Part shown: in pieces, positions 1 to 64,000 of the stretch
How the letters are laid out: the number at the start of each line of letters is the position of its first letter
Position numbering within the stretch: position 1 is the first letter of the stretch
Assembly (NCBI GenBank): GCA_023634235.1
Contig: JAMKCF010000001.1
Span: 4,467,140-4,531,139, forward strand
Source: Pisaster brevispinus
Taxonomy: Eukaryota; Echinodermata; Asteroidea; Forcipulatida; Asteriidae
Direction: 5' to 3'
DNA: 64,000 nucleotides
The notes under the pieces: generated by a model
The model's database searches: none
What the model saw: the letters and a program-made list of their open reading frames with translations, nothing else
Told to the model about the DNA's origin: nothing
Program-made: the position numbers and the translations under genes

Positions 1-3000
1 CTGTGGTTTCTACGAAATTGTTTCTGAAGACTTTCAGATATATAAATTTAGATCCATTATTCAATGAGGAAGTTTTCTCCTTGTAAAACAATCTATAATT
101 GTCTTTATTTGTGGTTTGTAGTCGTGGTCAGAAGATGAACTGTGCAGATTTATGAACGAGGGAAAAAAAAGTAACAATTAAGGACGCGCAGAGTTTTTGG
201 TGTCTCACATGCAAAAGTACTTGCAGGTGTCTTTGGTTGTCCCTGTGCTGTCCGGCCGGCTGTAGTATGACTCGTTGACCTTTGGCTATCCTTCCTAAAC
301 GAACTGCTTACGTATTCTTGAGATATACATGTACGTCCAGCCAAGGTTGCATGGCTTGGTCTTCGAAAATTGTGGTATGCTCAGCCCATAGAGCAGTAGT
401 ATGTAGGGATCGTCTTACATTTCTCGCATGTTCACACTGCTACTTCGACATCAGTTTTTTCAGATTATGTTTAACTACGGAATTGTGGTGAAAAGAGTGA
501 TATAAACATCGTTCCTTTCCCACAGAAATTGGATTCTCTGCAGTGACACGAAGTTCCAAAAAAAGCTAAAACAACGGAAATAAATATTTGGCACATATTT
601 ATACAGGGGACTTCTCAAGTAGACGTGTCAGTATACTACTGGAATGAAACAAAAGGAGAACCTTTACTTAGCTCATCCGAAAACAGAGCGGCAAAGACAT
701 GTCATTCAATAGTTATTGATGTTTTTTCGTATATTTTGTGTATCTCAGGAGGAAGAGGTCATATATTTATCATAAAAGATAGCCTATAGGCCTATCATTG
801 CCCAGTTTTTTAGTGTTATGTTAAATAAAATCTCAGACAGTTATACACCTTCAAAAACTGGGTAATAAAAGTGACACAGGGTAATTGACACCCAAAAACA
901 TATTTAAAAAATATAATCTAAATTTACATCATGGGTGTCAAAATAACGCTAACAGTGACAAAGTATCTACCAACACAATTACGCTGTTATTTTATCACCA
1001 TTGATGTTAATTTTCATTCTTTTTAGGGTATGTGACAATTGCCAGTAACACCCTGATGATGTCAATTTTAACACCCCAAATTTTTTGCAATGCATGGTCA
1101 AATCGTACAGTACCTGTGTTGAGTTTTGTAAAGATCTGACTATCTATAAATGTTCAATTACATGGGAATGGCTCCACGCTATATCATAAATAAAAGACCA
1201 CCTTACATCAGCCGCGAAAAACACTTTAGTTCACTATTTCCCTCGTGTTTGGAGTGGTCTGCCAACCAATATCTGAAATTCCCTCACTCTTAATAGTATT
1301 GCCACTTCCAGGACCTTTAAAGTTCTTCCAAATTAATTATAATTACAATTGTATTCGGATGTTTTTTTCTCCCTTGCCCGATCTGCTCCAGTCACCCACC
1401 GTGTGGGGATCGGAGCATCGCTGGGCCCCACGCCAGTCTACTGGCGATTGCATGTAACTAGTATACGTATACTTTGTGATCACCGGACTTCCTACCCTCT
1501 CAGGCCCGGGGCCAGCCAGCCGCTCCTCGACTTGCTCAGTCAACTTGCTTACTCTTTTGACAAACACAAAAAAGACTAAAAATGTTACTCATGATAGAGT
1601 ATCCATATCATTAATACATTCCTGAATCATAGTTTGTCCAGTTTTTTTCAAATTATTGACTGCTAAATACCAAGATTCATTTTTATCTCCAATGAACACG
1701 TTTTCAGTTTAACCACAACTAGGACGAGTTTAGTAAAATGAGTCAAATGTAGCGCCCTCCTGCGCTTTGTAGTTCCCAAATAATCATTGTCTAATTATGT
1801 TTATTCTATTTAATTTGAAATAAAATACTTACAAACCATTCAGCGCTTAAAAAACTAAGTGAACTGTTTAGCTATATACCGGGAACTTTATAAAAAAACA
1901 AAAACAAGAACAATTGTTATTTCTATTTTTTCAACATTCGGCACATTTTTTTTACAAATAGAACGCACTGTAAACGGTATGGTTAATACACCAACTTTTG
2001 TTACGCCTGCAATTTCCAAACATTTTTGATTTTGTTCTCTCAAAAATTTGCTTTGTAGAATTCTATTTATCAAGTTACACGTTTTAAAATGTTAAGCCTG
2101 CTTTTTGGGGGTGTGTATTCATAAAAATTGCTTATGCATGTCAAAAGACGGCGATTTAAAAAATGTAAATAATTGTATACAGACAAAAACCTTTTTTTGG
2201 TATCCCTACTAAATTTTGATCAAGATTTCAACACACAGTACAATATACAACTTAGCAGATAATAGCAGTCCAAGAAGCAAGAAATGTTTACTTAAAAAAC
2301 ACTTCTGACACATCTTTTTGTGAAATAACTTATACTTTTCATGGTATGCAATTTGTGGTTCTTTCTTTATTTTCTGTAATTTTTGTATTCTTCCTGGTTT
2401 TCTCTCTTGACTTTCCAAAAGTGCTTTTAGACTTTACTGTAGTTTTGCGCTATGTAAAACTGTTTATTATTATTATTAGAACATTTTAAAATCAGACCAG
2501 ACAAGCCCAATCTATGATGAAAGTGAACCTTAAACTACTATGACACAAAATCTCATCAATCCAATTATGAAATGGGAATTGAATAGTTACAAAACAATAA
2601 AAGAGAAATCTTTGAAATAAACTTTATTCTGACCAAGAATAAAGAAAAAAACATTGACATGCAGCAAGATTGTTTGAAAGAACATACTATTGTGTTTAAA
2701 AACGAATTAGCACAAACAAAGAAATAAGTACAAATAACAAAAGGCTATTCTTTGATTAAAAAGGAGCTTTGTTCCGCACGAAGTAGCTGACGACAACGGC
2801 ATAGTTTGACCTCACAATGGATGATAGCCCAATTCTCATTGGTTGTTGCTGATTTTGTTGTTGTGGTTGTGTCATGTTTTTTTTTCTTCTCTTGTCTGGT
2901 TATTTTTCGTAATTTTTAAAATAATGACACATCGGATGCATGATCTGAATCTGTTTAGCACATTGCTGATATGGTGGTAGAAATAATAATGATGAGACGA

Positions 3001-3278
3001 TACATTCAAATATTTAGATATAAATATACCAAACAGCTTGCTGTGTGGGATTTAATCATTGGATTGACCATCAGCTTTTGTCACCAGATAATTTAATGGG
3101 TTCAATTTTAGTTGTCTTTATCTCCCTTTTGATACCTATATAATTGTCTTTCGTCGTGAAATTCCCGGGGAAAACAACACGAAAAACCCGAAAACAACAG
3201 TATTATTATCGCAAGAACAAATTTAAGGCCTTAATTGTGCAATCAGATTTGACAATAAACAATGTTCATGTAAAAGCC
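1..3278. other. Intergenic AT-rich DNA, no gene seen
   Basis: No reading frame here looks like a conserved protein; the short ORFs are chance frames. The only coding-like trace is a decayed LINE tail near 1224-1345, listed separately. A loose inverted arrangement of 'gacaccc/gggtgtc'-type words around 880-1080 may be an old MITE, but I could not define its ends. Confidence 0.6.
1224..1345 (+). pseudogene. Decayed C-terminal end of a LINE reverse transcriptase (remnant)
   Basis: Read on the plus strand, one frame gives FPRVWSGLPTNI, then a stop, then a serine/threonine-rich stretch ending in TFKVLP. This resembles the extreme C-terminus of CR1/L2-type reverse transcriptases, which often read 'R.WN.LP..I......L..FK..L'. 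The frame contains stops and no upstream RT motif is visible, so it is at most a dead fragment. The call rests on a short motif. Confidence 0.3.
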
Positions 3279-3554
3279 CTTTTCACACGAGAAAAAAAGA
3301 ACCAACATTCCTTGCGACGAATTTAACGAGCGCTGAAGTCATCCCACGCCTGACCGCTTTCGCAAGCTTTCACACGACACCAAGTAAAAATGTGACCACG
3401 TTCCATGAGACGAGAGTACAGACTTAGCTGGTTACCACTGAACTATAGAGTTGTTGTTCTTAAACAGCGCTATACCAGTTAAATGATGACGTATGTCGCG
3501 TGTGCACAGTGTGTCGTGGTCGGTAAAAAATAAACCATGTAAACATTCTTCAAA

Positions 3555-3842
3555 ATGGCTGACACTCACGAAGACGTTGGGGAGTCCATTCATAATACTA
3601 TGCCCGTAATATCCTCCAAAAAACGACCGGCAAAGACATCAACCAAAGATAAGAGTAAGAAGGCCAATAAATCTTGGTGCTACGAGGAAACGATTGCCTT
3701 GATAAACATTATGGAGAAGGAAACCACCCAATCTAAAATGGATGGTTTGACCAACGGCCATGTTTGGCGGGAAATCGCGGACGAGGTGGCAAATGGTCGC
3801 AACGGTGACCAGTGCCCGGTAACGGTGTGTAAACACACAAAG
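3555..3842 (+). pseudogene. Myb/SANT-like DNA-binding protein, 5' part only, interrupted
   Basis: The frame starts at an ATG in favourable context (aaaATGGCT). A lysine-rich basic stretch (residues about 22-40) precedes a Myb/SANT-like trihelix domain: a tryptophan at KSWCYEE, an acidic helix with IMEKE, and a second tryptophan at VWREIADEV about 30 residues later. Such domains occur in Harbinger-transposon Myb-like proteins and in domesticated MSANTD genes. The expected third helix and downstream region are missing because a foldback element begins at 3843, right after the codons for KHTK. The ORF's continuation to 4076 is inside that insertion and is not native. It probably encoded a nuclear DNA-binding factor; it now looks broken. 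Confidence 0.5.
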
Positions 3843-5093
3843 GTTAGCCTTGATTGCAAGGCTGTGTGTAATAGTTTGCTTACTATAAAGCTAAAAATGT
3901 GCATAACCACAGCCGCACGAATGCGATGTCCGAATGCAACGCAACTCCTGTTGCGGTCCCCCCGACTGTCTTTAAATAGCACACCACGCTCTCACCCAAG
4001 GAAGCACACAAACGCCGTTTCCACAGTCCCACACACACCGCTATTGTTCACACACCTCTATCGCCCACAATCCTAGCCCGTGAGCCGTCAGGCTCACAGC
4101 CTTGACGATCTTGTACACTTCCGGGTCTTGCGGTTATGGTAATGAGTGCGCTCTACTTGTAATAAAAGGCTCTTGATTGGCCATTGGAAGTGGTCATGTT
4201 TAATAAGGAAATAAAAGAGTGGCGACGAGTTCTTAAACGGCTGTTTAAAACCGGCAGGGTCGTGGCTCGGGCCTTTATCGCACGACCACGACCCTGCAAG
4301 GTTTTAAACGGCCGTTTAAGAACGAGTCACTACTCTTTTTATTCCCATTCATAAATGCCCTTTTGTTAAAAAGCGAAAGAAAATTTATAGACAATCTGTG
4401 ACAATCTGTACATTTTGTACATTTTCAAAAACTTTTTAAAAGTTATGTTTGGTGCGCCTTGGGTTGTGTGTACGCGCGTGTAAAAATAGATTACGCGCTG
4501 GTACTAATAGCTATATTGCGTTCCGCGTAATCAAATTGGCGTACCGTGAGCTTGCGCGCCCAACACGCGAAGCCAGCCGGTTATAAACACTCTTGGCCGT
4601 GCTTTATCATCTGTTTAAACACCCCCACGTGACATACTCTCCACCAATAGGAATAGCGAAACTGTCTGGGGTATTTATGAATAAACATTATGAATATGTA
4701 AGATTACTCTAGCGCCCGCACACGACAGTGTGTGATTGGCTATTAGGAATGATGTATTATTCATGAAATAAATCTTTGCATATCCACTCACCCCCCCATT
4801 TTCCACGGATTTGCGAAGAAAAACAATGAAACACATAAGACACTCGGTTTACAAGATCGTCAAGGCTGTGAGTCTGACGGCTCACGGGCTAGGATTGTGC
4901 ACAATAGCGGTGTGTGTGGGGGGCTGTGTACAGGCGCTGTGTGTGTGCATGGTGAGAGTGCGGTGTGCTATTTTTTTTTGAGTCAGTTGGGGGACTGGGG
5001 TTGTATCGCATTCGGGCGGCTGAGGTTTAAGTATCCTTGCTCTATGGTTTTAGCTAGAGTACTTGTCTACACAGCCTTGATATCAAGGCTAAC
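3843..5093. mobile_element. Foldback (long-TIR) DNA element with 4-bp TSD
   Basis: Two inverted arms of about 250-280 bp (3843-4122 and about 4850-5093) match in order: 'gttagccttgat', 'caaggctgtg', 'gaatgcgat', 'atagcacacc', 'caatcctagcccgtgagccg' and 'gccttgacgatcttgta'. Identical 'aaag' flanks both ends (3839-3842 and 5094-5097), consistent with a 4-bp target-site duplication. The spacer of about 730 bp has no coding capacity and contains a separate hairpin (4207-4345). The element sits in the coding frame of the Myb/SANT ORF, so it is the younger insertion. Confidence 0.65.
4207..4345. repeat. Near-perfect hairpin inside the foldback element
   Basis: Left arm 'ggaaataaaagagtggcgac' continues through 'gttcttaaacgg' to 'cagggtcgtgg'; the right arm 'ccacgaccctgc' through 'gtttaagaac' to 'tactctttttattcc' is its reverse complement with a few mismatches. 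Arms are about 60 bp with a short GC-rich loop, like a small MITE or a cruciform-forming centre. Confidence 0.7.
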
Positions 5094-5489
5094 AAAGGTC
5101 GGCTCCCGAAGGTTCTTCACGCATGCGTGTTAATACTGCTTTCGCGAGGATTGTCGGTCAATAAACAACGGATCGTTTCACACGAAGGTTTGACTAGATT
5201 CCTTGCGAAAAATTACGCTAGCGTAAGATTTTGTCGGAGGTCGGGACCTACTACAAAATTTCGCAAGGTTTGCGAAAATTTCGCAAGGAATGTAGGCGAT
5301 GTAAAATATTACTGTTCTTTCACACGAAGCCCAAATTGTAATTTTTTACAAACAATTGTAAAATTTCGCAAAGAATGTTCGTTTTTTCCGTCGTGTGAAC
5401 CGAGTCAACTGGATGAGTTACACAGGACAACCTCCCATGCCTAGAGCTTTACAAACCGTCAGACATTAGGCCTACTGTTGTCATTGTAT

Positions 5490-7250
5490 ACACTATTTTA
5501 TCGACTAAAAATGGACCAGCCGTGATTACTTCAAATAAACCTTTATTTAACGTTATTTTATCAACCAAAAATAAAACAACCGTGCTGGACTTAGAACGAA
5601 CATTGATTAAACGGGTTTTTTTTAAACCAAAAACGGACCAACTGTCATTACTTATATTAAACCTTTGTTTAACGTTATTTTATCAACATAAAAAAACCCA
5701 ACCGTGATTACTTCAAATAAGCGTTGATTTAACAACCAAAAATGGACCAACCGTGCTAACCTAAAGCAAACGTAGATTTACGAACATTGATTAAACGTTT
5801 TTTTTAACCAAAAACGGACCAACTGTCATTACTTAAATTAAACCTTTATTTAACGTTAATTTAACAACCAAAAATGGACCAACCGTGCTTACCTAAAGCA
5901 AACGTATATTTAACGTTATTTTATCAACCAAAAACGGACCAACAGTGCTTACTTAAAGCAAACGTTGAATAAACGTTATTTTATCAACCAAAAACGGACC
6001 ACCGTCAAAACTTCAAACAAACATTGATTTAACGTTAATTTATCAACCAAAAACGGACCAACAATGCTTACTAAAAGCAGACGTTAATTTAACGTTAATT
6101 TATCAATCAAAAATGGACCAACCATGCTTCCTTTAAGTAGACGTTAATTTAACGTTAATTTAACAACCAAAAATGGACCAACCGTGTTTACCTAAAGCAA
6201 ACACAGATTTAACGTTATTTTTTCAACCAAAAATGGACCAACATTGCTTACTAAAAGCAGACGTTAATTTAACGTTAATTTAACAACCAAAAATGGACCA
6301 ACCGTGCTTAGCCTACCTAAAGCAAACGTATATTTAACGTTATTTTATCAACCCAAAACGGACCAACAGTGCTTACTTTAAGCAAACGTTGAATAAACGT
6401 TATTTTAACAACCAAAAACGGACCAACCGTCATTACTTGGAACAAACGTTAATTTAACGTTATTTAATCAACCAAAAACGGACCAACATTGCTAACTTAA
6501 AGCAGACGTTAATTTAACGTTAATTTAACAACCAAAAATGGACCAACCGTGCTTACCTAAAGCAAACGTATATTTAACGTTATTTTATCAACCCAAAACG
6601 GACCAACAGTGCTTACTTTAAGCAAACGTTGAATAAACGTTATTTTAACAACCAAAACCGGACCAACCGTCATTACTTGGAACAAACGTTGATTTAACGT
6701 TATTTAATCAACCAAAAACGGACCAACATTGCTTACTAAAAGCAGACGTTAATTTAACGTTAATTTAACAACCAAAAATGGACCAACCGTGCTTACCTAA
6801 AGCAAACGTATATTTAACGTTATTTTATCAACCAAAAACGGACCAACCGTGCCTACTTAATACAAACGTTAATTAAACATTATTTTATTGACCATAAATG
6901 AACCAACGGTACTTACGTAAAAGAAACGTTGATATAACGTTATTTATTCAACCGCAAACGGACCAACCGTGCTAACATAAAATAAACGTTGATAAAACGT
7001 TATTTTATCAACCAAAAGCGGACCAACCGTCATCACTTCAACTCAACGTTGATTGAACGTTAATTTATAAACCCAAATTGGACCAACCGCGAAAACCTAA
7101 AAAAACCCGTTATTTCAACGTTTGTTAGCTAACCAATATTAAATATATACGTTACTAACATTACAAAAACGTTGAATTAACGTTAGTACATTAACCATAA
7201 CCGTAAATCAACCCTACTAACCAAAAATCAACGTTTTTTCAACGTTCATA
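5490..7250. repeat. 60-bp minisatellite, about 29 copies
   Basis: The same words recur every 60 bases for about 1.76 kb: 'aaaaacggaccaaccgtgct', 'tacttaaagcaaacgtt', 'gatttaacgttattttatc'. The unit itself contains sub-repeats of 'aacgtt'. Some blocks of several units are repeated (about 6230-6500 closely matches 6470-6740), indicating higher-order amplification. Copies at both edges are more divergent. No coding potential. Confidence 0.95.
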
Positions 7251-7278
7251 TGCTATCTGGGTAAGCCTGGTATTACTT

Positions 7279-7410
7279 AGGCCGTATCCGAAACGGCGAC
7301 TTCGGCTACAGCTAGAGCTAGATCAGCGCGTCTGCCAGTGTTGAAGAATAGGCCGACGCGCGCGATCTAGCCCTAGCTGTAGCCGAAGTCGCCGTTTCGG
7401 ACACGGCCTT
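7279..7410. mobile_element. Foldback MITE, copy 1
   Basis: The sequence folds on itself: 'ggccgtatccgaaacggcg' followed by 'acttcggctacagctag' is matched in reverse by 'ctagctgtagccgaagt' then 'cgccgtttcggacacggcc'. The spacer carries 'gatcagcgcgtctgcc' and 'gaagaataggccgacgcgcg'. A second copy in opposite orientation lies at 9483-9590. Confidence 0.75.
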
Positions 7411-8248
7411 AGTCTGTGTGAATAGTGGTATAGGTTTATACAATAAGGTAGTTTACCATCCAATTCCATGCCATCAAATTCATAAATGTATCATCTGACT
7501 GCGTCCCAACAATTCATTTTGGATATTAAGAACTAGAGTAGGCCCCCCCCCCTAAATAAAAATATACATATATAACCCTCCCCACCAATTTATTTCAATC
7601 TGAATCTCAGATGAGAAATTGTCTCAACTTATTAAATCATATGCTTTTAATTCAGTCTGAGATGGTCTGGTTCCGAGTCAGTCATGTTCAGCGTGTGTCA
7701 CTCCATGGAGGAAGACAATACACCTTCATGGTCACTCCTTAGTCCTCAGTCAGATCAGATTAGATGTTAGAGTAAATTAGCGAACATTTTTACCGGCTTC
7801 AGCAGTCTCAGATAATTCCTGAAAGTATGTAGCTAGCAATTGACTAGGAAGAACTACATGTATAAACTATATGAAAAACTAACAAAGTAACATGCATACA
7901 TTAACACAGCTAGAAAAGTTGTCCTTACGTGTTTTTACGTCGAGCACCTTCACCGGACTGAAGCTAGCCGCGTATTCGGCCAGATTTCCCAGCCGCGTAT
8001 TCAGGAAAATTAGAATCCATGCAGTAAAAGGCGGTGTAATTTCCGTCTCCCTTCCTTTTTGATTTTAACGAATTTTTTAAAAACCTTGCTTTATAAGTTT
8101 AATTTTCATTATTTTTTACTAACATACCAATGACAAGACTCGTAGACCGAGAAAACTCGTTAGACTAAATAATTATTGAGTAATTAAGCCCCCACAATTA
8201 AGACCTCATCATCAAGACCGTACTACGCAACTGCTAAAAACTTGCACA
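7411..8248. other. Intergenic, nothing recognised
   Basis: AT-rich sequence with no protein-like frame, RNA gene or clear repeat border. A C-run (about 7542-7551) is the only low-complexity feature. Confidence 0.5.
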
Positions 8249-9095
8249 CCCCAAAGTAGGTGTACCCTTTATGTTGCAAAAAATATGTAATTGTATTCCA
8301 TAATCCGATTGACCATACTACTGGGCACACTTAATTTTGGAGGGGGCTAATTCGGATCACTAATTAATACCTAAATAGCCGCTACAATACACGCTATTTT
8401 CGACCATACGTTAATGTATGGCACTTGTGTCACAAAAACTTACTATTTTGACTGCACTCGCCGTAAAGTAAATGTACCCTTCATGTTGCAAACAATATGG
8501 AATTTTATTCCATAATCCGATAGACCTTACTACTGGGCACACTTAATTTTGGAGGGGGTTAATTCAGATCACTAATTAATACCTAATTAGCCGCTACAAT
8601 ACACGCTATTTTCGACCATACGTTAATGTATGGCACTTGTCACAAAAACTTACTATTTTGACTGCACTCGCCGTAAAGTAAATGTACCCTTCATGTTGCA
8701 AAAAATATGGAATTTTATTCTATAAGCTTAAAGACCATACTACTGGGCACACTTAATTTTGGAGGGGGTTAATTCAGATGACTAATTAATACCTAATTAG
8801 CCGCTGCAATACACGCCATTTTCGATACGTTAATGTATGGCACTTGTCACAAATACTTACTATTTTGACTGCACTCGCCGTAAAGTAAATGTACCCTTCA
8901 TGATGCATAAAAGAAAAAAAGAAAAAAAGGAATTTTATTCTATAATCCGATAGACCATACTACTGGGCACACGTAATTTTGGAGGGGGCTTATTCGGATC
9001 ACTAATTAATACCTAATTAGCCTCATGTTGCTAAAAACTATGGAATTTTATTCCATAATCTTAAAGACCATACTACTGGGCACACCTAATTTTGT
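8249..9095. repeat. Tandem array, unit about 210 bp, four copies plus a partial
   Basis: Units begin with 'taaagtaaatgtacccttca' near 8463, 8673 and 8880 (diverged first copy near 8255, truncated last copy near 9022). Each contains 'actactgggcacacttaatt', 'ttggaggggg', 'cactaattaatacctaatta' and 'cgttaatgtatggcacttgt'. Spacing is about 207-212 bp. One unit has gained a short A-rich insertion (about 8906-8930). No ORF. Confidence 0.9.
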
Positions 9096-9120
9096 GTAAT
9101 TTCATGACAGAACACATCTG

Positions 9121-9258
9121 CTTGTATAGAACCAAAATTTTGACTCCACAAAATGGCGGACCGTATGTTACGCTGGTTGCATTGCAAGCGTTGATCTCCA
9201 TTAATATTAATGGAGATCAATGATTTCAAGAGTCAGAATTTTTGTTTTTCAATCACTG
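9121..9258. repeat. Inverted repeat centred on a perfect 30-bp palindrome
   Basis: Positions 9191-9220 are a perfect palindrome, ttgatctccattaat followed by its reverse complement. Outer flanks also pair ('aattttgactc' near 9136 with 'gagtcagaatt' near 9230), so this may be a small MITE of about 130 bp. Confidence 0.6.
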
Positions 9259-9482
9259 TCGCGGAGCGGACCCTATAGCGCCACTCCAGTCAGACCAGTA
9301 CCGCCAGACAACTCAGACACACGAACGGAATAACGTGACAACAGATTAGAAATGCCGAAAGAACATAATTGATTTAATATAAACATCCCACATCATTAGT
9401 CTGCACAATCTTAAGGTTTTGCACTTTTCAATTCCTTCTCAACGGGTACACCAGCACATTGTAGATTTAACACAAGCAAGTA

Positions 9483-9590
9483 GCCTACAGCTACGGCTAG
9501 ATCGCGCGCGTCTGCCTATTCTTCAACACTGGCAGACGCGCTGATCTAGCTGTAGCTGTAGCCGAAGTCGCCGTTTCGGACACGGCCTTA
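9483..9590. mobile_element. Foldback MITE, copy 2 (opposite orientation)
   Basis: Shares 'gtctgcctattcttcaacac', 'gcagacgcgctgatctagc' and 'gccgaagtcgccgtttcgg' with the copy at 7279-7410, inverted. The left arm is shortened to 'cctacagctacggctag'. It abuts the TIR element that starts at 9595. Confidence 0.7.
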
Positions 9591-9594
9591 ACTT

Positions 9595-10546
9595 GGGTCC
9601 TATGGGGCCTGACCCGCTTCCTCCATATGACCAGGAATCTGTGTCGAAATGACCCAGAAATGAGTCAAACTGACCCAGGATCCGAGTTTACAAGAACATT
9701 TCAGACACTTTCCAGGTCAGCCCCCACTCACTCTGCAACCCGTATGCCGGGTGACTGCTGACCGTTTTATTTAACGAATGTACCAAATATACAACCATTA
9801 TGCATCCTCTAGCTGATACGTTTTTCGGGGAGGAAAATAATGTCAAAAGGAAAGCACATGCATATAGATAAAATGTTTAACAAACTAAACTTGTAAAGCT
9901 CACATTTTAAAAACTTGATTATTAGAGTTAACCGCAGTTATATTTCCCTCTGGGAGAATTCCTCAAGAAATTCTGCCAATAATTGACGTCTGACAGTCGA
10001 TCTTTTACTATGTGACTATATCGCCTTTATGTATTTGTATAATTAAAAATAAATGTATATTATTTTTGAGTTATTTCCTCCAGAACCATGTGCAGTGATG
10101 GCACGACTAATATGAAGGAACAACCCCGTGATGTAACATTTACACTGCAAATGTTAGTATTTCAATTATTTGTTCTTCCATTCTGTGTTTTTTACAAAGT
10201 GTTATCTGATAACATTATTTATAGAACGCAATATACGTTTAAAATATGATTACTTCTATATAATTCAACATTTTAAGGGAAGCTTAGAAAATAAAAAATA
10301 GACGAACTCAAAATCAAATGTTTTATGACTTAGCCAGAGTGGATGGGGTTATAGCCTACGGTTATTTTGATTTACATTAAATAAGAATAGCCTACACTCC
10401 CAAATCCCCGGGTCAGAATTGACCTGGATTCTGGGTCCGGGTGATTTTTAACTCGGGTTCAATGTCAGTGTGACTCATATCTTTGTAATTTTGACACAGA
10501 TTCCTGGTCATACTGTCCCAGAATAGCGTCAGGTCCCATGGGGCCC
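9595..10546. mobile_element. Non-autonomous DNA transposon with TIRs of about 100-150 bp
   Basis: The left end reads 'gggtcctatggggcctgac', then 'atgaccaggaatctgtgtc', then 'gagtcaaactgac'. The right end, reverse-complemented, reads 'gggccccatgggacctgac', 'atgaccaggaatctgtgtc', 'gagtcacactgac'. The interior is AT-rich and has no protein-like frame. Confidence 0.7.
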
Positions 10547-10583
10547 GGATGCAGGGCAGTTCCTGACCCGGAAGGTTTTAGAG

Positions 10584-11098
10584 GGTGCGTTCGAGTAGCT
10601 TACACGTGATACTCGTGTCTGCCCTGGTGTCAGCCACCACAGACCCAGCTCGCGAGCGGGTCTGTGGTGTATGCCTGGGTGTAATGACGTAGTTTCTGGC
10701 TGCAGGCGTATCATAACAAGATGGCGGGGGACAAGTTGATTGCAACGAGAGTACAAAAACTACAAATTAATACACTGATTTATCGTCTATGAAAACAATT
10801 ATAGCAAATAGAAAGGAAATGCATTTCCTGAAAAACAAACAGTTGGTGAGTGTGTGCAAAGTATGAATGATATAGTTAATTTGTGTCGTCACGGACATCG
10901 ACATCGACGTTTTCCAATTGAGCAGACGACGGAAATGACTGTTTTCACCTTTTTAAGTCGCACCGCTACGCATCAACCTTTGACATTAATTTTCCCAGAG
11001 TGCTGAGCGAAAACACCGCATCGTTCGATTAGCCTCATTCCGTGGCTATCACGAGTAGAAAACCCTCGGTACACACGGGGAAGCTACTCGAACGCACC
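10584..11098. mobile_element. MITE with 18-bp TIRs
   Basis: The left end 'ggtgcgttcgagtagctt' is the exact reverse complement of the right end 'aagctactcgaacgcacc'. The interior of about 480 bp contains a second inverted motif ('cacagacccagctcgcgagc' / 'gggtctgtgg' near 10640-10670) and no ORF. Superfamily not assigned; no convincing TSD. Confidence 0.75.
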
Positions 11099-11159
11099 AA
11101 GAGTGTATAAGTTACTGGCACAATATTTACAAGCCGTTATTATTGTCTTTAATTTTTAA

Positions 11160-12004
11160 CCTACTATACTGGTAGGTACTAACTGTACAGATTTCAGCCT
11201 CAAAGGAACAGGAGGGGAAAGGAAAAGAAAAACAACGAAACTTCTACAGAAAATATGTATTTAGTTCTGACTTACTACGACAACAATAATTATGTATTGT
11301 GTTTCATTTCTCTTCCCATTTTGTTCACATCATATTTCATAATCAAATGTATGAAACGCCGACAATAATTGGGTTAAAATTTCTGAATATTTTGGACAAA
11401 ACTTGTACGATCATTATGATGTGTTTGCAAATTAGGTACTGAGCAACAACTTAATTGGCTTCACGGCTTCCACTACAAGCCCGAGCCAAAACACCGTCTG
11501 CAGAGAGTCGCGGATGGGTTTCGACTTATTAAAATAAGAAACTAATAATTAATGGGAACGTTATTGTATACAGAGAGTTACGGTACAATGTGTACCTTGT
11601 AACAAAAGGACAACGTTGGTCATTGTCAAATATCACTGTGTGACATTACTTATACATGGCATTACAAACCCTGTGAAAGTTTAAGCTCAATCGGTCATCG
11701 AAGTCACAAACGAATTTGGAAAAAACTGCTTTCAAACAATATGTTTTGGACTATTGTGAGATCAACACTTATTGTTGTTTTACTTATATCTCAAATACTG
11801 TTGAATTTCAAGGGATGTTTTTTATCATGTTTATTTTTTTTTGTATGTCATGGAGGCATTTCCTTCCTCAATGGTTATGTGCAAAATGTGAACCTAATAA
11901 ATTTTTATTACAAATTGTGTATTTTCAGTCTTGCCAATGTTGTGGACACCCTTTAAAACACGTACGTTTCTGTATCTCCGAAAAGGCCAGCGTTATTTTC
12001 AAAG
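11160..12004. other. 3' flank/UTR region of the LRR-Ig gene (duplicated at 15230-16012)
   Basis: It contains no gene of its own. It matches the segment at about 15230-16012 along its length (shared words 'cagcctcaaaggaa', 'atgtatttag.tctgactta', 'gtgtgacattac', 'cacgtacgt/tcatacac' near the stop), so it is the 3' side of the tandem duplicated unit. On the minus strand it carries the UTR and candidate poly(A) signal of the LRR-Ig gene. Confidence 0.6.
11904..11909 (-). terminator. Candidate polyadenylation signal AATAAA for the LRR-Ig gene
   Basis: AATAAA on the minus strand about 95 nt past the stop codon of the LRR-Ig ORF. It is the nearest canonical hexamer; transcript evidence is absent. 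Confidence 0.45.
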
Positions 12005-14302
12005 CTACGGGACAGACACAGTTTCATACACTTCTCCATCTCCCTCGTCCTCTCCGTTGCCTCCACTAGGATTCTCATAGGTCGGAGCATAGGTCTGAGA
12101 TGGTTGGCGTTGCCCTGAAGCAGGACTATCTGCGTATCTACGTGTGGTCTGCTGTTCACTCGGTACCTCGTAGTCTTCGTCCTGAGCTTTGTTCACATGT
12201 ACTCTCTCCGAGTCAGTGGTGGGGACTTTACGGAAGCCAACTTTTAGATCGGAGGTTTTAGTTGCAGATGTGGAGTTGGCTGCTTGGCTGTGTTGTTTCT
12301 TGCGATGGCGACGGAGAAATATGAAACCAGCAATGACAGCAACCGTTATTATGATGGTGATGAACATTGTGGGAAGAACCGAAGAAGCCAGCGAGTGTGG
12401 CTGTACAGCGTCAGATATAGAGCTTGTCACTGTAAGGTTTACCACAGCTCTACTCATTTCACCCAAGACGTTCCGAGCAAGACATGTGTACATCCCGTAG
12501 TCGTGTTTCTCCACTGGTGTGATATGTAGAATTTTTCCTTGAAGAATAGCGAATCTTCCTTGCCAGTCATGGGCTATCTTTGTGTCGTTTGGTGAGAGCC
12601 ATGTTACGGTCGGGGCAGGAATACCGGTAGCTGTACATGTAAGAGTCACAGATTGTCCAGCCAGGGCTGTCAGATACTGCTTGTCCACCATCGCCATCGG
12701 TGGTTGACATGCGAAGTCATGAATGTCCAAGTCTGTTACCACCGACCCATAGTGATGTGTTGGTCCTTCACATCGAGGCTCATCGTACGGTGGATTGTTG
12801 CGCAGCCAGTCTCGCAGACCCGTGAGCCTGCAGTCACACTGCAGAGGATTGCCTTCTAGCTCGAGTTTGGATAATGCTCTATTTTTTCCAGATAGCGAAT
12901 CACTGGGCACGACTTGGATCAGATTATAACTCATATCCAGTATTTGAAGGTTGTTACAGAAGCCCAAGACAGTTATTGCGTCGTGAATGAGATTGTGAGC
13001 CAATGAGATATTTTGTAGGTTTGTAAGATTAAGGTTACAGTCCTGCAGGTCAACAAGCTGAAGCCCATTTCGGGATAAGTCCAAGGTAAGAATTTGAGGC
13101 ATCTGTTGAAACATCTCTGAGTTGACGCTAGCGAGTTGATTCCCTGCAAGGTATAGACGCTCCAATGACACCAGACCCATGAAATAATCAGGATGTAACA
13201 CGGTTAGTCGGTTGTTGGTGATGGAGAGCTCAACTAAGTTAGACTGGTTGAAAAATACTCCTCCAAACAAAGACGTCAGGGCATTGTCGTCGAGATACAG
13301 TGACTGTAGCATGGAGAGTTGACTCAGTGCAGTGGGTGAGATGAACAAGAGACGATTATTGGCTACACGCAGTTCAGTCAGATCGAAAAATCCTGATAGA
13401 GTTGTTGATGACAGGTTTGCTAGCAGGTTCGTATCGGCGTTTAAGAACTCCAGACCTTCGGCCCAATGTGGCTGAATCAAGGAATCGAATGAGTTGTTGC
13501 TTATGTTCATTCTCGTCATCGCGTTTCTGTACTGACTTATGTAGAATCTATTCCAGTTTTGTAATCCATTACTGCCTACGTTAAATGTGTCTGGAGTTTC
13601 GTCAATACTTACCGACTGTAGTCGGTTGTGATTAAGTGAAATTATATCGAAGCTGGGGTGTGGGTCGAGGAAACCTATACTTAGATGTCGTATTTGATTG
13701 TGATCTAAAAGAAGTAAAATGTCTTCGTTACTACGATCAAATAGATAAAGACTTACGTAAGTCAGTCGGTTGAACTGTATGCTGACGACACTAGCTGACG
13801 GAAATTGTCCGCCAAAAATACCGATTAAATTAAAATCGGCCGAGAACTGCTGCAATGTCCTGCAGTCTGGAATATCAGATAAATGTGTAATGGAGTTATA
13901 GTCAACTGAGAGCTCAGTGAGAGAGCTGAGCTGACAAGTATAGGGCAAGCCAAAAATGACGTTGTGCTTAACAGACAACTTCTGCAGGCTCTCTAGCTCA
14001 TTGGATCCCAGAAGTGACGTCACATCAGATATGTTATTGTAGTCAAGGTACAATTCAGCAAGCCTGGAGAATGTTCCATTAAAATCGTCTGGTGACAGCT
14101 CTGATATGTTGTTGTGGGTTAGATCCATGATGAGGGCGTTTGGGTAGTTGACGGGGATGCAGTCAAGATTGAGTGAGGAGCAGTCAGCCTTTGCAGTCAC
14201 GTAGTCGTAAACACACTGCGCATGACTGCAGGTTGATGACTGAGAGATGCAGATACAAGCACCAAGACAACAAAGAAATATTGCCAATCCAGTGGATCCC
14301 AT
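12005..14302 (-). CDS. Single-exon LRR-Ig transmembrane receptor with tyrosine-rich tail
   Basis: A 765-residue type I membrane protein. Residues 1-22 form a signal peptide. A short Cys-containing N-cap (C25-C48) precedes about 16 leucine-rich repeats (roughly 55-485). An LRR C-cap follows (NPLQCDC at 485-491, with C511 and C532), then one I-set-like Ig domain (about 536-626: C556, W568, YTC at 605-607), a transmembrane helix (about 643-663) with a basic stop-transfer RRHRKK, and a cytoplasmic tail of about 100 residues with tyrosines at 711 (DYEVP), 723, 738, 742 (YENP) and 759 (YETV). The tail resembles SH2/PTB docking sites, so a signalling or adhesion role at the cell surface is likely. 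The domain order matches the LRIG/LINGO/AMIGO/LRRN group; I cannot name an orthologue. The coding region has no intron, but 'tattcctttag' lies 6 nt before the ATG, so a 5'UTR intron is plausible. Confidence 0.92.
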   Translation of the reverse strand: MGSTGLAIFLCCLGACICISQSSTCSHAQCVYDYVTAKADCSSLNLDCIPVNYPNALIMDLTHNNISELSPDDFNGTFSRLAELYLDYNNISDVTSLLGSNELESLQKLSVKHNVIFGLPYTCQLSSLTELSVDYNSITHLSDIPDCRTLQQFSADFNLIGIFGGQFPSASVVSIQFNRLTYVSLYLFDRSNEDILLLLDHNQIRHLSIGFLDPHPSFDIISLNHNRLQSVSIDETPDTFNVGSNGLQNWNRFYISQYRNAMTRMNISNNSFDSLIQPHWAEGLEFLNADTNLLANLSSTTLSGFFDLTELRVANNRLLFISPTALSQLSMLQSLYLDDNALTSLFGGVFFNQSNLVELSITNNRLTVLHPDYFMGLVSLERLYLAGNQLASVNSEMFQQMPQILTLDLSRNGLQLVDLQDCNLNLTNLQNISLAHNLIHDAITVLGFCNNLQILDMSYNLIQVVPSDSLSGKNRALSKLELEGNPLQCDCRLTGLRDWLRNNPPYDEPRCEGPTHHYGSVVTDLDIHDFACQPPMAMVDKQYLTALAGQSVTLTCTATGIPAPTVTWLSPNDTKIAHDWQGRFAILQGKILHITPVEKHDYGMYTCLARNVLGEMSRAVVNLTVTSSISDAVQPHSLASSVLPTMFITIIITVAVIAGFIFLRRHRKKQHSQAANSTSATKTSDLKVGFRKVPTTDSERVHVNKAQDEDYEVPSEQQTTRRYADSPASGQRQPSQTYAPTYENPSGGNGEDEGDGEVYETVSVP

Positions 14303-14318
14303 TGTTTCCTAAAGGAAT
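14303..14318 (-). promoter_or_regulatory. Possible 3' splice site in the 5' UTR of the LRR-Ig gene
   Basis: Minus strand reads TCATATTCCTTTAG, then GAAACA, then the ATG. A pyrimidine-rich tract ending in AG this close to the start suggests a coding exon joined to an upstream non-coding exon. Not proven; transcription could also start nearby. Confidence 0.35.
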
Positions 14319-14419
14319 ATGACAGTTCAACAAACACTCCCGTCAGCGACAAAAGTGTCTCTGTGTTTTCGTACACAAACGTATATGGAGTGAACATTAT
14401 AGACAAATACCATTGTTTA

Positions 14420-15170
14420 TTGGGGTATGGTATGTTTCTACACTTTTAGTTATTAAAATTATGCATCTACCCTGGCTTAATTCCTAAAAAGTATTAATGC
14501 GATTGAGATAGATCTGGTTGAACAACCTTCAATACACTGTATATGAAAAAGTCCCACCCCATTACCTGCCCCCCCCCCCCAAATGAAAAATGTATGGCTG
14601 CGCAAGACTGCCCCTTCCTTCAACTTCCAGTCTAACTCATCAATCTATTTCTTGGTTGTAGGCACAGTTGCACTCTCACATCAGTACATATTTACTCCAG
14701 AACAGTAATTTTTAACGAATAATACAAAATTGTACATACCTATGGAGTTATCGTTGCCAACAAGATGAACAATACGGAGAAAATGTTTCAGAATGGAGGT
14801 TACTTTCACCAACTAACTTCCTCATGTGATCAATGTACCAGGAAGTACAATTAAATTGTTTCATTAATTCTAAGGACCACCATAATTGCCATGAAAAAAA
14901 AAAAGCTTTACGAATCGGACTTCCGGGTCAAAAAAAAATAATCTAAAGCTAGACATCCTGGTGTTCACAGTCATGTGTTATGAGATTTATTTATACGTGA
15001 TTGATAAAACAACGAGTTAAATTGTACATCCCTGTATGTGGACTTTCCGCCACTTATCCAAATGTTTATATAGCATTCTGTGGCCCCATACTTTCTGCCC
15101 ATCATATTTCCAGGGCTTTCCCTTCACGTCATAACCACTCCAGGTCAATTCTGACCCAGATGGTATGAGA
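14420..15170. other. 5' flank of the LRR-Ig gene (duplicated at 16240-16530)
   Basis: No gene seen. A C-run lies near 14570. From about 14860 the sequence matches 16240-16530 ('ttctaaggaccaccataa', 'tagacatcctg', 'gagatttattta', 'gcattctgtggcccc', 'tttcccttcacgtcataac'), marking the 5' side of the duplicated unit. Confidence 0.6.
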
Positions 15171-15229
15171 GTGTAAAAGTTAGCGGCCCATATTTAAATG
15201 CTATAATATTAGGTATATTTTGAAAAAAA

Positions 15230-16530
15230 CATGTGTATATACAATCCTGGTTGGTACTTATAGCATCCAGCCTCAAAGGAAGAAGGAAAGAAAAACACAG
15301 TTAAAACAAAACCCGGAAAAAAGGAAATGTGTATTTAGCTCTGACTTACCACGGCAAAGTATTTATGTATTATTACATCATTGATTTTATAATTTGTTTC
15401 ATCTCATTTCTTAATCAAAAAAATGTGCCATACGCCGATAAAAACAGGGCTATATTTTCTGAAAATTTCGGTCAAAACTTGAACGCCTATAAATTAGTTT
15501 GCAAACAATGTACCGCGCAACAAGTCTGGCCTCCTGGCTTCCACTACAAGCCCACACCAAACACCCTGCCTGGGTGCCAATTTATTAAAATTAGAAACTA
15601 ATAATTAGTGGGAGAGTTACTGTACAAAAAGAGTTACGGTATTGTGCATACCTTAAGCACAAGGACAACATTGGTCATTATCAAGGACCAGTACCCACAC
15701 TGTGTGACCTTACACACATGACATTACAAACCTGTGCATGTTTTGAGCTCAATTGGTCATCGGAGTTACACACAAATTGTTTAAAACTGTTTTCAAACAA
15801 TTGGGGTTGGACTATTTAGCGAGATCAAAACTAATTGTTTTACTAACTTCTCAACTACTGTTGAGTTTCAAGCAAAACATTCCATGTGAAGTTTTCCACC
15901 ATGGCCATCTTTATACGATTTTTGTCCGTTATGTACAAATCTGTGAGCATTTCTATTTTCAATCTTACCAATGTACTGCACAATGTGTAAAAAGGCAGCA
16001 TAATTTTCCAACCTATTGGGCAGTCACAGTTTCATACACTTCTCCATCTCCCTTGTCCTCTCCGTTGCCTCCACTAGGATTCTCATAGGTCGGAGCACAG
16101 GTCTGAGATGGTTGGCGTCGCCCTGAAGCAGGACTATTCGCGTATCTACGTGCGGTCTGCTGTTCACTCGGAACCTCATAGTTTTCGTCCTGAGCTTTGT
16201 CCACCTCTCCGAGTCAGTGGTGGGGCCTTTGATGTTTAAGAAAATTGTCTTGCCAATTCTAAGGAGCACCATAAATGCCATTAACCAAACTTCTTTACCA
16301 ATCGGCTTCCCGTAACATTCGAGGTCAAATAAAATGCTTCTAAAGTTAGACATTCTGTTGTTTGCAGTCACGGGTTATGAAATTTATTTACGAATGATTG
16401 ATATAATAACGAATTCAATTGTACATTCCTGTGGACTTCCCCCACTTATCCATCAGGTTATATTTTAGCATTCTGTGGCCCCCGTACATTCTGCCCCACC
16501 ATTTTCCAGGTGGCATTCCCTTCATGTCAT
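15230..16530 (-). repeat. Diverged tandem duplicate of the LRR-Ig locus with the gene body deleted
   Basis: The segment lines up in order with 11160-12200 (3' flank plus tail coding region), then jumps directly to the equivalent of 14860-15170 (5' flank). About 2.6 kb is missing between, covering the signal peptide, all LRRs, the Ig domain and the transmembrane helix. Because both flanks are retained in the same order, the simplest history is tandem duplication followed by internal deletion. The jump occurs near 16230. Confidence 0.8.
16013..16220 (-). pseudogene. Residual cytoplasmic-tail fragment of the duplicated LRR-Ig receptor
   Basis: About 63 codons match the last 62 residues of the neighbouring receptor closely, with the ENYEVPSE, TYENPS and VYETV motifs retained. 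One tail tyrosine is changed (QTYAP to QTCAP). Upstream of the TTDSER equivalent, a deletion of about 7 nt shifts the frame, and no domain upstream remains. It has no signal peptide or membrane anchor, so it is almost certainly a pseudogene, although the tail reading frame itself is still open. Confidence 0.8.
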
Positions 16531-17519
16531 AACAGCTTACCTATAGTTATTGGTGCATTGATATTATTCAAATATGAACACAATCTCCATAATGGTAGGA
16601 TGACTCAACTGAAGGGTGTGGTTCAACATCAAGGCCTTCATTTGATTTTGAATGTCCGTGAATAACAGCACCCAACCTCTGTAACACACACACACACTGT
16701 ATAATAAAAAGCTGTTTTGTGTCCAATGTTCGTTCTACAGTGGTACAACCCAAAATGCTCAATTGGTATCGGTTTTGGTTCGTCTGACCGTGGAGGTGTC
16801 TGACGAAACTTGTCTTTTCGGTCTCAAGCGGTAAAATGTATTAATCAATGTTACTACCAAAACGTCTATTCCATTCGAGTTCACTACTTCAATGACTCGA
16901 AATTTTACTGAGATCGGCCTTATTGTTTTCAGTGGAGTAAACCCAAGGAAGTAGTGTGGGGGTAGTCGCCTCCCCCATCCAGGGCTGAATTTGACAGCGG
17001 GCTTTGTGTGGTGAGGTAGTTGTAATGATCCAGAGATGCAGATTGTGCTTTTGGGAAAAACGCAAACAACACAAATTCGCAAGGGGGGAATTTCGGGTTG
17101 ATGGTGACCTATGAGTGGCCTTTGGTGTGCCTGTTTGACGACCATTTCGGAATAAGCATTTGGTCGTAAACATAAAACATATCATTTTACAAAACAATCC
17201 ACAAAACTGATAAGCCTTCTGAACATCCAAGAAGGAAATGACTATTAACTGTATATCTTTGCTTTTTCCTTTTCCCAACAAAAAAATGTGTCCTTTTTTT
17301 GTTTGTCTTGTTCACTAATTAGTTTCCCTTTCTCCCTTTTCCACCATTTATTTACGGTCCTGTGTGTTTCCACCTCTTGTGTTCAAACCACCTCCTGTCT
17401 CTCTTAAAAAAAAAAAATCCGGTTCAAGCATTTTATTTGTAATTAAGTTCGACAAAGAAGCTTTGTTAAAAAAAAAGAAAAAAAGAATTGGCCATTGCCC
17501 CACACTAGCATTGCGGTAT
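16531..17519. other. No gene recognised
   Basis: The longest frames on both strands lack recognisable motifs. A short (ca)n run lies near 16688 and A-runs near 17400-17480. Confidence 0.5.
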
Positions 17520-17537
17520 TGTGATTCGACTGTATTT

Positions 17538-17860
17538 TTTTTGTACAGTTATTCTATAGGTCCCATAGAATCATTCTAGAGGGGGTGCCCGGTTTGGGTG
17601 ACCTAGGTCAAGGTCAGTCTGAGGTCAAAGATCATTTGGTATTATAATGCTGCCTATCAATTTTTCACCAATAGAGGGCCGCTTCTGCATATTATTACAG
17701 CTTATATCATGCAGCTTCTATTTCAGACACTCAGGCAGATCTATGTGGAAAAAGTTGATCCCTTTAGTTTACTGACCTGGAGATGGGACCCCTAAAACAA
17801 GTGTGCAAAGTTCGGTGCTTTAATTAATCCGGCATGTCACAAATTTTTCATAAGAGTGTT
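17538..17860 (+). repeat. Dispersed repeat, copy 1 (second copy 51004-51370)
   Basis: Starts at 'ttgtacagttattctatagg' and shares with the second copy 'tttgggtgacctaggtcaag', 'gtcagtctgaggtcaaag', 'ttctatttcagacactcagg' and 'atgtggaaaaagttgatcc', same orientation. It ends near 'ccggcatgtcac'. No coding potential; probably an unclassified interspersed element. Confidence 0.8.
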
Positions 17861-18174
17861 ACAAGAGCGATTTGTGCTGCAGTTCCCTTCTATAAGAAAA
17901 CTGTAGAATGATACTTCATTATGTCACATAAACAAAAACCCAAAGAGTTGGCTCTTTTGGTCATGCCAAAAAAACCTAAACTTTTACTGACCCATTTTTT
18001 TGCACTCGCCACTTCTAATCGCAAAAAGACCCACACGTAGAATCCCTGTGCACGCAGCTTCCGCAGCCAACTTCGTGACGTCACATGGTGGTATACATCT
18101 TGTGTTGTCATACACAACAGCGTGAAGGAAGCCATTACTTTCCCTTCGCTTAGGCTTGTTTCACGAATTTCACC

Positions 18175-18456
18175 ATGGCTGGAAGTGACAGTTCTTGGAA
18201 GGATTACAGTGTAACAAACAGCAGAGGAAGTCATCGGCGACAGCAGCAGCGACCGTAGTTATTCTGGTAGTGATTCCATCAATTTCAGTTCGCATGAACC
18301 TGCTGCTGACGACGAAGTCGAAGACCAGCAGGACGAGGAAGTCCGTGGTGCAGAACCGTACCGGTTCGAGCCCATCGCTCCGGTAGGCCAAGGCGGCGAA
18401 GATGACGACGAAGAGGAAGCCGATGAGGACCACGATCGTCTTTTAAACACAGACTG
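18175..18456 (+). pseudogene. Exon-like fragment with acidic region and NTDW motif, frameshifted
   Basis: From about 18212 one frame encodes EEVIGDSSSD, SYSGSDS, an acidic linker, PYRFEP and finally RLLNTDW, ending at a good splice donor (ctg|gtgagt). The PYRFEP ... LNTDW arrangement is typical of the first exon of the large invertebrate families related to the P2RX7 cytoplasmic Zn-binding domain, in which a CxCGxC segment follows NTDW. The natural ATG (18175) is one base out of frame with this region, and no downstream Cys-rich exon is visible. I read it as a broken gene fragment; it could also be a captured piece of a transposon. Confidence 0.45.
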
Positions 18457-18797
18457 GTGAGTAGAGGGGAATTCTTATACTTTCTTGGTATGTATTTAGT
18501 GAAGATGGTTCAAATTTTGACTTGATTTCATTTGAAAAACTGACGTAGGCCAACGTAGTTCTAAAACACTAGACTAGTAGAGTCTAGACCCACTTATTGT
18601 ATGTACTGGGGCGCTGTACTTTTTTTTTCTCGAAATTTTGACATCTATGGTCGTACGTAGCCCCAGAAATTGATAGTAGACTCTATTGTTAAACACCAAC
18701 AGTCATCACAGTCACACCAAGCCACAATAAATTCCTCAGAATGAAAAAATAAAAAATAAAAACCCAACAAAATAGCTTTAAAAACCGCCTGCTTGTC

Positions 18798-18856
18798 AGA
18801 CGGGTGCCCTGCCTAAACCATGATGAATTCGCGGTTGTTGAGGCAGGGCACCCGTC
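18798..18856. repeat. Small hairpin, 16-bp perfect arms
   Basis: 'gacgggtgccctgcct' and 'aggcagggcacccgtc' are perfect reverse complements around a loop of about 27 nt. No function assigned. Confidence 0.7.
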
Positions 18857-19085
18857 GATACATGCGAGATATGGATCGTGATGTATTGTTTCTCAGCTCA
18901 TTTTATTGACTAAAAAATCGTCAATTTGGACCACAAAACATGATCGTGAGTACAATTAAATGCCTGATGTTGCATCTTAGACATATCAAGAAGCCAGTAG
19001 GTTGTTTTGAAGCTAATGGGTCTAGTTCTACACTAACTATTGGGTTTGTAATTAATATTCCTTCTCATGATTTCTGTTTTTGTAT

Positions 19086-19261
19086 AGGTGTTCGTGCACG
19101 TATTGCACGAACACCTCTTGTTAGGTGTTTGGCGCATAGCGCGAACACCTATTGTTAATGTTCGGGGTTTTTCCCCGGTGTTCGTGCATTGCAAGCACGA
19201 ACACCTCTTGTTTTTGTTCTGTTTTTTTATAGGTGTTCGTGCAATACGTGCACGAACACCT
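19086..19261. repeat. Cluster of four short palindromes with GGTGTTCG...CGAACACC ends
   Basis: Four hairpins of 28-31 nt at 19086-19116, 19123-19150, 19177-19206 and 19231-19261 all begin 'aggtgtt' or 'ggtgttcg' and end 'cgaacacct'. The loops differ but include complementary 'gtgcacg/cgtgcac' words. Related solitary hairpins occur at 26455-26473 and 28783-28809. They are followed by a pyrimidine tract and repeat units. Confidence 0.85.
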
Positions 19262-19735
19262 GTTTTTTTCCTTTTTTCGTCTCCATCTTCTTCTTTTTCT
19301 TATTCTTCTTTTTCTTCCGAAGAACTCTTCTGTACAGCATAACTCACAATTGAAACTGAATTGTACCTCGAAACTCATCAGATAATTGAACCTAAATATG
19401 AGGACGGCACAGTTTTTATGGCGTCGTGGTGACGTTATAAGGTGTCGAATTACGACGTTTTTAAAAATGAAAAATTACCATTTTCTATTCGCTGTATTTC
19501 ATCGAATTCGAAAGCTATGATGTTCATAATTGGGCATCTGATAGATCAAGACTGGGGCAAATTAAAAAAGTTAACGCCAAAACTTCTGGGTCGTTAACCT
19601 AGGTCGAATTTTGTTTTCGATTTTTATCCTTCAAAAGTGATTTTTTGGCTTATCTACAGCATAACTCAATATTAAAATTGAACTAAACATCAAACTCATC
19701 AGACAATTGAACTTAATCATCAAAACGCCACAAAC
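19262..19735. repeat. Pyrimidine tract and two related units of about 325 bp
   Basis: A C/T-rich tract (19262-19320) is followed by 'cagcataactca', then 'aactcatcaga.aattgaac' at about 19337 and again at about 19660. The order hairpins - pyrimidine tract - repeated unit is mirrored, inverted, at 28809 to 27440. Confidence 0.55.
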
Positions 19736-22380
19736 ATGATGATGTCACGATGATAGAGGACAGTTCACCATAGATCAATAACAAGTAGAATTAATGACAA
19801 AGCAATTTCACTGCAACTATAATATCTTTTATTACTTTAGCATTTTTACTGTACACATACTGCCGTACAATACAATACAATGTGATTTTAATAATTAATA
19901 TCCCATTTAATATATTGGGCACACACACGTACATTTTAACTATTAATATTAGTAGTGGGACTAGTTGTAGTTTTACTAAATAATTACCAGAACAAGGCCA
20001 TTGTAGAATCATTATTAACATAAGTGGTCGATTTAACATAGGTGACCAAACCAGCATGATTGTCACATGCGCGTGTAATATACACATCGGTAGAAAAGAT
20101 ACTGGTTAAAGGTAGATTTCAAGCTATAAGGTTATCGAATTGAAGATGTGGTTTAAACTTTCACTTGGTAACAACAGTTTTAAGAGACGTCCAACAGTTG
20201 TAAGACTAGTCCAAAAGTTTTAAGAGTCCAACAGTTTTAACGATCCAAAAGTTTTAAGAGTTCAACATTTTAAAGAGTCCAACAGTTTTAAACCAACAGT
20301 TTTATGCCATGTCTTTTTATCAGGATCTGAAGTTTGTTTAAATTTTGTAAGCATTATTGATAGGATTACCTCTGAATGTTCTTTGTTGTTGTTGACGATT
20401 TTGTTAAATTTTTAGTTACAAATGCATCGGAAAGGTGAAAAACATAAAAATTGTTATGCTGTTGTTGTTGTCTTTTGCGGGAAGGGATATTAATTAACAA
20501 CGATGCTAAAGTCCAAGGCCACATCAATCATAATTGCATTTCAAAACACAACACAATCCAGATTAGTTTCAAGAAGCCATCTTGTATTTGGAATATTTTT
20601 CTCAATTTGTTAATTGGTGAACAAGAGCGTTCTTTCCTTTTCGGTCAATACATCAAATGAGCCTGTCAACATTGTAGTCAATGCAGTATTACAGAGGTGA
20701 ACATCATCGAATGCGAACAAGTGGTCCAAGGACTTTTAAAACCAAGTTTCATGCTTTTACTATGTTCTTGTGTACCCTTGCCAATGCATTTTCCGTAATG
20801 TGTTAGATGAGTTAACAAGCAAATCATTTAGAATACTCTATTAGAATCACAATAAGTACAAGTTTATACAGTTTTCTATAATTAAGCAATACCATCATAA
20901 AGAGCAGAGTGCTGACAAAAAATACAGCGTTTTAAACCTTTTCTCTAAAAACAACACATAAATATTAAGTAATGCCTAAAATTGTTTTTCCATATCGAAT
21001 CAATTACTTTATGTGAATATTTCAAACACTTAATACAGTCATATCATGTACTAAACATCAACAATTTATTTTGTTCAAGTACTATTCACAATAAACACAA
21101 CATTTACGCTATTTTGTCTTTTAAATTGAAAATAAACTGTTTTTTATCAACGACACGTTTTTACGAAACTACCAAGAACCAGAAAACTGCAAAATGATAA
21201 ATTTTACCTCCTTGCTTTCACCTGACCCCCGGTACTTGAAAGGAAAAACGCAGGCATTACGGGAAAGCTCCATCAAATAATTTTATCTGAGTTTTGGCCA
21301 CAAAAACTAAGAAACTATTCATCCTTTTCACCCATTATGTGTGTTTAAATTTTATTTTTTGGGTCATTAAACTTTGTGGATGATCAGTTAATCTGCCTGG
21401 GGCATTCAGCAGCTATACTGGTTTGTGCATGATCCAATTATGTCCACTGTTTGAAAAAGCAATTACATTGAGATAACAGGTGTGAGCTGTCAGATGAAAA
21501 GGATGTTTCATTTGAGCCTCTTCCTTTAACCCTGCGTGACACCATAAACAAAATCACACTATTTCACCCTGCCTTACTTTTTGAGTAACAGTTTGATTTT
21601 GAGCGTGTAATACATTTTTGTGAAGAAACCAATCACTTAAGATATAGACCCTTTCGACTAAATAAGATCAATTACAGCAAAAATGTATTTTGAGATGAGC
21701 CCACATGTATCTCTTTCTGCTCAATCAACTATTTCTTGGAATAAGACCCTTTGTTTACACAACAAAGCAAGGCTGAGTAATTGCTGTAAAATTCCTATGG
21801 GAATTCCTGGAGAGCTGGTCATTGATGGATTGTGTTAGTGAAAAACAAACCCCTAAGGTAATGAGACATTTGGCATGCTATTTGGCTAGGTGTAGTTGTA
21901 GAACTTGAATTTTTTTAGATTTTTAGAACAAAAATGGCGGAGTATCGACGTTTGTCGTTTGTTATTAATCAAGTACTGTCTCTTTGCTTTCCCAATTGGG
22001 CCTTTTTGGGTGACACCCCGTTGGTTTTGTACAGGAAAGAGGAGTGAAGACATCCTAACTCTGCCAAAACAAAAGGGATCTCTTTTGTTCATTAAAAGTC
22101 AATTGTTTCAATGGGTGGACATCTGCAAAAAAGCCACTGATATGAGACGCGTTTTATGTGAATAAAGAGTCAGTTGAACATTCCAATGCAGGTTTCTACT
22201 ACACAGTTACAGCTAGAAGTGTTAAATAAACATTTAATTTGTCTTATTATGAGAGAGAACATGCTTAACTGCTTACCAACTATTCTAACCTATAGTATCA
22301 CTGCAAAAAACCCCACAAAATAACCCCCAAAACCCAATTGCAATAAAGAAAAACAAATGGTTAAAATAATAATACTAAAT
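19736..22380. other. AT-rich intergenic DNA, no gene seen
   Basis: No conserved frame on either strand. It contains a short tandem repeat at 20169-20303, listed separately. Confidence 0.5.
20169..20303. repeat. Short tandem repeat, unit about 16-20 bp
   Basis: 'aacagttttaagag' and variants ('tccaacagttttaa', 'tccaaaagttttaagag') recur about seven times with irregular spacing. Confidence 0.75.
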
Positions 22381-22385
22381 ATAAA

Positions 22386-22496
22386 TTGCCTCACGTTTCG
22401 ACCCCACCAGAGTCTTTCTCAAGGGCTAAGTGACCGAAGTTCATTAACCATTTGAGAGAGATTCTGCTCGGGTCGAAACGTGAGGCCTTGACCAAA
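22386..22496. repeat. Inverted pair of GGTCGAAACGTGAGG motifs
   Basis: 'cctcacgtttcgacc' near 22391 and 'ggtcgaaacgtgagg' near 22473 are exact reverse complements flanking about 65 nt; both copies carry a nearby 'agtctttctc'/'gagagattct' word. Similar motifs occur at about 43390 and 48888. Termini of some Penelope-like elements carry comparable GAAACGT sequences, but that link is tentative. Confidence 0.5.
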
Positions 22497-22600
22497 TGTT
22501 GGCAGTTTTAAAACAATATACATGAAAGCGTTTAGCATCAGTGCAGCCTAGAGTTCAAACACCGTTTCTCAAAAGTTCATAATTATTAATTAAAGTATTT

Positions 22601-22762
22601 AAGGGGCTGTGTCGTCACGATCAAAACACGCCTGTTGCTGTACATGGGACTATAAACTCTCACCCAGTTACAGCACGCGCATGCGCTCTCTCCAATTAAT
22701 ACGGGGAGGGTGTACGCGTGCTGTAATTGGGTGAGATTTCATTATTGACGACAGTGCCCCTT
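22601..22762. mobile_element. Foldback MITE of 162 bp
   Basis: Ends 'aaggggctgtgtcgtca' and 'tgacgacagtgcccctt' are inverted. Inner arms 'ctcacccagttacagcacgc' and 'gcgtgctgtaattgggtgag' extend the hairpin around 'gcgcatgcgc'. Confidence 0.8.
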
Positions 22763-23560
22763 TATGTATCATAAGTTTACGTAAAATGTTTAAAGACATT
22801 GAACATTAATTTCACGTACATTAAATGAAAATTATTTTAGTCTTAGCACAACTTACACTTGACACCCTATCACTTTATCTAACTCAGTAATCAGCTATAA
22901 TTGCAAAATTCTTATTTTTGTTACAAAACTACATTTTATTGCTGTTTGTTTCTTCACTACATTACCACGTAGAAAGCATTTAAAACAAATGTCATCAAAT
23001 GATACACGGCTTCTCAGACCACACTCATAGAACATACATACATTTAAATAATTTAATGCAATAAGGGTTTGAAAAAAATTGCTAGAGCGAGATTTGAAAC
23101 AACGTACCGTTGCTCTACCAACTGAGCTTTCCCGCCCTCTGTTGGCGGTCTCCCTATTAGTCAATATCTTTGTTCTTGGGTGCTAGTCACAAGCCACATA
23201 ACCGTTAACTGCCGTGTAGCCAGGGATCACACCCAAGTTTATTATTATTGTTATCATTAATCCCCTCCCACTCACACACTAGGTGCCCCTCCCCCACGAA
23301 AACAAATCGCGATAGTGTTCACACACAAAAAGAAAAGTAAAAGAAAAGGGGGCAAAACAGAAAAATGGGATCGGGATCTCTACCGCGGCCACACAATGCC
23401 AAGAACATAAGAGGATCGTGGCCCCCTGCAGCGTCCCCCGTCCAAAAAAAAAGCATGATTCCCACCACTGAGAAACCCATTTACCCTGCACCACCCCACT
23501 TAAAGGCAATACCCCACCCTCCCCCCCCCCCCACGAGAAAGTCTTGGCCACGCCGGTGCC
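22763..23560. other. Intergenic, no protein gene
   Basis: Apart from the tRNA-like piece at 23087-23150 nothing is recognised. Around 23280-23540 the sequence is rich in C and A runs. Confidence 0.45.
23087..23150 (-). repeat. tRNA-derived fragment (SINE head or tRNA pseudogene)
   Basis: On the minus strand 'agctcagttggtagagc' is a perfect A-box/D-arm. The B-box region is degenerate (gtttcaaatct instead of ggttcgaatcc), and no closed acceptor stem is seen, so it is not a functional tRNA. Confidence 0.55.
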
Positions 23561-23684
23561 GCCCGGGCGAAATAGTAATCTGCCCGGGTGAAATAGTAAT
23601 CTGCCCGGGCAAAATAGTAATCTGCCCGGGCAAAATAGTAATCTGCCCGGGTGAAATAGTAATCTGCCCGGTGAAATAGCTTTT
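23561..23684. repeat. 21-bp tandem repeat, six copies
   Basis: Unit 'gcccgggcgaaatagtaatct' with c/t and g/a variants; the last copy is truncated. A 21-bp period keeps any reading frame open, so ORFs across it on either strand are artefacts. Each full copy contains CCCGGG. Confidence 0.9.
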
Positions 23685-24314
23685 TTTTACCATGTCCTTT
23701 AAGCACTTCCGAACTTATATGACCTGAATCAAAATTTTTGTTTGCACGAATAGCCAATTTCGTTTAATGCATTGATTCGTACACGACGTGATGCACACAG
23801 CCTCATACGTGCAGTTTTCACGAAGAGACAATTCTTTTAAATTTCTACTAAACAGTTATTTACCCAATGTTTAAACTTACTATGACCAAAAAATAAATAA
23901 AAAAATTACCAAACAGTCTCCCTGGAACCAACGCTTTTAAAGATAGTGTAACTTCAAACGCACTTTTTTAAACATTATGCTGGGGCTGAAATGTGTCTTC
24001 GTAAAAACGTTGACAATATTATCCAGTACTCTGTTTTGGTGATTAAAACCTTTGTTGGATGACAGATTTTAAGTGTTTGTTGTTTTTTTCACTTGCAAAG
24101 CCCCGAGGGACTTGATCATCCTGGAGATCCCAGACAGTTCCCAGAGTTTTGTAATTTTTTTAGGGGCTGTAAAATTGATTCCTGGCATACAAATGTACAC
24201 AAAATCTGCTATACCACTGCACATCAACACACAGCTACCAAGATCTGCCTCCTCTGATAAGTGGAACAATCTGTTCAGCTGTCTGTTCTTTTGTAACCGT
24301 CTTGGCTTTGTGGA

Positions 24315-24511
24315 CTGGGCCCAATTTCATAGAGCTGCTTAAGCAGAAAATAATGCTTAACAATTTCCTGCTAAGCAGAAATGAGCAAGATACCAGTCAC
24401 AAATTGTACACGTGGCATGGTAGTTTGGCTGGTAACCTTATTCTGGTAAGCAAATTTGTATTGTGCTAAGCAAATTGTTGTGCTTAAGCAGCTCTATGAA
24501 ATTGGGCCCAG
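24315..24511. mobile_element. MITE, family 'gggcccaatttcata', copy 1
   Basis: TIRs 'ctgggcccaatttcatagag' and 'ctctatgaaattgggcccag' are exact, extended by 'ctgcttaagcag' at each end. Length 197 bp. Related copies at 53861-54221 and, more loosely, 52372-52612. It lies just past the 3' end of the 7TM exon. Confidence 0.9.
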
Positions 24512-24566
24512 GTTGTTTAAATTCCCAGTATACACTGATATAAAAATTCCAGGGATTGCAGTTTGC

Positions 24567-24572
24567 TTTAAT
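24567..24572 (-). terminator. Weak candidate poly(A) signal (ATTAAA) for the 7TM gene
   Basis: ATTAAA on the minus strand about 35 nt beyond the stop. It is very close to the stop, so a later site may be used. Confidence 0.25.
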
Positions 24573-24606
24573 TTCATTAAAAGTGAAGTCCTTGAATTCT
24601 TTCCGA

Positions 24607-26023
24607 CTACGGATTTTTTTCAGAAACCTGAGTGTCTAATGTCTCGTTAGATTTGTGCTTTCTCATTTCGATCTTCGGTGCATGCTTCTTTTTGTTGCTC
24701 TGTGCAGTAATTTTAGAGTAGAATGTGTAGAGATACGGGTTTAGGGAAGAATTTATTGGGAGGATGAAGACAACAATCCAGGCATACATATGAGGACCGA
24801 TCTCCACAATACCAGCCTGGGATAGAATCCCCATAATGATCACGGGCATCCAACATGCGAAGTCAGTACCGACTATAAGAGCCATTTTCACCGCCATCTT
24901 AATTTCCCTCTGTCGGTGAGCCGTTACCTTCACCAGCTTAGACGAGCGTTTTACCTTCACGAAGATTGCTACGTAGCAGCTCAACACAATGATAAAACAC
25001 AACAAGTTGACGCCAAGAAACAAGACGATTGAGTAGATCCAGGCCGGTTCTTTTGTTTGGGGTACCGGTATAGCCACAGTACCTGAACCAAATACGCTAC
25101 TGATGGAGTCCATCACAATTTTATAAGAAGAAACCTTAGTTGTCAGGGGGAGACCAATGCACACATCAGACAGCCCGTATACATTGGATTCACCACCAAC
25201 ACTGCCACCACCGATACCACTAACGACACCAACACCACCAAAACCACCACCATCAAAACTACCACCTTCACCACCACCAATACCACCACCACCACCACCA
25301 TCAATGCCACCAAAACCGCCACCATCAAAACCACCGACAACACTGCCACCAACGCCACCACCACCAAAACCACCACCACCACCACCACCATCAAAACCAT
25401 CAGCACTATCACCAAAACTACCATCACCAAAACCACCAACACCACCACCACTGAAGATGGTCGGGATAATACTAATACATGCAGCTGCTAACCACATTAC
25501 GAACACAATAACTTTGGTTATCTTTCCTCTGATAGTAACCCGGCTGAAGGGGAACACGATGCTTAAAAAGCAGTCCACACTGATTAAGGTAACAAAAAAT
25601 ACCGATGCTTCACTCGACATCACTGATACTGCCCCTGCAATCTTGCAAACCACACTAGACCGCCATTGCTTTGCAATATTTGAATAATTCTTTCCTAACT
25701 TGATATCAGCGATAGCAATAATCAACATATACACCCCCATCATGAAGTCAGATATAGCTAAATTAAGAACCAAGAATGAATGCGTCTCGTTCTCACGTAT
25801 TTCTTTGTCACGTCTACATCTCCAGATGATTACCAGGAAGTTGCCGATGAGGGCGCTCAACCCAAGAATCCACAAGGAAGCGCGAAGTGGATCGTTGCGC
25901 ATCAGACTGCCGCAGATGTTGAGTGGTGGTTCCAACTCCGTTGTTTTACATTTAGAGTAGTCAAATGCTTGAGATGGTACTTCTGTATCAAATCTACAGC
26001 ACACATGGTAGTCACTGACGTAT
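24607..26023 (-). CDS. 7TM exon (last exon) of a GRL101-like LDLa/CUB/LRR receptor
   Basis: Begins at acceptor tttcatttcag (phase 2) and ends in TAG. Numbering from the codon for the VCC motif's Val at 26004 (465 residues to the stop): a Cys-rich hinge (CCRF, C19, C31) joins LRRs to the membrane; TM1 about 43-63 (N55), TM2 76-98 (NLAISD), C120 at the top of TM3, SVDCF at 142-146 where a DRY/DRF-type motif belongs, TM4 162-183, a glycine-rich loop 2 insertion about 186-272, the conserved loop 2 cysteine C282, TM5 322-347, TM6 371-395 (FACWMP), TM7 408-427 (NPYLY). The tail is short and basic. Hinge and TM features fit the LGR/RXFP/GRL101 group of rhodopsin-like receptors acting at the plasma membrane; with the upstream exons the best match is GRL101. 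Arg to Cys at the DRY position could impair G-protein coupling. Confidence 0.9.
25190..25452 (-). repeat. In-frame CCACCA-type repeat coding a glycine-rich loop
   Basis: Plus strand shows 'accaccaccaccaccacc' mixed with 'aaaacc' and 'atcaaa'; on the coding strand this is GGT/GGA/GGC codons interspersed with Val, Phe, Asp and Ser. It expands extracellular loop 2 of the receptor by about 90 residues without breaking the frame. Confidence 0.9.
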
Positions 26024-26705
26024 CTGAAATGAAAGTTGAATATTAATTTAAGCGTATGTTTGCACTCAAAGTTTTTCTCAACAAAAATATTAGGCCCTAT
26101 GTTCTTTGAGTTTTACTGGAGTGTATTAGTTTATACATTTTGTATGTAGCATCGCCGACAGCACTGTGCTCTCCGACCAAGTAACCAGAGGTATTACACA
26201 AGGTTCCACTAGTTACTGCCACCCGGTAAGCCAAACAGTTTAATTGGCAGAGGAGTTGATTTGAAAACTACATAACCCAAGCACAGACTGTCAGCAAGAC
26301 ATCTGGAAGCCTGCTACAAAGAACAGACGCCAACGATATAGATACATTTCCGATATAGATACATTTTATTTATATTTTGTGTTTGTTTTGTTCTTGTCTC
26401 CATAATGTACCGAACAATGTGAGCACACCCCCCCAAAAACAAATTTCAAACAATAGGTGTTGCCCGAACACCTAATAATAGTTTGTCAAGAAGAAAGTTA
26501 CGAAAGAAAAGATACAATTTAGGAGTTAGCTGAAGCTTACAACTTGCAAAAACTAAGGTCATCACACGCCTACGAGTAAAAAAAATTAATAAATAAAAAA
26601 TAAAATACAAACAACACAGAAGTAGAGCAAGAAATTCACAAACACTCTCAAAATGACACAATACTGAGCAGAATGAAAATATGAGGACTAAAGTAACAGA
26701 CTTAC
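26024..26705. other. Intron between the last LRR-like exon and the 7TM exon
   Basis: No coding signal. It contains one solitary 'aggtgtt...aacacct' hairpin (26455-26473). Confidence 0.5.
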
Positions 26706-26795
26706 AATTTTTCCAAACTGTGCAGATCTTTAAGAGCCCCCGATTCGATGACCGGTGGAGATCCATAAATGGCTCGTTCACTTCCGATTAAAAAA
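26706..26795 (-). CDS. Probable last LRR exon of the GRL101-like receptor
   Basis: In the correct phase the minus strand encodes ...VIESGALKDLHSLEKL, which fits the second half of an LRR (I..GA...L..L..L), and ends at donor TT|gtaagt in phase 2. Joined to the 7TM exon it gives EKL-YVSDYHVCC, the expected LRR-to-hinge transition. The acceptor is uncertain: 'ttcgttatag' gives 90 nt (this entry), 'aatcggaag' gives 75 nt (end 26780). The first half of the repeat is unusual and lacks the Asn-ladder residue. Confidence 0.55.
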
Positions 26796-26879
26796 CTATA
26801 ACGAAAATGAAATTTATTAACGTTGCGTTATTTTCAAGAAGATTTAGTGCAAATTAAACAATAAAATACCAGTATTTAG

Positions 26880-26985
26880 TTATAGAGTTAAACGCCCATC
26901 GTATGTTAGTAGGGGAGATGGCCTTAGCTTTCGATCCGTACGAGATCTTTTTCAGAGGCATAAACAAAAACTAGAAATTCAGTTT
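26880..26985. repeat. Interspersed repeat fragment shared with 28985-29060
   Basis: 'agtaggggagatggccttag', 'ctttcgatcc' and 'ggcataaacaaaaact' match the block at about 28989-29058. It belongs to the repeat family into which the LINE inserted. Confidence 0.55.
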
Positions 26986-27450
26986 TTGTGACATCACAAA
27001 AACAGGGTGTTCGGTAGACATGTCGAAATTAGCATAGCTGGTGAAAAGTAAAAAGAAAATTTGGTAAACATGTATTTGTATGAAATATAATTATACGAGT
27101 TATTTGTGATTTTAAATATTTGCATTTTTGAAACAGAAACCTTGATCGAGCCTAAATTGAAAACTGATGACGTCATGATGACGTTATTGCGTATTTCTTA
27201 TCCATACATTGAGATTTATAAGTTTGTGGTAAGTGTTTAACTTTTGAACTTGCAACAGGTTTTTAGCAAAACGGACTATTTTTTAATAACTTGTCACGAG
27301 AGGGTGTTGTTGAAGATAATTACGTCAATACTCTATTAATTGGAAGGCCAAGCGTCAAACTTTATTTCATACCAAGAGAGCATGTCAAAATTCCAGATCA
27401 TATTGTTTGCAGACCTTAAAACGAGGCCTGGGAATATTTGTTTTCCTTAG

Positions 27451-28700
27451 AACTTCCGGTTTCAACCGGAAGTAAAGGCTTTATGGGGTCACCCTTTGTA
27501 TGTGATTTGTATAACTCGGCCGGAACTTTTTTATGGTGCAAGTACCTTACATGTAGCATTTATGGTTCTCCGATTATGATTTTTAAAAATATTAAACGTT
27601 TATTTATTGTTATGACGTCATCGATGACGTCATCGGACCGAAACAGTTTGGGTACCATATACATACTACGATCTATATACATAGTAAGTTTCAAGACAAA
27701 ACCCTTCTTGGTTTATGAGAAATGAACGTTTGAAATCTGAATTTTAAACTTCCGGTTTCAACCGGAAGTAAAGGTGTTATGGGGTCACCCTTTGAATGTG
27801 ATTTGTATAACTCGGCCGGAGCTTTTTTTGGTGCAACTTACATGTAGCATTTATGGTTCTCCGATTATGAATTTTTTAAATATTAAACGTTTTTTTTATT
27901 GTTACGACGTCATCGATGACGTCATCGGACCGAAACATTTTGGGTGTCATATACATACTACGATCTATATACATAGTAAGTTTCAAGACAAAACCCTTCT
28001 TGGTTTATGAGATATGAACGTTTAAAATCTGAATTTTGAACTTCCTGTTTCTACCGGAAGCAAAGGTCATATGGTGTCACATTGTGTATGTGACTTGCAT
28101 AATTTGGCAAGAGCTTTATTATTGTGCAAGTATCTTACATGTAGCATTTGTGATTCTCAAATTAGGATCTTTTTAAATATTAAACGTTGATTTATTGTTT
28201 TGACGTCATCGATGACATCATCAAACCAAAATTTACACATTTATATTTAAACACAAAGATCTAAATACTTAGTAAGTTTTAAGTCTCGAACATTTTTAGT
28301 TTATGAGATATGACGAGTTTTCATTTTGTAAGAAAATTTAACTTCCGGTTTTGACCGGAAGTAAAGCTCACATGGGGTCACACCTAATGAAAGATTTGTA
28401 GGACTGTTCAAGGGACTTCAGATGATATAATGATTAAAGGTGTAGCATCTTTTGTTTATAAGATATAACGTTTCCCTCAAAAAACCTTCAACGTCCGGTT
28501 TCGACCGGAAGTAAAGGTCACATGGGGTCACATTTTGTGTAAGAGTTGTAAAAGGAATGTTGAACTTTCATATGAAGCAAAGTTCTTGTATTTATCATTT
28601 ATGGTTCTCTAGATATGACGATTTACAATATTTCTCGTTATTTTTCATTTTTGATGTTATGACGTCATTGATGACGTCATCATCCCGAAAAGTCTATACG
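27451..28700 (-). repeat. Tandem array, unit about 296 bp, five copies (last two shortened)
   Basis: Units start with 'aacttccggtttcaaccgga' at 27451, 27747, 28039 (tcctgt variant), 28340 and about 28490. Full units contain 'tatggggtcacc', 'taactcggccgga', 'atgtagcattta' and the palindrome 'tgacgtcatcgatgacgtca'. Copies 1 and 2 are very similar; later copies diverge. The ORFs across it are repeats of the same frame and not genes. Confidence 0.9.
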
Positions 28701-28782
28701 AGTTATACTTTTTCCGAAATCCTGCCGAGAAAGTACGGTGGGAAGAAGAAGACACGGAAAAAAAACCCAGTACAATAACAAT

Positions 28783-29155
28783 AGGTTTTCGGCTGTTAGC
28801 TGAACACCTAACAAACACAAACATTTCCATTTGTAGCAAAAAGAGGAGCAAAGGAGTAAGGGAGAGTATCCAGAAAAAAGCGGGGAAATACATGTATAGC
28901 CAATCAATGTTATAAGTTTACAAACAATTGGGGGGCTAAGAACCAATCAGAGTAAAGTAGTGAGGACGAAGTTATAATTATATACAGAAACTAGTAGAGG
29001 AGATGACCTTCTAGCTTTCTATCCAAACCGGACCTTCGCCAGAATCATAAACAAGCACAAAAAAAAAATATAGTTACAGCAAAAAGAGGAGCAAAGAATT
29101 ATGCGAAAGCATCCAGAAAAAACCCAGGAAATTTATAGCCGATCAAAGTTTTGAT
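28783..29155. repeat. Interspersed repeat containing a hairpin; left part of the LINE target
   Basis: Begins with the hairpin 'aggttttcggctgttagctg' ... 'aacacct' (28783-28809). Two sub-copies of 'aaaaagaggagcaaag', 'catccagaaaaaa.cc' and 'atagcc.atcaa' lie at 28838-28915 and 29080-29150. The first continues into 'tttacaaacaat.g' and 'gaaccaatcagagtaaa'; the second is cut at about 29155 and its continuation reappears at 37345. Confidence 0.7.
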
Positions 29156-29554
29156 TTTAAATGGTTTATTAAAAAACAAAGACCATCGCAGCCGAAGGCT
29201 GAATTGCAGTCTAATTACAAAGAGATAAAATAACCAAAATTACAAAGAGTTAAAAATACAAGAAAACAAACAAGTATAAAACTCCAATATTAAAAAACAA
29301 GATTTACAAGAATGATTGAAACACTGTAGTGGTCCAAGAAGTTTCAAACTTGAAACCTAAAAAGAACATTATTAATCTATTCACCAGCAGGACAAAAACT
29401 AAAATAACCCAAAACAGAAGACAGAATGTTCATTGAAAAAATGCCGACTAAAAGTGGAAATGCACTGTTTTTGAGACGCTCAGTCTTACAACCCCACGAA
29501 ATTAGCATATTGGGACCACAGGTTTATTATTAGGCGCAAAATTTCCAGGAAAAT
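29156..29554 (-). mobile_element. 3' portion of the CR1-type LINE (separated by the DIRS insertion)
   Basis: On the minus strand a frame encodes GCKTERLKNSAFP, close to the C-terminal 'CRTERFKNSAIP' region of CR1/L2-type polyproteins, ending in TAG at 29377-29379. An AT-rich 3' UTR follows, ending near 'tttttaataaaccat'. Together with 34307-37344 it forms one LINE split by the DIRS element. Confidence 0.7.
29377..29554 (-). pseudogene. LINE reverse transcriptase, extreme C-terminus
   Basis: About 45 codons after the DIRS junction. It contains the conserved basic/aromatic KTERLKNSAFP segment and ends at a normal stop. It is cut off from the rest of the RT by 4.75 kb of DIRS sequence. Confidence 0.6.
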
Positions 29555-29700
29555 TTCTCGATATTCACCTCGAGACCACGTGAGATGGAGCGGCGTAACC
29601 AGTGAGTTCAGTTCAGTGTGCTGCTGAACCTTGTGACGTTCAGACGTGTTAAATTTCGCGGCTCTGCATACACGTATTATTATTATTATAGTACATTATC

Positions 29701-31378
29701 ATGGCGGGGCACCCTGAACTGCAATGTGAACTAACCCCGAGTACCGGAGAGGAGGATTTTGACGACCTTTTCCCACCGAATGTCCCGGGTAAGTGTAGTC
29801 CCGGGACTCAAGGTGTTCCGAGGCAGTTTTGGATGTACCAGAACCTGTCCCCGACAGGGAATATCGTACGAAAAATGGTAGTACGATCAGTAAGATGGGA
29901 AAATTTCCCATGAAGAGAAAACAAGGACATACTATTGAGTATGAATTTCTGATATGGTTGGGCTGCAGACGGATAATTCCGAGCCCATATCCTGTAATAA
30001 TTCTTCGGAATTACTGGCTGTTGGCCAGATGATGAAAGGAGCCATGGAGTCTGTCCAGGCCAGTATTACTAAGTCATTTCAAGACATGACACATTTAATA
30101 ATGACTGTCAAAGAAAACTCTGCCGAAGAGAATGTTTCCGATCGCAAAACGAAAAACAAGCGACAAAAAGTAGACGGTGGGGAATGTTCAAACTCTCCCT
30201 CTCCGGTCTATGACCATGAGTCAAGTCTCGCAAAATTGCTGGAGGAGACTGACATACCAAGTACTAGTGCTGAGCAACCGGATAATTCCGAACAAATTGA
30301 CTTTCTAGCAAGTATTGCACAACATTTTCAGTTGGAAGAGCAGACCTCTGATGATGTACATCCCCAATTAGCTTCCATTGCTAACTCTGTTTTTCGTGAA
30401 AAACTGTCAGATGACAAACTGAAGGACATTTTCAAGTCCTACAACAGACCAAAAAATTGTGAGAACGTTGTGCCCACAAAAGTGAATAAATTAATATGGG
30501 ACAACATGAGAGATAACACTCGATCACAGGACGTAAAATTTCAAAAAATTCAGACGTCCCTTGTAAAATCAATTGTTGCTGTGCTCCAATTGTCAAATCA
30601 AGTAATAACAGCCTCCAAAAATAAGGAGCTTGATAAGCTGGATGTGAAATCTCTGTTGCGTACTGCAACGGATTCAGTTGGGTTAATGGCTAATGCCAAT
30701 TACCAATTAAACATGCGAAGAAGAGAAATGATAAAGCATGATATAAACCCAAATTTCCGGCATTTATGTGATACTGCCGTACAATTTACGGAGCAGCTTT
30801 TTGGTGACGACTTGCCAAAGCAAGTAAAAGATATGTCCGAGGTAAATAAGGTGGGACTGAAGTTGGCAGGTCCACGGGGCGGTTATCGAGGCCGTTCATC
30901 AGGTCACCGAGGATTCTATCAACGTGGTGGTCATAGCAATCAGAACCGAGGTACTAGAGCTAGTGGACAGTTTTTTTTTATACCCACGTCACAGTCGACA
31001 CCCGTACCATACGGGCAAGTCAGAAACGAGCAAAAGCAAGTAGAGGAACCCTCTGTTCACGAAGTAAGTCTACCGGACTGTAAATCATACCAAAGACCAA
31101 TAAAAACCAATATTGCAGCTCGGTTGAAATATTTTATCCCGGCATGGAGGAAAATTACCTCAGACAGGAAAATTATAGACATAGTGTCAAATTGCCATAT
31201 TGAATTTGAGGAAGGAAGCTACCCTCAACAATATTTTGCACCCACTGAAATTAACTTCCCTGATAAGGAGAAGAATGTTTTGGACGCTGAATTAAAAGTG
31301 CTCCTCAAAAAGGGTGTAATAGAATACTCTGCCCATGAAAAGGGCGAATTTATTTCTACAATCTTTACGAGGCCAAAA
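29701..31378 (+). pseudogene. DIRS ORF1 (gag-like), frameshifted near the start
   Basis: The main open frame (from 29954) encodes a hydrophilic protein with a KTKNKRQKV basic stretch, a helical middle and an RGG-type RNA-binding region (GGYRGRSSGHRGFYQRGG, about residues 300-320), as in DIRS gag-like proteins. A likely true start at 29701 (MAGHPELQ, then an acidic stretch) is in another frame that stops at 29911, implying an indel between about 29870 and 29990. The 3' end of this frame already contains the start of the RT region (FTRPKK) before a frameshift in an A-run at about 31374-31381. Confidence 0.7.
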
Positions 31379-32580
31379 AAAGGATGGCTCTTATAGAATG
31401 ATTTTTAATTTAAAGAGATTCAACAAATCAGTGGCATATCACCATTTTAAAATGGATACTTTGGCCTCTGCAGTGAGGCTTATGAAACGTGGCTGCTATA
31501 TGGCATCTGTTGACCTTAAGGATGCATATTATTCTGTTCCAATTGCTTTGGCGAAACAATTTATATCAATTTACGTGTCTGCCAAATGGTTTAGCGTTAG
31601 CCCCACGACTATTTACAAAGTTGCTAAAACCTGTGTTTTCAACTTTAAGAAAGCAAGGCTTGATATCTGTGGGTTACATTGATGACTCTTATTTACAAGG
31701 AGACACAAAAGAAGAATGTGCAGACAATGTTGCTCGCACAACAGATTTGCTCACTAATCTCGGCTTTCGGGTTCACGAGGTAAAGTCCGTATTTGAGCCA
31801 GCCCAGCAGTTAACATTTTGGGGCCTTATTCTTGATTCGAACAATATGACAGTTAGACCAACAATGAGCAAGATTGTAAAGGTCCGATCTCAGGTTAAAG
31901 CCATTTTACAAAACAAAGTCACGATACAAGAGGTGGCATCTACCATCGGAATTCTAGTTGCGTGCTTCCAAGGGGTTGAACATGGCCAACTGTTCTATAG
32001 AAGCATCGAACGTAATAAAATCACTGCCTTAGAAAAGAGCAGAGGAGATTACACAGCAAGAATGGTTTTAACAATCGAGTCAAAGGATGAACTAAACTGG
32101 TGGTACAATAACATTGAAGCCAGTTCTAAAAGGATTTCACATGGAGATCCAGATTTAGTTATGCAATCAGATGCATCCAACAAAGGGTGGGGTGCAGTCC
32201 ATGGCACATTGTCTGCTGGAGGAAAATGGACAGCCGCTGAATCGCTGCACCACATAAATTATCTTGAATTGTTAGCGGCATTCATGGCTTTACAAACATT
32301 TTGTGCTCAACGAAAAAATGTTCACATTGGCATCCAAATTGATAACACCACCGCTGTAGCGTATATCAATGCCATGGGCGGCATAAAATCCAAATTATGC
32401 AACGAGATTGCTCAACAAATTTGGTTCTGGTGTTTACACCGAAACGTTTGGCTTTCTGCCTCTTTCCTCCCTGGAGCACAAAACGTTGCTGCTGATAGAA
32501 TGTCTAGACTGTTTAATGACAGGACAGAGTGGATGCTAAAGCCTGATATTTTGTATTGCATACAATCCCTTTGGGCGTGA
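31379..32580 (+). pseudogene. DIRS reverse transcriptase / RNase H, frameshifted
   Basis: RT motifs: MIFNLKRFN, SVDLKDAYYSVP (catalytic Asp), CLPNGLALAPR, GYIDDSYLQ (YIDD catalytic pair) and LTFWGLILD. RNase H motifs: MQSDASNKGWG (first Asp), NYLELLAAF (Glu), IQIDNTTAVAY (Asp) and NVAADRMSR (last Asp). Two breaks are visible: an extra A near 31378, and a shift with apparent loss of several codons near 31545, between DLKDAYYSVPIAL and the LYQFTCLPNG block. A third shift near 32570 separates it from the IDLFASR region. The enzyme would copy the element's RNA; this copy cannot make an intact protein. Confidence 0.9.
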
Positions 32581-33914
32581 TGACAATTGACTTATTTGCG
32601 TCTCGATTAAATAAACAAATAGAGCCCTATGTTTCATGGAGGCCAGACCCAGGTGCTACTTTTGTAGATGCCTTTTCGTTGTCATGGAAAACTTATTATT
32701 TTTATGCCTTTCCCCCATTTAGCATGATTGCAAAATGTCTGCAGAAAATCGAGCAGGACGGAGCAGAGGGAGTCTTAGTAATTCCCCTTTGGACAACACA
32801 GTCATGGTTTCCAAAGACGATGCACATGCTTGTGGACACTCCACTAATGTTGCCAAAACATCGAGACCTGCTGGTTCTACCAAGCAGCCATACGCTCCAC
32901 CCTCTACGGAACACAATCCGACTAGTGGCATGTCGATTATCCGGCATTCCTTCCAAATGCAACATATTTCTGAGCAAGCAACCGACATCCTCATGGCATC
33001 CATGGCGTTCAGGGACCCACAAGCAGTATTCCTCATACCTCAAGAGATGGCTTCAGTTCTGTAGTCAGAGACAAATTAATCCAATTTGCCCACCTGTAGT
33101 TAAAGTCTTAGACTTTCTAACAGAACTGTATAACTCTGGGTTAAGTTATAGTGCTATTAATACAGCACGCTCAGCTCTATCTGCCACAGTTATTACGGAA
33201 CATGGCATTAACTTGGGTAGCCATCCTTTAATTTGTAGATTCCTACGAGGTGTTTTTCAGTTAAGACCTTCTCTGACCAAATATTCAGAGATTTGGGATG
33301 TAGATATCGTTCTGCAACATTGTAAGAAACTATATCCCATTGAGGACTTAGACTTAAAAAGTCTAACTTTTAAGCTTACCGCGCTTATTGTTTTAGTTTC
33401 AGCACAGAGGTGTCAAACTATTTATTTGATGGACTTAAGAAACAAGAAAGTAAATGATTCAGTGTATACCTTTTTCTTTCATAAGTTGAAACAAAGTCGG
33501 CCAGGTTTGCCGACTTGTACGGTTGTATTAAAACCTTACTTGCCAGATGCAAGTCTATGTGTTGTGAAAGCATTAGAAGAGTACTTAAGACGAACCAAAC
33601 CTCTGAGAGGAGAGGAAGCTCAGTTATTTATTTCCTATGCTAAACCTCACAACAAAATAACCAAAGAAACCATAAGTAAATGGATCAAAAAGGTTATGTT
33701 AAATGCAGGTATAGATATTTCATTATTTAAGCCTCACAGTACAAGAGCAGCCGCAGTGTCTGCTGCAAAGAGAGCTTCTGTTAGTATAACTGACATATTG
33801 AAAACAGCAGGTTGGAGCTCAAGTAGCACGTTTGGCAAGTTCTACGACAAACCGATAGCCGAAACAAGTAATGATTTTGCGCACAGTATTCTCAAACGAC
33901 AGAGTACGATCTAA
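32556..33914 (+). CDS. DIRS tyrosine recombinase with N-terminal linker region
   Basis: An open frame of 452 codons. The first about 130 residues (IDLFASRLN, SWRPDPGA, YAFPPF) are the linker usually fused to RT/RNase H in DIRS elements, here separated by a frameshift. The rest is a phage-integrase-fold recombinase: an N-terminal core-binding domain (SAINTARSALSA), then the catalytic residues: Arg in SAQRCQT, His and Arg in KPHSTRAAA, GWSSSSTF and the nucleophile Tyr in FYDKP. All catalytic positions look intact. It would integrate circular cDNA in the nucleus. Expression as a separate ORF is uncertain. Confidence 0.88.
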   Translation: MHTIPLGVMTIDLFASRLNKQIEPYVSWRPDPGATFVDAFSLSWKTYYFYAFPPFSMIAKCLQKIEQDGAEGVLVIPLWTTQSWFPKTMHMLVDTPLMLPKHRDLLVLPSSHTLHPLRNTIRLVACRLSGIPSKCNIFLSKQPTSSWHPWRSGTHKQYSSYLKRWLQFCSQRQINPICPPVVKVLDFLTELYNSGLSYSAINTARSALSATVITEHGINLGSHPLICRFLRGVFQLRPSLTKYSEIWDVDIVLQHCKKLYPIEDLDLKSLTFKLTALIVLVSAQRCQTIYLMDLRNKKVNDSVYTFFFHKLKQSRPGLPTCTVVLKPYLPDASLCVVKALEEYLRRTKPLRGEEAQLFISYAKPHNKITKETISKWIKKVMLNAGIDISLFKPHSTRAAAVSAAKRASVSITDILKTAGWSSSSTFGKFYDKPIAETSNDFAHSILKRQSTI

Positions 33915-34019
33915 CAGAAAGATTGGCAACATAAGAACATATTGACGTTTCAGCTGTATAATTATTAACGTGTTTATGTTATTACAATTTGGGCTCATAC
34001 ATCACCACCTGCTTTGAAA

Positions 34020-34306
34020 TCTCACGTGGTCTCGAGGTGAATATCGAGAACGAGGTAGAATCCTACAATTAAACGAAATGAAATTGAAGTTTGATTGGGA
34101 TTCTATCGAGTGATCGATAGAACCGAGGGATCACGTGCCCTCCGCTTATATTGTTTTTCTCCCACCCTATAATAGGTGATAATGTACTCACCGTTGAACT
34201 GAACTCACTGGTTACGCCGCTCCATCTCACGTGATCCCTCGGTTCTATCGATCACTCGATAGAATCCCAATCAAACTTCAATTTCATTTCGTTTAATTTT
34301 AGGATT
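34020..34306. repeat. DIRS internal complementary region and right inverted repeat
   Basis: About 34062-34137 and 34228-34305 are near-perfect inverted copies ('gaagtttgattgggattcta' with 'tagaatcccaatcaaacttc') around a spacer of 90 bp. The first segment, 34020-34050, complements the left tip of the element. This arrangement supports circularisation of the cDNA. Confidence 0.9.
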
Positions 34307-35545
34307 ATGAAGGGTCTCTAGGTGCAGGTAATCCAAGGCATCTGTGTATCGCGAATAATCCCTTCCGAGGATGATCCTACAAGCTCGCTTCTGAATACGC
34401 TCGATGGACTCATTCTGTTGCTGCGTAGTTCCTCCTGCTCATACTGGAGTAGCATACTCCATGACAGGCCGGACAATGCTTTGGTATACTGTTAGGAGGT
34501 CATGATGTGGAAGGCCGTGGTGTTTCAAGCGTCGAAAGATGTACAGCCGACTGTCGGCCTTACTTATCATTTTTGTCACGTGAGTGTCCCACTTTAAGCC
34601 AGCCTGAATGAAAATTCCCAATAGCTTCACTGTCTGTTGTTGCTGAAGGTCATAATCTTCCAAATTAATGATATTTGGGGCCGGCAGATTTCTTGCAAAA
34701 CAAATGTCCATTGACATGCATTTTTTCGTATTAAGTAGCATTCCATTGGCCTCAGTCCACATATGCAAGTTCTCAAAGACATCTTGAAGGTTGGATGGGG
34801 TGTCAGTTTTCCGGCATTCTACCAAGGTCAAATCATCGACGTATTTGTAAGCAAATGTGTCGTTCTGGAGAGCATGGTGATCAGAATTGATGGCGTCGTT
34901 GATCATAGCCGTAAAAACGACTGGGCCAAGTTTCGTGCCTTGTGGTACGCCACTCGTCACAGTATGAGCGTCTGAAAGCATACCCTTGTATTTCACCTGT
35001 TGCTGTCGATTGCTGAGAAAATCTGCAGTCCAGGCTACCAGTGAGGATGGAACCCCCATACTGAGCAGTTTCTTGATTGCGATACCATGATCCACTCTAT
35101 CAAAGGCTTTGGAGAAGTCTGTCAGCAGAATAGTTGAAAGGGATTTTGTTATATCTGCGTGACTGTACAAAGTATTCATGACGTCAACAAGACAGTGAGT
35201 GGTCGAAACTCCGCGAAGATTCCCGAACTGATTCTTGTCCAACTGGTCTCGCATAGCGCACGCTGCCTCGCGGGCTACGAAATGCTCGGCAGTTTTCGCG
35301 AGGTGGTCAGTCAGTGCAATAGGGCGTAGGTTGTCAATCGTAGCAGGTGATGATTTGGGGAGTGGAACAACATAAGCTCGTTTCCATTCTGCTGGTACTA
35401 CTTGGTCGCGATACGAGACGTTAATGATATGGCTGAGTGGATTTGCAAGTTCGTACGAGAAAAGTTTGATGAACCTTGCTGATATACCATCTGGTCCGCA
35501 TGACTTTCTCAGCTTGATGTGACATAGTTGAGAGTGGACTTCATG
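34307..35545 (-). pseudogene. LINE reverse transcriptase domain
   Basis: Motifs in order: KSCGPDGISARF, NLRPIALTDHLAK, LLTDFSKAFDRVDH (first catalytic Asp), SGVPQGTKLGP, YKYVDDLTLV (catalytic Asp pair), and a thumb region with SKADSRLYIFRRLK. The frame stays open from about 35540 to a stop at 34438, after which RT-like coding (YLHLETLH) resumes up to the DIRS junction. A one-base frameshift near 35535-35550 separates it from the endonuclease frame. Confidence 0.88.
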
Positions 35546-37161
35546 GGGATTGGCAAATATGCTGGCAAGGATACCCTGTCAAGAGCTGAAATGTTCCCAC
35601 CAATGGTAGCAAAGTGACCACTGATGGCGTCTGCAATAGCCTTGCAATCATGAGGGTCAATGATAGGAACAGCGATATTACTGCTCATGCTTGAACTCTG
35701 GCCAGACATGACCCGGATGTGTCTGTACCATTGACTGGGTGACGTTTTTTTGAGTTTCTCGACTTTGTTGATGTAGTTGTTTTTCTTGGCTTTTCGAATT
35801 TCCCTTATCACCTTGTTTCTTAGTTGACGCCAGAGAAGAGTGTATTTCTGGTTAAAGGCTTTCTGTCTCTTAGAGATGAGTGACTTGATCAAAGGCGTTA
35901 TCCACTGCTTGTCGTTTTGATGTAGTTTTACAGCTCGATGTGGAAAGAACTGATTAATGGTTTGTTTGATAGTTTTGTAGAAGGCAGAACATTTGGTCTG
36001 GGTATCAGAAGCTCCGTACACCTCGGGCCATGTGTGATTAGAGATCCAGCGCCCATATTCTCGTATACCACTATCTGGCATGGGACGTACAAGATATTTC
36101 CGAAGTAAGTTATCTTGCTTAATCGGAACATTTGGTTGCAAACAAACACAATTGTGATCGCTGAGACCTATGGGCGGTAGAATAGAACTATTACGGTAAT
36201 GCTGGGACACATTAGTGAAAACTTTGTCCAAGATGACGTCACAGCGGGTTGGTTGATCAACAACCTGGACGAATGCTGTAGAGAATATGTTGTCGATGTC
36301 TAAGTGGTTAAAGTCACCAACAACAAATATCCCAGTGTCAGGTTGTCGACTCAGTATGTAGTCTATCGTAGAACAGACATGATCAATCAATTTAGGGGCA
36401 AGCGGGCTTCGAGGAGGGTAGTATATCACGCCGATCACAATTCTGCAGGCATTGCGGGCAAGCCGATGTGGGTGCAGAGAAACCCACATAGCCTCAATGT
36501 CTTCAGGAACATACACGTCACTAAGTAGCATTGCATTCATTTCCTCGCGGGTATACAATGCCACACCACCTCCTCGTCGATCAAGTAGTGGTCTGGAAAA
36601 AAGTTCGTAGCCTTTTATACTATTCAGGCCAGCTGGCTGGTCACTAGTGAACCATGTCTCTGTTACTGCAGCGACGTCCACATTGTTTTTCTCCAAAACT
36701 ATGCTAAGCTCCTCATTTTTATTGTTCAAAGAGCGGGGATTGCACAGTAACAATGATGGCATTTGAGGCTGTTTTGTAACACTTCTTGTTGTTATAGGCA
36801 CAATGTTTCCTTTATGACTAACTGGCTGAAATCCTGAGGGTTTAGAGGTGACTACTCTTGGTCTAATGATAGTTTGTATAAGTCGCCTTTTCTTTGTTCC
36901 ACCTCGAGAACCTCGTTTTATAGTATTGGCAATTTTCATTTCCTTCAGCAATATCCAAAGATCAGAACATATTTTGATTGTTGCTGTTTCCCTCTGTAAA
37001 CTATATAGTGTTTGTAACGAATAATATAGTCTTGAAGACATACCAAGGAGGCACTGCCACATTAAGGTATTGCGTTCTGCAGTTAAATTACATTCCGTGA
37101 CGTACTGTGTGTAACTGTAGGGGCCAAACAACTGCTCCGAATGATGAAGAATTTTAGGCAA
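35509..37161 (-). pseudogene. LINE AP-like endonuclease with N-terminal extension
   Basis: A 550-codon frame. After a basic linker (KRGSRGGTKKRR) the endonuclease shows LLCNPRSLNNK, VAAVTETW (catalytic Glu), RRGGGVALY, VIYYPPRS, FVVGDFNH (Asp/Asn) and GLSDHN (Asp/His): the exonuclease-endonuclease-phosphatase signature. The last about 10 codons before its stop are out of frame with the RT that should follow, owing to a single-base indel. It would nick DNA for target-primed reverse transcription; this copy is defective. Confidence 0.88.
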
Positions 37162-37344
37162 CAGATTTACTCACTATTGTTAATAGCATCAAGTGGAGAG
37201 TATCCCATTCGTATCCAGAGCAACCAGAAGGCGTATGAACAAGATAAAAACACCAAAAGGATGACTGTAGACAAGTAACAAATCTAGAAATTGGCAACAA
37301 ATAACAGCACTAAAATTGCAAGAGCAGCTTGCGAAAACAGCGTT

Positions 37345-37420
37345 TAATATTAATTTACAAACAATGGTGTGGCTACGAACCAATCAGAGTAAAAGTAGTG
37401 AGGACAAAAGGATGGTCAAT
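37345..37420. repeat. Right part of the interspersed repeat interrupted by the LINE
   Basis: 'aatttacaaacaatgg', 'gaaccaatcagagtaaaa' and 'gtagtgaggac' match the uninterrupted copy at about 28918-28975, which is directly preceded there by the sequence that ends at 29155 here. Confidence 0.7.
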
Positions 37421-40400
37421 GTGAGAAAATGAAAGGGTGGATTACTGGACCATAAAGGTGGTAATTGCATCCTTGCAGGAGGCATGAAAGGACATGTTTA
37501 GAGGGCACCTTGCAATGAGGCACGTTATCACAGAGCTGTGGCACATATAAAGAAAAACATAACCATTACAAAATGGTAGATCCCAACCCCGTGATACTCC
37601 ATGATATCCTACAGTGTACCATTACACACGTTTTAGAAGGGGTGTCAATCAACAGGGGTCGTCAATTTGGTCAGGAGGGGTGGTGGAAAAAAATATTTCC
37701 CATTGCATGCACAAAATCCTATCTCTGTGTGGGCGTGGTGTGAGTGAGTCACCGCTTGGTGACAAGGCATGGTTGTTGTGTCTGATCCTTGCTCTATGGT
37801 TTACCGGTTCAATGGGCTTGAAGGTATTCCTTGACATGTAAGCAACACAATTAGCTAAAGAAATCATTGAGAAAAGGCATAACAAACCCTCTTAACCTAT
37901 CAATTACGCCGGCCAAACATCTGTGACAGTAAACTGTAGCAATGTTAGGACCAAACAGGTGCCTCGTTGCCAGGTTAAAAGCTGCACCAGAGATAATCAA
38001 TTTTATCGCATAAACGATCAAGTTTTTTATTCGGCAAAGACCCCAAGTCAGCTTCGCCGTGATGCCCTTTTTTTCAAGGCCCAACCTTATTTCTTTAAAC
38101 AAGCCTCGGCGGCGACCCCTGAGTAGGGACTAAGCCAAAAAGGCTAGCTGCCTCTTTCCCGGGCTGCAGGGCTGACCTTTTTTTCTAAATTGCTAGTGTG
38201 GATCTTTAACCAATGAGGTTGGAATGTGGATAAACGTTTTGAGCTTTGCCAAAAAGTCAATCAGTTGATTTGTTTATCTTATTGGGGTCGTCTGAGAGTA
38301 ATGCAACAATCCATTGGGGCAGGATAAATAAAAAAAGAGTTTAGTAAAAAAACATGATGACTGAAAAGTGAGGTAAAAGAAGAACAGAACTAATGTATAT
38401 GATGATATGTAATAAATTAAAAATAGGTAGAGCAGCCTGTTGAGAGAGCGGGTTTATTAAAACTTGTAGAACGGCTTGATTTTAAAAAACGTATTGAGAG
38501 AAAGAGGGGAAAGAATAAACAAGTGGAGAGAACGGGTTATTTGCAGTATACAGTATTTTAAACTACATCAGAAAAATGAGCTAGCAGAAGTGAAACAGCA
38601 ATAATGTGCAGTTGTTTAACACCGGGGTGTTTATGTTGAGTCCAAAGGGTTGGACTGTCAATGAGTTCAACATCTTTGACGCTGTGATTAGAGCTTTGAA
38701 GTGGATGGAGACGGGGTACAGTTTCTTGGTCTTTATGGAAGAGACGTGCTTCGCAAAGCGAAGACAGAGTTTGGTTTTAGTCTCTCTTACAATCTCTTAC
38801 AGGATATAAAAGAAAGCAGTAAAGGATTTAGGCATGAAGCCCCTTTTTTAAGGCATCTGAAAGTACACAATTCTATGCAACACGGGTGGCTTTCATCTTT
38901 CATTATTTCCTTGCAACTTCGATGCCAAATTGAGCCGAAAGTTTCACAGGTTTTTTAATTAATGTGCTGTTGTTGGGGTACACCAAGAGAAGATACTGGC
39001 CTTTGAGAGTTATTAAAAGTACACCCATTAAAGGCAAAGTGCGAAAAGCAATAACAGTTTTTAGATAATCAAATTTCTTAATCTGAAACGTTTCTGTTTG
39101 CAAACTTCATACGTGTAGGCCAACCAGAACGCACTGTTACTCATTTTGATTGGCTCAAACAACATAAGCCAAACTGCGAATCTATCAAACATTATTTACG
39201 TTCGTCCCTATTGAAACGTTTAACATGCACCCACAAGTCTCCTCCAGCTGAACGGGGCAGTTGGCACGAAGTCCACGTGTCGGCAGCCTCGCTACCATGG
39301 GCAGCGCGCCGTATCGATACCTCTCGTCACTAACCCCTGGTAGGGATGTACTGACAAACAACGCTGATTGGCTCCCAAGGGTGACTACTTTGCGTGCACG
39401 CTTGTTAACAACTTTCGAGCGCTTGTATGGCGCTTGTAGGACGCTTAGTACACGCGTGTAAAAATGCACGTATTTTGACGCGATTTCATTTCCAATTAAT
39501 CATATTTTTACACGGTAACCCTCAACTGCATACAGTTAGACATATCACAAAGTCAAAGAAGCATGACAGAGGACCAGATGCTTTTTGACTTGATGCCTCT
39601 TTTACGGGTTACCATACTTGAGCGTGCGCGTAGGATGGATCGGCCTCAGGCCTAATTAAAATGTGCTAGATTCTATCACATTTTAATGAACCAATTCCAG
39701 GGGTTATGATCGAGCAAAGCATGCTGGGAAAAATGGCGCGGTGAGATCGATCACCCCTGGGAATGAGGCTGAAGTGTCCATCATGCGTTGTGCGTGGTTC
39801 GTATGCGCAGTGCGCAATGCGTAAGAGTACAAGCCAAGCAACACGAAAATGTATCCACGTATCATCGTGACACGCAATAAGCTGAGGTCATGCTCACGTG
39901 TTTACGCACAAAGAACAGCTATCGTTCAAACGATCTGCCTCCTTTGCCTCAGTGAGGGCGCTTTTTGAGAGTGTGACGTCAAATGCAAGGGTTCTATTGC
40001 GTCGTGCGTTATCCGTAAAAAATTACGTGCATTGCTCTGCGTGTATTTTCTTTATTACGCATTGCGAGTATTTATTCCGCAAAACATGACAGATACATGG
40101 AGTTCTGGCATCAACAACATAGTCTGTAGCCGGAGGTATTGGAATTAAAGGCCTACAGACCACAGTTTTAAGTAAACCTTTTTACTTCCTGGCATATGCC
40201 TCTGGCTTTTATTTGTTGTTGTTTAAAAAAAGTTGTTTTCCGATTATTTTTTATTCATTTATTTATATATATATATTTTTAATTTGTTGTTTGTATGTGT
40301 TTTTAATGCCGAATAAATAATAAATCTCGGATTTTGGGAACGCTCATTCGTGTTTCCATTGGTCTAAAAATACGGTATATTGGTAGTTTATTGGCCCTCT

Positions 40401-40433
40401 ATCGTTGACATTAAACAAAATGTATTTACTTAC
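37421..40433. other. Intron of the GRL101-like gene, no exon found
   Basis: I looked for 72-nt LRR exons (minus strand, acceptor to phase-2 donor) and found none convincing. A foldback-like block lies near 39650-39770: 'ttaaaatgtg' with 'cacattttaa', and 'ttccaggggttatgatcgag' with 'gatcgatcacccctgggaa'. Confidence 0.45.
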
Positions 40434-40505
40434 AGGTCCGTCAAATTGCTCAATGCGTTGAAGGCTCCACTCTCTATGGAAGCCAATGGATTATCATTAA
40501 CCAAC
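40434..40505 (-). CDS. LRR exon 4, GRL101-like receptor
   Basis: Exactly 72 nt, phase 2 in and out, acceptor ttcaatag and donor ct|gtaagt. It encodes one 24-residue repeat, LVNDNPLASIESGAF then NALSNLTDL, matching L..N.L..I..GAF..L..L..L. Part of the extracellular ligand-binding solenoid. Confidence 0.85.
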
Positions 40506-42314
40506 CTATTGAAGAGACATATAAAATACCTTTGTAAATTAATCTCATTAAAGTTGTAACTTTAACGTCCTTCATAATGAAAGAAATTAGTTAAAGTATT
40601 TTTTAACAACTATTGTCACCATTTTTACTAAGTGGCAATTCTTTCCCAGTCAAAAAATCTACCTTTTTAGAAAATTGCGTTTAAAGTTAACTATTATTCA
40701 AACTGATGTTTTTTTAAAGCTTACTAACTTTGAATTTAAATTTACCTATCACTAATTACTGTCGCAATTTTTCTTGTCTTGCAACTGTTTTATTGAGTTT
40801 TATTGATTTCCAAACTTCGTGAAAACGAACAAACCAGACAGACGTACGTGCAGAGCACTGCGTACAAAACAATCCGTAGTGGAATTTTCAGCTCGCTACA
40901 CTCAAAACAGCTCTCAGAGTTTGCCAATTCGAGAAAATGCACTCATTTTTTGACACCGTACCTTTGCTATGTTTTTCCTTACATAAAGCCATTCGCATAT
41001 CGCTTAAACGCAAAATGGCCAATTTGCTTGTTTCTAACTACGAAACTACCTCATGATCGGTCCTGGAACTCGACGAAAATGTTAACAGCAGTAAATATTT
41101 GAAGTATTTGTACAAAAACACATTTAAAACTGTTTTTTTTTGAGACGTTTTGTATCAGCCCTCCTGTGCAGCAAAATCGAACCTAACAATGAATTTATTT
41201 TAATTGCTTCATTTTCATTAAAAAACAGTTAATTTTTTTTACAAACAGCTTCTTCAGTAAAAAATGCTGTTGCTACTTAAACTTGTTTAAATGTGTTTGT
41301 TTATCATCAATTGTACTTCAAATGTTTTTGCTCTCCTGAATTTTTCGTAATTATCGAACAAAAAATTAGGCCCCAACATCAAGGTTTTGAAAAACTAGCT
41401 ACATTTCTGCCGTTGACGGCGTTCGTCGAAATGAGAATACCATGACGTCATTTGTGGGATGTTCCTTTAATAAACCTCTATGTTGCAACAAAGTGGCTAT
41501 ACAAAACGGAGCTCCCACAAATGACGTTACATCAGTGATGACGTAACGAGGCTCTCGTGAATATTCCTGAAAAGCAGTGGAGAAGGTTAATTGATAATTG
41601 TTTTTCAATTAAAATTTGTTTAATCTCATGTGAACTCCATTTCCTTATCGGTTAAAAACACTTGAAATATTTTCAGCAAAGATCAATTGTTGCTGTTTTC
41701 GTTCCAGCTGGTCATTAAAACAAGAAACATGTTTCCTTCTAAATGAATTATGTAAAGCCAAGATAGATCGCGCGCCTTATTTTATTTATTTTACAAACAT
41801 TACGTTTCCAACAAAATCAAGTGGGGTTTGTGGAGGCATGCCCATGTAATGACCTCAAACTCACTTGACCGTATCTCCACCTTGAACAATTTAAAATCAA
41901 ACGTTTTCAATACACTTGATATCGACTGATTGTTGTTGATTGAATTTTGTTTTTCTTTCTAATAGATGTTAATTTACGGAGCATTTAGTACTGAGTTATA
42001 CAGTGCCTAATACACATCAGTGTAAGAGTGAAAACCAACATATAGATTAGATCGTTGCGGTACCAGCTGCCAAATGGGATTCGAACTGCCTCTAGCCAAC
42101 GGGCTTGCTCGGTGGCCCAGTGGTAGGACATTTTCTCTGGCAATGCAAAGGTCGTGGATTCGAACCTCATTCGTGTGATTTGTCTGGTTTTTCCCCCCAC
42201 AGAACTCAGGAGAGTACTGAGTATACCAAAGTCATGGTATAAAACCAAAATCAACTTTTTTCATGTTGATTTTTGGTCGATTGAACGGAACAAACAAGAT
42301 ATTGGTTTGCTTAC
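40506..42314. other. Intron, no exon found
   Basis: AT-rich. An inverted pair 'gacgtcatttgtggga' (about 41444) and 'tcccacaaatgacgt' (about 41513) may be a small MITE. The SINE at 42107-42260 spans part of the right end. Confidence 0.45.
42107..42260 (+). repeat. tRNA-derived SINE
   Basis: An A-box-like 'tggcccagtggtagg' and B-box 'ggattcgaacctc' lie about 40 nt apart, followed by a tRNA-unrelated body ('tttgtctggtttttcccccc', 'ggagagtactgag'). The order and spacing are typical of tRNA-derived SINEs. Confidence 0.65.
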
Positions 42315-42386
42315 AATGTTCTCAAGTTGACAAGATCCTCGAAGATATCACTCCAAAACTTCCAAATGTTATTCTGTGAGATGTCC
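42315..42386 (-). CDS. LRR exon 3, GRL101-like receptor
   Basis: 72 nt in phase 2, acceptor ttataaatccag, donor tt|gtaagc. It encodes DISQNNIWKFWSDIF and EDLVNLRTL. The repeat has the Asn at the expected position and hydrophobic spacing; tryptophans in the variable face are unusual. Confidence 0.88.
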
Positions 42387-42423
42387 CTGGATTTATAAAA
42401 GAAAAGAATGATATTTATTTATG

Positions 42424-42654
42424 TTTTAATACATTGTGTATAATCAGAACAAGAATACATTATTTGTAACACTTGAAGTATAACTTCTTATCTTTGGTTG
42501 TTTTAATACATTGTGTATAATCAGAACAAGAATACATTATTTGTAACACTTGAAGTATAACTTCTTATCTTTGGTTGTTTTAATACATTGTGTATAATCA
42601 GAACAAGAATACATTATTTGTAACACTTGAAGTATAACTTCTTATCTTTGGTTG
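42424..42654. repeat. 77-bp tandem repeat, three identical copies
   Basis: Unit 'ttttaatacattgtgtataa' ... 'cttatctttggttg' starts at 42424, 42501 and 42578. I see no differences between copies, so the amplification is recent or homogenised. It lies in an intron just upstream of LRR exon 3. Confidence 0.95.
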
Positions 42655-43082
42655 TTTTAAGTTGTTCATTGCACTCTGAAGACGTTTAAGACCAAAGTAC
42701 GTTACTTCTATGATAGTCGGGGAAACTTGGCGTTCTTTCGATTGATACAAAGGTATTGCTTGATTTTTTTTCTTCAAACTGTCCTCAGTATTACCCATAG
42801 TTGGTGATTTCTCTATTCTATTTTCCGACAATCATATGTTTAGAAGAAGAAGAAGAAGAAGAAAAAAAAAAAAACCTCGTAAGGGTCAAGGCGGCTTGGC
42901 CACGGCACGCAACAACTACATTACTAACAATAATGCACGCAAAACATGAACTTTCTCAAAATAACAAAGACAGCATAATTTGTAAGATTACTGGTGTTGC
43001 AACTGTCTAAAGTACCTTTGGTGAAACTAGTTTCAAATTCAAGAGTTTGACACATTAAAACATCAGTGTGCAAATTACTTAC

Positions 43083-43154
43083 AGGGAATTAAGATTAAAA
43101 AGTTCAGAAAATGTTCCAGCTTCGATGTCATCTAAGCTGTTGTTTGTCAGCACT
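43083..43154 (-). CDS. LRR exon 2, GRL101-like receptor
   Basis: 72 nt in phase 2, acceptor ttatccaactag, donor ct|gtaagt. Encodes VLTNNSLDDIEAGTF and SELFNLNSL, a textbook LRR of the receptor subtype. Confidence 0.9.
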
Positions 43155-46100
43155 CTAGTTGGATAAAATAAAATAAGCACAATTTGAATACATGAAAAAC
43201 AAAATACAACGCCAAAGTGCTGTGTGAGTAAACGTTATCAACAAACAGACATATACTCACGTACAAAATTACAAACATATAAATAAAGTGAATCGAATTT
43301 TATGGAAAACTATAGAAACTGTCAGGTACAACCCTATGTAAAACTGTTTTCGGATAAGTTTTGGCTCTGACTGAGAAGAACCGGTGGTCTCGACGTTTCG
43401 AACAGTTTACTCTGCTTGTCTTCAGTAAAACCACCTCTTTTCTTGGAGCCAACATTTCGCCGCCAAAAAGAAAAGAAAAGAGTTTGATACATGTCTGTAT
43501 CCTCAAATTTACTACTTTTATTCAACTTATGGTCCGCCAATGCAAAACTTCAAACATTACGTAACACTCTGTAATGAATGTCGCATACCGAAAACTCAAA
43601 CAAAACATGTCCTGTGGTTGCAGTCAGTGACTGTTAATCGGTGGTCTGGGCTTGAGGCTGCTGAAAAACCACAGTGCTGCTAAGGGTGCCTGCCAGACAA
43701 CAACGGCACCACCTGATCAAACAGACAGCTCGTATGGTTCATGTTTGTGTGTGCAGTGTTAGCCCTGATGCGAAGACATAGTAAAAGAGTCTGTACGCTG
43801 GATAATGTTGAGTTTTTTTTTCACAAAATCACTAAAAACACCCACAACCCACAACCCTAGGGAATGGTCCAGTTTATCACATCAAAGACGTCCAGCTCGC
43901 ACTGGGTAATGCAACTTGAAAAAAAAAACCCCAATAAAATGCACAATTTTTGACTCAAGCAGGGTATAGTCCACAGTGGACTAAAGTCCCCATTGGCTCT
44001 AGTCTTGGTCCAAGACGTCACTATCTCATACTCGTAACGTAACGTGATAACCCTACAGAGGGCGCGCTTTTCTTCTTGAATTAATTTTGGTTGACGACTG
44101 TCTGTAGTAACGTCTTGGATATCTTGTTTAAGAAGGCGTGGCCAAGTTATTTCCATGAAGCATCAAGTCATGTTTTATTCATATTAGTGACTAAAATGAC
44201 AAGCTTGCAAGAAAAGCAAGATAAGAAAGGTCACGAGGTCGTCGACACGATCGAGCATGATTGTATGCAGTATGCACGCGCACTCACGTTTTGATTGACC
44301 ATGATTTCTTCATCGCTATCAACGCACTAAGCAAGTGATTCTGAAATTACTCAAGCTAAATTATATGCTTGCAGTTGGTTAGGTTTATCGGTTGGTCATT
44401 GTTTAATGGACGTTTGAATCTTGTACATTGCCGATGTCAGCCATGTAATTTTAGAAAAGGTTATCTTTGCATATGAATTACGGTACTTATCATTCTACCA
44501 TTCGACATGCCCTGAAAATAAACTGTTGGCAATAACAATTCTGCTTTGTTTACTTTACCTTTCTTTGCAACTACACGAATGTAATGAGGACTTTTGTAAC
44601 GTACTGCATCTTTTATATGTAGGCCTAATTCACAAAGAAAGAGGGGTGAACTCTAGACTGTTTTGATCATGTTCGTATGGCCATCACTACAACATGTTAC
44701 TTTCAACAGTATTTTATAAGTTGCTGTATAAGGAGAGTTTCAAATACCGGGCACCAGCGTCGTTGTCTCAGTGTGTGTGTTGCTCTTTGCGGTTTTGACT
44801 GGCTTTTCAAATACCGCGCGCCCTGTGCATAAATATGATGCAGTTTCCTTTACAAGGTCAAAGTGCACAAATAAATGTAATACAATTTTAGCCAGCCTAT
44901 TTTTTACCGTACATGTACGTGTGTGGAAATCTATGTTCATGCGTTATCGTTTACAGCATTCCTTCATTCCTTCACTGTTCCTGTAAACCTTCAACAAACA
45001 AAGACTAAGTTAGCACTAGACACGTTTGGTAATTGTCAGAGACAAGTATTCTCACTTGGCGTATCTCAACATATGCATAAAATAACAAATCTGTGAAAAT
45101 TTGGGCTCAACGGTGGTCATAGAAGTTGCTAGAAAATAATAAAGAAAAAACACCCTTATTGCACAATGTGTGTGCTTTCAGATGCCTGAAAAGGCTTCAG
45201 ACCTTAAGTCTTTCTCAGATTCAAATATTTTAGTGAAATTTCCCCTTTCTCAAAAACTACGTTACTCCAGAGGGAGTCGTTTCTCACAATGTTCAACAGC
45301 TCTCCTTTGCTCGTTACCAAGTAAGTTTTTATGCTAATATATATTTTGAGTAGTGTCCAGTGCATTTAAATATTATTATAAACAAAAGGTAAGCAATTTC
45401 AGAATAATCTAGAGAATTTTTAAGTCCAAACCCTAACCCATTGTCGAGCTCTTTTCAGAATGCATTTTATTCACTTTATAATAATTCCTTGCGAGAAGGT
45501 ACTTTTCGCTACAATACCATACACAACAACGTCCCATAGCGAGCTAGCTGTTAGAAACACATGGCGAATCATGAATAATTCACGAAAAGGTGCAAACTCG
45601 ATCGTTGATTGGCTTCCCCGGAAAGTCGGGGGAAAAACAATGAAACACTTAAGCACCCTCATACAAGATATCCAAGACCTTCGCGCAAGCTGGAAATCGA
45701 ACCGAGGATAGTGACGCCCTCTGTTGTTTGAATTGATCCATTTCGGTGCGAACTACCAACGATGGGTAGTGGACTCATTCTGTTGTTGGAATTGATCCAT
45801 GCGAAGGTCTTGGAACCAAGACTACATTGGCTCAAGCACGGTATAGTGACAGTCGACTTAAGTCGCTATTGGTGGTTAGGCAGGGTATAGTGCACTGTCG
45901 ACTTAAGTTGCCATTGGGTGTCAAGCACAGTATAGTGCTCACTGTAGAAAACACCATTATGCAGAGTTTATTGTAAAGTTGACTAAAGTCACCATTGGGG
46001 CTCAAGCAGGGTATAGTGCACGTTAGGCTAAAAGTCACCATTGGGGCTCAAGCAGGGTATAGTGCACAGTCAACTAAAGTCGCCATTGGGGCTCAAGCAG

Positions 46101-47195
46101 GGTATAGTGCACAGTAGACTAAAGTCACCTTTTGGGCTTAATAGCGGTGTATTGCTCAGTGGACAAAACTCACCAATGTGATAGAGCAAGGTATAGTGTA
46201 CAATCGACATAGCGCTGGAAGTAATTTTACTTACTTTTTGAAAAAAATGATTCAAAACAAAATGTAAGTATAACAAAACCTAAATCATCACAACAGACCT
46301 TACTTTAACATTAACATTACTAGACTCAACCCTGCGCTGTAGTGTGCTACTGTCCCATGCTGTGCAACATGGTAGTACTTTCGTCGACTGTACCGTTTAC
46401 AAATTACGTGCAAAACTGATTTTGGCTGCTCACAAGCTCTTCCAACTCTTCTAACATGGTATCAATAGACCTACACAGGTTCACTGAATCGAAAGAACCC
46501 ACGAAAGGCAAAAAAAAAAAAAAAAAATCATTGTGTGCATCATGCACACTCAGTCGCTACAAAAAGAAAATAATGTTACTCAAATCCAACTTTGTTTTAC
46601 ATTTGACTGCACTGCTTACCAGTCTTTTGAGAAACAAGGTATCTTATTTACTTGGCCTACCCTGAAACCATAGCTTGACCGCCTTACAGTAAACAGCTGG
46701 GGTCTGCATGATGTCTGCAATAGCAAAGCCAGTGACAGAATGATTGATTGTTTGTGGTAGCAGGGATCTGAGATCAAGATCTTAGACCTGATAGAGTGTA
46801 TCCAATGTCAACATATTCTCTAAGGGGCTTCGAAGTTAAAGGTGACTGTAGGTCGATGACTCACCCCAAGCTAATTCTGTCGGTAATAGACTTATCCGGC
46901 TATGTTCCATTAGGGAACTTGCGAAATTTCGCGATTTTTGAGTGTACCGTTAATGAGTAAACACAATTTGTTTACAACGGTACAGTCACGGAGTGTACGA
47001 TGCCACGACGTAGTGTTAAGACCCGACCATACACTTTTTTTTAAGTGGGCCGAACAAATCTACACAAATCGATTTGATCATTACACATAGGACGGTAAAA
47101 CAACATACGACGGAAATATAATCTTTGTCAACTTGGAAAAAGGATAAATGATCTATTCGTGTGAATATAAATAAAAGGGTCACGAGAAAACTTAC
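43155..47195. other. Intron, no exon found
   Basis: No convincing LRR exon, although one or more could be missed. It contains a GAAACGT-type motif (about 43388), a poly-purine run at 42844-42874 just outside, and a tandem repeat at 45835-46205. Confidence 0.4.
45835..46205. repeat. Tandem repeat of about 55-60 bp, six to seven copies
   Basis: 'ggctcaagcagggtatagtg' with 'cacagtcgactaaagtcgcc' and variants repeats from about 45835. An isolated copy lies at about 43958-44010. Confidence 0.85.
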
Positions 47196-47267
47196 AGTGT
47201 TTTCAAAAATGAGAAACGTTTGAAGATTCCTGTATTCAGTCGAATTATGTTTTCATTTGCAAGTTTG
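47196..47267 (-). CDS. LRR exon 1, GRL101-like receptor
   Basis: 72 nt in phase 2, acceptor ttttcttgcag, donor ct|gtaagt. Encodes KLANENIIRLNTGIF and KRFSFLKTL. First full repeat after the N-cap. Confidence 0.87.
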
Positions 47268-47404
47268 CTGCAAGAAAATAAATCATAAACAATTGTGAAA
47301 AGATTGATGATAACAAATAAATCAATAACAAATAAATGAATAAATTAATAGAAATAAGAAAACCCCCCCAAAAAACAAACAATAGCAAGAGCGGAAGCAA
47401 GGGC

Positions 47405-47860
<456 letters not shown>

Positions 47861-47927
47861 TTTTACCTTCTCAATAAGACATTTTACTGTACGGAAATGA
47901 ATTGTACCGATTTGTCTGTGTACTTAC

Positions 47928-48045
47928 AGATGCGTCGTTTTCACGACAATGTGACCTACAGTCTCCTGATTCCAACCAGAGAGGCACTGGACGATATAGT
48001 CATCATCAGAGACGACGCAAGAACACATTGTCGGACATCGGTTTT
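47928..48045 (-). CDS. LRR N-terminal cap (LRRNT) exon, GRL101-like receptor
   Basis: 118 nt with acceptor ttacaaag (phase 1) and donor ct|gtaagt (phase 2). Encodes NRCPTMCSCV, then DDDYIVQC and VGHIVVKTTHL: the CxxxCxCx(n)C cysteine pattern of an LRR N-cap followed by the first beta strand. It is the phase adaptor between the phase-1 LDLa/CUB exons and the phase-2 LRR exons. Confidence 0.85.
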
Positions 48046-48631
48046 CTTTGTAATTATAAATATATGGATACACTTTTTTAGGAACGGAAATAAACACACT
48101 TTTGAGTTCATAATTATCAACAATTAATCGAAAGTAAAAAACCCCAAAACAAGTTACTTTAATCGATCAATCAATTATTCAATCCATAGCTGCAGTGCTC
48201 CTCATCGGGCTTGTTTTCATGGTCCTTTATTTTGGGGGTATTTACCAATCTTTGACACTATCTATAAAGGGAATGTATACGGTGTGTAATCATTCTTAGA
48301 ATTGAAGGGAAGGTATACGACGTGTAACCATTCTTAGAATTAATGGCAATAACAACTTGTTGGTAAGAAGACTACAGCAGCTTTCGATAGGTAGTTATGT
48401 AAAAAGAGTTATTATGCCCCCAAAATTGAATCTGAGAAGCGTTACTGTCAGAAACGTTTCTCAGAGTGTGTATTCCTATTAGGAATTATTCTTCTTGCGT
48501 GGACATATTCGCTCCGGTTTTTCGGCGATGTGTCAAAAACGTGACCACCTTTTGAAATTAAAACAATCAATTGGTTCCAGAAATAAAGCTATTTTTGACT
48601 TAAAAACACAATCATATTAATTAAAACATAC
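48046..48631. other. Intron, nothing recognised
   Basis: AT-rich, no repeat border or coding signal found. Confidence 0.4.
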
Positions 48632-48754
48632 CACATGCTGCTGGTGATTCATCATCTTTATATGGACAGTCAAAGTTGCCATCACAGACTAAGGACATGT
48701 GAACACATGCTAACGAATCCTGACAGGGAAAAGACTCCGGGCAGGTAACTTTGT
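48632..48754 (-). CDS. LDLa exon 6 (nearest the LRRs)
   Basis: 123 nt, phase 1-1, acceptor cgttcctag, donor tgtg|gtatgt. Encodes CPESFPCQDSLACV, VCDGNFDCPYKDDES and a final C: six cysteines plus the acidic calcium cage of an LDL-receptor class A module. Confidence 0.87.
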
Positions 48755-50128
48755 CTAGGAACGAACACGATTAGAAAGTGCGATAGTTAGTGTATTGATA
48801 TTCAATCAGGTAAGGTTTGTGGTGACACCATGACGTCATTCTCTTTTGACTATTGTGCTTCTTAGAAGAACTGACGGATTGACAACTCGACGTTTCGATA
48901 AGTTTGCCCAGATTGTCTTCGCAAACCTTACCTGGTTGTACTTCTACCATTCAAAGTTTCAAAATTCCACCTGCTTGACGTTGTAATTATTGATCAAAAT
49001 GGCATGATATATTACTTTTCACAAAATTTAATTCTCCATTTGGTGCATAAAACATTTCAGAGAACTTGCTGTGTATAAGGAAAAAGACACACTTAAAAAC
49101 GAGTGTAAGACTTGTTCCCTTTTCTGCTTTGATTTTACTTTTGATGCCCATGAAGTAAAACTATTATCACTATTAAAAAAATGTTAGATGACGTCACATC
49201 TCAAAAAGATAGTCTGAACTTTTTTAGGCAGATACGTTTTAGTTCATTCATAAATGTTTAGTTTAATCAAAACGACATAGAAATGAACCTTTTCAACCGA
49301 CACAAAACTTGTCCGTTTGAAATTGTTTTTGATGTCGGATGTCTTGAAGTTTCAAATTTTGCTTGAAAGAATAGATAAATAATGTTACGTATTGCAAGCT
49401 GAGGTTTGGGACTTGCAATTTCCCCCAATTTCATAAGGACTCTAGCTATTGGAGATTTAGTGCATCATAACAATGAATTTAATCTTAGAGCCCTTTTGGA
49501 GCTTCAATAACAAACGATGCCATAATAGGAGTTCAATAGACGCTAGGTGGCAGCAGACTTGTTTGTAATCATTTTTTTTGCCTCGTTGTTCTGAGCATGC
49601 GCACTTACAACCCTGCACACAACAGCTCTACTGTAGCTGACAGTAAAATATCATAAATTAGTTACTAACTAACAATTCTTTTACTCAAATGTTTCCATTT
49701 TTGGAATGCTTAATTTTCATATCATCGCAAACACACATGGACATTTTCAAATGTCTGAACAATTCGATTTTGTTGGATAAATGTGCAGGGACGTAAGTAT
49801 TCCATATCTGTTTTATGATTGGTCTGCCCTGAAGTGACATGTTTGTCAGCTAAACCATCAGCAGGAATTTTTTGATCGTCTGCTGCTGCGCGCGTGTATA
49901 AAATGCTCATTGTTGTTTTATTCAAAATTCAACGAGTGTACAAGTGTGTGTATACATTGTACTACGAATCTCCGCCGTGTAAATGGATGCGAAGCAGCTG
50001 GCAGGATCCTACCAGTTGCTCAAGACTGGTATCTGGCGCTATTCACAAGCCTCGAAGTGTGACGTCAGATGTTCGGGCTTGCATAATTGTGGCCTCAAGT
50101 CAATACATTGCAAGGGGAAAGTCCTCAC
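48755..50128. other. Intron
   Basis: It contains a GAAACGT-type motif at about 48886-48930, similar to that at 43388. No other element or exon recognised. Confidence 0.4.
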
Positions 50129-50257
50129 CACAATCAATCTCGTCTGCTCCACTTATTTGGCAATCTATAAAACCATCGCATCTTCCACTTGGTTTCAAGC
50201 AAGAGCCGTCTCCACAGTCGAAGACATCAGGATCAGGACATGATATAATACCAGTAC
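50129..50257 (-). CDS. LDLa exon 5
   Basis: 129 nt, phase 1-1, acceptor tttttctaag, donor tgtg|gtgagg. Encodes CPDPDVFDCGDGSCL, RCDGFIDCQISGADE and IDC. All six cysteines and the calcium-binding acidic residues are present. Confidence 0.87.
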
Positions 50258-51693
50258 CTTAGAAAAAGGGAAGTTTTGTTAACAAAAAAAGTATTAAACA
50301 AATTCGCAATTATTATGTTGTGGTTTACAAACACCAATAGGCCTAACTAAAATATTCAAACTTAACATTTGAGGTCAATAACTGAACTTGGAGATAATTG
50401 TTGCTGTCGTGAGAGGATTGGTCCCTGTATTTTTGGAAGTGGGCCCGAGTCCAGCCGAACAGGAAACACACAGGTTCAAAATGGTTCGGCTTGTGTCCGG
50501 AGTTGTCCGGGATTTATTCTTCTTTTTCGGTAAACACAAGCACACACCGTTGAGAGTTGCGCAGGCGTTGAAGTGAAAAGGTCACGCTAATCCAAAGCCC
50601 GCGAAACCAGTAGAATAAAACAGTGGAACGTGCAGTTGATTGTGGATGAACACAAGCAGATTATTTATTGAATGGAACTTTGAGCGTGAACTATACAAAC
50701 CAGGACAAAACACACAAATAAACATACATCTTGGGTATCGCGCGAGGGCGCACGGCGCACTGAACTTTTGTCAGCGCAACTATCCCCTTACCGTGATGAT
50801 CAGCTGGCGAATATGTTAATGCAGCCTATTTTCCCACGAACTAAATACCCACAGGATGCAAGCATATCCGATGTTCACTGTACCATCGGACATTCCTTTG
50901 AGATTAGGAAGGTCATTGCTTGGTCATTGTTTGGGCATTAGCCCGCTGGCTTAGGGCCAATTTTTGGCAAAATCGTGACACGCTGGATTAAAGCACCACA
51001 TTTTGTACAGTTATTCTATAGGTCCCATAGAATCATGTTGGGGGGGGGGGGTGCCTGGTTTGGGTGACCTAGGTCAAGGTCAGTCTGAGGTCAAAGTGCA
51101 TGTGGTATTATATTACTGCTCATCAATTTGTCACCAATAGAGAGCCACTTCCGCATGTCATTAAAACTTATAACAAATGAACATGCAGCTTCTATTTCAG
51201 ACACTCAGGCAGAGCTATGTGGAAAAAGTTGATCCGTTTAGTTTACTGACCTGAAAATGACAGACCGGGCACCCCCCTCTAATATGCTTCCATGGGGCCT
51301 CTAAAACAAGTGTACAAAGTTTGGTGGCTTAATCCGGCGTGTCACGATTTTTTCATTAAGCCACCGGACTATATAATTGGCATTACCGTTAACAAGTTAT
51401 GAGCAATGGACTATTATCAGAGGAGTTGGACAAATTGCTCCCACCACCATGCCCCAACGCTTGCAATCTTGATAAAGTTTATGTGTTCAATAACCACACC
51501 TCCAACAACATATACTAATGCAACACGTGTAGCAATTCTCGTCATCAGTTGAGGTAAAACCACCAACGAAACATGAAAACAGGCTTTGACACGTTACATG
51601 CAAGCTTTTGACCTCTGTTATTAGAGTTTACCAATGTCCTTGACGTCATTATGCGTAAGATATATATTTAAAAAAAAACGCAAGGGAATTTAC
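50258..51693. other. Intron containing an interspersed repeat
   Basis: Holds the dispersed repeat at 51004-51370; the rest shows no coding signal. Confidence 0.4.
51004..51370 (+). repeat. Dispersed repeat, copy 2 (first copy 17538-17860)
   Basis: Same order and orientation as copy 1. Compared with it, this copy has a G-run near 51039-51049 and about 40 extra bases containing 'gggcacccccctc', apparently lost from copy 1. Confidence 0.8.
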
Positions 51694-52047
51694 CGTTGCT
51701 GCTGTAAAGCTCTAGTAGAAACCCTCGTCCACTGATATATGAATCACTTCTAAAGTTGAATAAAACTTCCTGCGATGATTCAAATGTTATAGATATCAGT
51801 TTCTGGATAGATCCAGTCAGCTGAAATGACACTTTGTCTCCGTAGAGATTAATGCCTTGAAGGGTTGCTGAGTCTTTCCCGTGTTCTGTCGAAAAATCAC
51901 TTATTCCCACGTGTAACTTTGCCGTAAAATTCGGAGCAACGACCACCCAGTTGCAGTCGAGAGATGGTGGATAGTTGGTCGGATAGCCTGTTAAAGTGAA
52001 GTTAATTGGTTTGCTTTCAACGGGAATGTTAGTGCCACCACAAGCAC
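51694..52047 (-). CDS. CUB exon 4
   Basis: 354 nt, phase 1-1, acceptor tctgtttcag, donor aacg|gtaaat. Encodes ACGGTNI at the start, GYPTNYPPSLDCNWVVVAP, an internal SDFSTEHGKDSA and GRGFLLELY at the end: the CGG, YP.NYP...C.W and GF.l.y landmarks of a CUB domain. Only the first disulphide pair is present. Confidence 0.88.
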
Positions 52048-52697
52048 CTGAAACAGATAGCAAGACGAAAATAATGAACACATAGCCTGTATAGAGCCTG
52101 GACAGGCACTGGTCTTACAAACTTAGTGGTTTCATTGGATAGACATGCAAAAAAGAACGGTCAGATTAATATACTATACACACATGACTCTTGATTGCGT
52201 CTACGCAGTGTTATGTACTTAGGGTCAAAGGTACATCTGGCCGGTAACCGTTCTAAAGGTCGGTATCTTGCGTTATTGGATGCTTTATATTTTGGTACTA
52301 GATTTAAATGTCAAGCACTCAAAATTCGATAACACAAAACCCAAAAGCAACACAATCTGGATGACAAGTACTGGACCCCATTTCATAGCTCTGCTTACCG
52401 TTAGCAAAGAATTGGCGCTTACCGTAAAGTAGGGAATTCTGCGCTTACGCCGAGCGCATTTCACGGGTTAGCAGGGATTTTTTTCTGCGCGTGCGTACTC
52501 CACGTAACTAGGAATTTTGTGCTTACACGGCTAGTGCAGAAACTCGGCGCTTGTGAAATAAGCGGAGATTGGCGATCATAAACGCAAAATTCGGCGGTAA
52601 GCAGAGCCGTAACGTAGGTAAAATGTCGTCCTCAAATATTTGCAGCTACGCTTTAAAACATCCAGAGACAATGCAACTTTAATAATACGGGCCTTAC
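52048..52697. other. Intron with a MITE-like repeat
   Basis: At about 52372-52612 the ends 'agctctgcttaccg' and 'cggtaagcagagc' are inverted, and 'ccccatttcata' precedes the first, resembling the gggcccaatttcata MITE family. Confidence 0.5.
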
Positions 52698-52832
52698 CAC
52701 AATCATCTTCATCCACAGATGAGTCATCTGCACCGAATCGGCAGTCACGATATCCATCACACCTGCCATCAGAACGAACACAAGTCCCGTCTCTACAATC
52801 AAAGCCATGCCCAAGGAAGCAGGAGGATGTAT
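52698..52832 (-). CDS. LDLa exon 4
   Basis: 135 nt, phase 1-1, acceptor ctctataatag, donor tgtg|gtaagg. Encodes SSCFLGHGFDCRDGTCV, RCDGYRDCRFGADDSS and VDEDDC. Well-conserved LDLa with a slightly long calcium loop. Confidence 0.9.
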
Positions 52833-53454
52833 CTATTATAGAGACCGAAAAAAGGTGATTTTCTTGAAACGACAAAAACCGTCTGATCCGACTAACAAGT
52901 AAATCGGTATTTGTACAAATTATCAGGATCTAATGCACAATAGGTACGTTACTTCAGTAGAAAGCATGAGGAGCAAACCACTAGATTTGCAATGTTTTGT
53001 TTTGATACATAGCATTGCGTGGTCGCAAACACGTGCTATGATTTTTTTTACGCGGCAACAAATCCCAACATGCTCTTCCTCGAGCAAAAAGCCCTGCGGG
53101 TAGGTCTCTCTTTTCTTCAAAGTAAATAATACGTTATAGGAGTCAATGCAAATTAGTAGTTTCCGAGTTAGACGTTTGAAAAAAACCCACCAAAAAACAA
53201 ACAAAAACAAAACTGTTCAACCAATGACGTAGTAATGTGGATGTTCGTCAATTCGAGAATACGGTGACGACAGAAGTGTTTCATTACATTGAAATGCTTA
53301 AGCCATAAAAAGGTGCTTCTTAATTCTTCAGCGACGCTACGAAATAATGCTGTCCTAAGCGCCAGTAACAAGTAACAATCGTTGAAAACGGGGTTTAAAG
53401 TTGAAAGCTTTTTAATATCAAGCTTTCCTACAAAATGTATTTCATAGCCATATT

Positions 53455-53860
53455 TAACCAGACATGCTGTGAAAACAAATTCAAGTGCCTAATCATGTTT
53501 TGAGGCACATGGGATCCAATAGAATCATTGTTTTGAGATTTTAGAACTTACAAGTATCTAAAACCAAGATGGCGTCCAAAATAGCCGAAAATTTCAATTT
53601 TTTTTCCGAACTATGCAACTTGACACGCTGTAAACACAAATAAATTGTCAAAACATATGATTTAAGGCACAAGGAATTCAACAAAATGAATACTTTCCGA
53701 AGTTAGAACTCGTAAGTATCTGAAACCAAGTAGGCGTTCAAAATGGCACCCATTTTTGAATCTTTCCAAAGCAACATGCAACCAGATATGCTGTTGAAAC
53801 AATTAATGTTTCGAGGCACAACGAACACAATATGATTATTTTCAGATTTTGGAACTCATA
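53455..53860. repeat. Diverged tandem repeat, unit about 165 bp
   Basis: 'aggcaca', 'gatttt..aact', 'aagtatctgaaaccaag', 'ggcg..caaaatggc' and 'atgctgttgaaaca' recur about three times. The last copy is cut by the MITE at 53861. Confidence 0.65.
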
Positions 53861-54221
53861 TGGGCCCAATTTCATAAAGCCTGTAAGCACAACAACTTGC
53901 TAAGCACATTACACGTTTGCTTAGCAGAAACAGGTTACCAGCCAACATTTCATAAAGTTTACTTTATTGCCACTGGTATCCCGCTCATTTCTTGCTAAGT
54001 CTTACGGTCAGAAGCTACACACCGTGTATTTATTTGTTATTTAAACTAACTTTTACGTAACATTCCACTGCCTGTTAACCGACATCTTTTGAATAATAAA
54101 TCAACTTAACTGGCAATTCAGAACCAGAAACGAGAAGAGCAAGACGTGAACAATTTGTAAGCTCTGAGGTTCGTACTAAATAAATAATTTTCTGCTTAAC
54201 AGCTTTATGAAATTGAGCCAT
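53861..54221. mobile_element. MITE, family 'gggcccaatttcata', copy 2
   Basis: Left end 'tgggcccaatttcataaagc', right end 'gctttatgaaattgagcca'. It shares 'tgctaagca' and 'cttagcagaaa' motifs with the copy at 24315 and is longer (361 bp). Confidence 0.8.
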
Positions 54222-54224
54222 GGT

Positions 54225-54298
54225 GGAGAGAGAGATAGAGAGAGAGATGGAGAGAGGGGGAGGGGGGAGGGGGAGAGAGGGGAGGGGGGGGGGAGAAA
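54225..54298. repeat. GA-rich low-complexity tract
   Basis: 'gagagagatagagagagaga' followed by G-rich 'gggggagggggg' words. Confidence 0.9.
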
Positions 54299-54700
54299 GC
54301 CGGAATAGCTAGAATGGGGTTATTAATCATTCTGCAACCTAGGCCAGAAAAATACTTTTAGGATCACTCTGCAACCAGGGCTGGCATTGCCACAACGAGA
54401 CTATGAGGATCACTCAGCAGCATTTTGTCAACACGACCAGGAGAGAAATTTGGGAAGGCGTACGCAAACATGTTCCCCAGACCTCTCTTCCGAGCACAAG
54501 CGACTTGGAAATTGTTGTCGACGGCTGAGGCGGATGGGATAGGTCTATGTGCGGACAGTCTCTGAAAGATCGCTTGAATAACTAATCTTCTTCGACTAGC
54601 TTAAGACTACAACATCCGGCTATAACATGATCAGTCTGAGACCTGGTTGGTCTCCACCTTTCCCCGAAACACTTTCGCCGTAATGTTTCTTAAGTATAGT

Positions 54701-55435
54701 GGCGTTTGATCCCGTTTTGCCATTCTACACTAGATCCAGAAAGGTGGATTGAGATCCGGCATTTTTTTAACGACCGCAGATCAAGATCCTGTGTCGCGTT
54801 TACACCAGCGCTTGATCTGGCTCCGATCCCACTTTTGAACCGGATGTATATTGGTCACGACGTCACCGCTCCTCGCAAAGAGCTCAAAGGTCACGATTAC
54901 AGCGCGCCACTTCTAGAAATAATCATTATTAATGCGAAGGTAGAATGCAGAACATACAGTGCAGCAAATGATACGGATAACAATGACCATGCAGGAAGAA
55001 ATATTTTGTAGATGGGAATTAACAAAATACAGCAACAAGGCAAGCTCCGAACGTAACGATGTATGTATAACAACAAAACGTTTCACACACGCACAGTCCA
55101 TGTCCACACAGCACACACACAAATAAACAGCAAAGGATGTCCCACCAAAGCACAAGCAAAAAGCGCGCCATTCGTAGCGAAACGGGAAATGACCACATCG
55201 AATTGCAGTGTCTGATCCACCTTTGCGTTTACACTTGTATTTGGAATCCACTTTGCCGGATCTGATCCACCAATTGCCGGATTCAACCCTCCTCGAAAGG
55301 TGGATTAAAATTGCCGGATCTTGAACCGGGTCTGATCCGGCTTTTTTGCGTTTACACTAGCCGTTAATCCACATTGCCGGATCAGACCCGGGTCTGATCC
55401 ACCTTTCTGGATCTAGTGTAAACGGGTCCCACGCC
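54701..55435. mobile_element. Non-autonomous DNA transposon with TIRs and subterminal repeats
   Basis: Left 'acactagatccagaaaggtg' preceded by 'ggcgtttgatcccgttt'; right 'cacctttctggatctagtgt' followed by 'aaacgggtcccacgcc'. Subterminal 'gccggatc' / 'gatccggc' words recur on both sides. About 735 bp, no ORF of note. Confidence 0.8.
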
Positions 55436-55618
55436 TGACCCAAACCCCACTCCAGCGTCCAGGGAAGAACTAAAATGGAAACTACTTGGTGGGTTTTTCT
55501 CAAACTGCAATCTCGGCGGTCTGGGTGATTTGCCACGAAATATGAATGAGTTAAAGTATGGAACTGATGTCGCCCCTTCGTGTAATTTTCACGTACGTTT
55601 TTATATACAATTGCTATG

Positions 55619-55767
55619 ATAGGGTGACAGATAATGTGTCGCCCTATTGTAGCACAAGTTGAATAATAAATAATAGGGCGACACCAAAACAAGTTACTTT
55701 CAAAATATATTTTGTTGTGATACGAAACTGTCGCCATATTGGAGCATATTTTATGCTGTCACCCTAT
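55619..55767. mobile_element. Small MITE adjacent to CUB exon 3
   Basis: Ends 'atagggtgacag' and 'ctgtcaccctat' are inverted. Inner 'gtcgccctatt' and 'aatagggcgac' also pair. Confidence 0.75.
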
Positions 55768-55852
55768 TATATTATTTCACTTACCGTTATTATTATCATT
55801 AGTATCAACATTATTATTGTTATTATTATTACATTACTACTGGTGGTACTAC

Positions 55853-56221
55853 CATTGGTGCCCCGGAAAAGCATTTCAAACTCCAATGTTGGCGGCATCC
55901 ATATCCAGTTATCATTAATAGCTCCGTATTTTTTCATATGGACATACATTGTCTTCGATGCGGTAACTAAAAATGAGTACGGTGAAGTCCATTCAGAGAA
56001 AAGTATCACAGGGTGTCCACCACTCAAGGTGCCAATAAACTGATACTCAGCGTCGTTCTGATAGTCGATTCGGGGTAAGAACACCACAAACACATATAAC
56101 CAGTCTGGAGCCCTGATTTCCCAATGACATTCTATTGGTCCTGAAAAGAGCTGTGGAAAACCTGGTGACTCAAGATAGACTGGAGTTGTTCCAACTGAAA
56201 TGATTGGTGAGCCACAATAAT
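55853..56221 (-). CDS. CUB exon 3
   Basis: 369 nt, phase 1-1, acceptor ttctatttcag, donor aatg|gtagta. Encodes DYCGSPIISVG, LESPGFPQLFSGPIECHWEI, FVVFLPRIDYQND and a C-terminal strand ending FRGTNG. C.G, the SPGFP and C.W landmarks mark a CUB fold. The donor has the less common gtagta. Confidence 0.82.
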
Positions 56222-56895
56222 CTGAAATAGAAAAAGTTTGACACCATTGGAAGCCTGTAATACGTGGATCTAAATGTCTACTGCCGTTTTCCAGTGCTGT
56301 TTATCTTGCACCCGGAAAACTTTGAAAATTAGTCTGGATTTACAGTGCCATTGAGCAGTGTCATGCTCATGATGAATTGGTCTTGCAATTGATGGGAGAG
56401 ATGGATGTATAGATTAACTGTTATTATAAATGTTTTACGGCACATTACAATTTTTAGCTGATTGAACCATTGCACGTGATGGTAAATTCAAAATTAGATC
56501 AAATGTAAGTCTGCACATTACGTTTTCCAACTTACGGGGACGGGGGGAGAGGAGGGAGGGGAGGGGGTTTTATCTCCGTAGATCCCGAAGTTCTCCAGTG
56601 CTCATTTGTACTTAATAACGATTTTAAAACAATCTAACTTTAGAGGCTTTTTTGTGGGTTTCTTTTCTGCCAAATGTTTGTCAAAAAAGTTTGTTCCCCA
56701 TAACTTCACAACGTTTGTCCAAATGCCAGAAAAAAGAGTTAATTTTGCCATCATCATTAACATGACATTATAGTTTTATACTGGGTCACCATTGCGGCGC
56801 TATAGTTGTAGTTCTCGTTAGGTAATACTAATTTTTCAAACCAATTCTTTCTAAACGATTACGAACCCCGATTAGTCTCCATATGGACAACTTAC
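56222..56895. other. Intron, nothing recognised
   Basis: A G-rich tract (about 56537-56567) is the only low-complexity feature. Confidence 0.4.
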
Positions 56896-57006
56896 CGCAG
56901 TCTAGCTCATCCTCCCCATTGAGGCAATCCTCAATCAGATTACACACCTTATCAGTCTCCAGGCAGAGATACGCAGATGAGCATGCGTACTCATCATGAC
57001 TGCATT
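56896..57006 (-). CDS. LDLa exon 3
   Basis: 111 nt, phase 1-1, acceptor gacgttgcag, donor tgcg|gtaagt. Encodes CSHDEYACSSAYLCL, VCNLIEDCLNGEDE and LDC. Six cysteines; 'CNLIEDC' replaces the usual CDG..DC, so one calcium ligand may be altered. Confidence 0.87.
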
Positions 57007-57074
57007 CTGCAACGTCAATCATGAATATCACCCATTAAAAACCACCAACAACTTATACTACTTCTACAGTACTT

Positions 57075-57720
57075 TTACAATAATAACTGCAACAGTAACA
57101 ACACCAACACCATTTTAAACACCTACACCAACACAGACACAAAAACCTTCACCTACACATACACTAACATATACACAATCACCTACACGTTCACCAACAG
57201 ATACCCTAACACCTACACCTACACCAAGACGAACACCAACACATACACCTTAACCGACACCAACACCTACACATACACCAACACCAACACATAGAGATAA
57301 ACCTACATCCGCACTCACACCAACCCCAACATCAGCACCAAATTTACACCAACACCAACACCTATACCTATATCATCACCAATACTCACTCTTAAACCAA
57401 CACCAGCACCAAACCAATACCAACACCAATACTTACAACTATAACAACACCAGTACTAGCACCAACAGGAACACCAGCATCATCAATACCAACACCAACA
57501 TCAACACCATTACCCACTCCTACACCAACACCATGACCACCACAAATACCAACACCAACACAGACACCTACACCAACACCAACACCTACACCAACACTTA
57601 CATCTACACCAACACCTACACCTACACTCGCATCAATACCAAAACCTTAACCAACAACAGCACCGACACCAACACCAACATAAACACCAACACCAACAAC
57701 GGAAACATCACAAACACAGT
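57075..57720. repeat. Hexanucleotide ACCAAC/ACCTAC microsatellite
   Basis: About 640 bp of imperfect 'accaac', 'acctac' and 'accaat' words in the intron between CUB exon 2 and LDLa exon 3. ORFs across it are artefacts. Confidence 0.95.
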
Positions 57721-58090
57721 AAAACGAAACACACACGTAACAAAAACCAAAAGAGAAATCAAGCCCACAAATCAAACACCAAAACACCCCCAAACATTAA
57801 CGGTTAACAAGAAAACAAAATAAAGAGAAAACCAATGTTGTTTTATTTTATTTTTTAACCTATACAGCGATGTGTGTCAAGCACTGTCTCCTCAGTACTT
57901 CTTCGATTCCAGTGGAAAAAACAACAATCCACAGGCATTTTTATTCGTGCGGGTTCTATGTTCTCACATGAAACAGTACATGTCACACATCGATATTCGA
58001 GTAAAACACAACCAGTATTGACTATTCCACTTGTAAATTTGACATCAATTCAAACAAACTTAATCAACTTCTGCAACATGTAAGGCCTAC
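57721..58090. other. Intron, right of the microsatellite
   Basis: No coding or repeat signal beyond AT-richness. Confidence 0.4.
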
Positions 58091-58546
58091 CTTCAAAGTC
58101 ATATTTTGCTGTAACCTGAACACTCAACAATCTTAAAAAAGAGCTTGCTGCTTTACTTTTTGCAATAATCGTCATGCTTGAATCTATAGAGAACAAAAAA
58201 GTTGTCCTGAAACGATCAGAATCTGAATCTGAAACGAAAGCTGGAGTTGTATTGACGAGATCATGTCCATTTATCACTATCAGCTCCATATTATCTACGA
58301 AAAATTCTTTCAGTTCAATAAGAAATATTGTTCCATTTGGTCCATTTAATATCCATATGCAGCTCAGATTTTCGACACGCCTTTCGTAAACGATAGCAAA
58401 GTTGCTAAAGGCTGGAAGAGGAGTCCAACGATACTGATTTCCAGGATAAATTCCAAAGATGTCCGATTCTGCGAAGCTCGTCTGTTCAACATGTATGGTG
58501 ATTGGTGCATCTACAGTCAACCAGATCTCCGTCTTGCCACAAGTAT
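58091..58546 (-). CDS. CUB exon 2
   Basis: 456 nt, phase 1-1, acceptor cattcgatgcag, donor gaag|gtaggc. Encodes TCGKTEIWLTV, a long acidic/aromatic segment, NLSCIWILNGPNGTIFLI and a strand-rich C-terminal half. The CG ... C.W..NGPNG pattern is CUB-like and matches the exon at 63721 (NCIW..HAPNGT), so the two are likely paralogous modules. It is longer than a typical 110-residue CUB. Confidence 0.78.
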
Positions 58547-60875
58547 CTGCATCGAATGATAAATGTAACAGCAATAATAGTAGGATTAATTGCAACCACC
58601 ACTGTTATTAATACCATTATTTTGTTATTATGGTGTTTGTTTGTCATCAAGGGTTAGCTCCTCGTTTGTATTACTTTGTATACACCGCAATACTTGCTAT
58701 TTAGTAGGATTTAACCGGCTTTGGGAAAACCTCTGCAACTCGAACTACGCATTACATTCAAACCATATAGGAGGAAGTAGCCACAGATTTTACTGAAAGG
58801 TTCCATTTTTACTGGCAAACTATTCAAGGTATATTAACTTGTTTTCTGGGCATTTCCAATGATTGTTTACATAATATAAGTGACTTCTTCACAAGCCGAA
58901 GTATTGTCTAGGATTATTTGAGCCCCTTTTCTTTGTTTTTACCGTGGAACAGTTACCTCCACACAACAAGTAAAGTTTCTCTCTTCAAGCCTAAACAATC
59001 ATGAATGAGAGTTATTTTCGCAAGTAAGCCGAAACAGTTTGTTAGCAGGGACAAGGTGGGGTTAAAGGCAATCTGTCGGCAAGATATCACAAACCTGCTA
59101 CTAAAAAAGAACAACGGCTCCACTTTTCAGAGGTTTCGATCTTGTTAGGTCTGCATTTGACAAGGTACATTTATATGCTTAGTACATGAGTGGAAATGTT
59201 TTTCGGCCGTTATAAACAAATAAATAAAATAAGTGACCTGACCCCCTCTTAGATTTGTGGAAAGGTCCAGTCTAGGATATTAAGGACTTACAATCTCCGT
59301 GGTCATTGCACTTGCACTGTTGAAATAAACAACTTGTGGCATGGTTTAATGGTAACTTGGCTCCATTAAGGGCCTTACTGAACAGAGGGGATGGAAGAAC
59401 GGCAACTCTGAAGGGTAATTTTGGGCCAACCAGTTCGGAGAGACCGGCAAGCCAAAAGAAGTTAAGTTGCATTGCCCCTACTTTTGCTGATTTTCTTTGT
59501 TGGTATTTTTCTTGAAATCACGCAAAGCTTGCCTGAAAACGGTTTTGTACAGCAAGACATATTCATTCCCAATGCTGCTTATATTCCGGTCACTTACCTA
59601 AAAGTTGGTGCATTTAACGATGGGTGTAATGTTTATAATTAATCATGGTTTTGGTTTTAAAAACTTCCATTCGGTCTTGGTACCAAGAAGGTCACACAGA
59701 GAAGACCTTATTTTATTAGGCCTCTGTTAGAACGACCCGTTTTTCGAAAATGTTTTTTTTTATAGATACGGCCTAACATCACAAGGCCGAATGGCCACAT
59801 CAAGGCGAGGGCTACACTAAACTGACTTGGGTTGCCTACCAGATTCAAATGCCACCTACTCCAGGGGCTGAAACAGGGTTACCCCTTCACCGTCCGTAAA
59901 CATGTAGGAATGGGTATCATCGACTAGGAGCCTGGCTGGGAGAGGAGAGCGCACTCCCTTTCCAAGTTTTTACGAAGCAATAATGGTTTAGTGCCTTGCT
60001 CAAGGGCACAAATCGTCACTGTTTTCACGAAAAGGCAATTCTTCAAAAAACATACATTTTGGCGAATCAGTGTTTTTACATATTTTGGATGTTATTAGTG
60101 ACATCAACATTTTCCCCAAGTTTCAAGTGCTAAATCGTTATATTTTTTTAATTACGCTAATTAGCAAAAGGACCATTTTACCAAATTCCCACTTTTGCGT
60201 TTTCACGAACAGCCACGTTTAGATTTCCCATTTTTACAATAAACTACATAGCGCTGGCACGGCGCCAAGAACGACTACTCTGCATTAAATTTGAGTTTTT
60301 ACGAAGAGGCAGTTTGTGTGACCTAGATAAATTTAGTTTTCACGAACAGACACTCGTCGTTTACGCATAAGTTTGTACACGACACGCTGCACACAGACCT
60401 CGTTCGCGCAATTTTCACGATGGGAAACTCGTGTAAAACAGTAAATTACTCGTTAATTAAACTTAAATAACAACGTATTTGCATTTGCACAGTTTAGGAT
60501 CTCCAGTTTCATGCTTGGAAAAATGTCAACGTTTAAATGGCAAACAGTGTCCGAAACAATGATTTCAAAAATAATTTAACTTAAAACGCAATTTTCTCCA
60601 AACATTGAAGTTTGGCTGCTGGGGCATGAAAACAGTGACGAAATGTCATGACCTGGATTCGAACCCACACTCTGCTGACAACCCCTGAACTTGGGTCCGT
60701 GAATTAGACCGCTCAGCCACGACGCGCTGTGTCTCAATCACATTACCGATCCCCCGATTCCTTGTCAATATGCCCCGGATAGACACTTTTGCAAGGCAAA
60801 CATGTCCGGGAATATTTATAGAAACTTTTAATTAAATTTTTAAGGAGTCGAGAGAGTTTATTACAAAATACTTAC
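58547..60875. other. Intron, with interspersed repeats and a tRNA-like sequence
   Basis: Near 59960-60020 'agtgccttgctcaagggcac' is a motif common in repeats of many marine animals. A tRNA-like sequence lies at 60645-60723. No exon was accepted. Confidence 0.45.
60645..60723 (-). repeat. tRNA-like sequence (tRNA pseudogene or SINE head)
   Basis: Minus strand 'tggctgagcggtctaa' (A-box, type II tRNA-like) and 'gggttcgaatcc' (perfect B-box), with pairing acceptor-like ends gtcgtgg/tcatgac. The anticodon arm does not fold into a normal 5-bp stem with a 7-nt loop, so I do not call a functional tRNA. Confidence 0.55.
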
Positions 60876-60986
60876 CACACTTCATTTCGTCTGTATAATC
60901 GGCGCAGTCAAAATGACCGTCACATATTTGGCTTGGGAGTATACACTCGCCAGAAGTGCACCTTACATTCAACGAATCGCATTCAC
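60876..60986 (-). CDS. LDLa exon 2
   Basis: 111 nt, phase 1-1, acceptor tatttctttag, donor tgtg|gtaagt. Encodes CDSLNVRCTSGECI, ICDGHFDCADYTDE and MKC: a canonical LDLa. Confidence 0.9.
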
Positions 60987-61039
60987 CTAAAGAAATAGAA
61001 TAAAAATAATAACAATAAATACATTAATAAATAGTGTTG

Positions 61040-61800
61040 CTCCTACTTGGCGTACATTGCAAAACTCTGTTGACCAACACGGGAACAAAAAACAGTTTCC
61101 TCAACCGTCAATGACAATAATTATGACTATTCTTGACTCCTCTAAGAAGTTGCGCTCAGCAATCCCTGACCAACCCATGGTTGCAATCCGCTGCCCTCAA
61201 AACTTAGAAGACATCCTAGTCAGGGACAAAATCCCCAAGGTACAGGTCAAACACCACCCGTAGCAGAAATACAGGGTTGAGACAGCGGTACCCGTTCAAG
61301 ATGTAAAAACGTGTTTGTACATCAACCCTGCACTTACTCTTCAGGAAATGGGCACTACTAAAGTTTGCAGTAGGATTTTGCCTTTTCCCCCATAATTCCG
61401 CCCAGGAAACTTTTGGGCAGTCCACCATCAAACCATGAAGAAACATTATTATGGCAGGTTTTGTTTGCACAGGGTAGAGTTCATTTACCTTGAAAATCTC
61501 ACTACGAATCCTGCGGTCGGGAGGGCTGCCATCTGTTTTTACACAAAAATCTTGGCAAAGTCTCAAGGGTTGTGAAGAGTCATAGCACTGGCTCTTCTTA
61601 CAATACCAAGACTGACTCCCAATGTAGCACACCTAATGTAGCACACCCAATGTGGTCTATGTTATATCATGTAAGAGATGTGGACACTGACACTGATGTA
61701 GGAGAGACTAAGACTAAACTCAGTCTTTGCATTCCGAACCATGTCTCTTCTATTCCACAAAGACCAAGAAACTGTACCCCGTCTCCATCCTCTTTAACAG
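61040..61800 (+). pseudogene. Decayed Penelope-like retroelement fragment (C-terminal RT and GIY-YIG trace)
   Basis: One frame gives SAIPDQPMVAIRCPQNLEDILVR, split here as SAIPDQPMVAI and RCPQNLEDILVR, resembling the '...P..AFRRP.NL.D.LVR' segment before the linker of Penelope-like elements. Some 450 bp downstream another frame gives MLYHVRD then DVGETKTKLSL and PNHVSSI, resembling a GIY-YIG 'YVGETK..L..R...H.SSI'. Frames differ and contain stops, so it is dead. Sits in the intron between LDLa exons 1 and 2. Confidence 0.45.
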
Positions 61801-61997
61801 CCCCTAACCGCAGCATCAAAAATGTTTCACAGCGGATCTTGCTGCAACACCATCCGTGTTTATTACGTGGAGCTTTCCCCTGAATTCTTAATTTGAGATT
61901 TGCGAAGTACCGGGGCTTATCTGAAAAAATACCTATTAATTAGAATAAGCCCAGGTGTTTCAGCAGAATTGTGTACAACTTTGTCACTGTTACCTAC

Positions 61998-62111
61998 CAC
62001 AGCCCAATTCGTCCTCACTGAAAATGCAATCCCTAGCTCCGTCACAAATTTTAGAGGTGGAATCGAGGCACTCTACTCCATTCAAACAGGTGTACTCCCC
62101 TTCTTCGCAAT
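61998..62111 (-). CDS. LDLa exon 1
   Basis: 114 nt, phase 1-1, acceptor attcttcttcag, donor tgtg|gtaggt. Encodes CEEGEYTCLNGVECL, ICDGARDCIFSEDE and LGC. Complete LDLa with all six cysteines. Confidence 0.9.
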
Positions 62112-63720
62112 CTGAAGAAGAATGTTAGCTACAGTTTATTTATAAGAAGTAATAGTCTTGTTTTCTTGAAGATCAACTTGATCGAAATTTACATTATTGT
62201 TTTGTTGTTGTAGAAAGGTAAACGGGTGAGTAATGATTACATACAAATGAGTGGAACTCAACACAAACTAATAGAAAAAACACACAGTTTGATCAGTGGT
62301 ACGCTGGGCAAAAACGCCGAGTTTCACGAAAAGCTCTCAAGCGCCTAAGAATCAAAACAGCATTGTGACATCGTACTGCGGGCTCGTTGTGTTGTTTTTG
62401 CACAACCGTGGATTATTACATGCCAAACATTAAACAAAAATCTCTGATACGAAAAATAAAAATTATCAAAATGTCGGTAAGCGGTGGTTCGTGAAAATAT
62501 TACCGTGTTCATGAAGAAAAGGTTTTTGCGTCAGCTCAAGTGACCGGGGAGTTCTCCAGAAAGGAACAAAACACAAATTTGGAGGGGCATGCTAACGTTC
62601 ACGGAGCTAATTCAATGGTTCGAATGACAGGGAGAAAAACCAAATCTCATGATATAGCATTATTCCAGCCAGCAAATCTGATGCCTTTTTGAGACCCTTG
62701 TTTTTTTTTCAAGATTGAATTTGTGACACCAGTACATTATTGATTTCGAGTTCTTGCAATAATTCAATCCGGGCGCAAAAAATTGATTATTTTGAGCGTT
62801 CGAACTGATTCTGAGCGAAATGATATTGACAGCACAAATCGATTTTTTCTTCAGGTTTTGGAAAATTTTATTTCTTGATCTCGTAATAATTCTTTTGAGA
62901 TTTCGAAATGATTTCGAGCTAAAAGATTTTTGAGATCCCAAAGGTATTTCGCAATAATTTATTTTGAGCTTTAGCAATCATTTATTTTGAGTTCTCGCAA
63001 TAATTTATTTCAACACAAAATAAATTATTTGAGCGTTCAATTGTTTTTAAAATGAAATAATTCTGAACAAAATGATTTGATGAGATTTTTCGTTTTTCCC
63101 ACCATATTTTTTGTCCCTTTCGGTGCTCCGTAGTAAAAACCATTATCTGTGAACAACTTAACATTAATTTAAGCTTGTACTTTAATTAATTTGTAGGTGA
63201 TCCCTTCATTATGTAAACCTCTCAATGAACATTTTGACAACTTTTAATCTTTTCGACTATCGGATTCCTGAGAAAGTGAAAGTTAAAAATAGCCTCGGGA
63301 CTCTTTATGGTGCTTTGGAATCCACGGAAAGCAAAGTTTCTCGGCATGATACAAACTTACAGACTGAGGAATCCTGAGAAATAGGAAACGATCCCCCCAA
63401 AAAACATTCAGTAAATGCACACAAACAATCTTCACAAGGCCGAGTATGACTTATTGGTTCCAGACATGCTAGGGCGCCACCAACGGCCAGAAAGGCTAGT
63501 TCAAAAAGTTGAAAAAGGGAGCTAGTGTTTTTTTGATCAAATTTCAAGGCAGAAAACTTCAAACTTACGACCAATAATAACTAAACACATAACAAACAAC
63601 AAGAAAGTGTCAATTTTTTAAAAGGAATTTCGTTCAAAGTGATCCTTAGCTGAACATAAACAAAAGACAAGAGTCAACTCAACCTAAATATTTAAAGTAA
63701 AATGTTTCAATTTTTTTTAC
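62112..63720. other. Intron
   Basis: Around 62730-63060 a degenerate motif ('gagttctcgcaataattta', 'attttgagc') recurs at irregular spacing. No exon recognised. Confidence 0.45.
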
Positions 63721-64000
63721 CAACAATCTCGTAAGGCGTCAGAACTATTCTCATGGCATAGAAGTATGCAGATTCCCCAATATTTCCAAGCACTATCGTC
63801 ACTTGGGACTCATGAGAGAGCACAGAGAGTGGAACCTTGGACAATTGTGGGTCCGAGCCTTTGACCAAGATTGGAGATCCGTTGGCTAGATCCTTCCCGT
63901 CGAAAACTTTCAGGAGCATGCCTTCTCCATCGATGTCAAATACTTTAAGTTTCATTTTTGTTCCATTAGGCGCGTGCAATGCCCAGATGCAGTTAATACG
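63721..64000 (-). CDS. CUB exon 1 (partial; continues beyond the window)
   Basis: The open frame reaches the right edge. It encodes INCIWALHAPNGT, a variable middle with DLANGSPILVKGSD, and a final strand MRIVLTPYEIVG, then donor gttg|gtaaaa in phase 1. The NCIW and APNG landmarks match CUB exon 2. The 5' half of the domain and the signal peptide lie outside the window. Confidence 0.8.

Follow-up and report, generated by a model that had tools for sequence, protein, structure and literature searches.

On the minus strand of the window, the whole 64,000-nucleotide stretch of Pisaster brevispinus DNA that was analyzed, lies most of a receptor gene of 20 exons running from 68551 to 24607. It spans 44 kb, and the joined exons encode 1,603 amino acids with a single stop at the end of the chain. 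The predicted product begins with a signal peptide and continues with five CUB-type and seven LDLa modules, a short LRR block with caps, and a 7TM of LGR type. An earlier note on the window had described sixteen exons with compatible phases, all read in one direction over at least 39 kb and encoding four CUB modules, six LDLa modules, LRRs and a 7TM. All sixteen were recovered at the same places, with one stop in the joined chain; they encode four CUB-type modules, six LDLa modules, the LRR N-terminal cap, four LRRs and the 7TM. The exon set was incomplete: a seventeenth in-window exon, encoding the LRR C-terminal cap, had been missed, and the gene starts 4.55 kb past the window end, with three exons (signal peptide, CUB-A and LDLa-B) outside. 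AG/GT borders were found at every exon; the splice sites were chosen with the help of phases, so that chance is excluded chiefly by comparison with relatives. The gene is known here from genomic sequence and database protein models.

The signal-peptide exon (68551–68482), upstream of all modules, scored 68 against the Asterias rubens signal-peptide exon, versus 28 for the next-best site on the minus strand of the surrounding 324 kb. It is followed by the exons for CUB-A (66815–66453) and LDLa-B (65832–65719). Initial Pfam scans upstream of the window, over two stretches of 10 kb, gave no domain above the cut-off, although the first stretch holds LDLa-B and CUB-A, because such short modules were hidden by long stop-masked frames. 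A frameshifted fossil of an LDLa exon lies between modules B and D. The remaining module exons, all of phase 1-1, encode CUB-type D (64170–63721, of which 64000–63721 is in the window), LDLa E (61998–62111) and F (60876–60986), CUB-type G, which is D-like (58091–58546), LDLa H (56896–57006), CUB I (55853–56221), LDLa J (52698–52832), CUB K (51694–52047), and LDLa L (50129–50257) and M (48632–48754). For CUB I, alternative phase-1 donors are possible at 55850, 55841 and 55838. The modules of the sixteen-exon part thus follow the order CUB, LDLa, LDLa, CUB, LDLa, CUB, LDLa, CUB, LDLa, LDLa; the proposed counts and their position before the LRRs held, and strict alternation did not. The LRR N-terminal cap exon (47928–48045, phase 1-2) leads into four LRR exons of exactly 72 nt and phase 2-2 (47196–47267, 43083–43154, 42315–42386 and 40434–40505), the C-terminal cap exon (26706–26795, 90 nt, phase 2-2) and a final exon (24607–26023) carrying a hinge CC, seven helices with DCF at the end of TM3, a C-tail and the stop. 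A simple scan for LRR patterns could not tell exons from noise and was rejected; the LRR exons were identified by alignment to the A. rubens protein and by a score derived from relatives.

Domain assignments were examined by profile searches. In the joined chain, Pfam recognized LRR_8 (3.9e-14), 7tm_1 (1.5e-27) and LDLa stretches (four plus three) N-terminal to the LRRs, the arrangement that defines type C LGRs. All seven LDLa modules loosely match the calcium-site pattern, the first Asp being replaced by Asn in B and H. The HMM comparison proposed by the earlier note was borne out for CUB in the C-terminal half (44.6 bits versus a cut-off of 21.4), with K as the best stretch and a second stretch counted at a loose E≤10, and failed in the half carrying A, D and G, where Pfam found no CUB match. 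D and G were assigned by a PDB profile search, used in place of structure prediction, in which 14 of 15 matches (up to E 10) were CUB-bearing proteins; the alignment of G to full-length proteins is unreliable at its C-end. A match of the G profile to LDLa (97–99) was set aside, as the slices from other species appear to contain the adjoining LDLa. Module I shows 36–37% identity to A. rubens CUBs, and the assignment of A relies on weak profile similarity over three sequences. A capped LRR ectodomain, a CC-containing hinge, with CC invariant in 18 sequences, and a rhodopsin-type 7TM, as expected of an LGR, are all present.

Whether these exons form a single receptor was assessed against full-length relatives, as the earlier note had suggested for echinoderm models. 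Acanthaster planci LOC110983163 and Patiria miniata LOC119725396 aligned over 100% of the query at 38–39% identity with the same modules in the same order, and the succession from module A to the 7TM was retained in 13 of 18 aligned homologues. Such whole-length matches in module order indicate one polypeptide, and the very large CUB/LDLa/LRR/7TM receptor that had been proposed to emerge only upon exon joining was thereby upheld. It is very improbable that the locus instead holds two genes, one for a secreted CUB/LDLa protein and another for a separate LRR-7TM receptor. The 44-kb span and Asterias amurensis models P0001 and P0003, which begin within or after the LRRs, would fit such a division; against it, the modules and the 7TM are joined in more than 12 database proteins, module order is conserved among relatives, and an A. 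rubens protein joins the 7TM to a signal peptide whose counterpart here lies upstream of all modules. Moreover, the open frame leading into the LRR cap contains no ATG, and an independent start codon there would have pointed to a separate gene. In A. rubens P0121 (1,122 aa), the closest named model with a full ectodomain, modules A–H are missing and the signal peptide is attached to an I-type CUB, so that the gene may have isoforms or exist in a shorter form. A. rubens LOC117299647 likewise shows the shared modules and order, with 62% identity over 70% of the query. Unlike the window gene, the A. rubens model lacks A–H and carries the I–J pair twice. At position G, comparison by eye gives a D-like CUB in the window copy and another type in the A. 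planci model.

This architecture is not unique, since predicted relatives are present in databases as 'uncharacterized' or 'GRL101'; CUB appears in the precomputed domain lists of at least 43 proteins among the matches listed, one listing being the best 120 of 369. No description of a CUB-bearing LGR, or of a non-arginine DRY motif in this family, was found in the portions consulted of the open-access PMC literature, including the accessible parts of PMC8286064, PMC11863921, PMC6267866, PMC2246102, PMC12716839, PMC4079206, PMC4503460 and PMC9759900. Related 7TM stretches (at least 49% identity) were located at about 40 places in the same genome, with 90 of 309 candidates scored; some are fragments, and some lie on short contigs and may be second haplotype copies. 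None was found in the surrounding 324 kb, indicating that the window gene is not part of a close tandem array.

The best solved relatives of the 7TM, by sequence and by fold, were RXFP1 (2.3e-36 by sequence), LHCGR, TSHR and FSHR; the top Foldseek PDB matches were TSHR, FSHR, RXFP1 and LHCGR, obtained with a predicted model of modest pLDDT (59.5). In a 7TM tree, 27 chosen echinoderm rows formed a clade with support 100/99, apart from five GRL101 reference rows, of which P0158, P0164 and P0178 are named GRL101-like and P0167 and P0177 are not; Lymnaea GRL101 is absent from this tree, and no row is known as LGR3 or LGR4. Many rows within the echinoderm clade carry GRL101-like database names. An exclusive union of the clade with the Elysia and Macrosteles (mollusc and insect) rows was rejected (p-AU 0.001), and unions with crinoid rows (p-AU 0.28) or with P0164/P0170 (0.44) were not. 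RXFP1 fell outside the echinoderm clade, but on a very long branch. By this tree the window gene falls in a branch of type-C LGRs that has expanded in echinoderms, separate from the GRL101 references included. The kinship with GRL101 put forward earlier is supported in part: Lymnaea GRL101, a type C2 LGR, likewise has several LDLa modules, then LRRs, then a rhodopsin-like 7TM. As described in the available part of PMC8286064, the repeats of the GRL101 ectodomain are confined to LDLa and LRR, whereas the window gene has CUB modules in between, a separate echinoderm 7TM clade and Cys at 3.50. Type C1 receptors (RXFP1/RXFP2, starfish RXFP/LGR3, LGR4) also share LDLa, LRR and 7TM with the window gene, starfish members having one or two LDLa according to the portion available of PMC11863921. 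CUB occurs on other GPCRs as well, such as the adhesion GPCR ADGRG6 and amphioxus adhesion GPCRs, for which CUB and LDLa are reported in the accessible text of PMC2246102, but these belong to a different GPCR family.

Switch residues of the 7TM were compared in an alignment that retained 178 of 197 sequences (the window gene and 196 database proteins), three being dropped as short and 16 for want of a 7TM match. The window gene has D2.50, CWxP, NPxxY and the TM3-ECL2 cysteines expected of class A, and its TM3 ends in DCF rather than DRY/DRF. Most such receptors use Arg3.50 to switch on G proteins. According to the part of PMC3848830 available, 96% of rhodopsin-family receptors conserve this residue. 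Among 181 aligned receptors, position 3.50 was R in 128, C in 46, S in six and K in one, while D2.50, C6.47, N7.49, P7.50 and Y7.53 were retained in all 181 and W6.48 in 178. Cys or Ser at 3.50 was found in 52 of the 54 rows of one clade (support 100), the two members with Arg being P0010 and P0037. All 36 of its named members come from sea stars, and the clade extends over Asterias, Acanthaster and Patiria; the non-Arg state of the window gene recurs in A. rubens LOC117299647, A. planci LOC110983163 and P. miniata LOC119725396. The claim that the receptor signals directly as a canonical GPCR is therefore unsupported, since the DRY arginine is replaced by Cys in this gene and by Cys or Ser in almost the whole clade.

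Loss of this arginine could also mark a decaying family copy, a gene on its way out. The window copy differs from its uncharacterized sea-star relatives by an 86-aa Gly-rich simple-sequence insert in ECL2 (25192–25449), absent from six paralogues, A. rubens P0121 and A. amurensis P0001, P0003 and P0122, which might impair this copy; it is also missing from close paralogues located on contigs C25 and C23. The only frame-keeping GT..AG choices found for an intron in the Gly-rich tract begin upstream, inside TM4, and the tract was therefore read as coding. Together with this private low-complexity insert, the frameshifted LDLa fossil would accord with decay. Yet 19 joined exons are in frame, Cys3.50 is common to relatives, and omega on the window branch was 0.29 (bootstrap 0.18–0.44; 380 codons of the 7TM), an estimate based on the three closest paralogues, dS to three of six being 2.25 or saturated. 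The 7TM of the window copy is thus under purifying selection, and decay appears improbable. The branch of paralogue L037 had an omega of 0.85.

Combined, purifying selection, loss of Arg3.50 across the clade and retention of the other switches point to a receptor that has been maintained while its G-protein signalling has probably changed. Taken with the gene structure, collinearity and LGR fold read from the sequence, they favor, with a probability of roughly 70%, one sea-star gene for a mosaic type-C LGR with a ligand-capturing array and a 7TM of altered output. A plausible competitor, given somewhat less than even odds, is an ordinary GRL101-like type-C LGR with extra ligand modules, tolerating Cys3.50 and signalling canonically. 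Its remaining switch residues are intact, and CUB-bearing relatives with DRY or DRF exist (e.g. P0137, P0141, P0144 and P0146). Human RXFP1, with Lys at 3.50 (EKY versus DCF here), has nevertheless been solved in complex with Gs, so that an altered DRY motif alone does not imply altered coupling. However, Lys keeps the positive charge that Cys and Ser lose, the arginine is nearly universal in the rhodopsin family, and its loss has been maintained across the 54-row clade.

Under the preferred reading of altered output, the CUB/LDLa array would capture a large or polyvalent ligand, probably in a calcium-dependent manner, and the LRR block and membrane-proximal LDLa would hand it to the helices, as is thought for RXFP1. 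G-protein coupling of the 7TM may then be weakened or rewired, and its likeliest outlets would be arrestin/endocytic signalling or service as a co-receptor. It is a more doubtful proposition that the sea-star clade as a whole comprises giant mosaic LGRs that gave up the DRY arginine and were kept by selection as G-protein-independent receptors or co-receptors, a scavenger-like CUB/LDLa array feeding arrestin/endocytic signalling, possibly in chemosensory, coelomic or immune recognition. The LRR-GPCR family is familiar from hormone receptors whose ectodomains are compact; the window gene shows that in echinoderms it was rebuilt as large modular receptors. The loss of Arg3.50 shared by a clade of maintained receptors also offers a natural experiment on a class A receptor lacking this residue, for which Arg-bearing relatives encoded by the same genome, such as L043 (DRY) and L044 (DRF), can serve as controls.

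All 16 exons that the earlier note had assigned to a CUB/LDLa/LRR/7TM receptor were located on the minus strand of the window, with AG/GT borders at each. With modules lettered from the N-terminus, they encode the CUB-type modules D (in part), G, I and K, the LDLa modules E, F, H, J, L and M, the LRR N-cap, four LRRs (exons of exactly 72 nt apiece) and the 7TM. This set had overlooked the LRR C-cap exon (26795-26706, minus strand), which gave a score, built from relatives, of 22.0, the second-best score (16.1) being located in a neighbouring LRR gene. The gene also extends beyond the window end, where the first 170 bases of the CUB-D exon, the LDLa-B exon (65832-65719), the CUB-A exon (66815-66453) and the signal-peptide exon (68551-68482; 4551-4482 of the upstream stretch L009) lie on the minus strand. 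Comparison of the Asterias rubens signal peptide with the minus strand of 324 kb gave the latter exon a score of 68, versus 28 for the runner-up. Spliced in phase, the 19 exons downstream of it encode 1,580 residues and a single, terminal stop, or 1,603 residues with the 23-residue signal peptide; splice sites were picked to fit the phase, and phase agreement by itself is not independent evidence. Between B and D, an LDLa-like exon (L009:957-1044, about 65044-64957 on the window scale) is frameshifted and shortened, a fossil module.

Used as query in a protein database search, the joined protein matched 76 proteins, several of which combine CUB, LDLa, LRR and 7tm_1 in one protein. Identity was 62% over 70% of the query for A. 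rubens LOC117299647 and 38-39% over 100% for Acanthaster planci LOC110983163 and Patiria miniata LOC119725396. Modules A through 7TM occur in the same order in 13 of 18 aligned relatives (database rows P0123-P0135), LRR2 being absent from one; identity was 56-81% in the 7TM and dropped to 12-55% across the N-terminal modules, G being the least similar. The closest proteins among the matches listed, from Asterias amurensis and A. rubens, were 81-84% identical in the 7TM, and the DNA is accordingly assigned to a sea star near Asterias. In the A. rubens model, modules A to H are absent and the signal peptide is spliced to I-type CUBs; the counterpart of that signal peptide here lies upstream of module A. 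In the frame read in the window, no ATG was found in open frame ahead of the LRR cap. Judged from sequence, the CUB/LDLa modules, LRRs and 7TM form one predicted gene.

All seven LDLa modules (four plus three Pfam stretches in the two protein halves) have their six cysteines and fit a calcium-site pattern loosely, Asn replacing its first Asp in B and H. In the C-terminal half, Pfam CUB scored 44.6 bits, above its cut-off, with K as the best stretch and two stretches counted at a loose threshold of E<=10; it had no match in the half holding A, D and G. CUB-I shares 36-37% identity with CUBs in the A. rubens protein. In profile-profile comparisons D and G matched I and K with probabilities of 89-98, controls reaching at most 2.1 against the LRR cap and, for D, at most 0.2 against LDLa. 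The G profile matched LDLa as well, probably through neighbouring LDLa included in the slices. A profile of eight D-type modules gave 15 matches up to E 10 among PDB sequences, of which we take 14 to be CUB-bearing proteins (eight enteropeptidase, best 1.3e-4; cubilin, MAp19, ADGRG6, spermadhesin and two PCPE-1); the other is flagellin. Because of these links to I/K and to CUB-bearing proteins, D and G are taken as putative divergent CUBs. For module A, a weak profile similarity (79-95, from three sequences) hints at a CUB.

The best solved-chain matches of the 7TM exon were RXFP1 (2.3e-36), LHCGR, TSHR and FSHR, and Foldseek placed TSHR, FSHR, RXFP1 and LHCGR as top PDB matches of its predicted structure, a model built from 18 sequences with pLDDT 59.5. 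TM3 reads ...LISVDCFLSIVFPF..., residue 3.50 being Cys. Across rhodopsin-family receptors, 96% conserve Arg3.50 (PMC3848830). Of 181 aligned sequences (the window, 177 database proteins and three human segments), 128 have Arg at this position, 46 Cys, 6 Ser and one, human RXFP1, Lys. D2.50, C3.25, C6.47, N7.49, P7.50 and Y7.53 are invariant, W6.48 is present in 178, and P6.50 and C45.50 in 179. On a tree computed without the 3.50 column, all 52 non-Arg rows fall inside one 54-row clade (support 100), together with two Arg rows, P0010 and P0037; three changes of state are needed, versus 45.5 with shuffled labels. Species names are attached to 36 rows of the clade, all of them from sea stars (Asterias, Patiria, Acanthaster); the window and 17 unnamed rows make up the rest. 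Nine of 11 copies read from the same genome (the window and L035-L042) carry Cys3.50, and L043 and L044 carry Arg. Among the matches listed, CUB is annotated in 19 of the clade's 53 database rows and in 24 database proteins outside it; thus, presence of CUB and loss of Arg3.50 do not trace to the same event.

Compared with close paralogues on contigs C25 and C23 (88-89% identity per half), the window copy showed dN/dS of 0.29 and 0.28, and 0.40 compared with C1:32369180. A three-way comparison gave 0.29 for the window branch (bootstrap 0.18-0.44; 380 codons), 0.22 for L035 and 0.85 for L037. The receptor with Cys3.50 has thus been maintained. The ECL2 of the window copy carries an 86-aa Gly-rich insert (25449-25192, minus strand) encoded by a degenerate GGN-type repeat and missing from the six full paralogues read; the structure model gives it low confidence, as for a disordered stretch, with residues 192-297 below 50 pLDDT. 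The paralogue arrays (C25:6640735-6816223 and C23:33452-144781; 88-89% identity per half) each hold several full 7TM exons plus fragments.

In a 40-row tree, 27 chosen echinoderm rows including the window formed one clade (100/99), separate from five GRL101 references of our choice. Three of these bear a GRL101-like name (P0158 from Anneissia, P0164 from Patiria, P0178 from Macrosteles), and two do not (P0167 from Antedon, P0177 from Elysia). Grouping this clade with insect and mollusc rows alone was rejected (p-AU 0.001); grouping with crinoid rows (0.28) or with P0164/P0170 (0.44) was not. The receptor is placed by sequence as an echinoderm-expanded offshoot of type-C LGRs, on a tree compatible with more than one rooting relative to C2. 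Relatives with other modules among the joined-protein matches include P0164, P0167, P0169, P0174 and P0175, the Pfam numbers of the extra modules presumably denoting C-type lectin, F5/8C, SRCR and kringle. The LGR-type proteins P0174 (the scallop Argopecten irradians), P0175 (Lytechinus pictus) and P0169 (Apostichopus japonicus) have F5/8C with CUB, some plus C-type lectin or kringle; such a protein in a mollusc may mean that module swapping is old or repeated. P0137, P0138 and P0142-P0144, relatives with intact DRY/DRF, bear the database name 'CUB and sushi domain-containing protein' and are likely misnamed GPCRs. Type-C LGRs have been divided into C1 and C2 (PMC11863921), and one GRL101 is described per ambulacrarian species studied (PMC8286064). 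Three Acanthaster relaxin-receptor-like proteins fall in echinoderm-specific clades (PMC9759900). A GRL101-like receptor with six LDLa is raised in Acanthaster sensory tentacles (PMC6267866), and in a wasting-disease study treated-group sea stars had lower levels of a GRL101 contig (PMC4503460); either may be a gene other than this one.

Activation of RXFP1 requires its LDLa module, and the LRRs are believed to be where relaxin binds first (PMC4837482). If the present receptor works similarly, ligand would be captured along the module chain, and LDLa L and M, close to the membrane, would act together with the LRR block to relay the signal to the helices. The ectodomain ahead of the 7TM exon, with 149 D/E versus 71 K/R, is acidic and has 18 N-glycosylation sequons; it would suit basic ligands. 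Ordinary G-protein activation is doubtful, we infer, because Arg3.50 is lost; arrestin/endocytic signalling or a co-receptor role would be the likeliest outlets.

The intron between LRR4 and the C-cap holds a retroelement (29945-33911, plus strand), which we take to be DIRS-like, with frames for reverse transcriptase and for tyrosine-recombinase (Phage_integrase), and a LINE-type element with endonuclease and reverse transcriptase frames (34442-37170, minus strand). Long simple-sequence intron tracts occupy 47348-47923 and 57056-57820; the A. amurensis models P0003 and P0122 read similar tracts as exon. At 12008-14308 on the minus strand lies a separate single-frame gene, presumably AMIGO/LINGO-like, with LRRs, one immunoglobulin domain and, by eye, a probable signal peptide.
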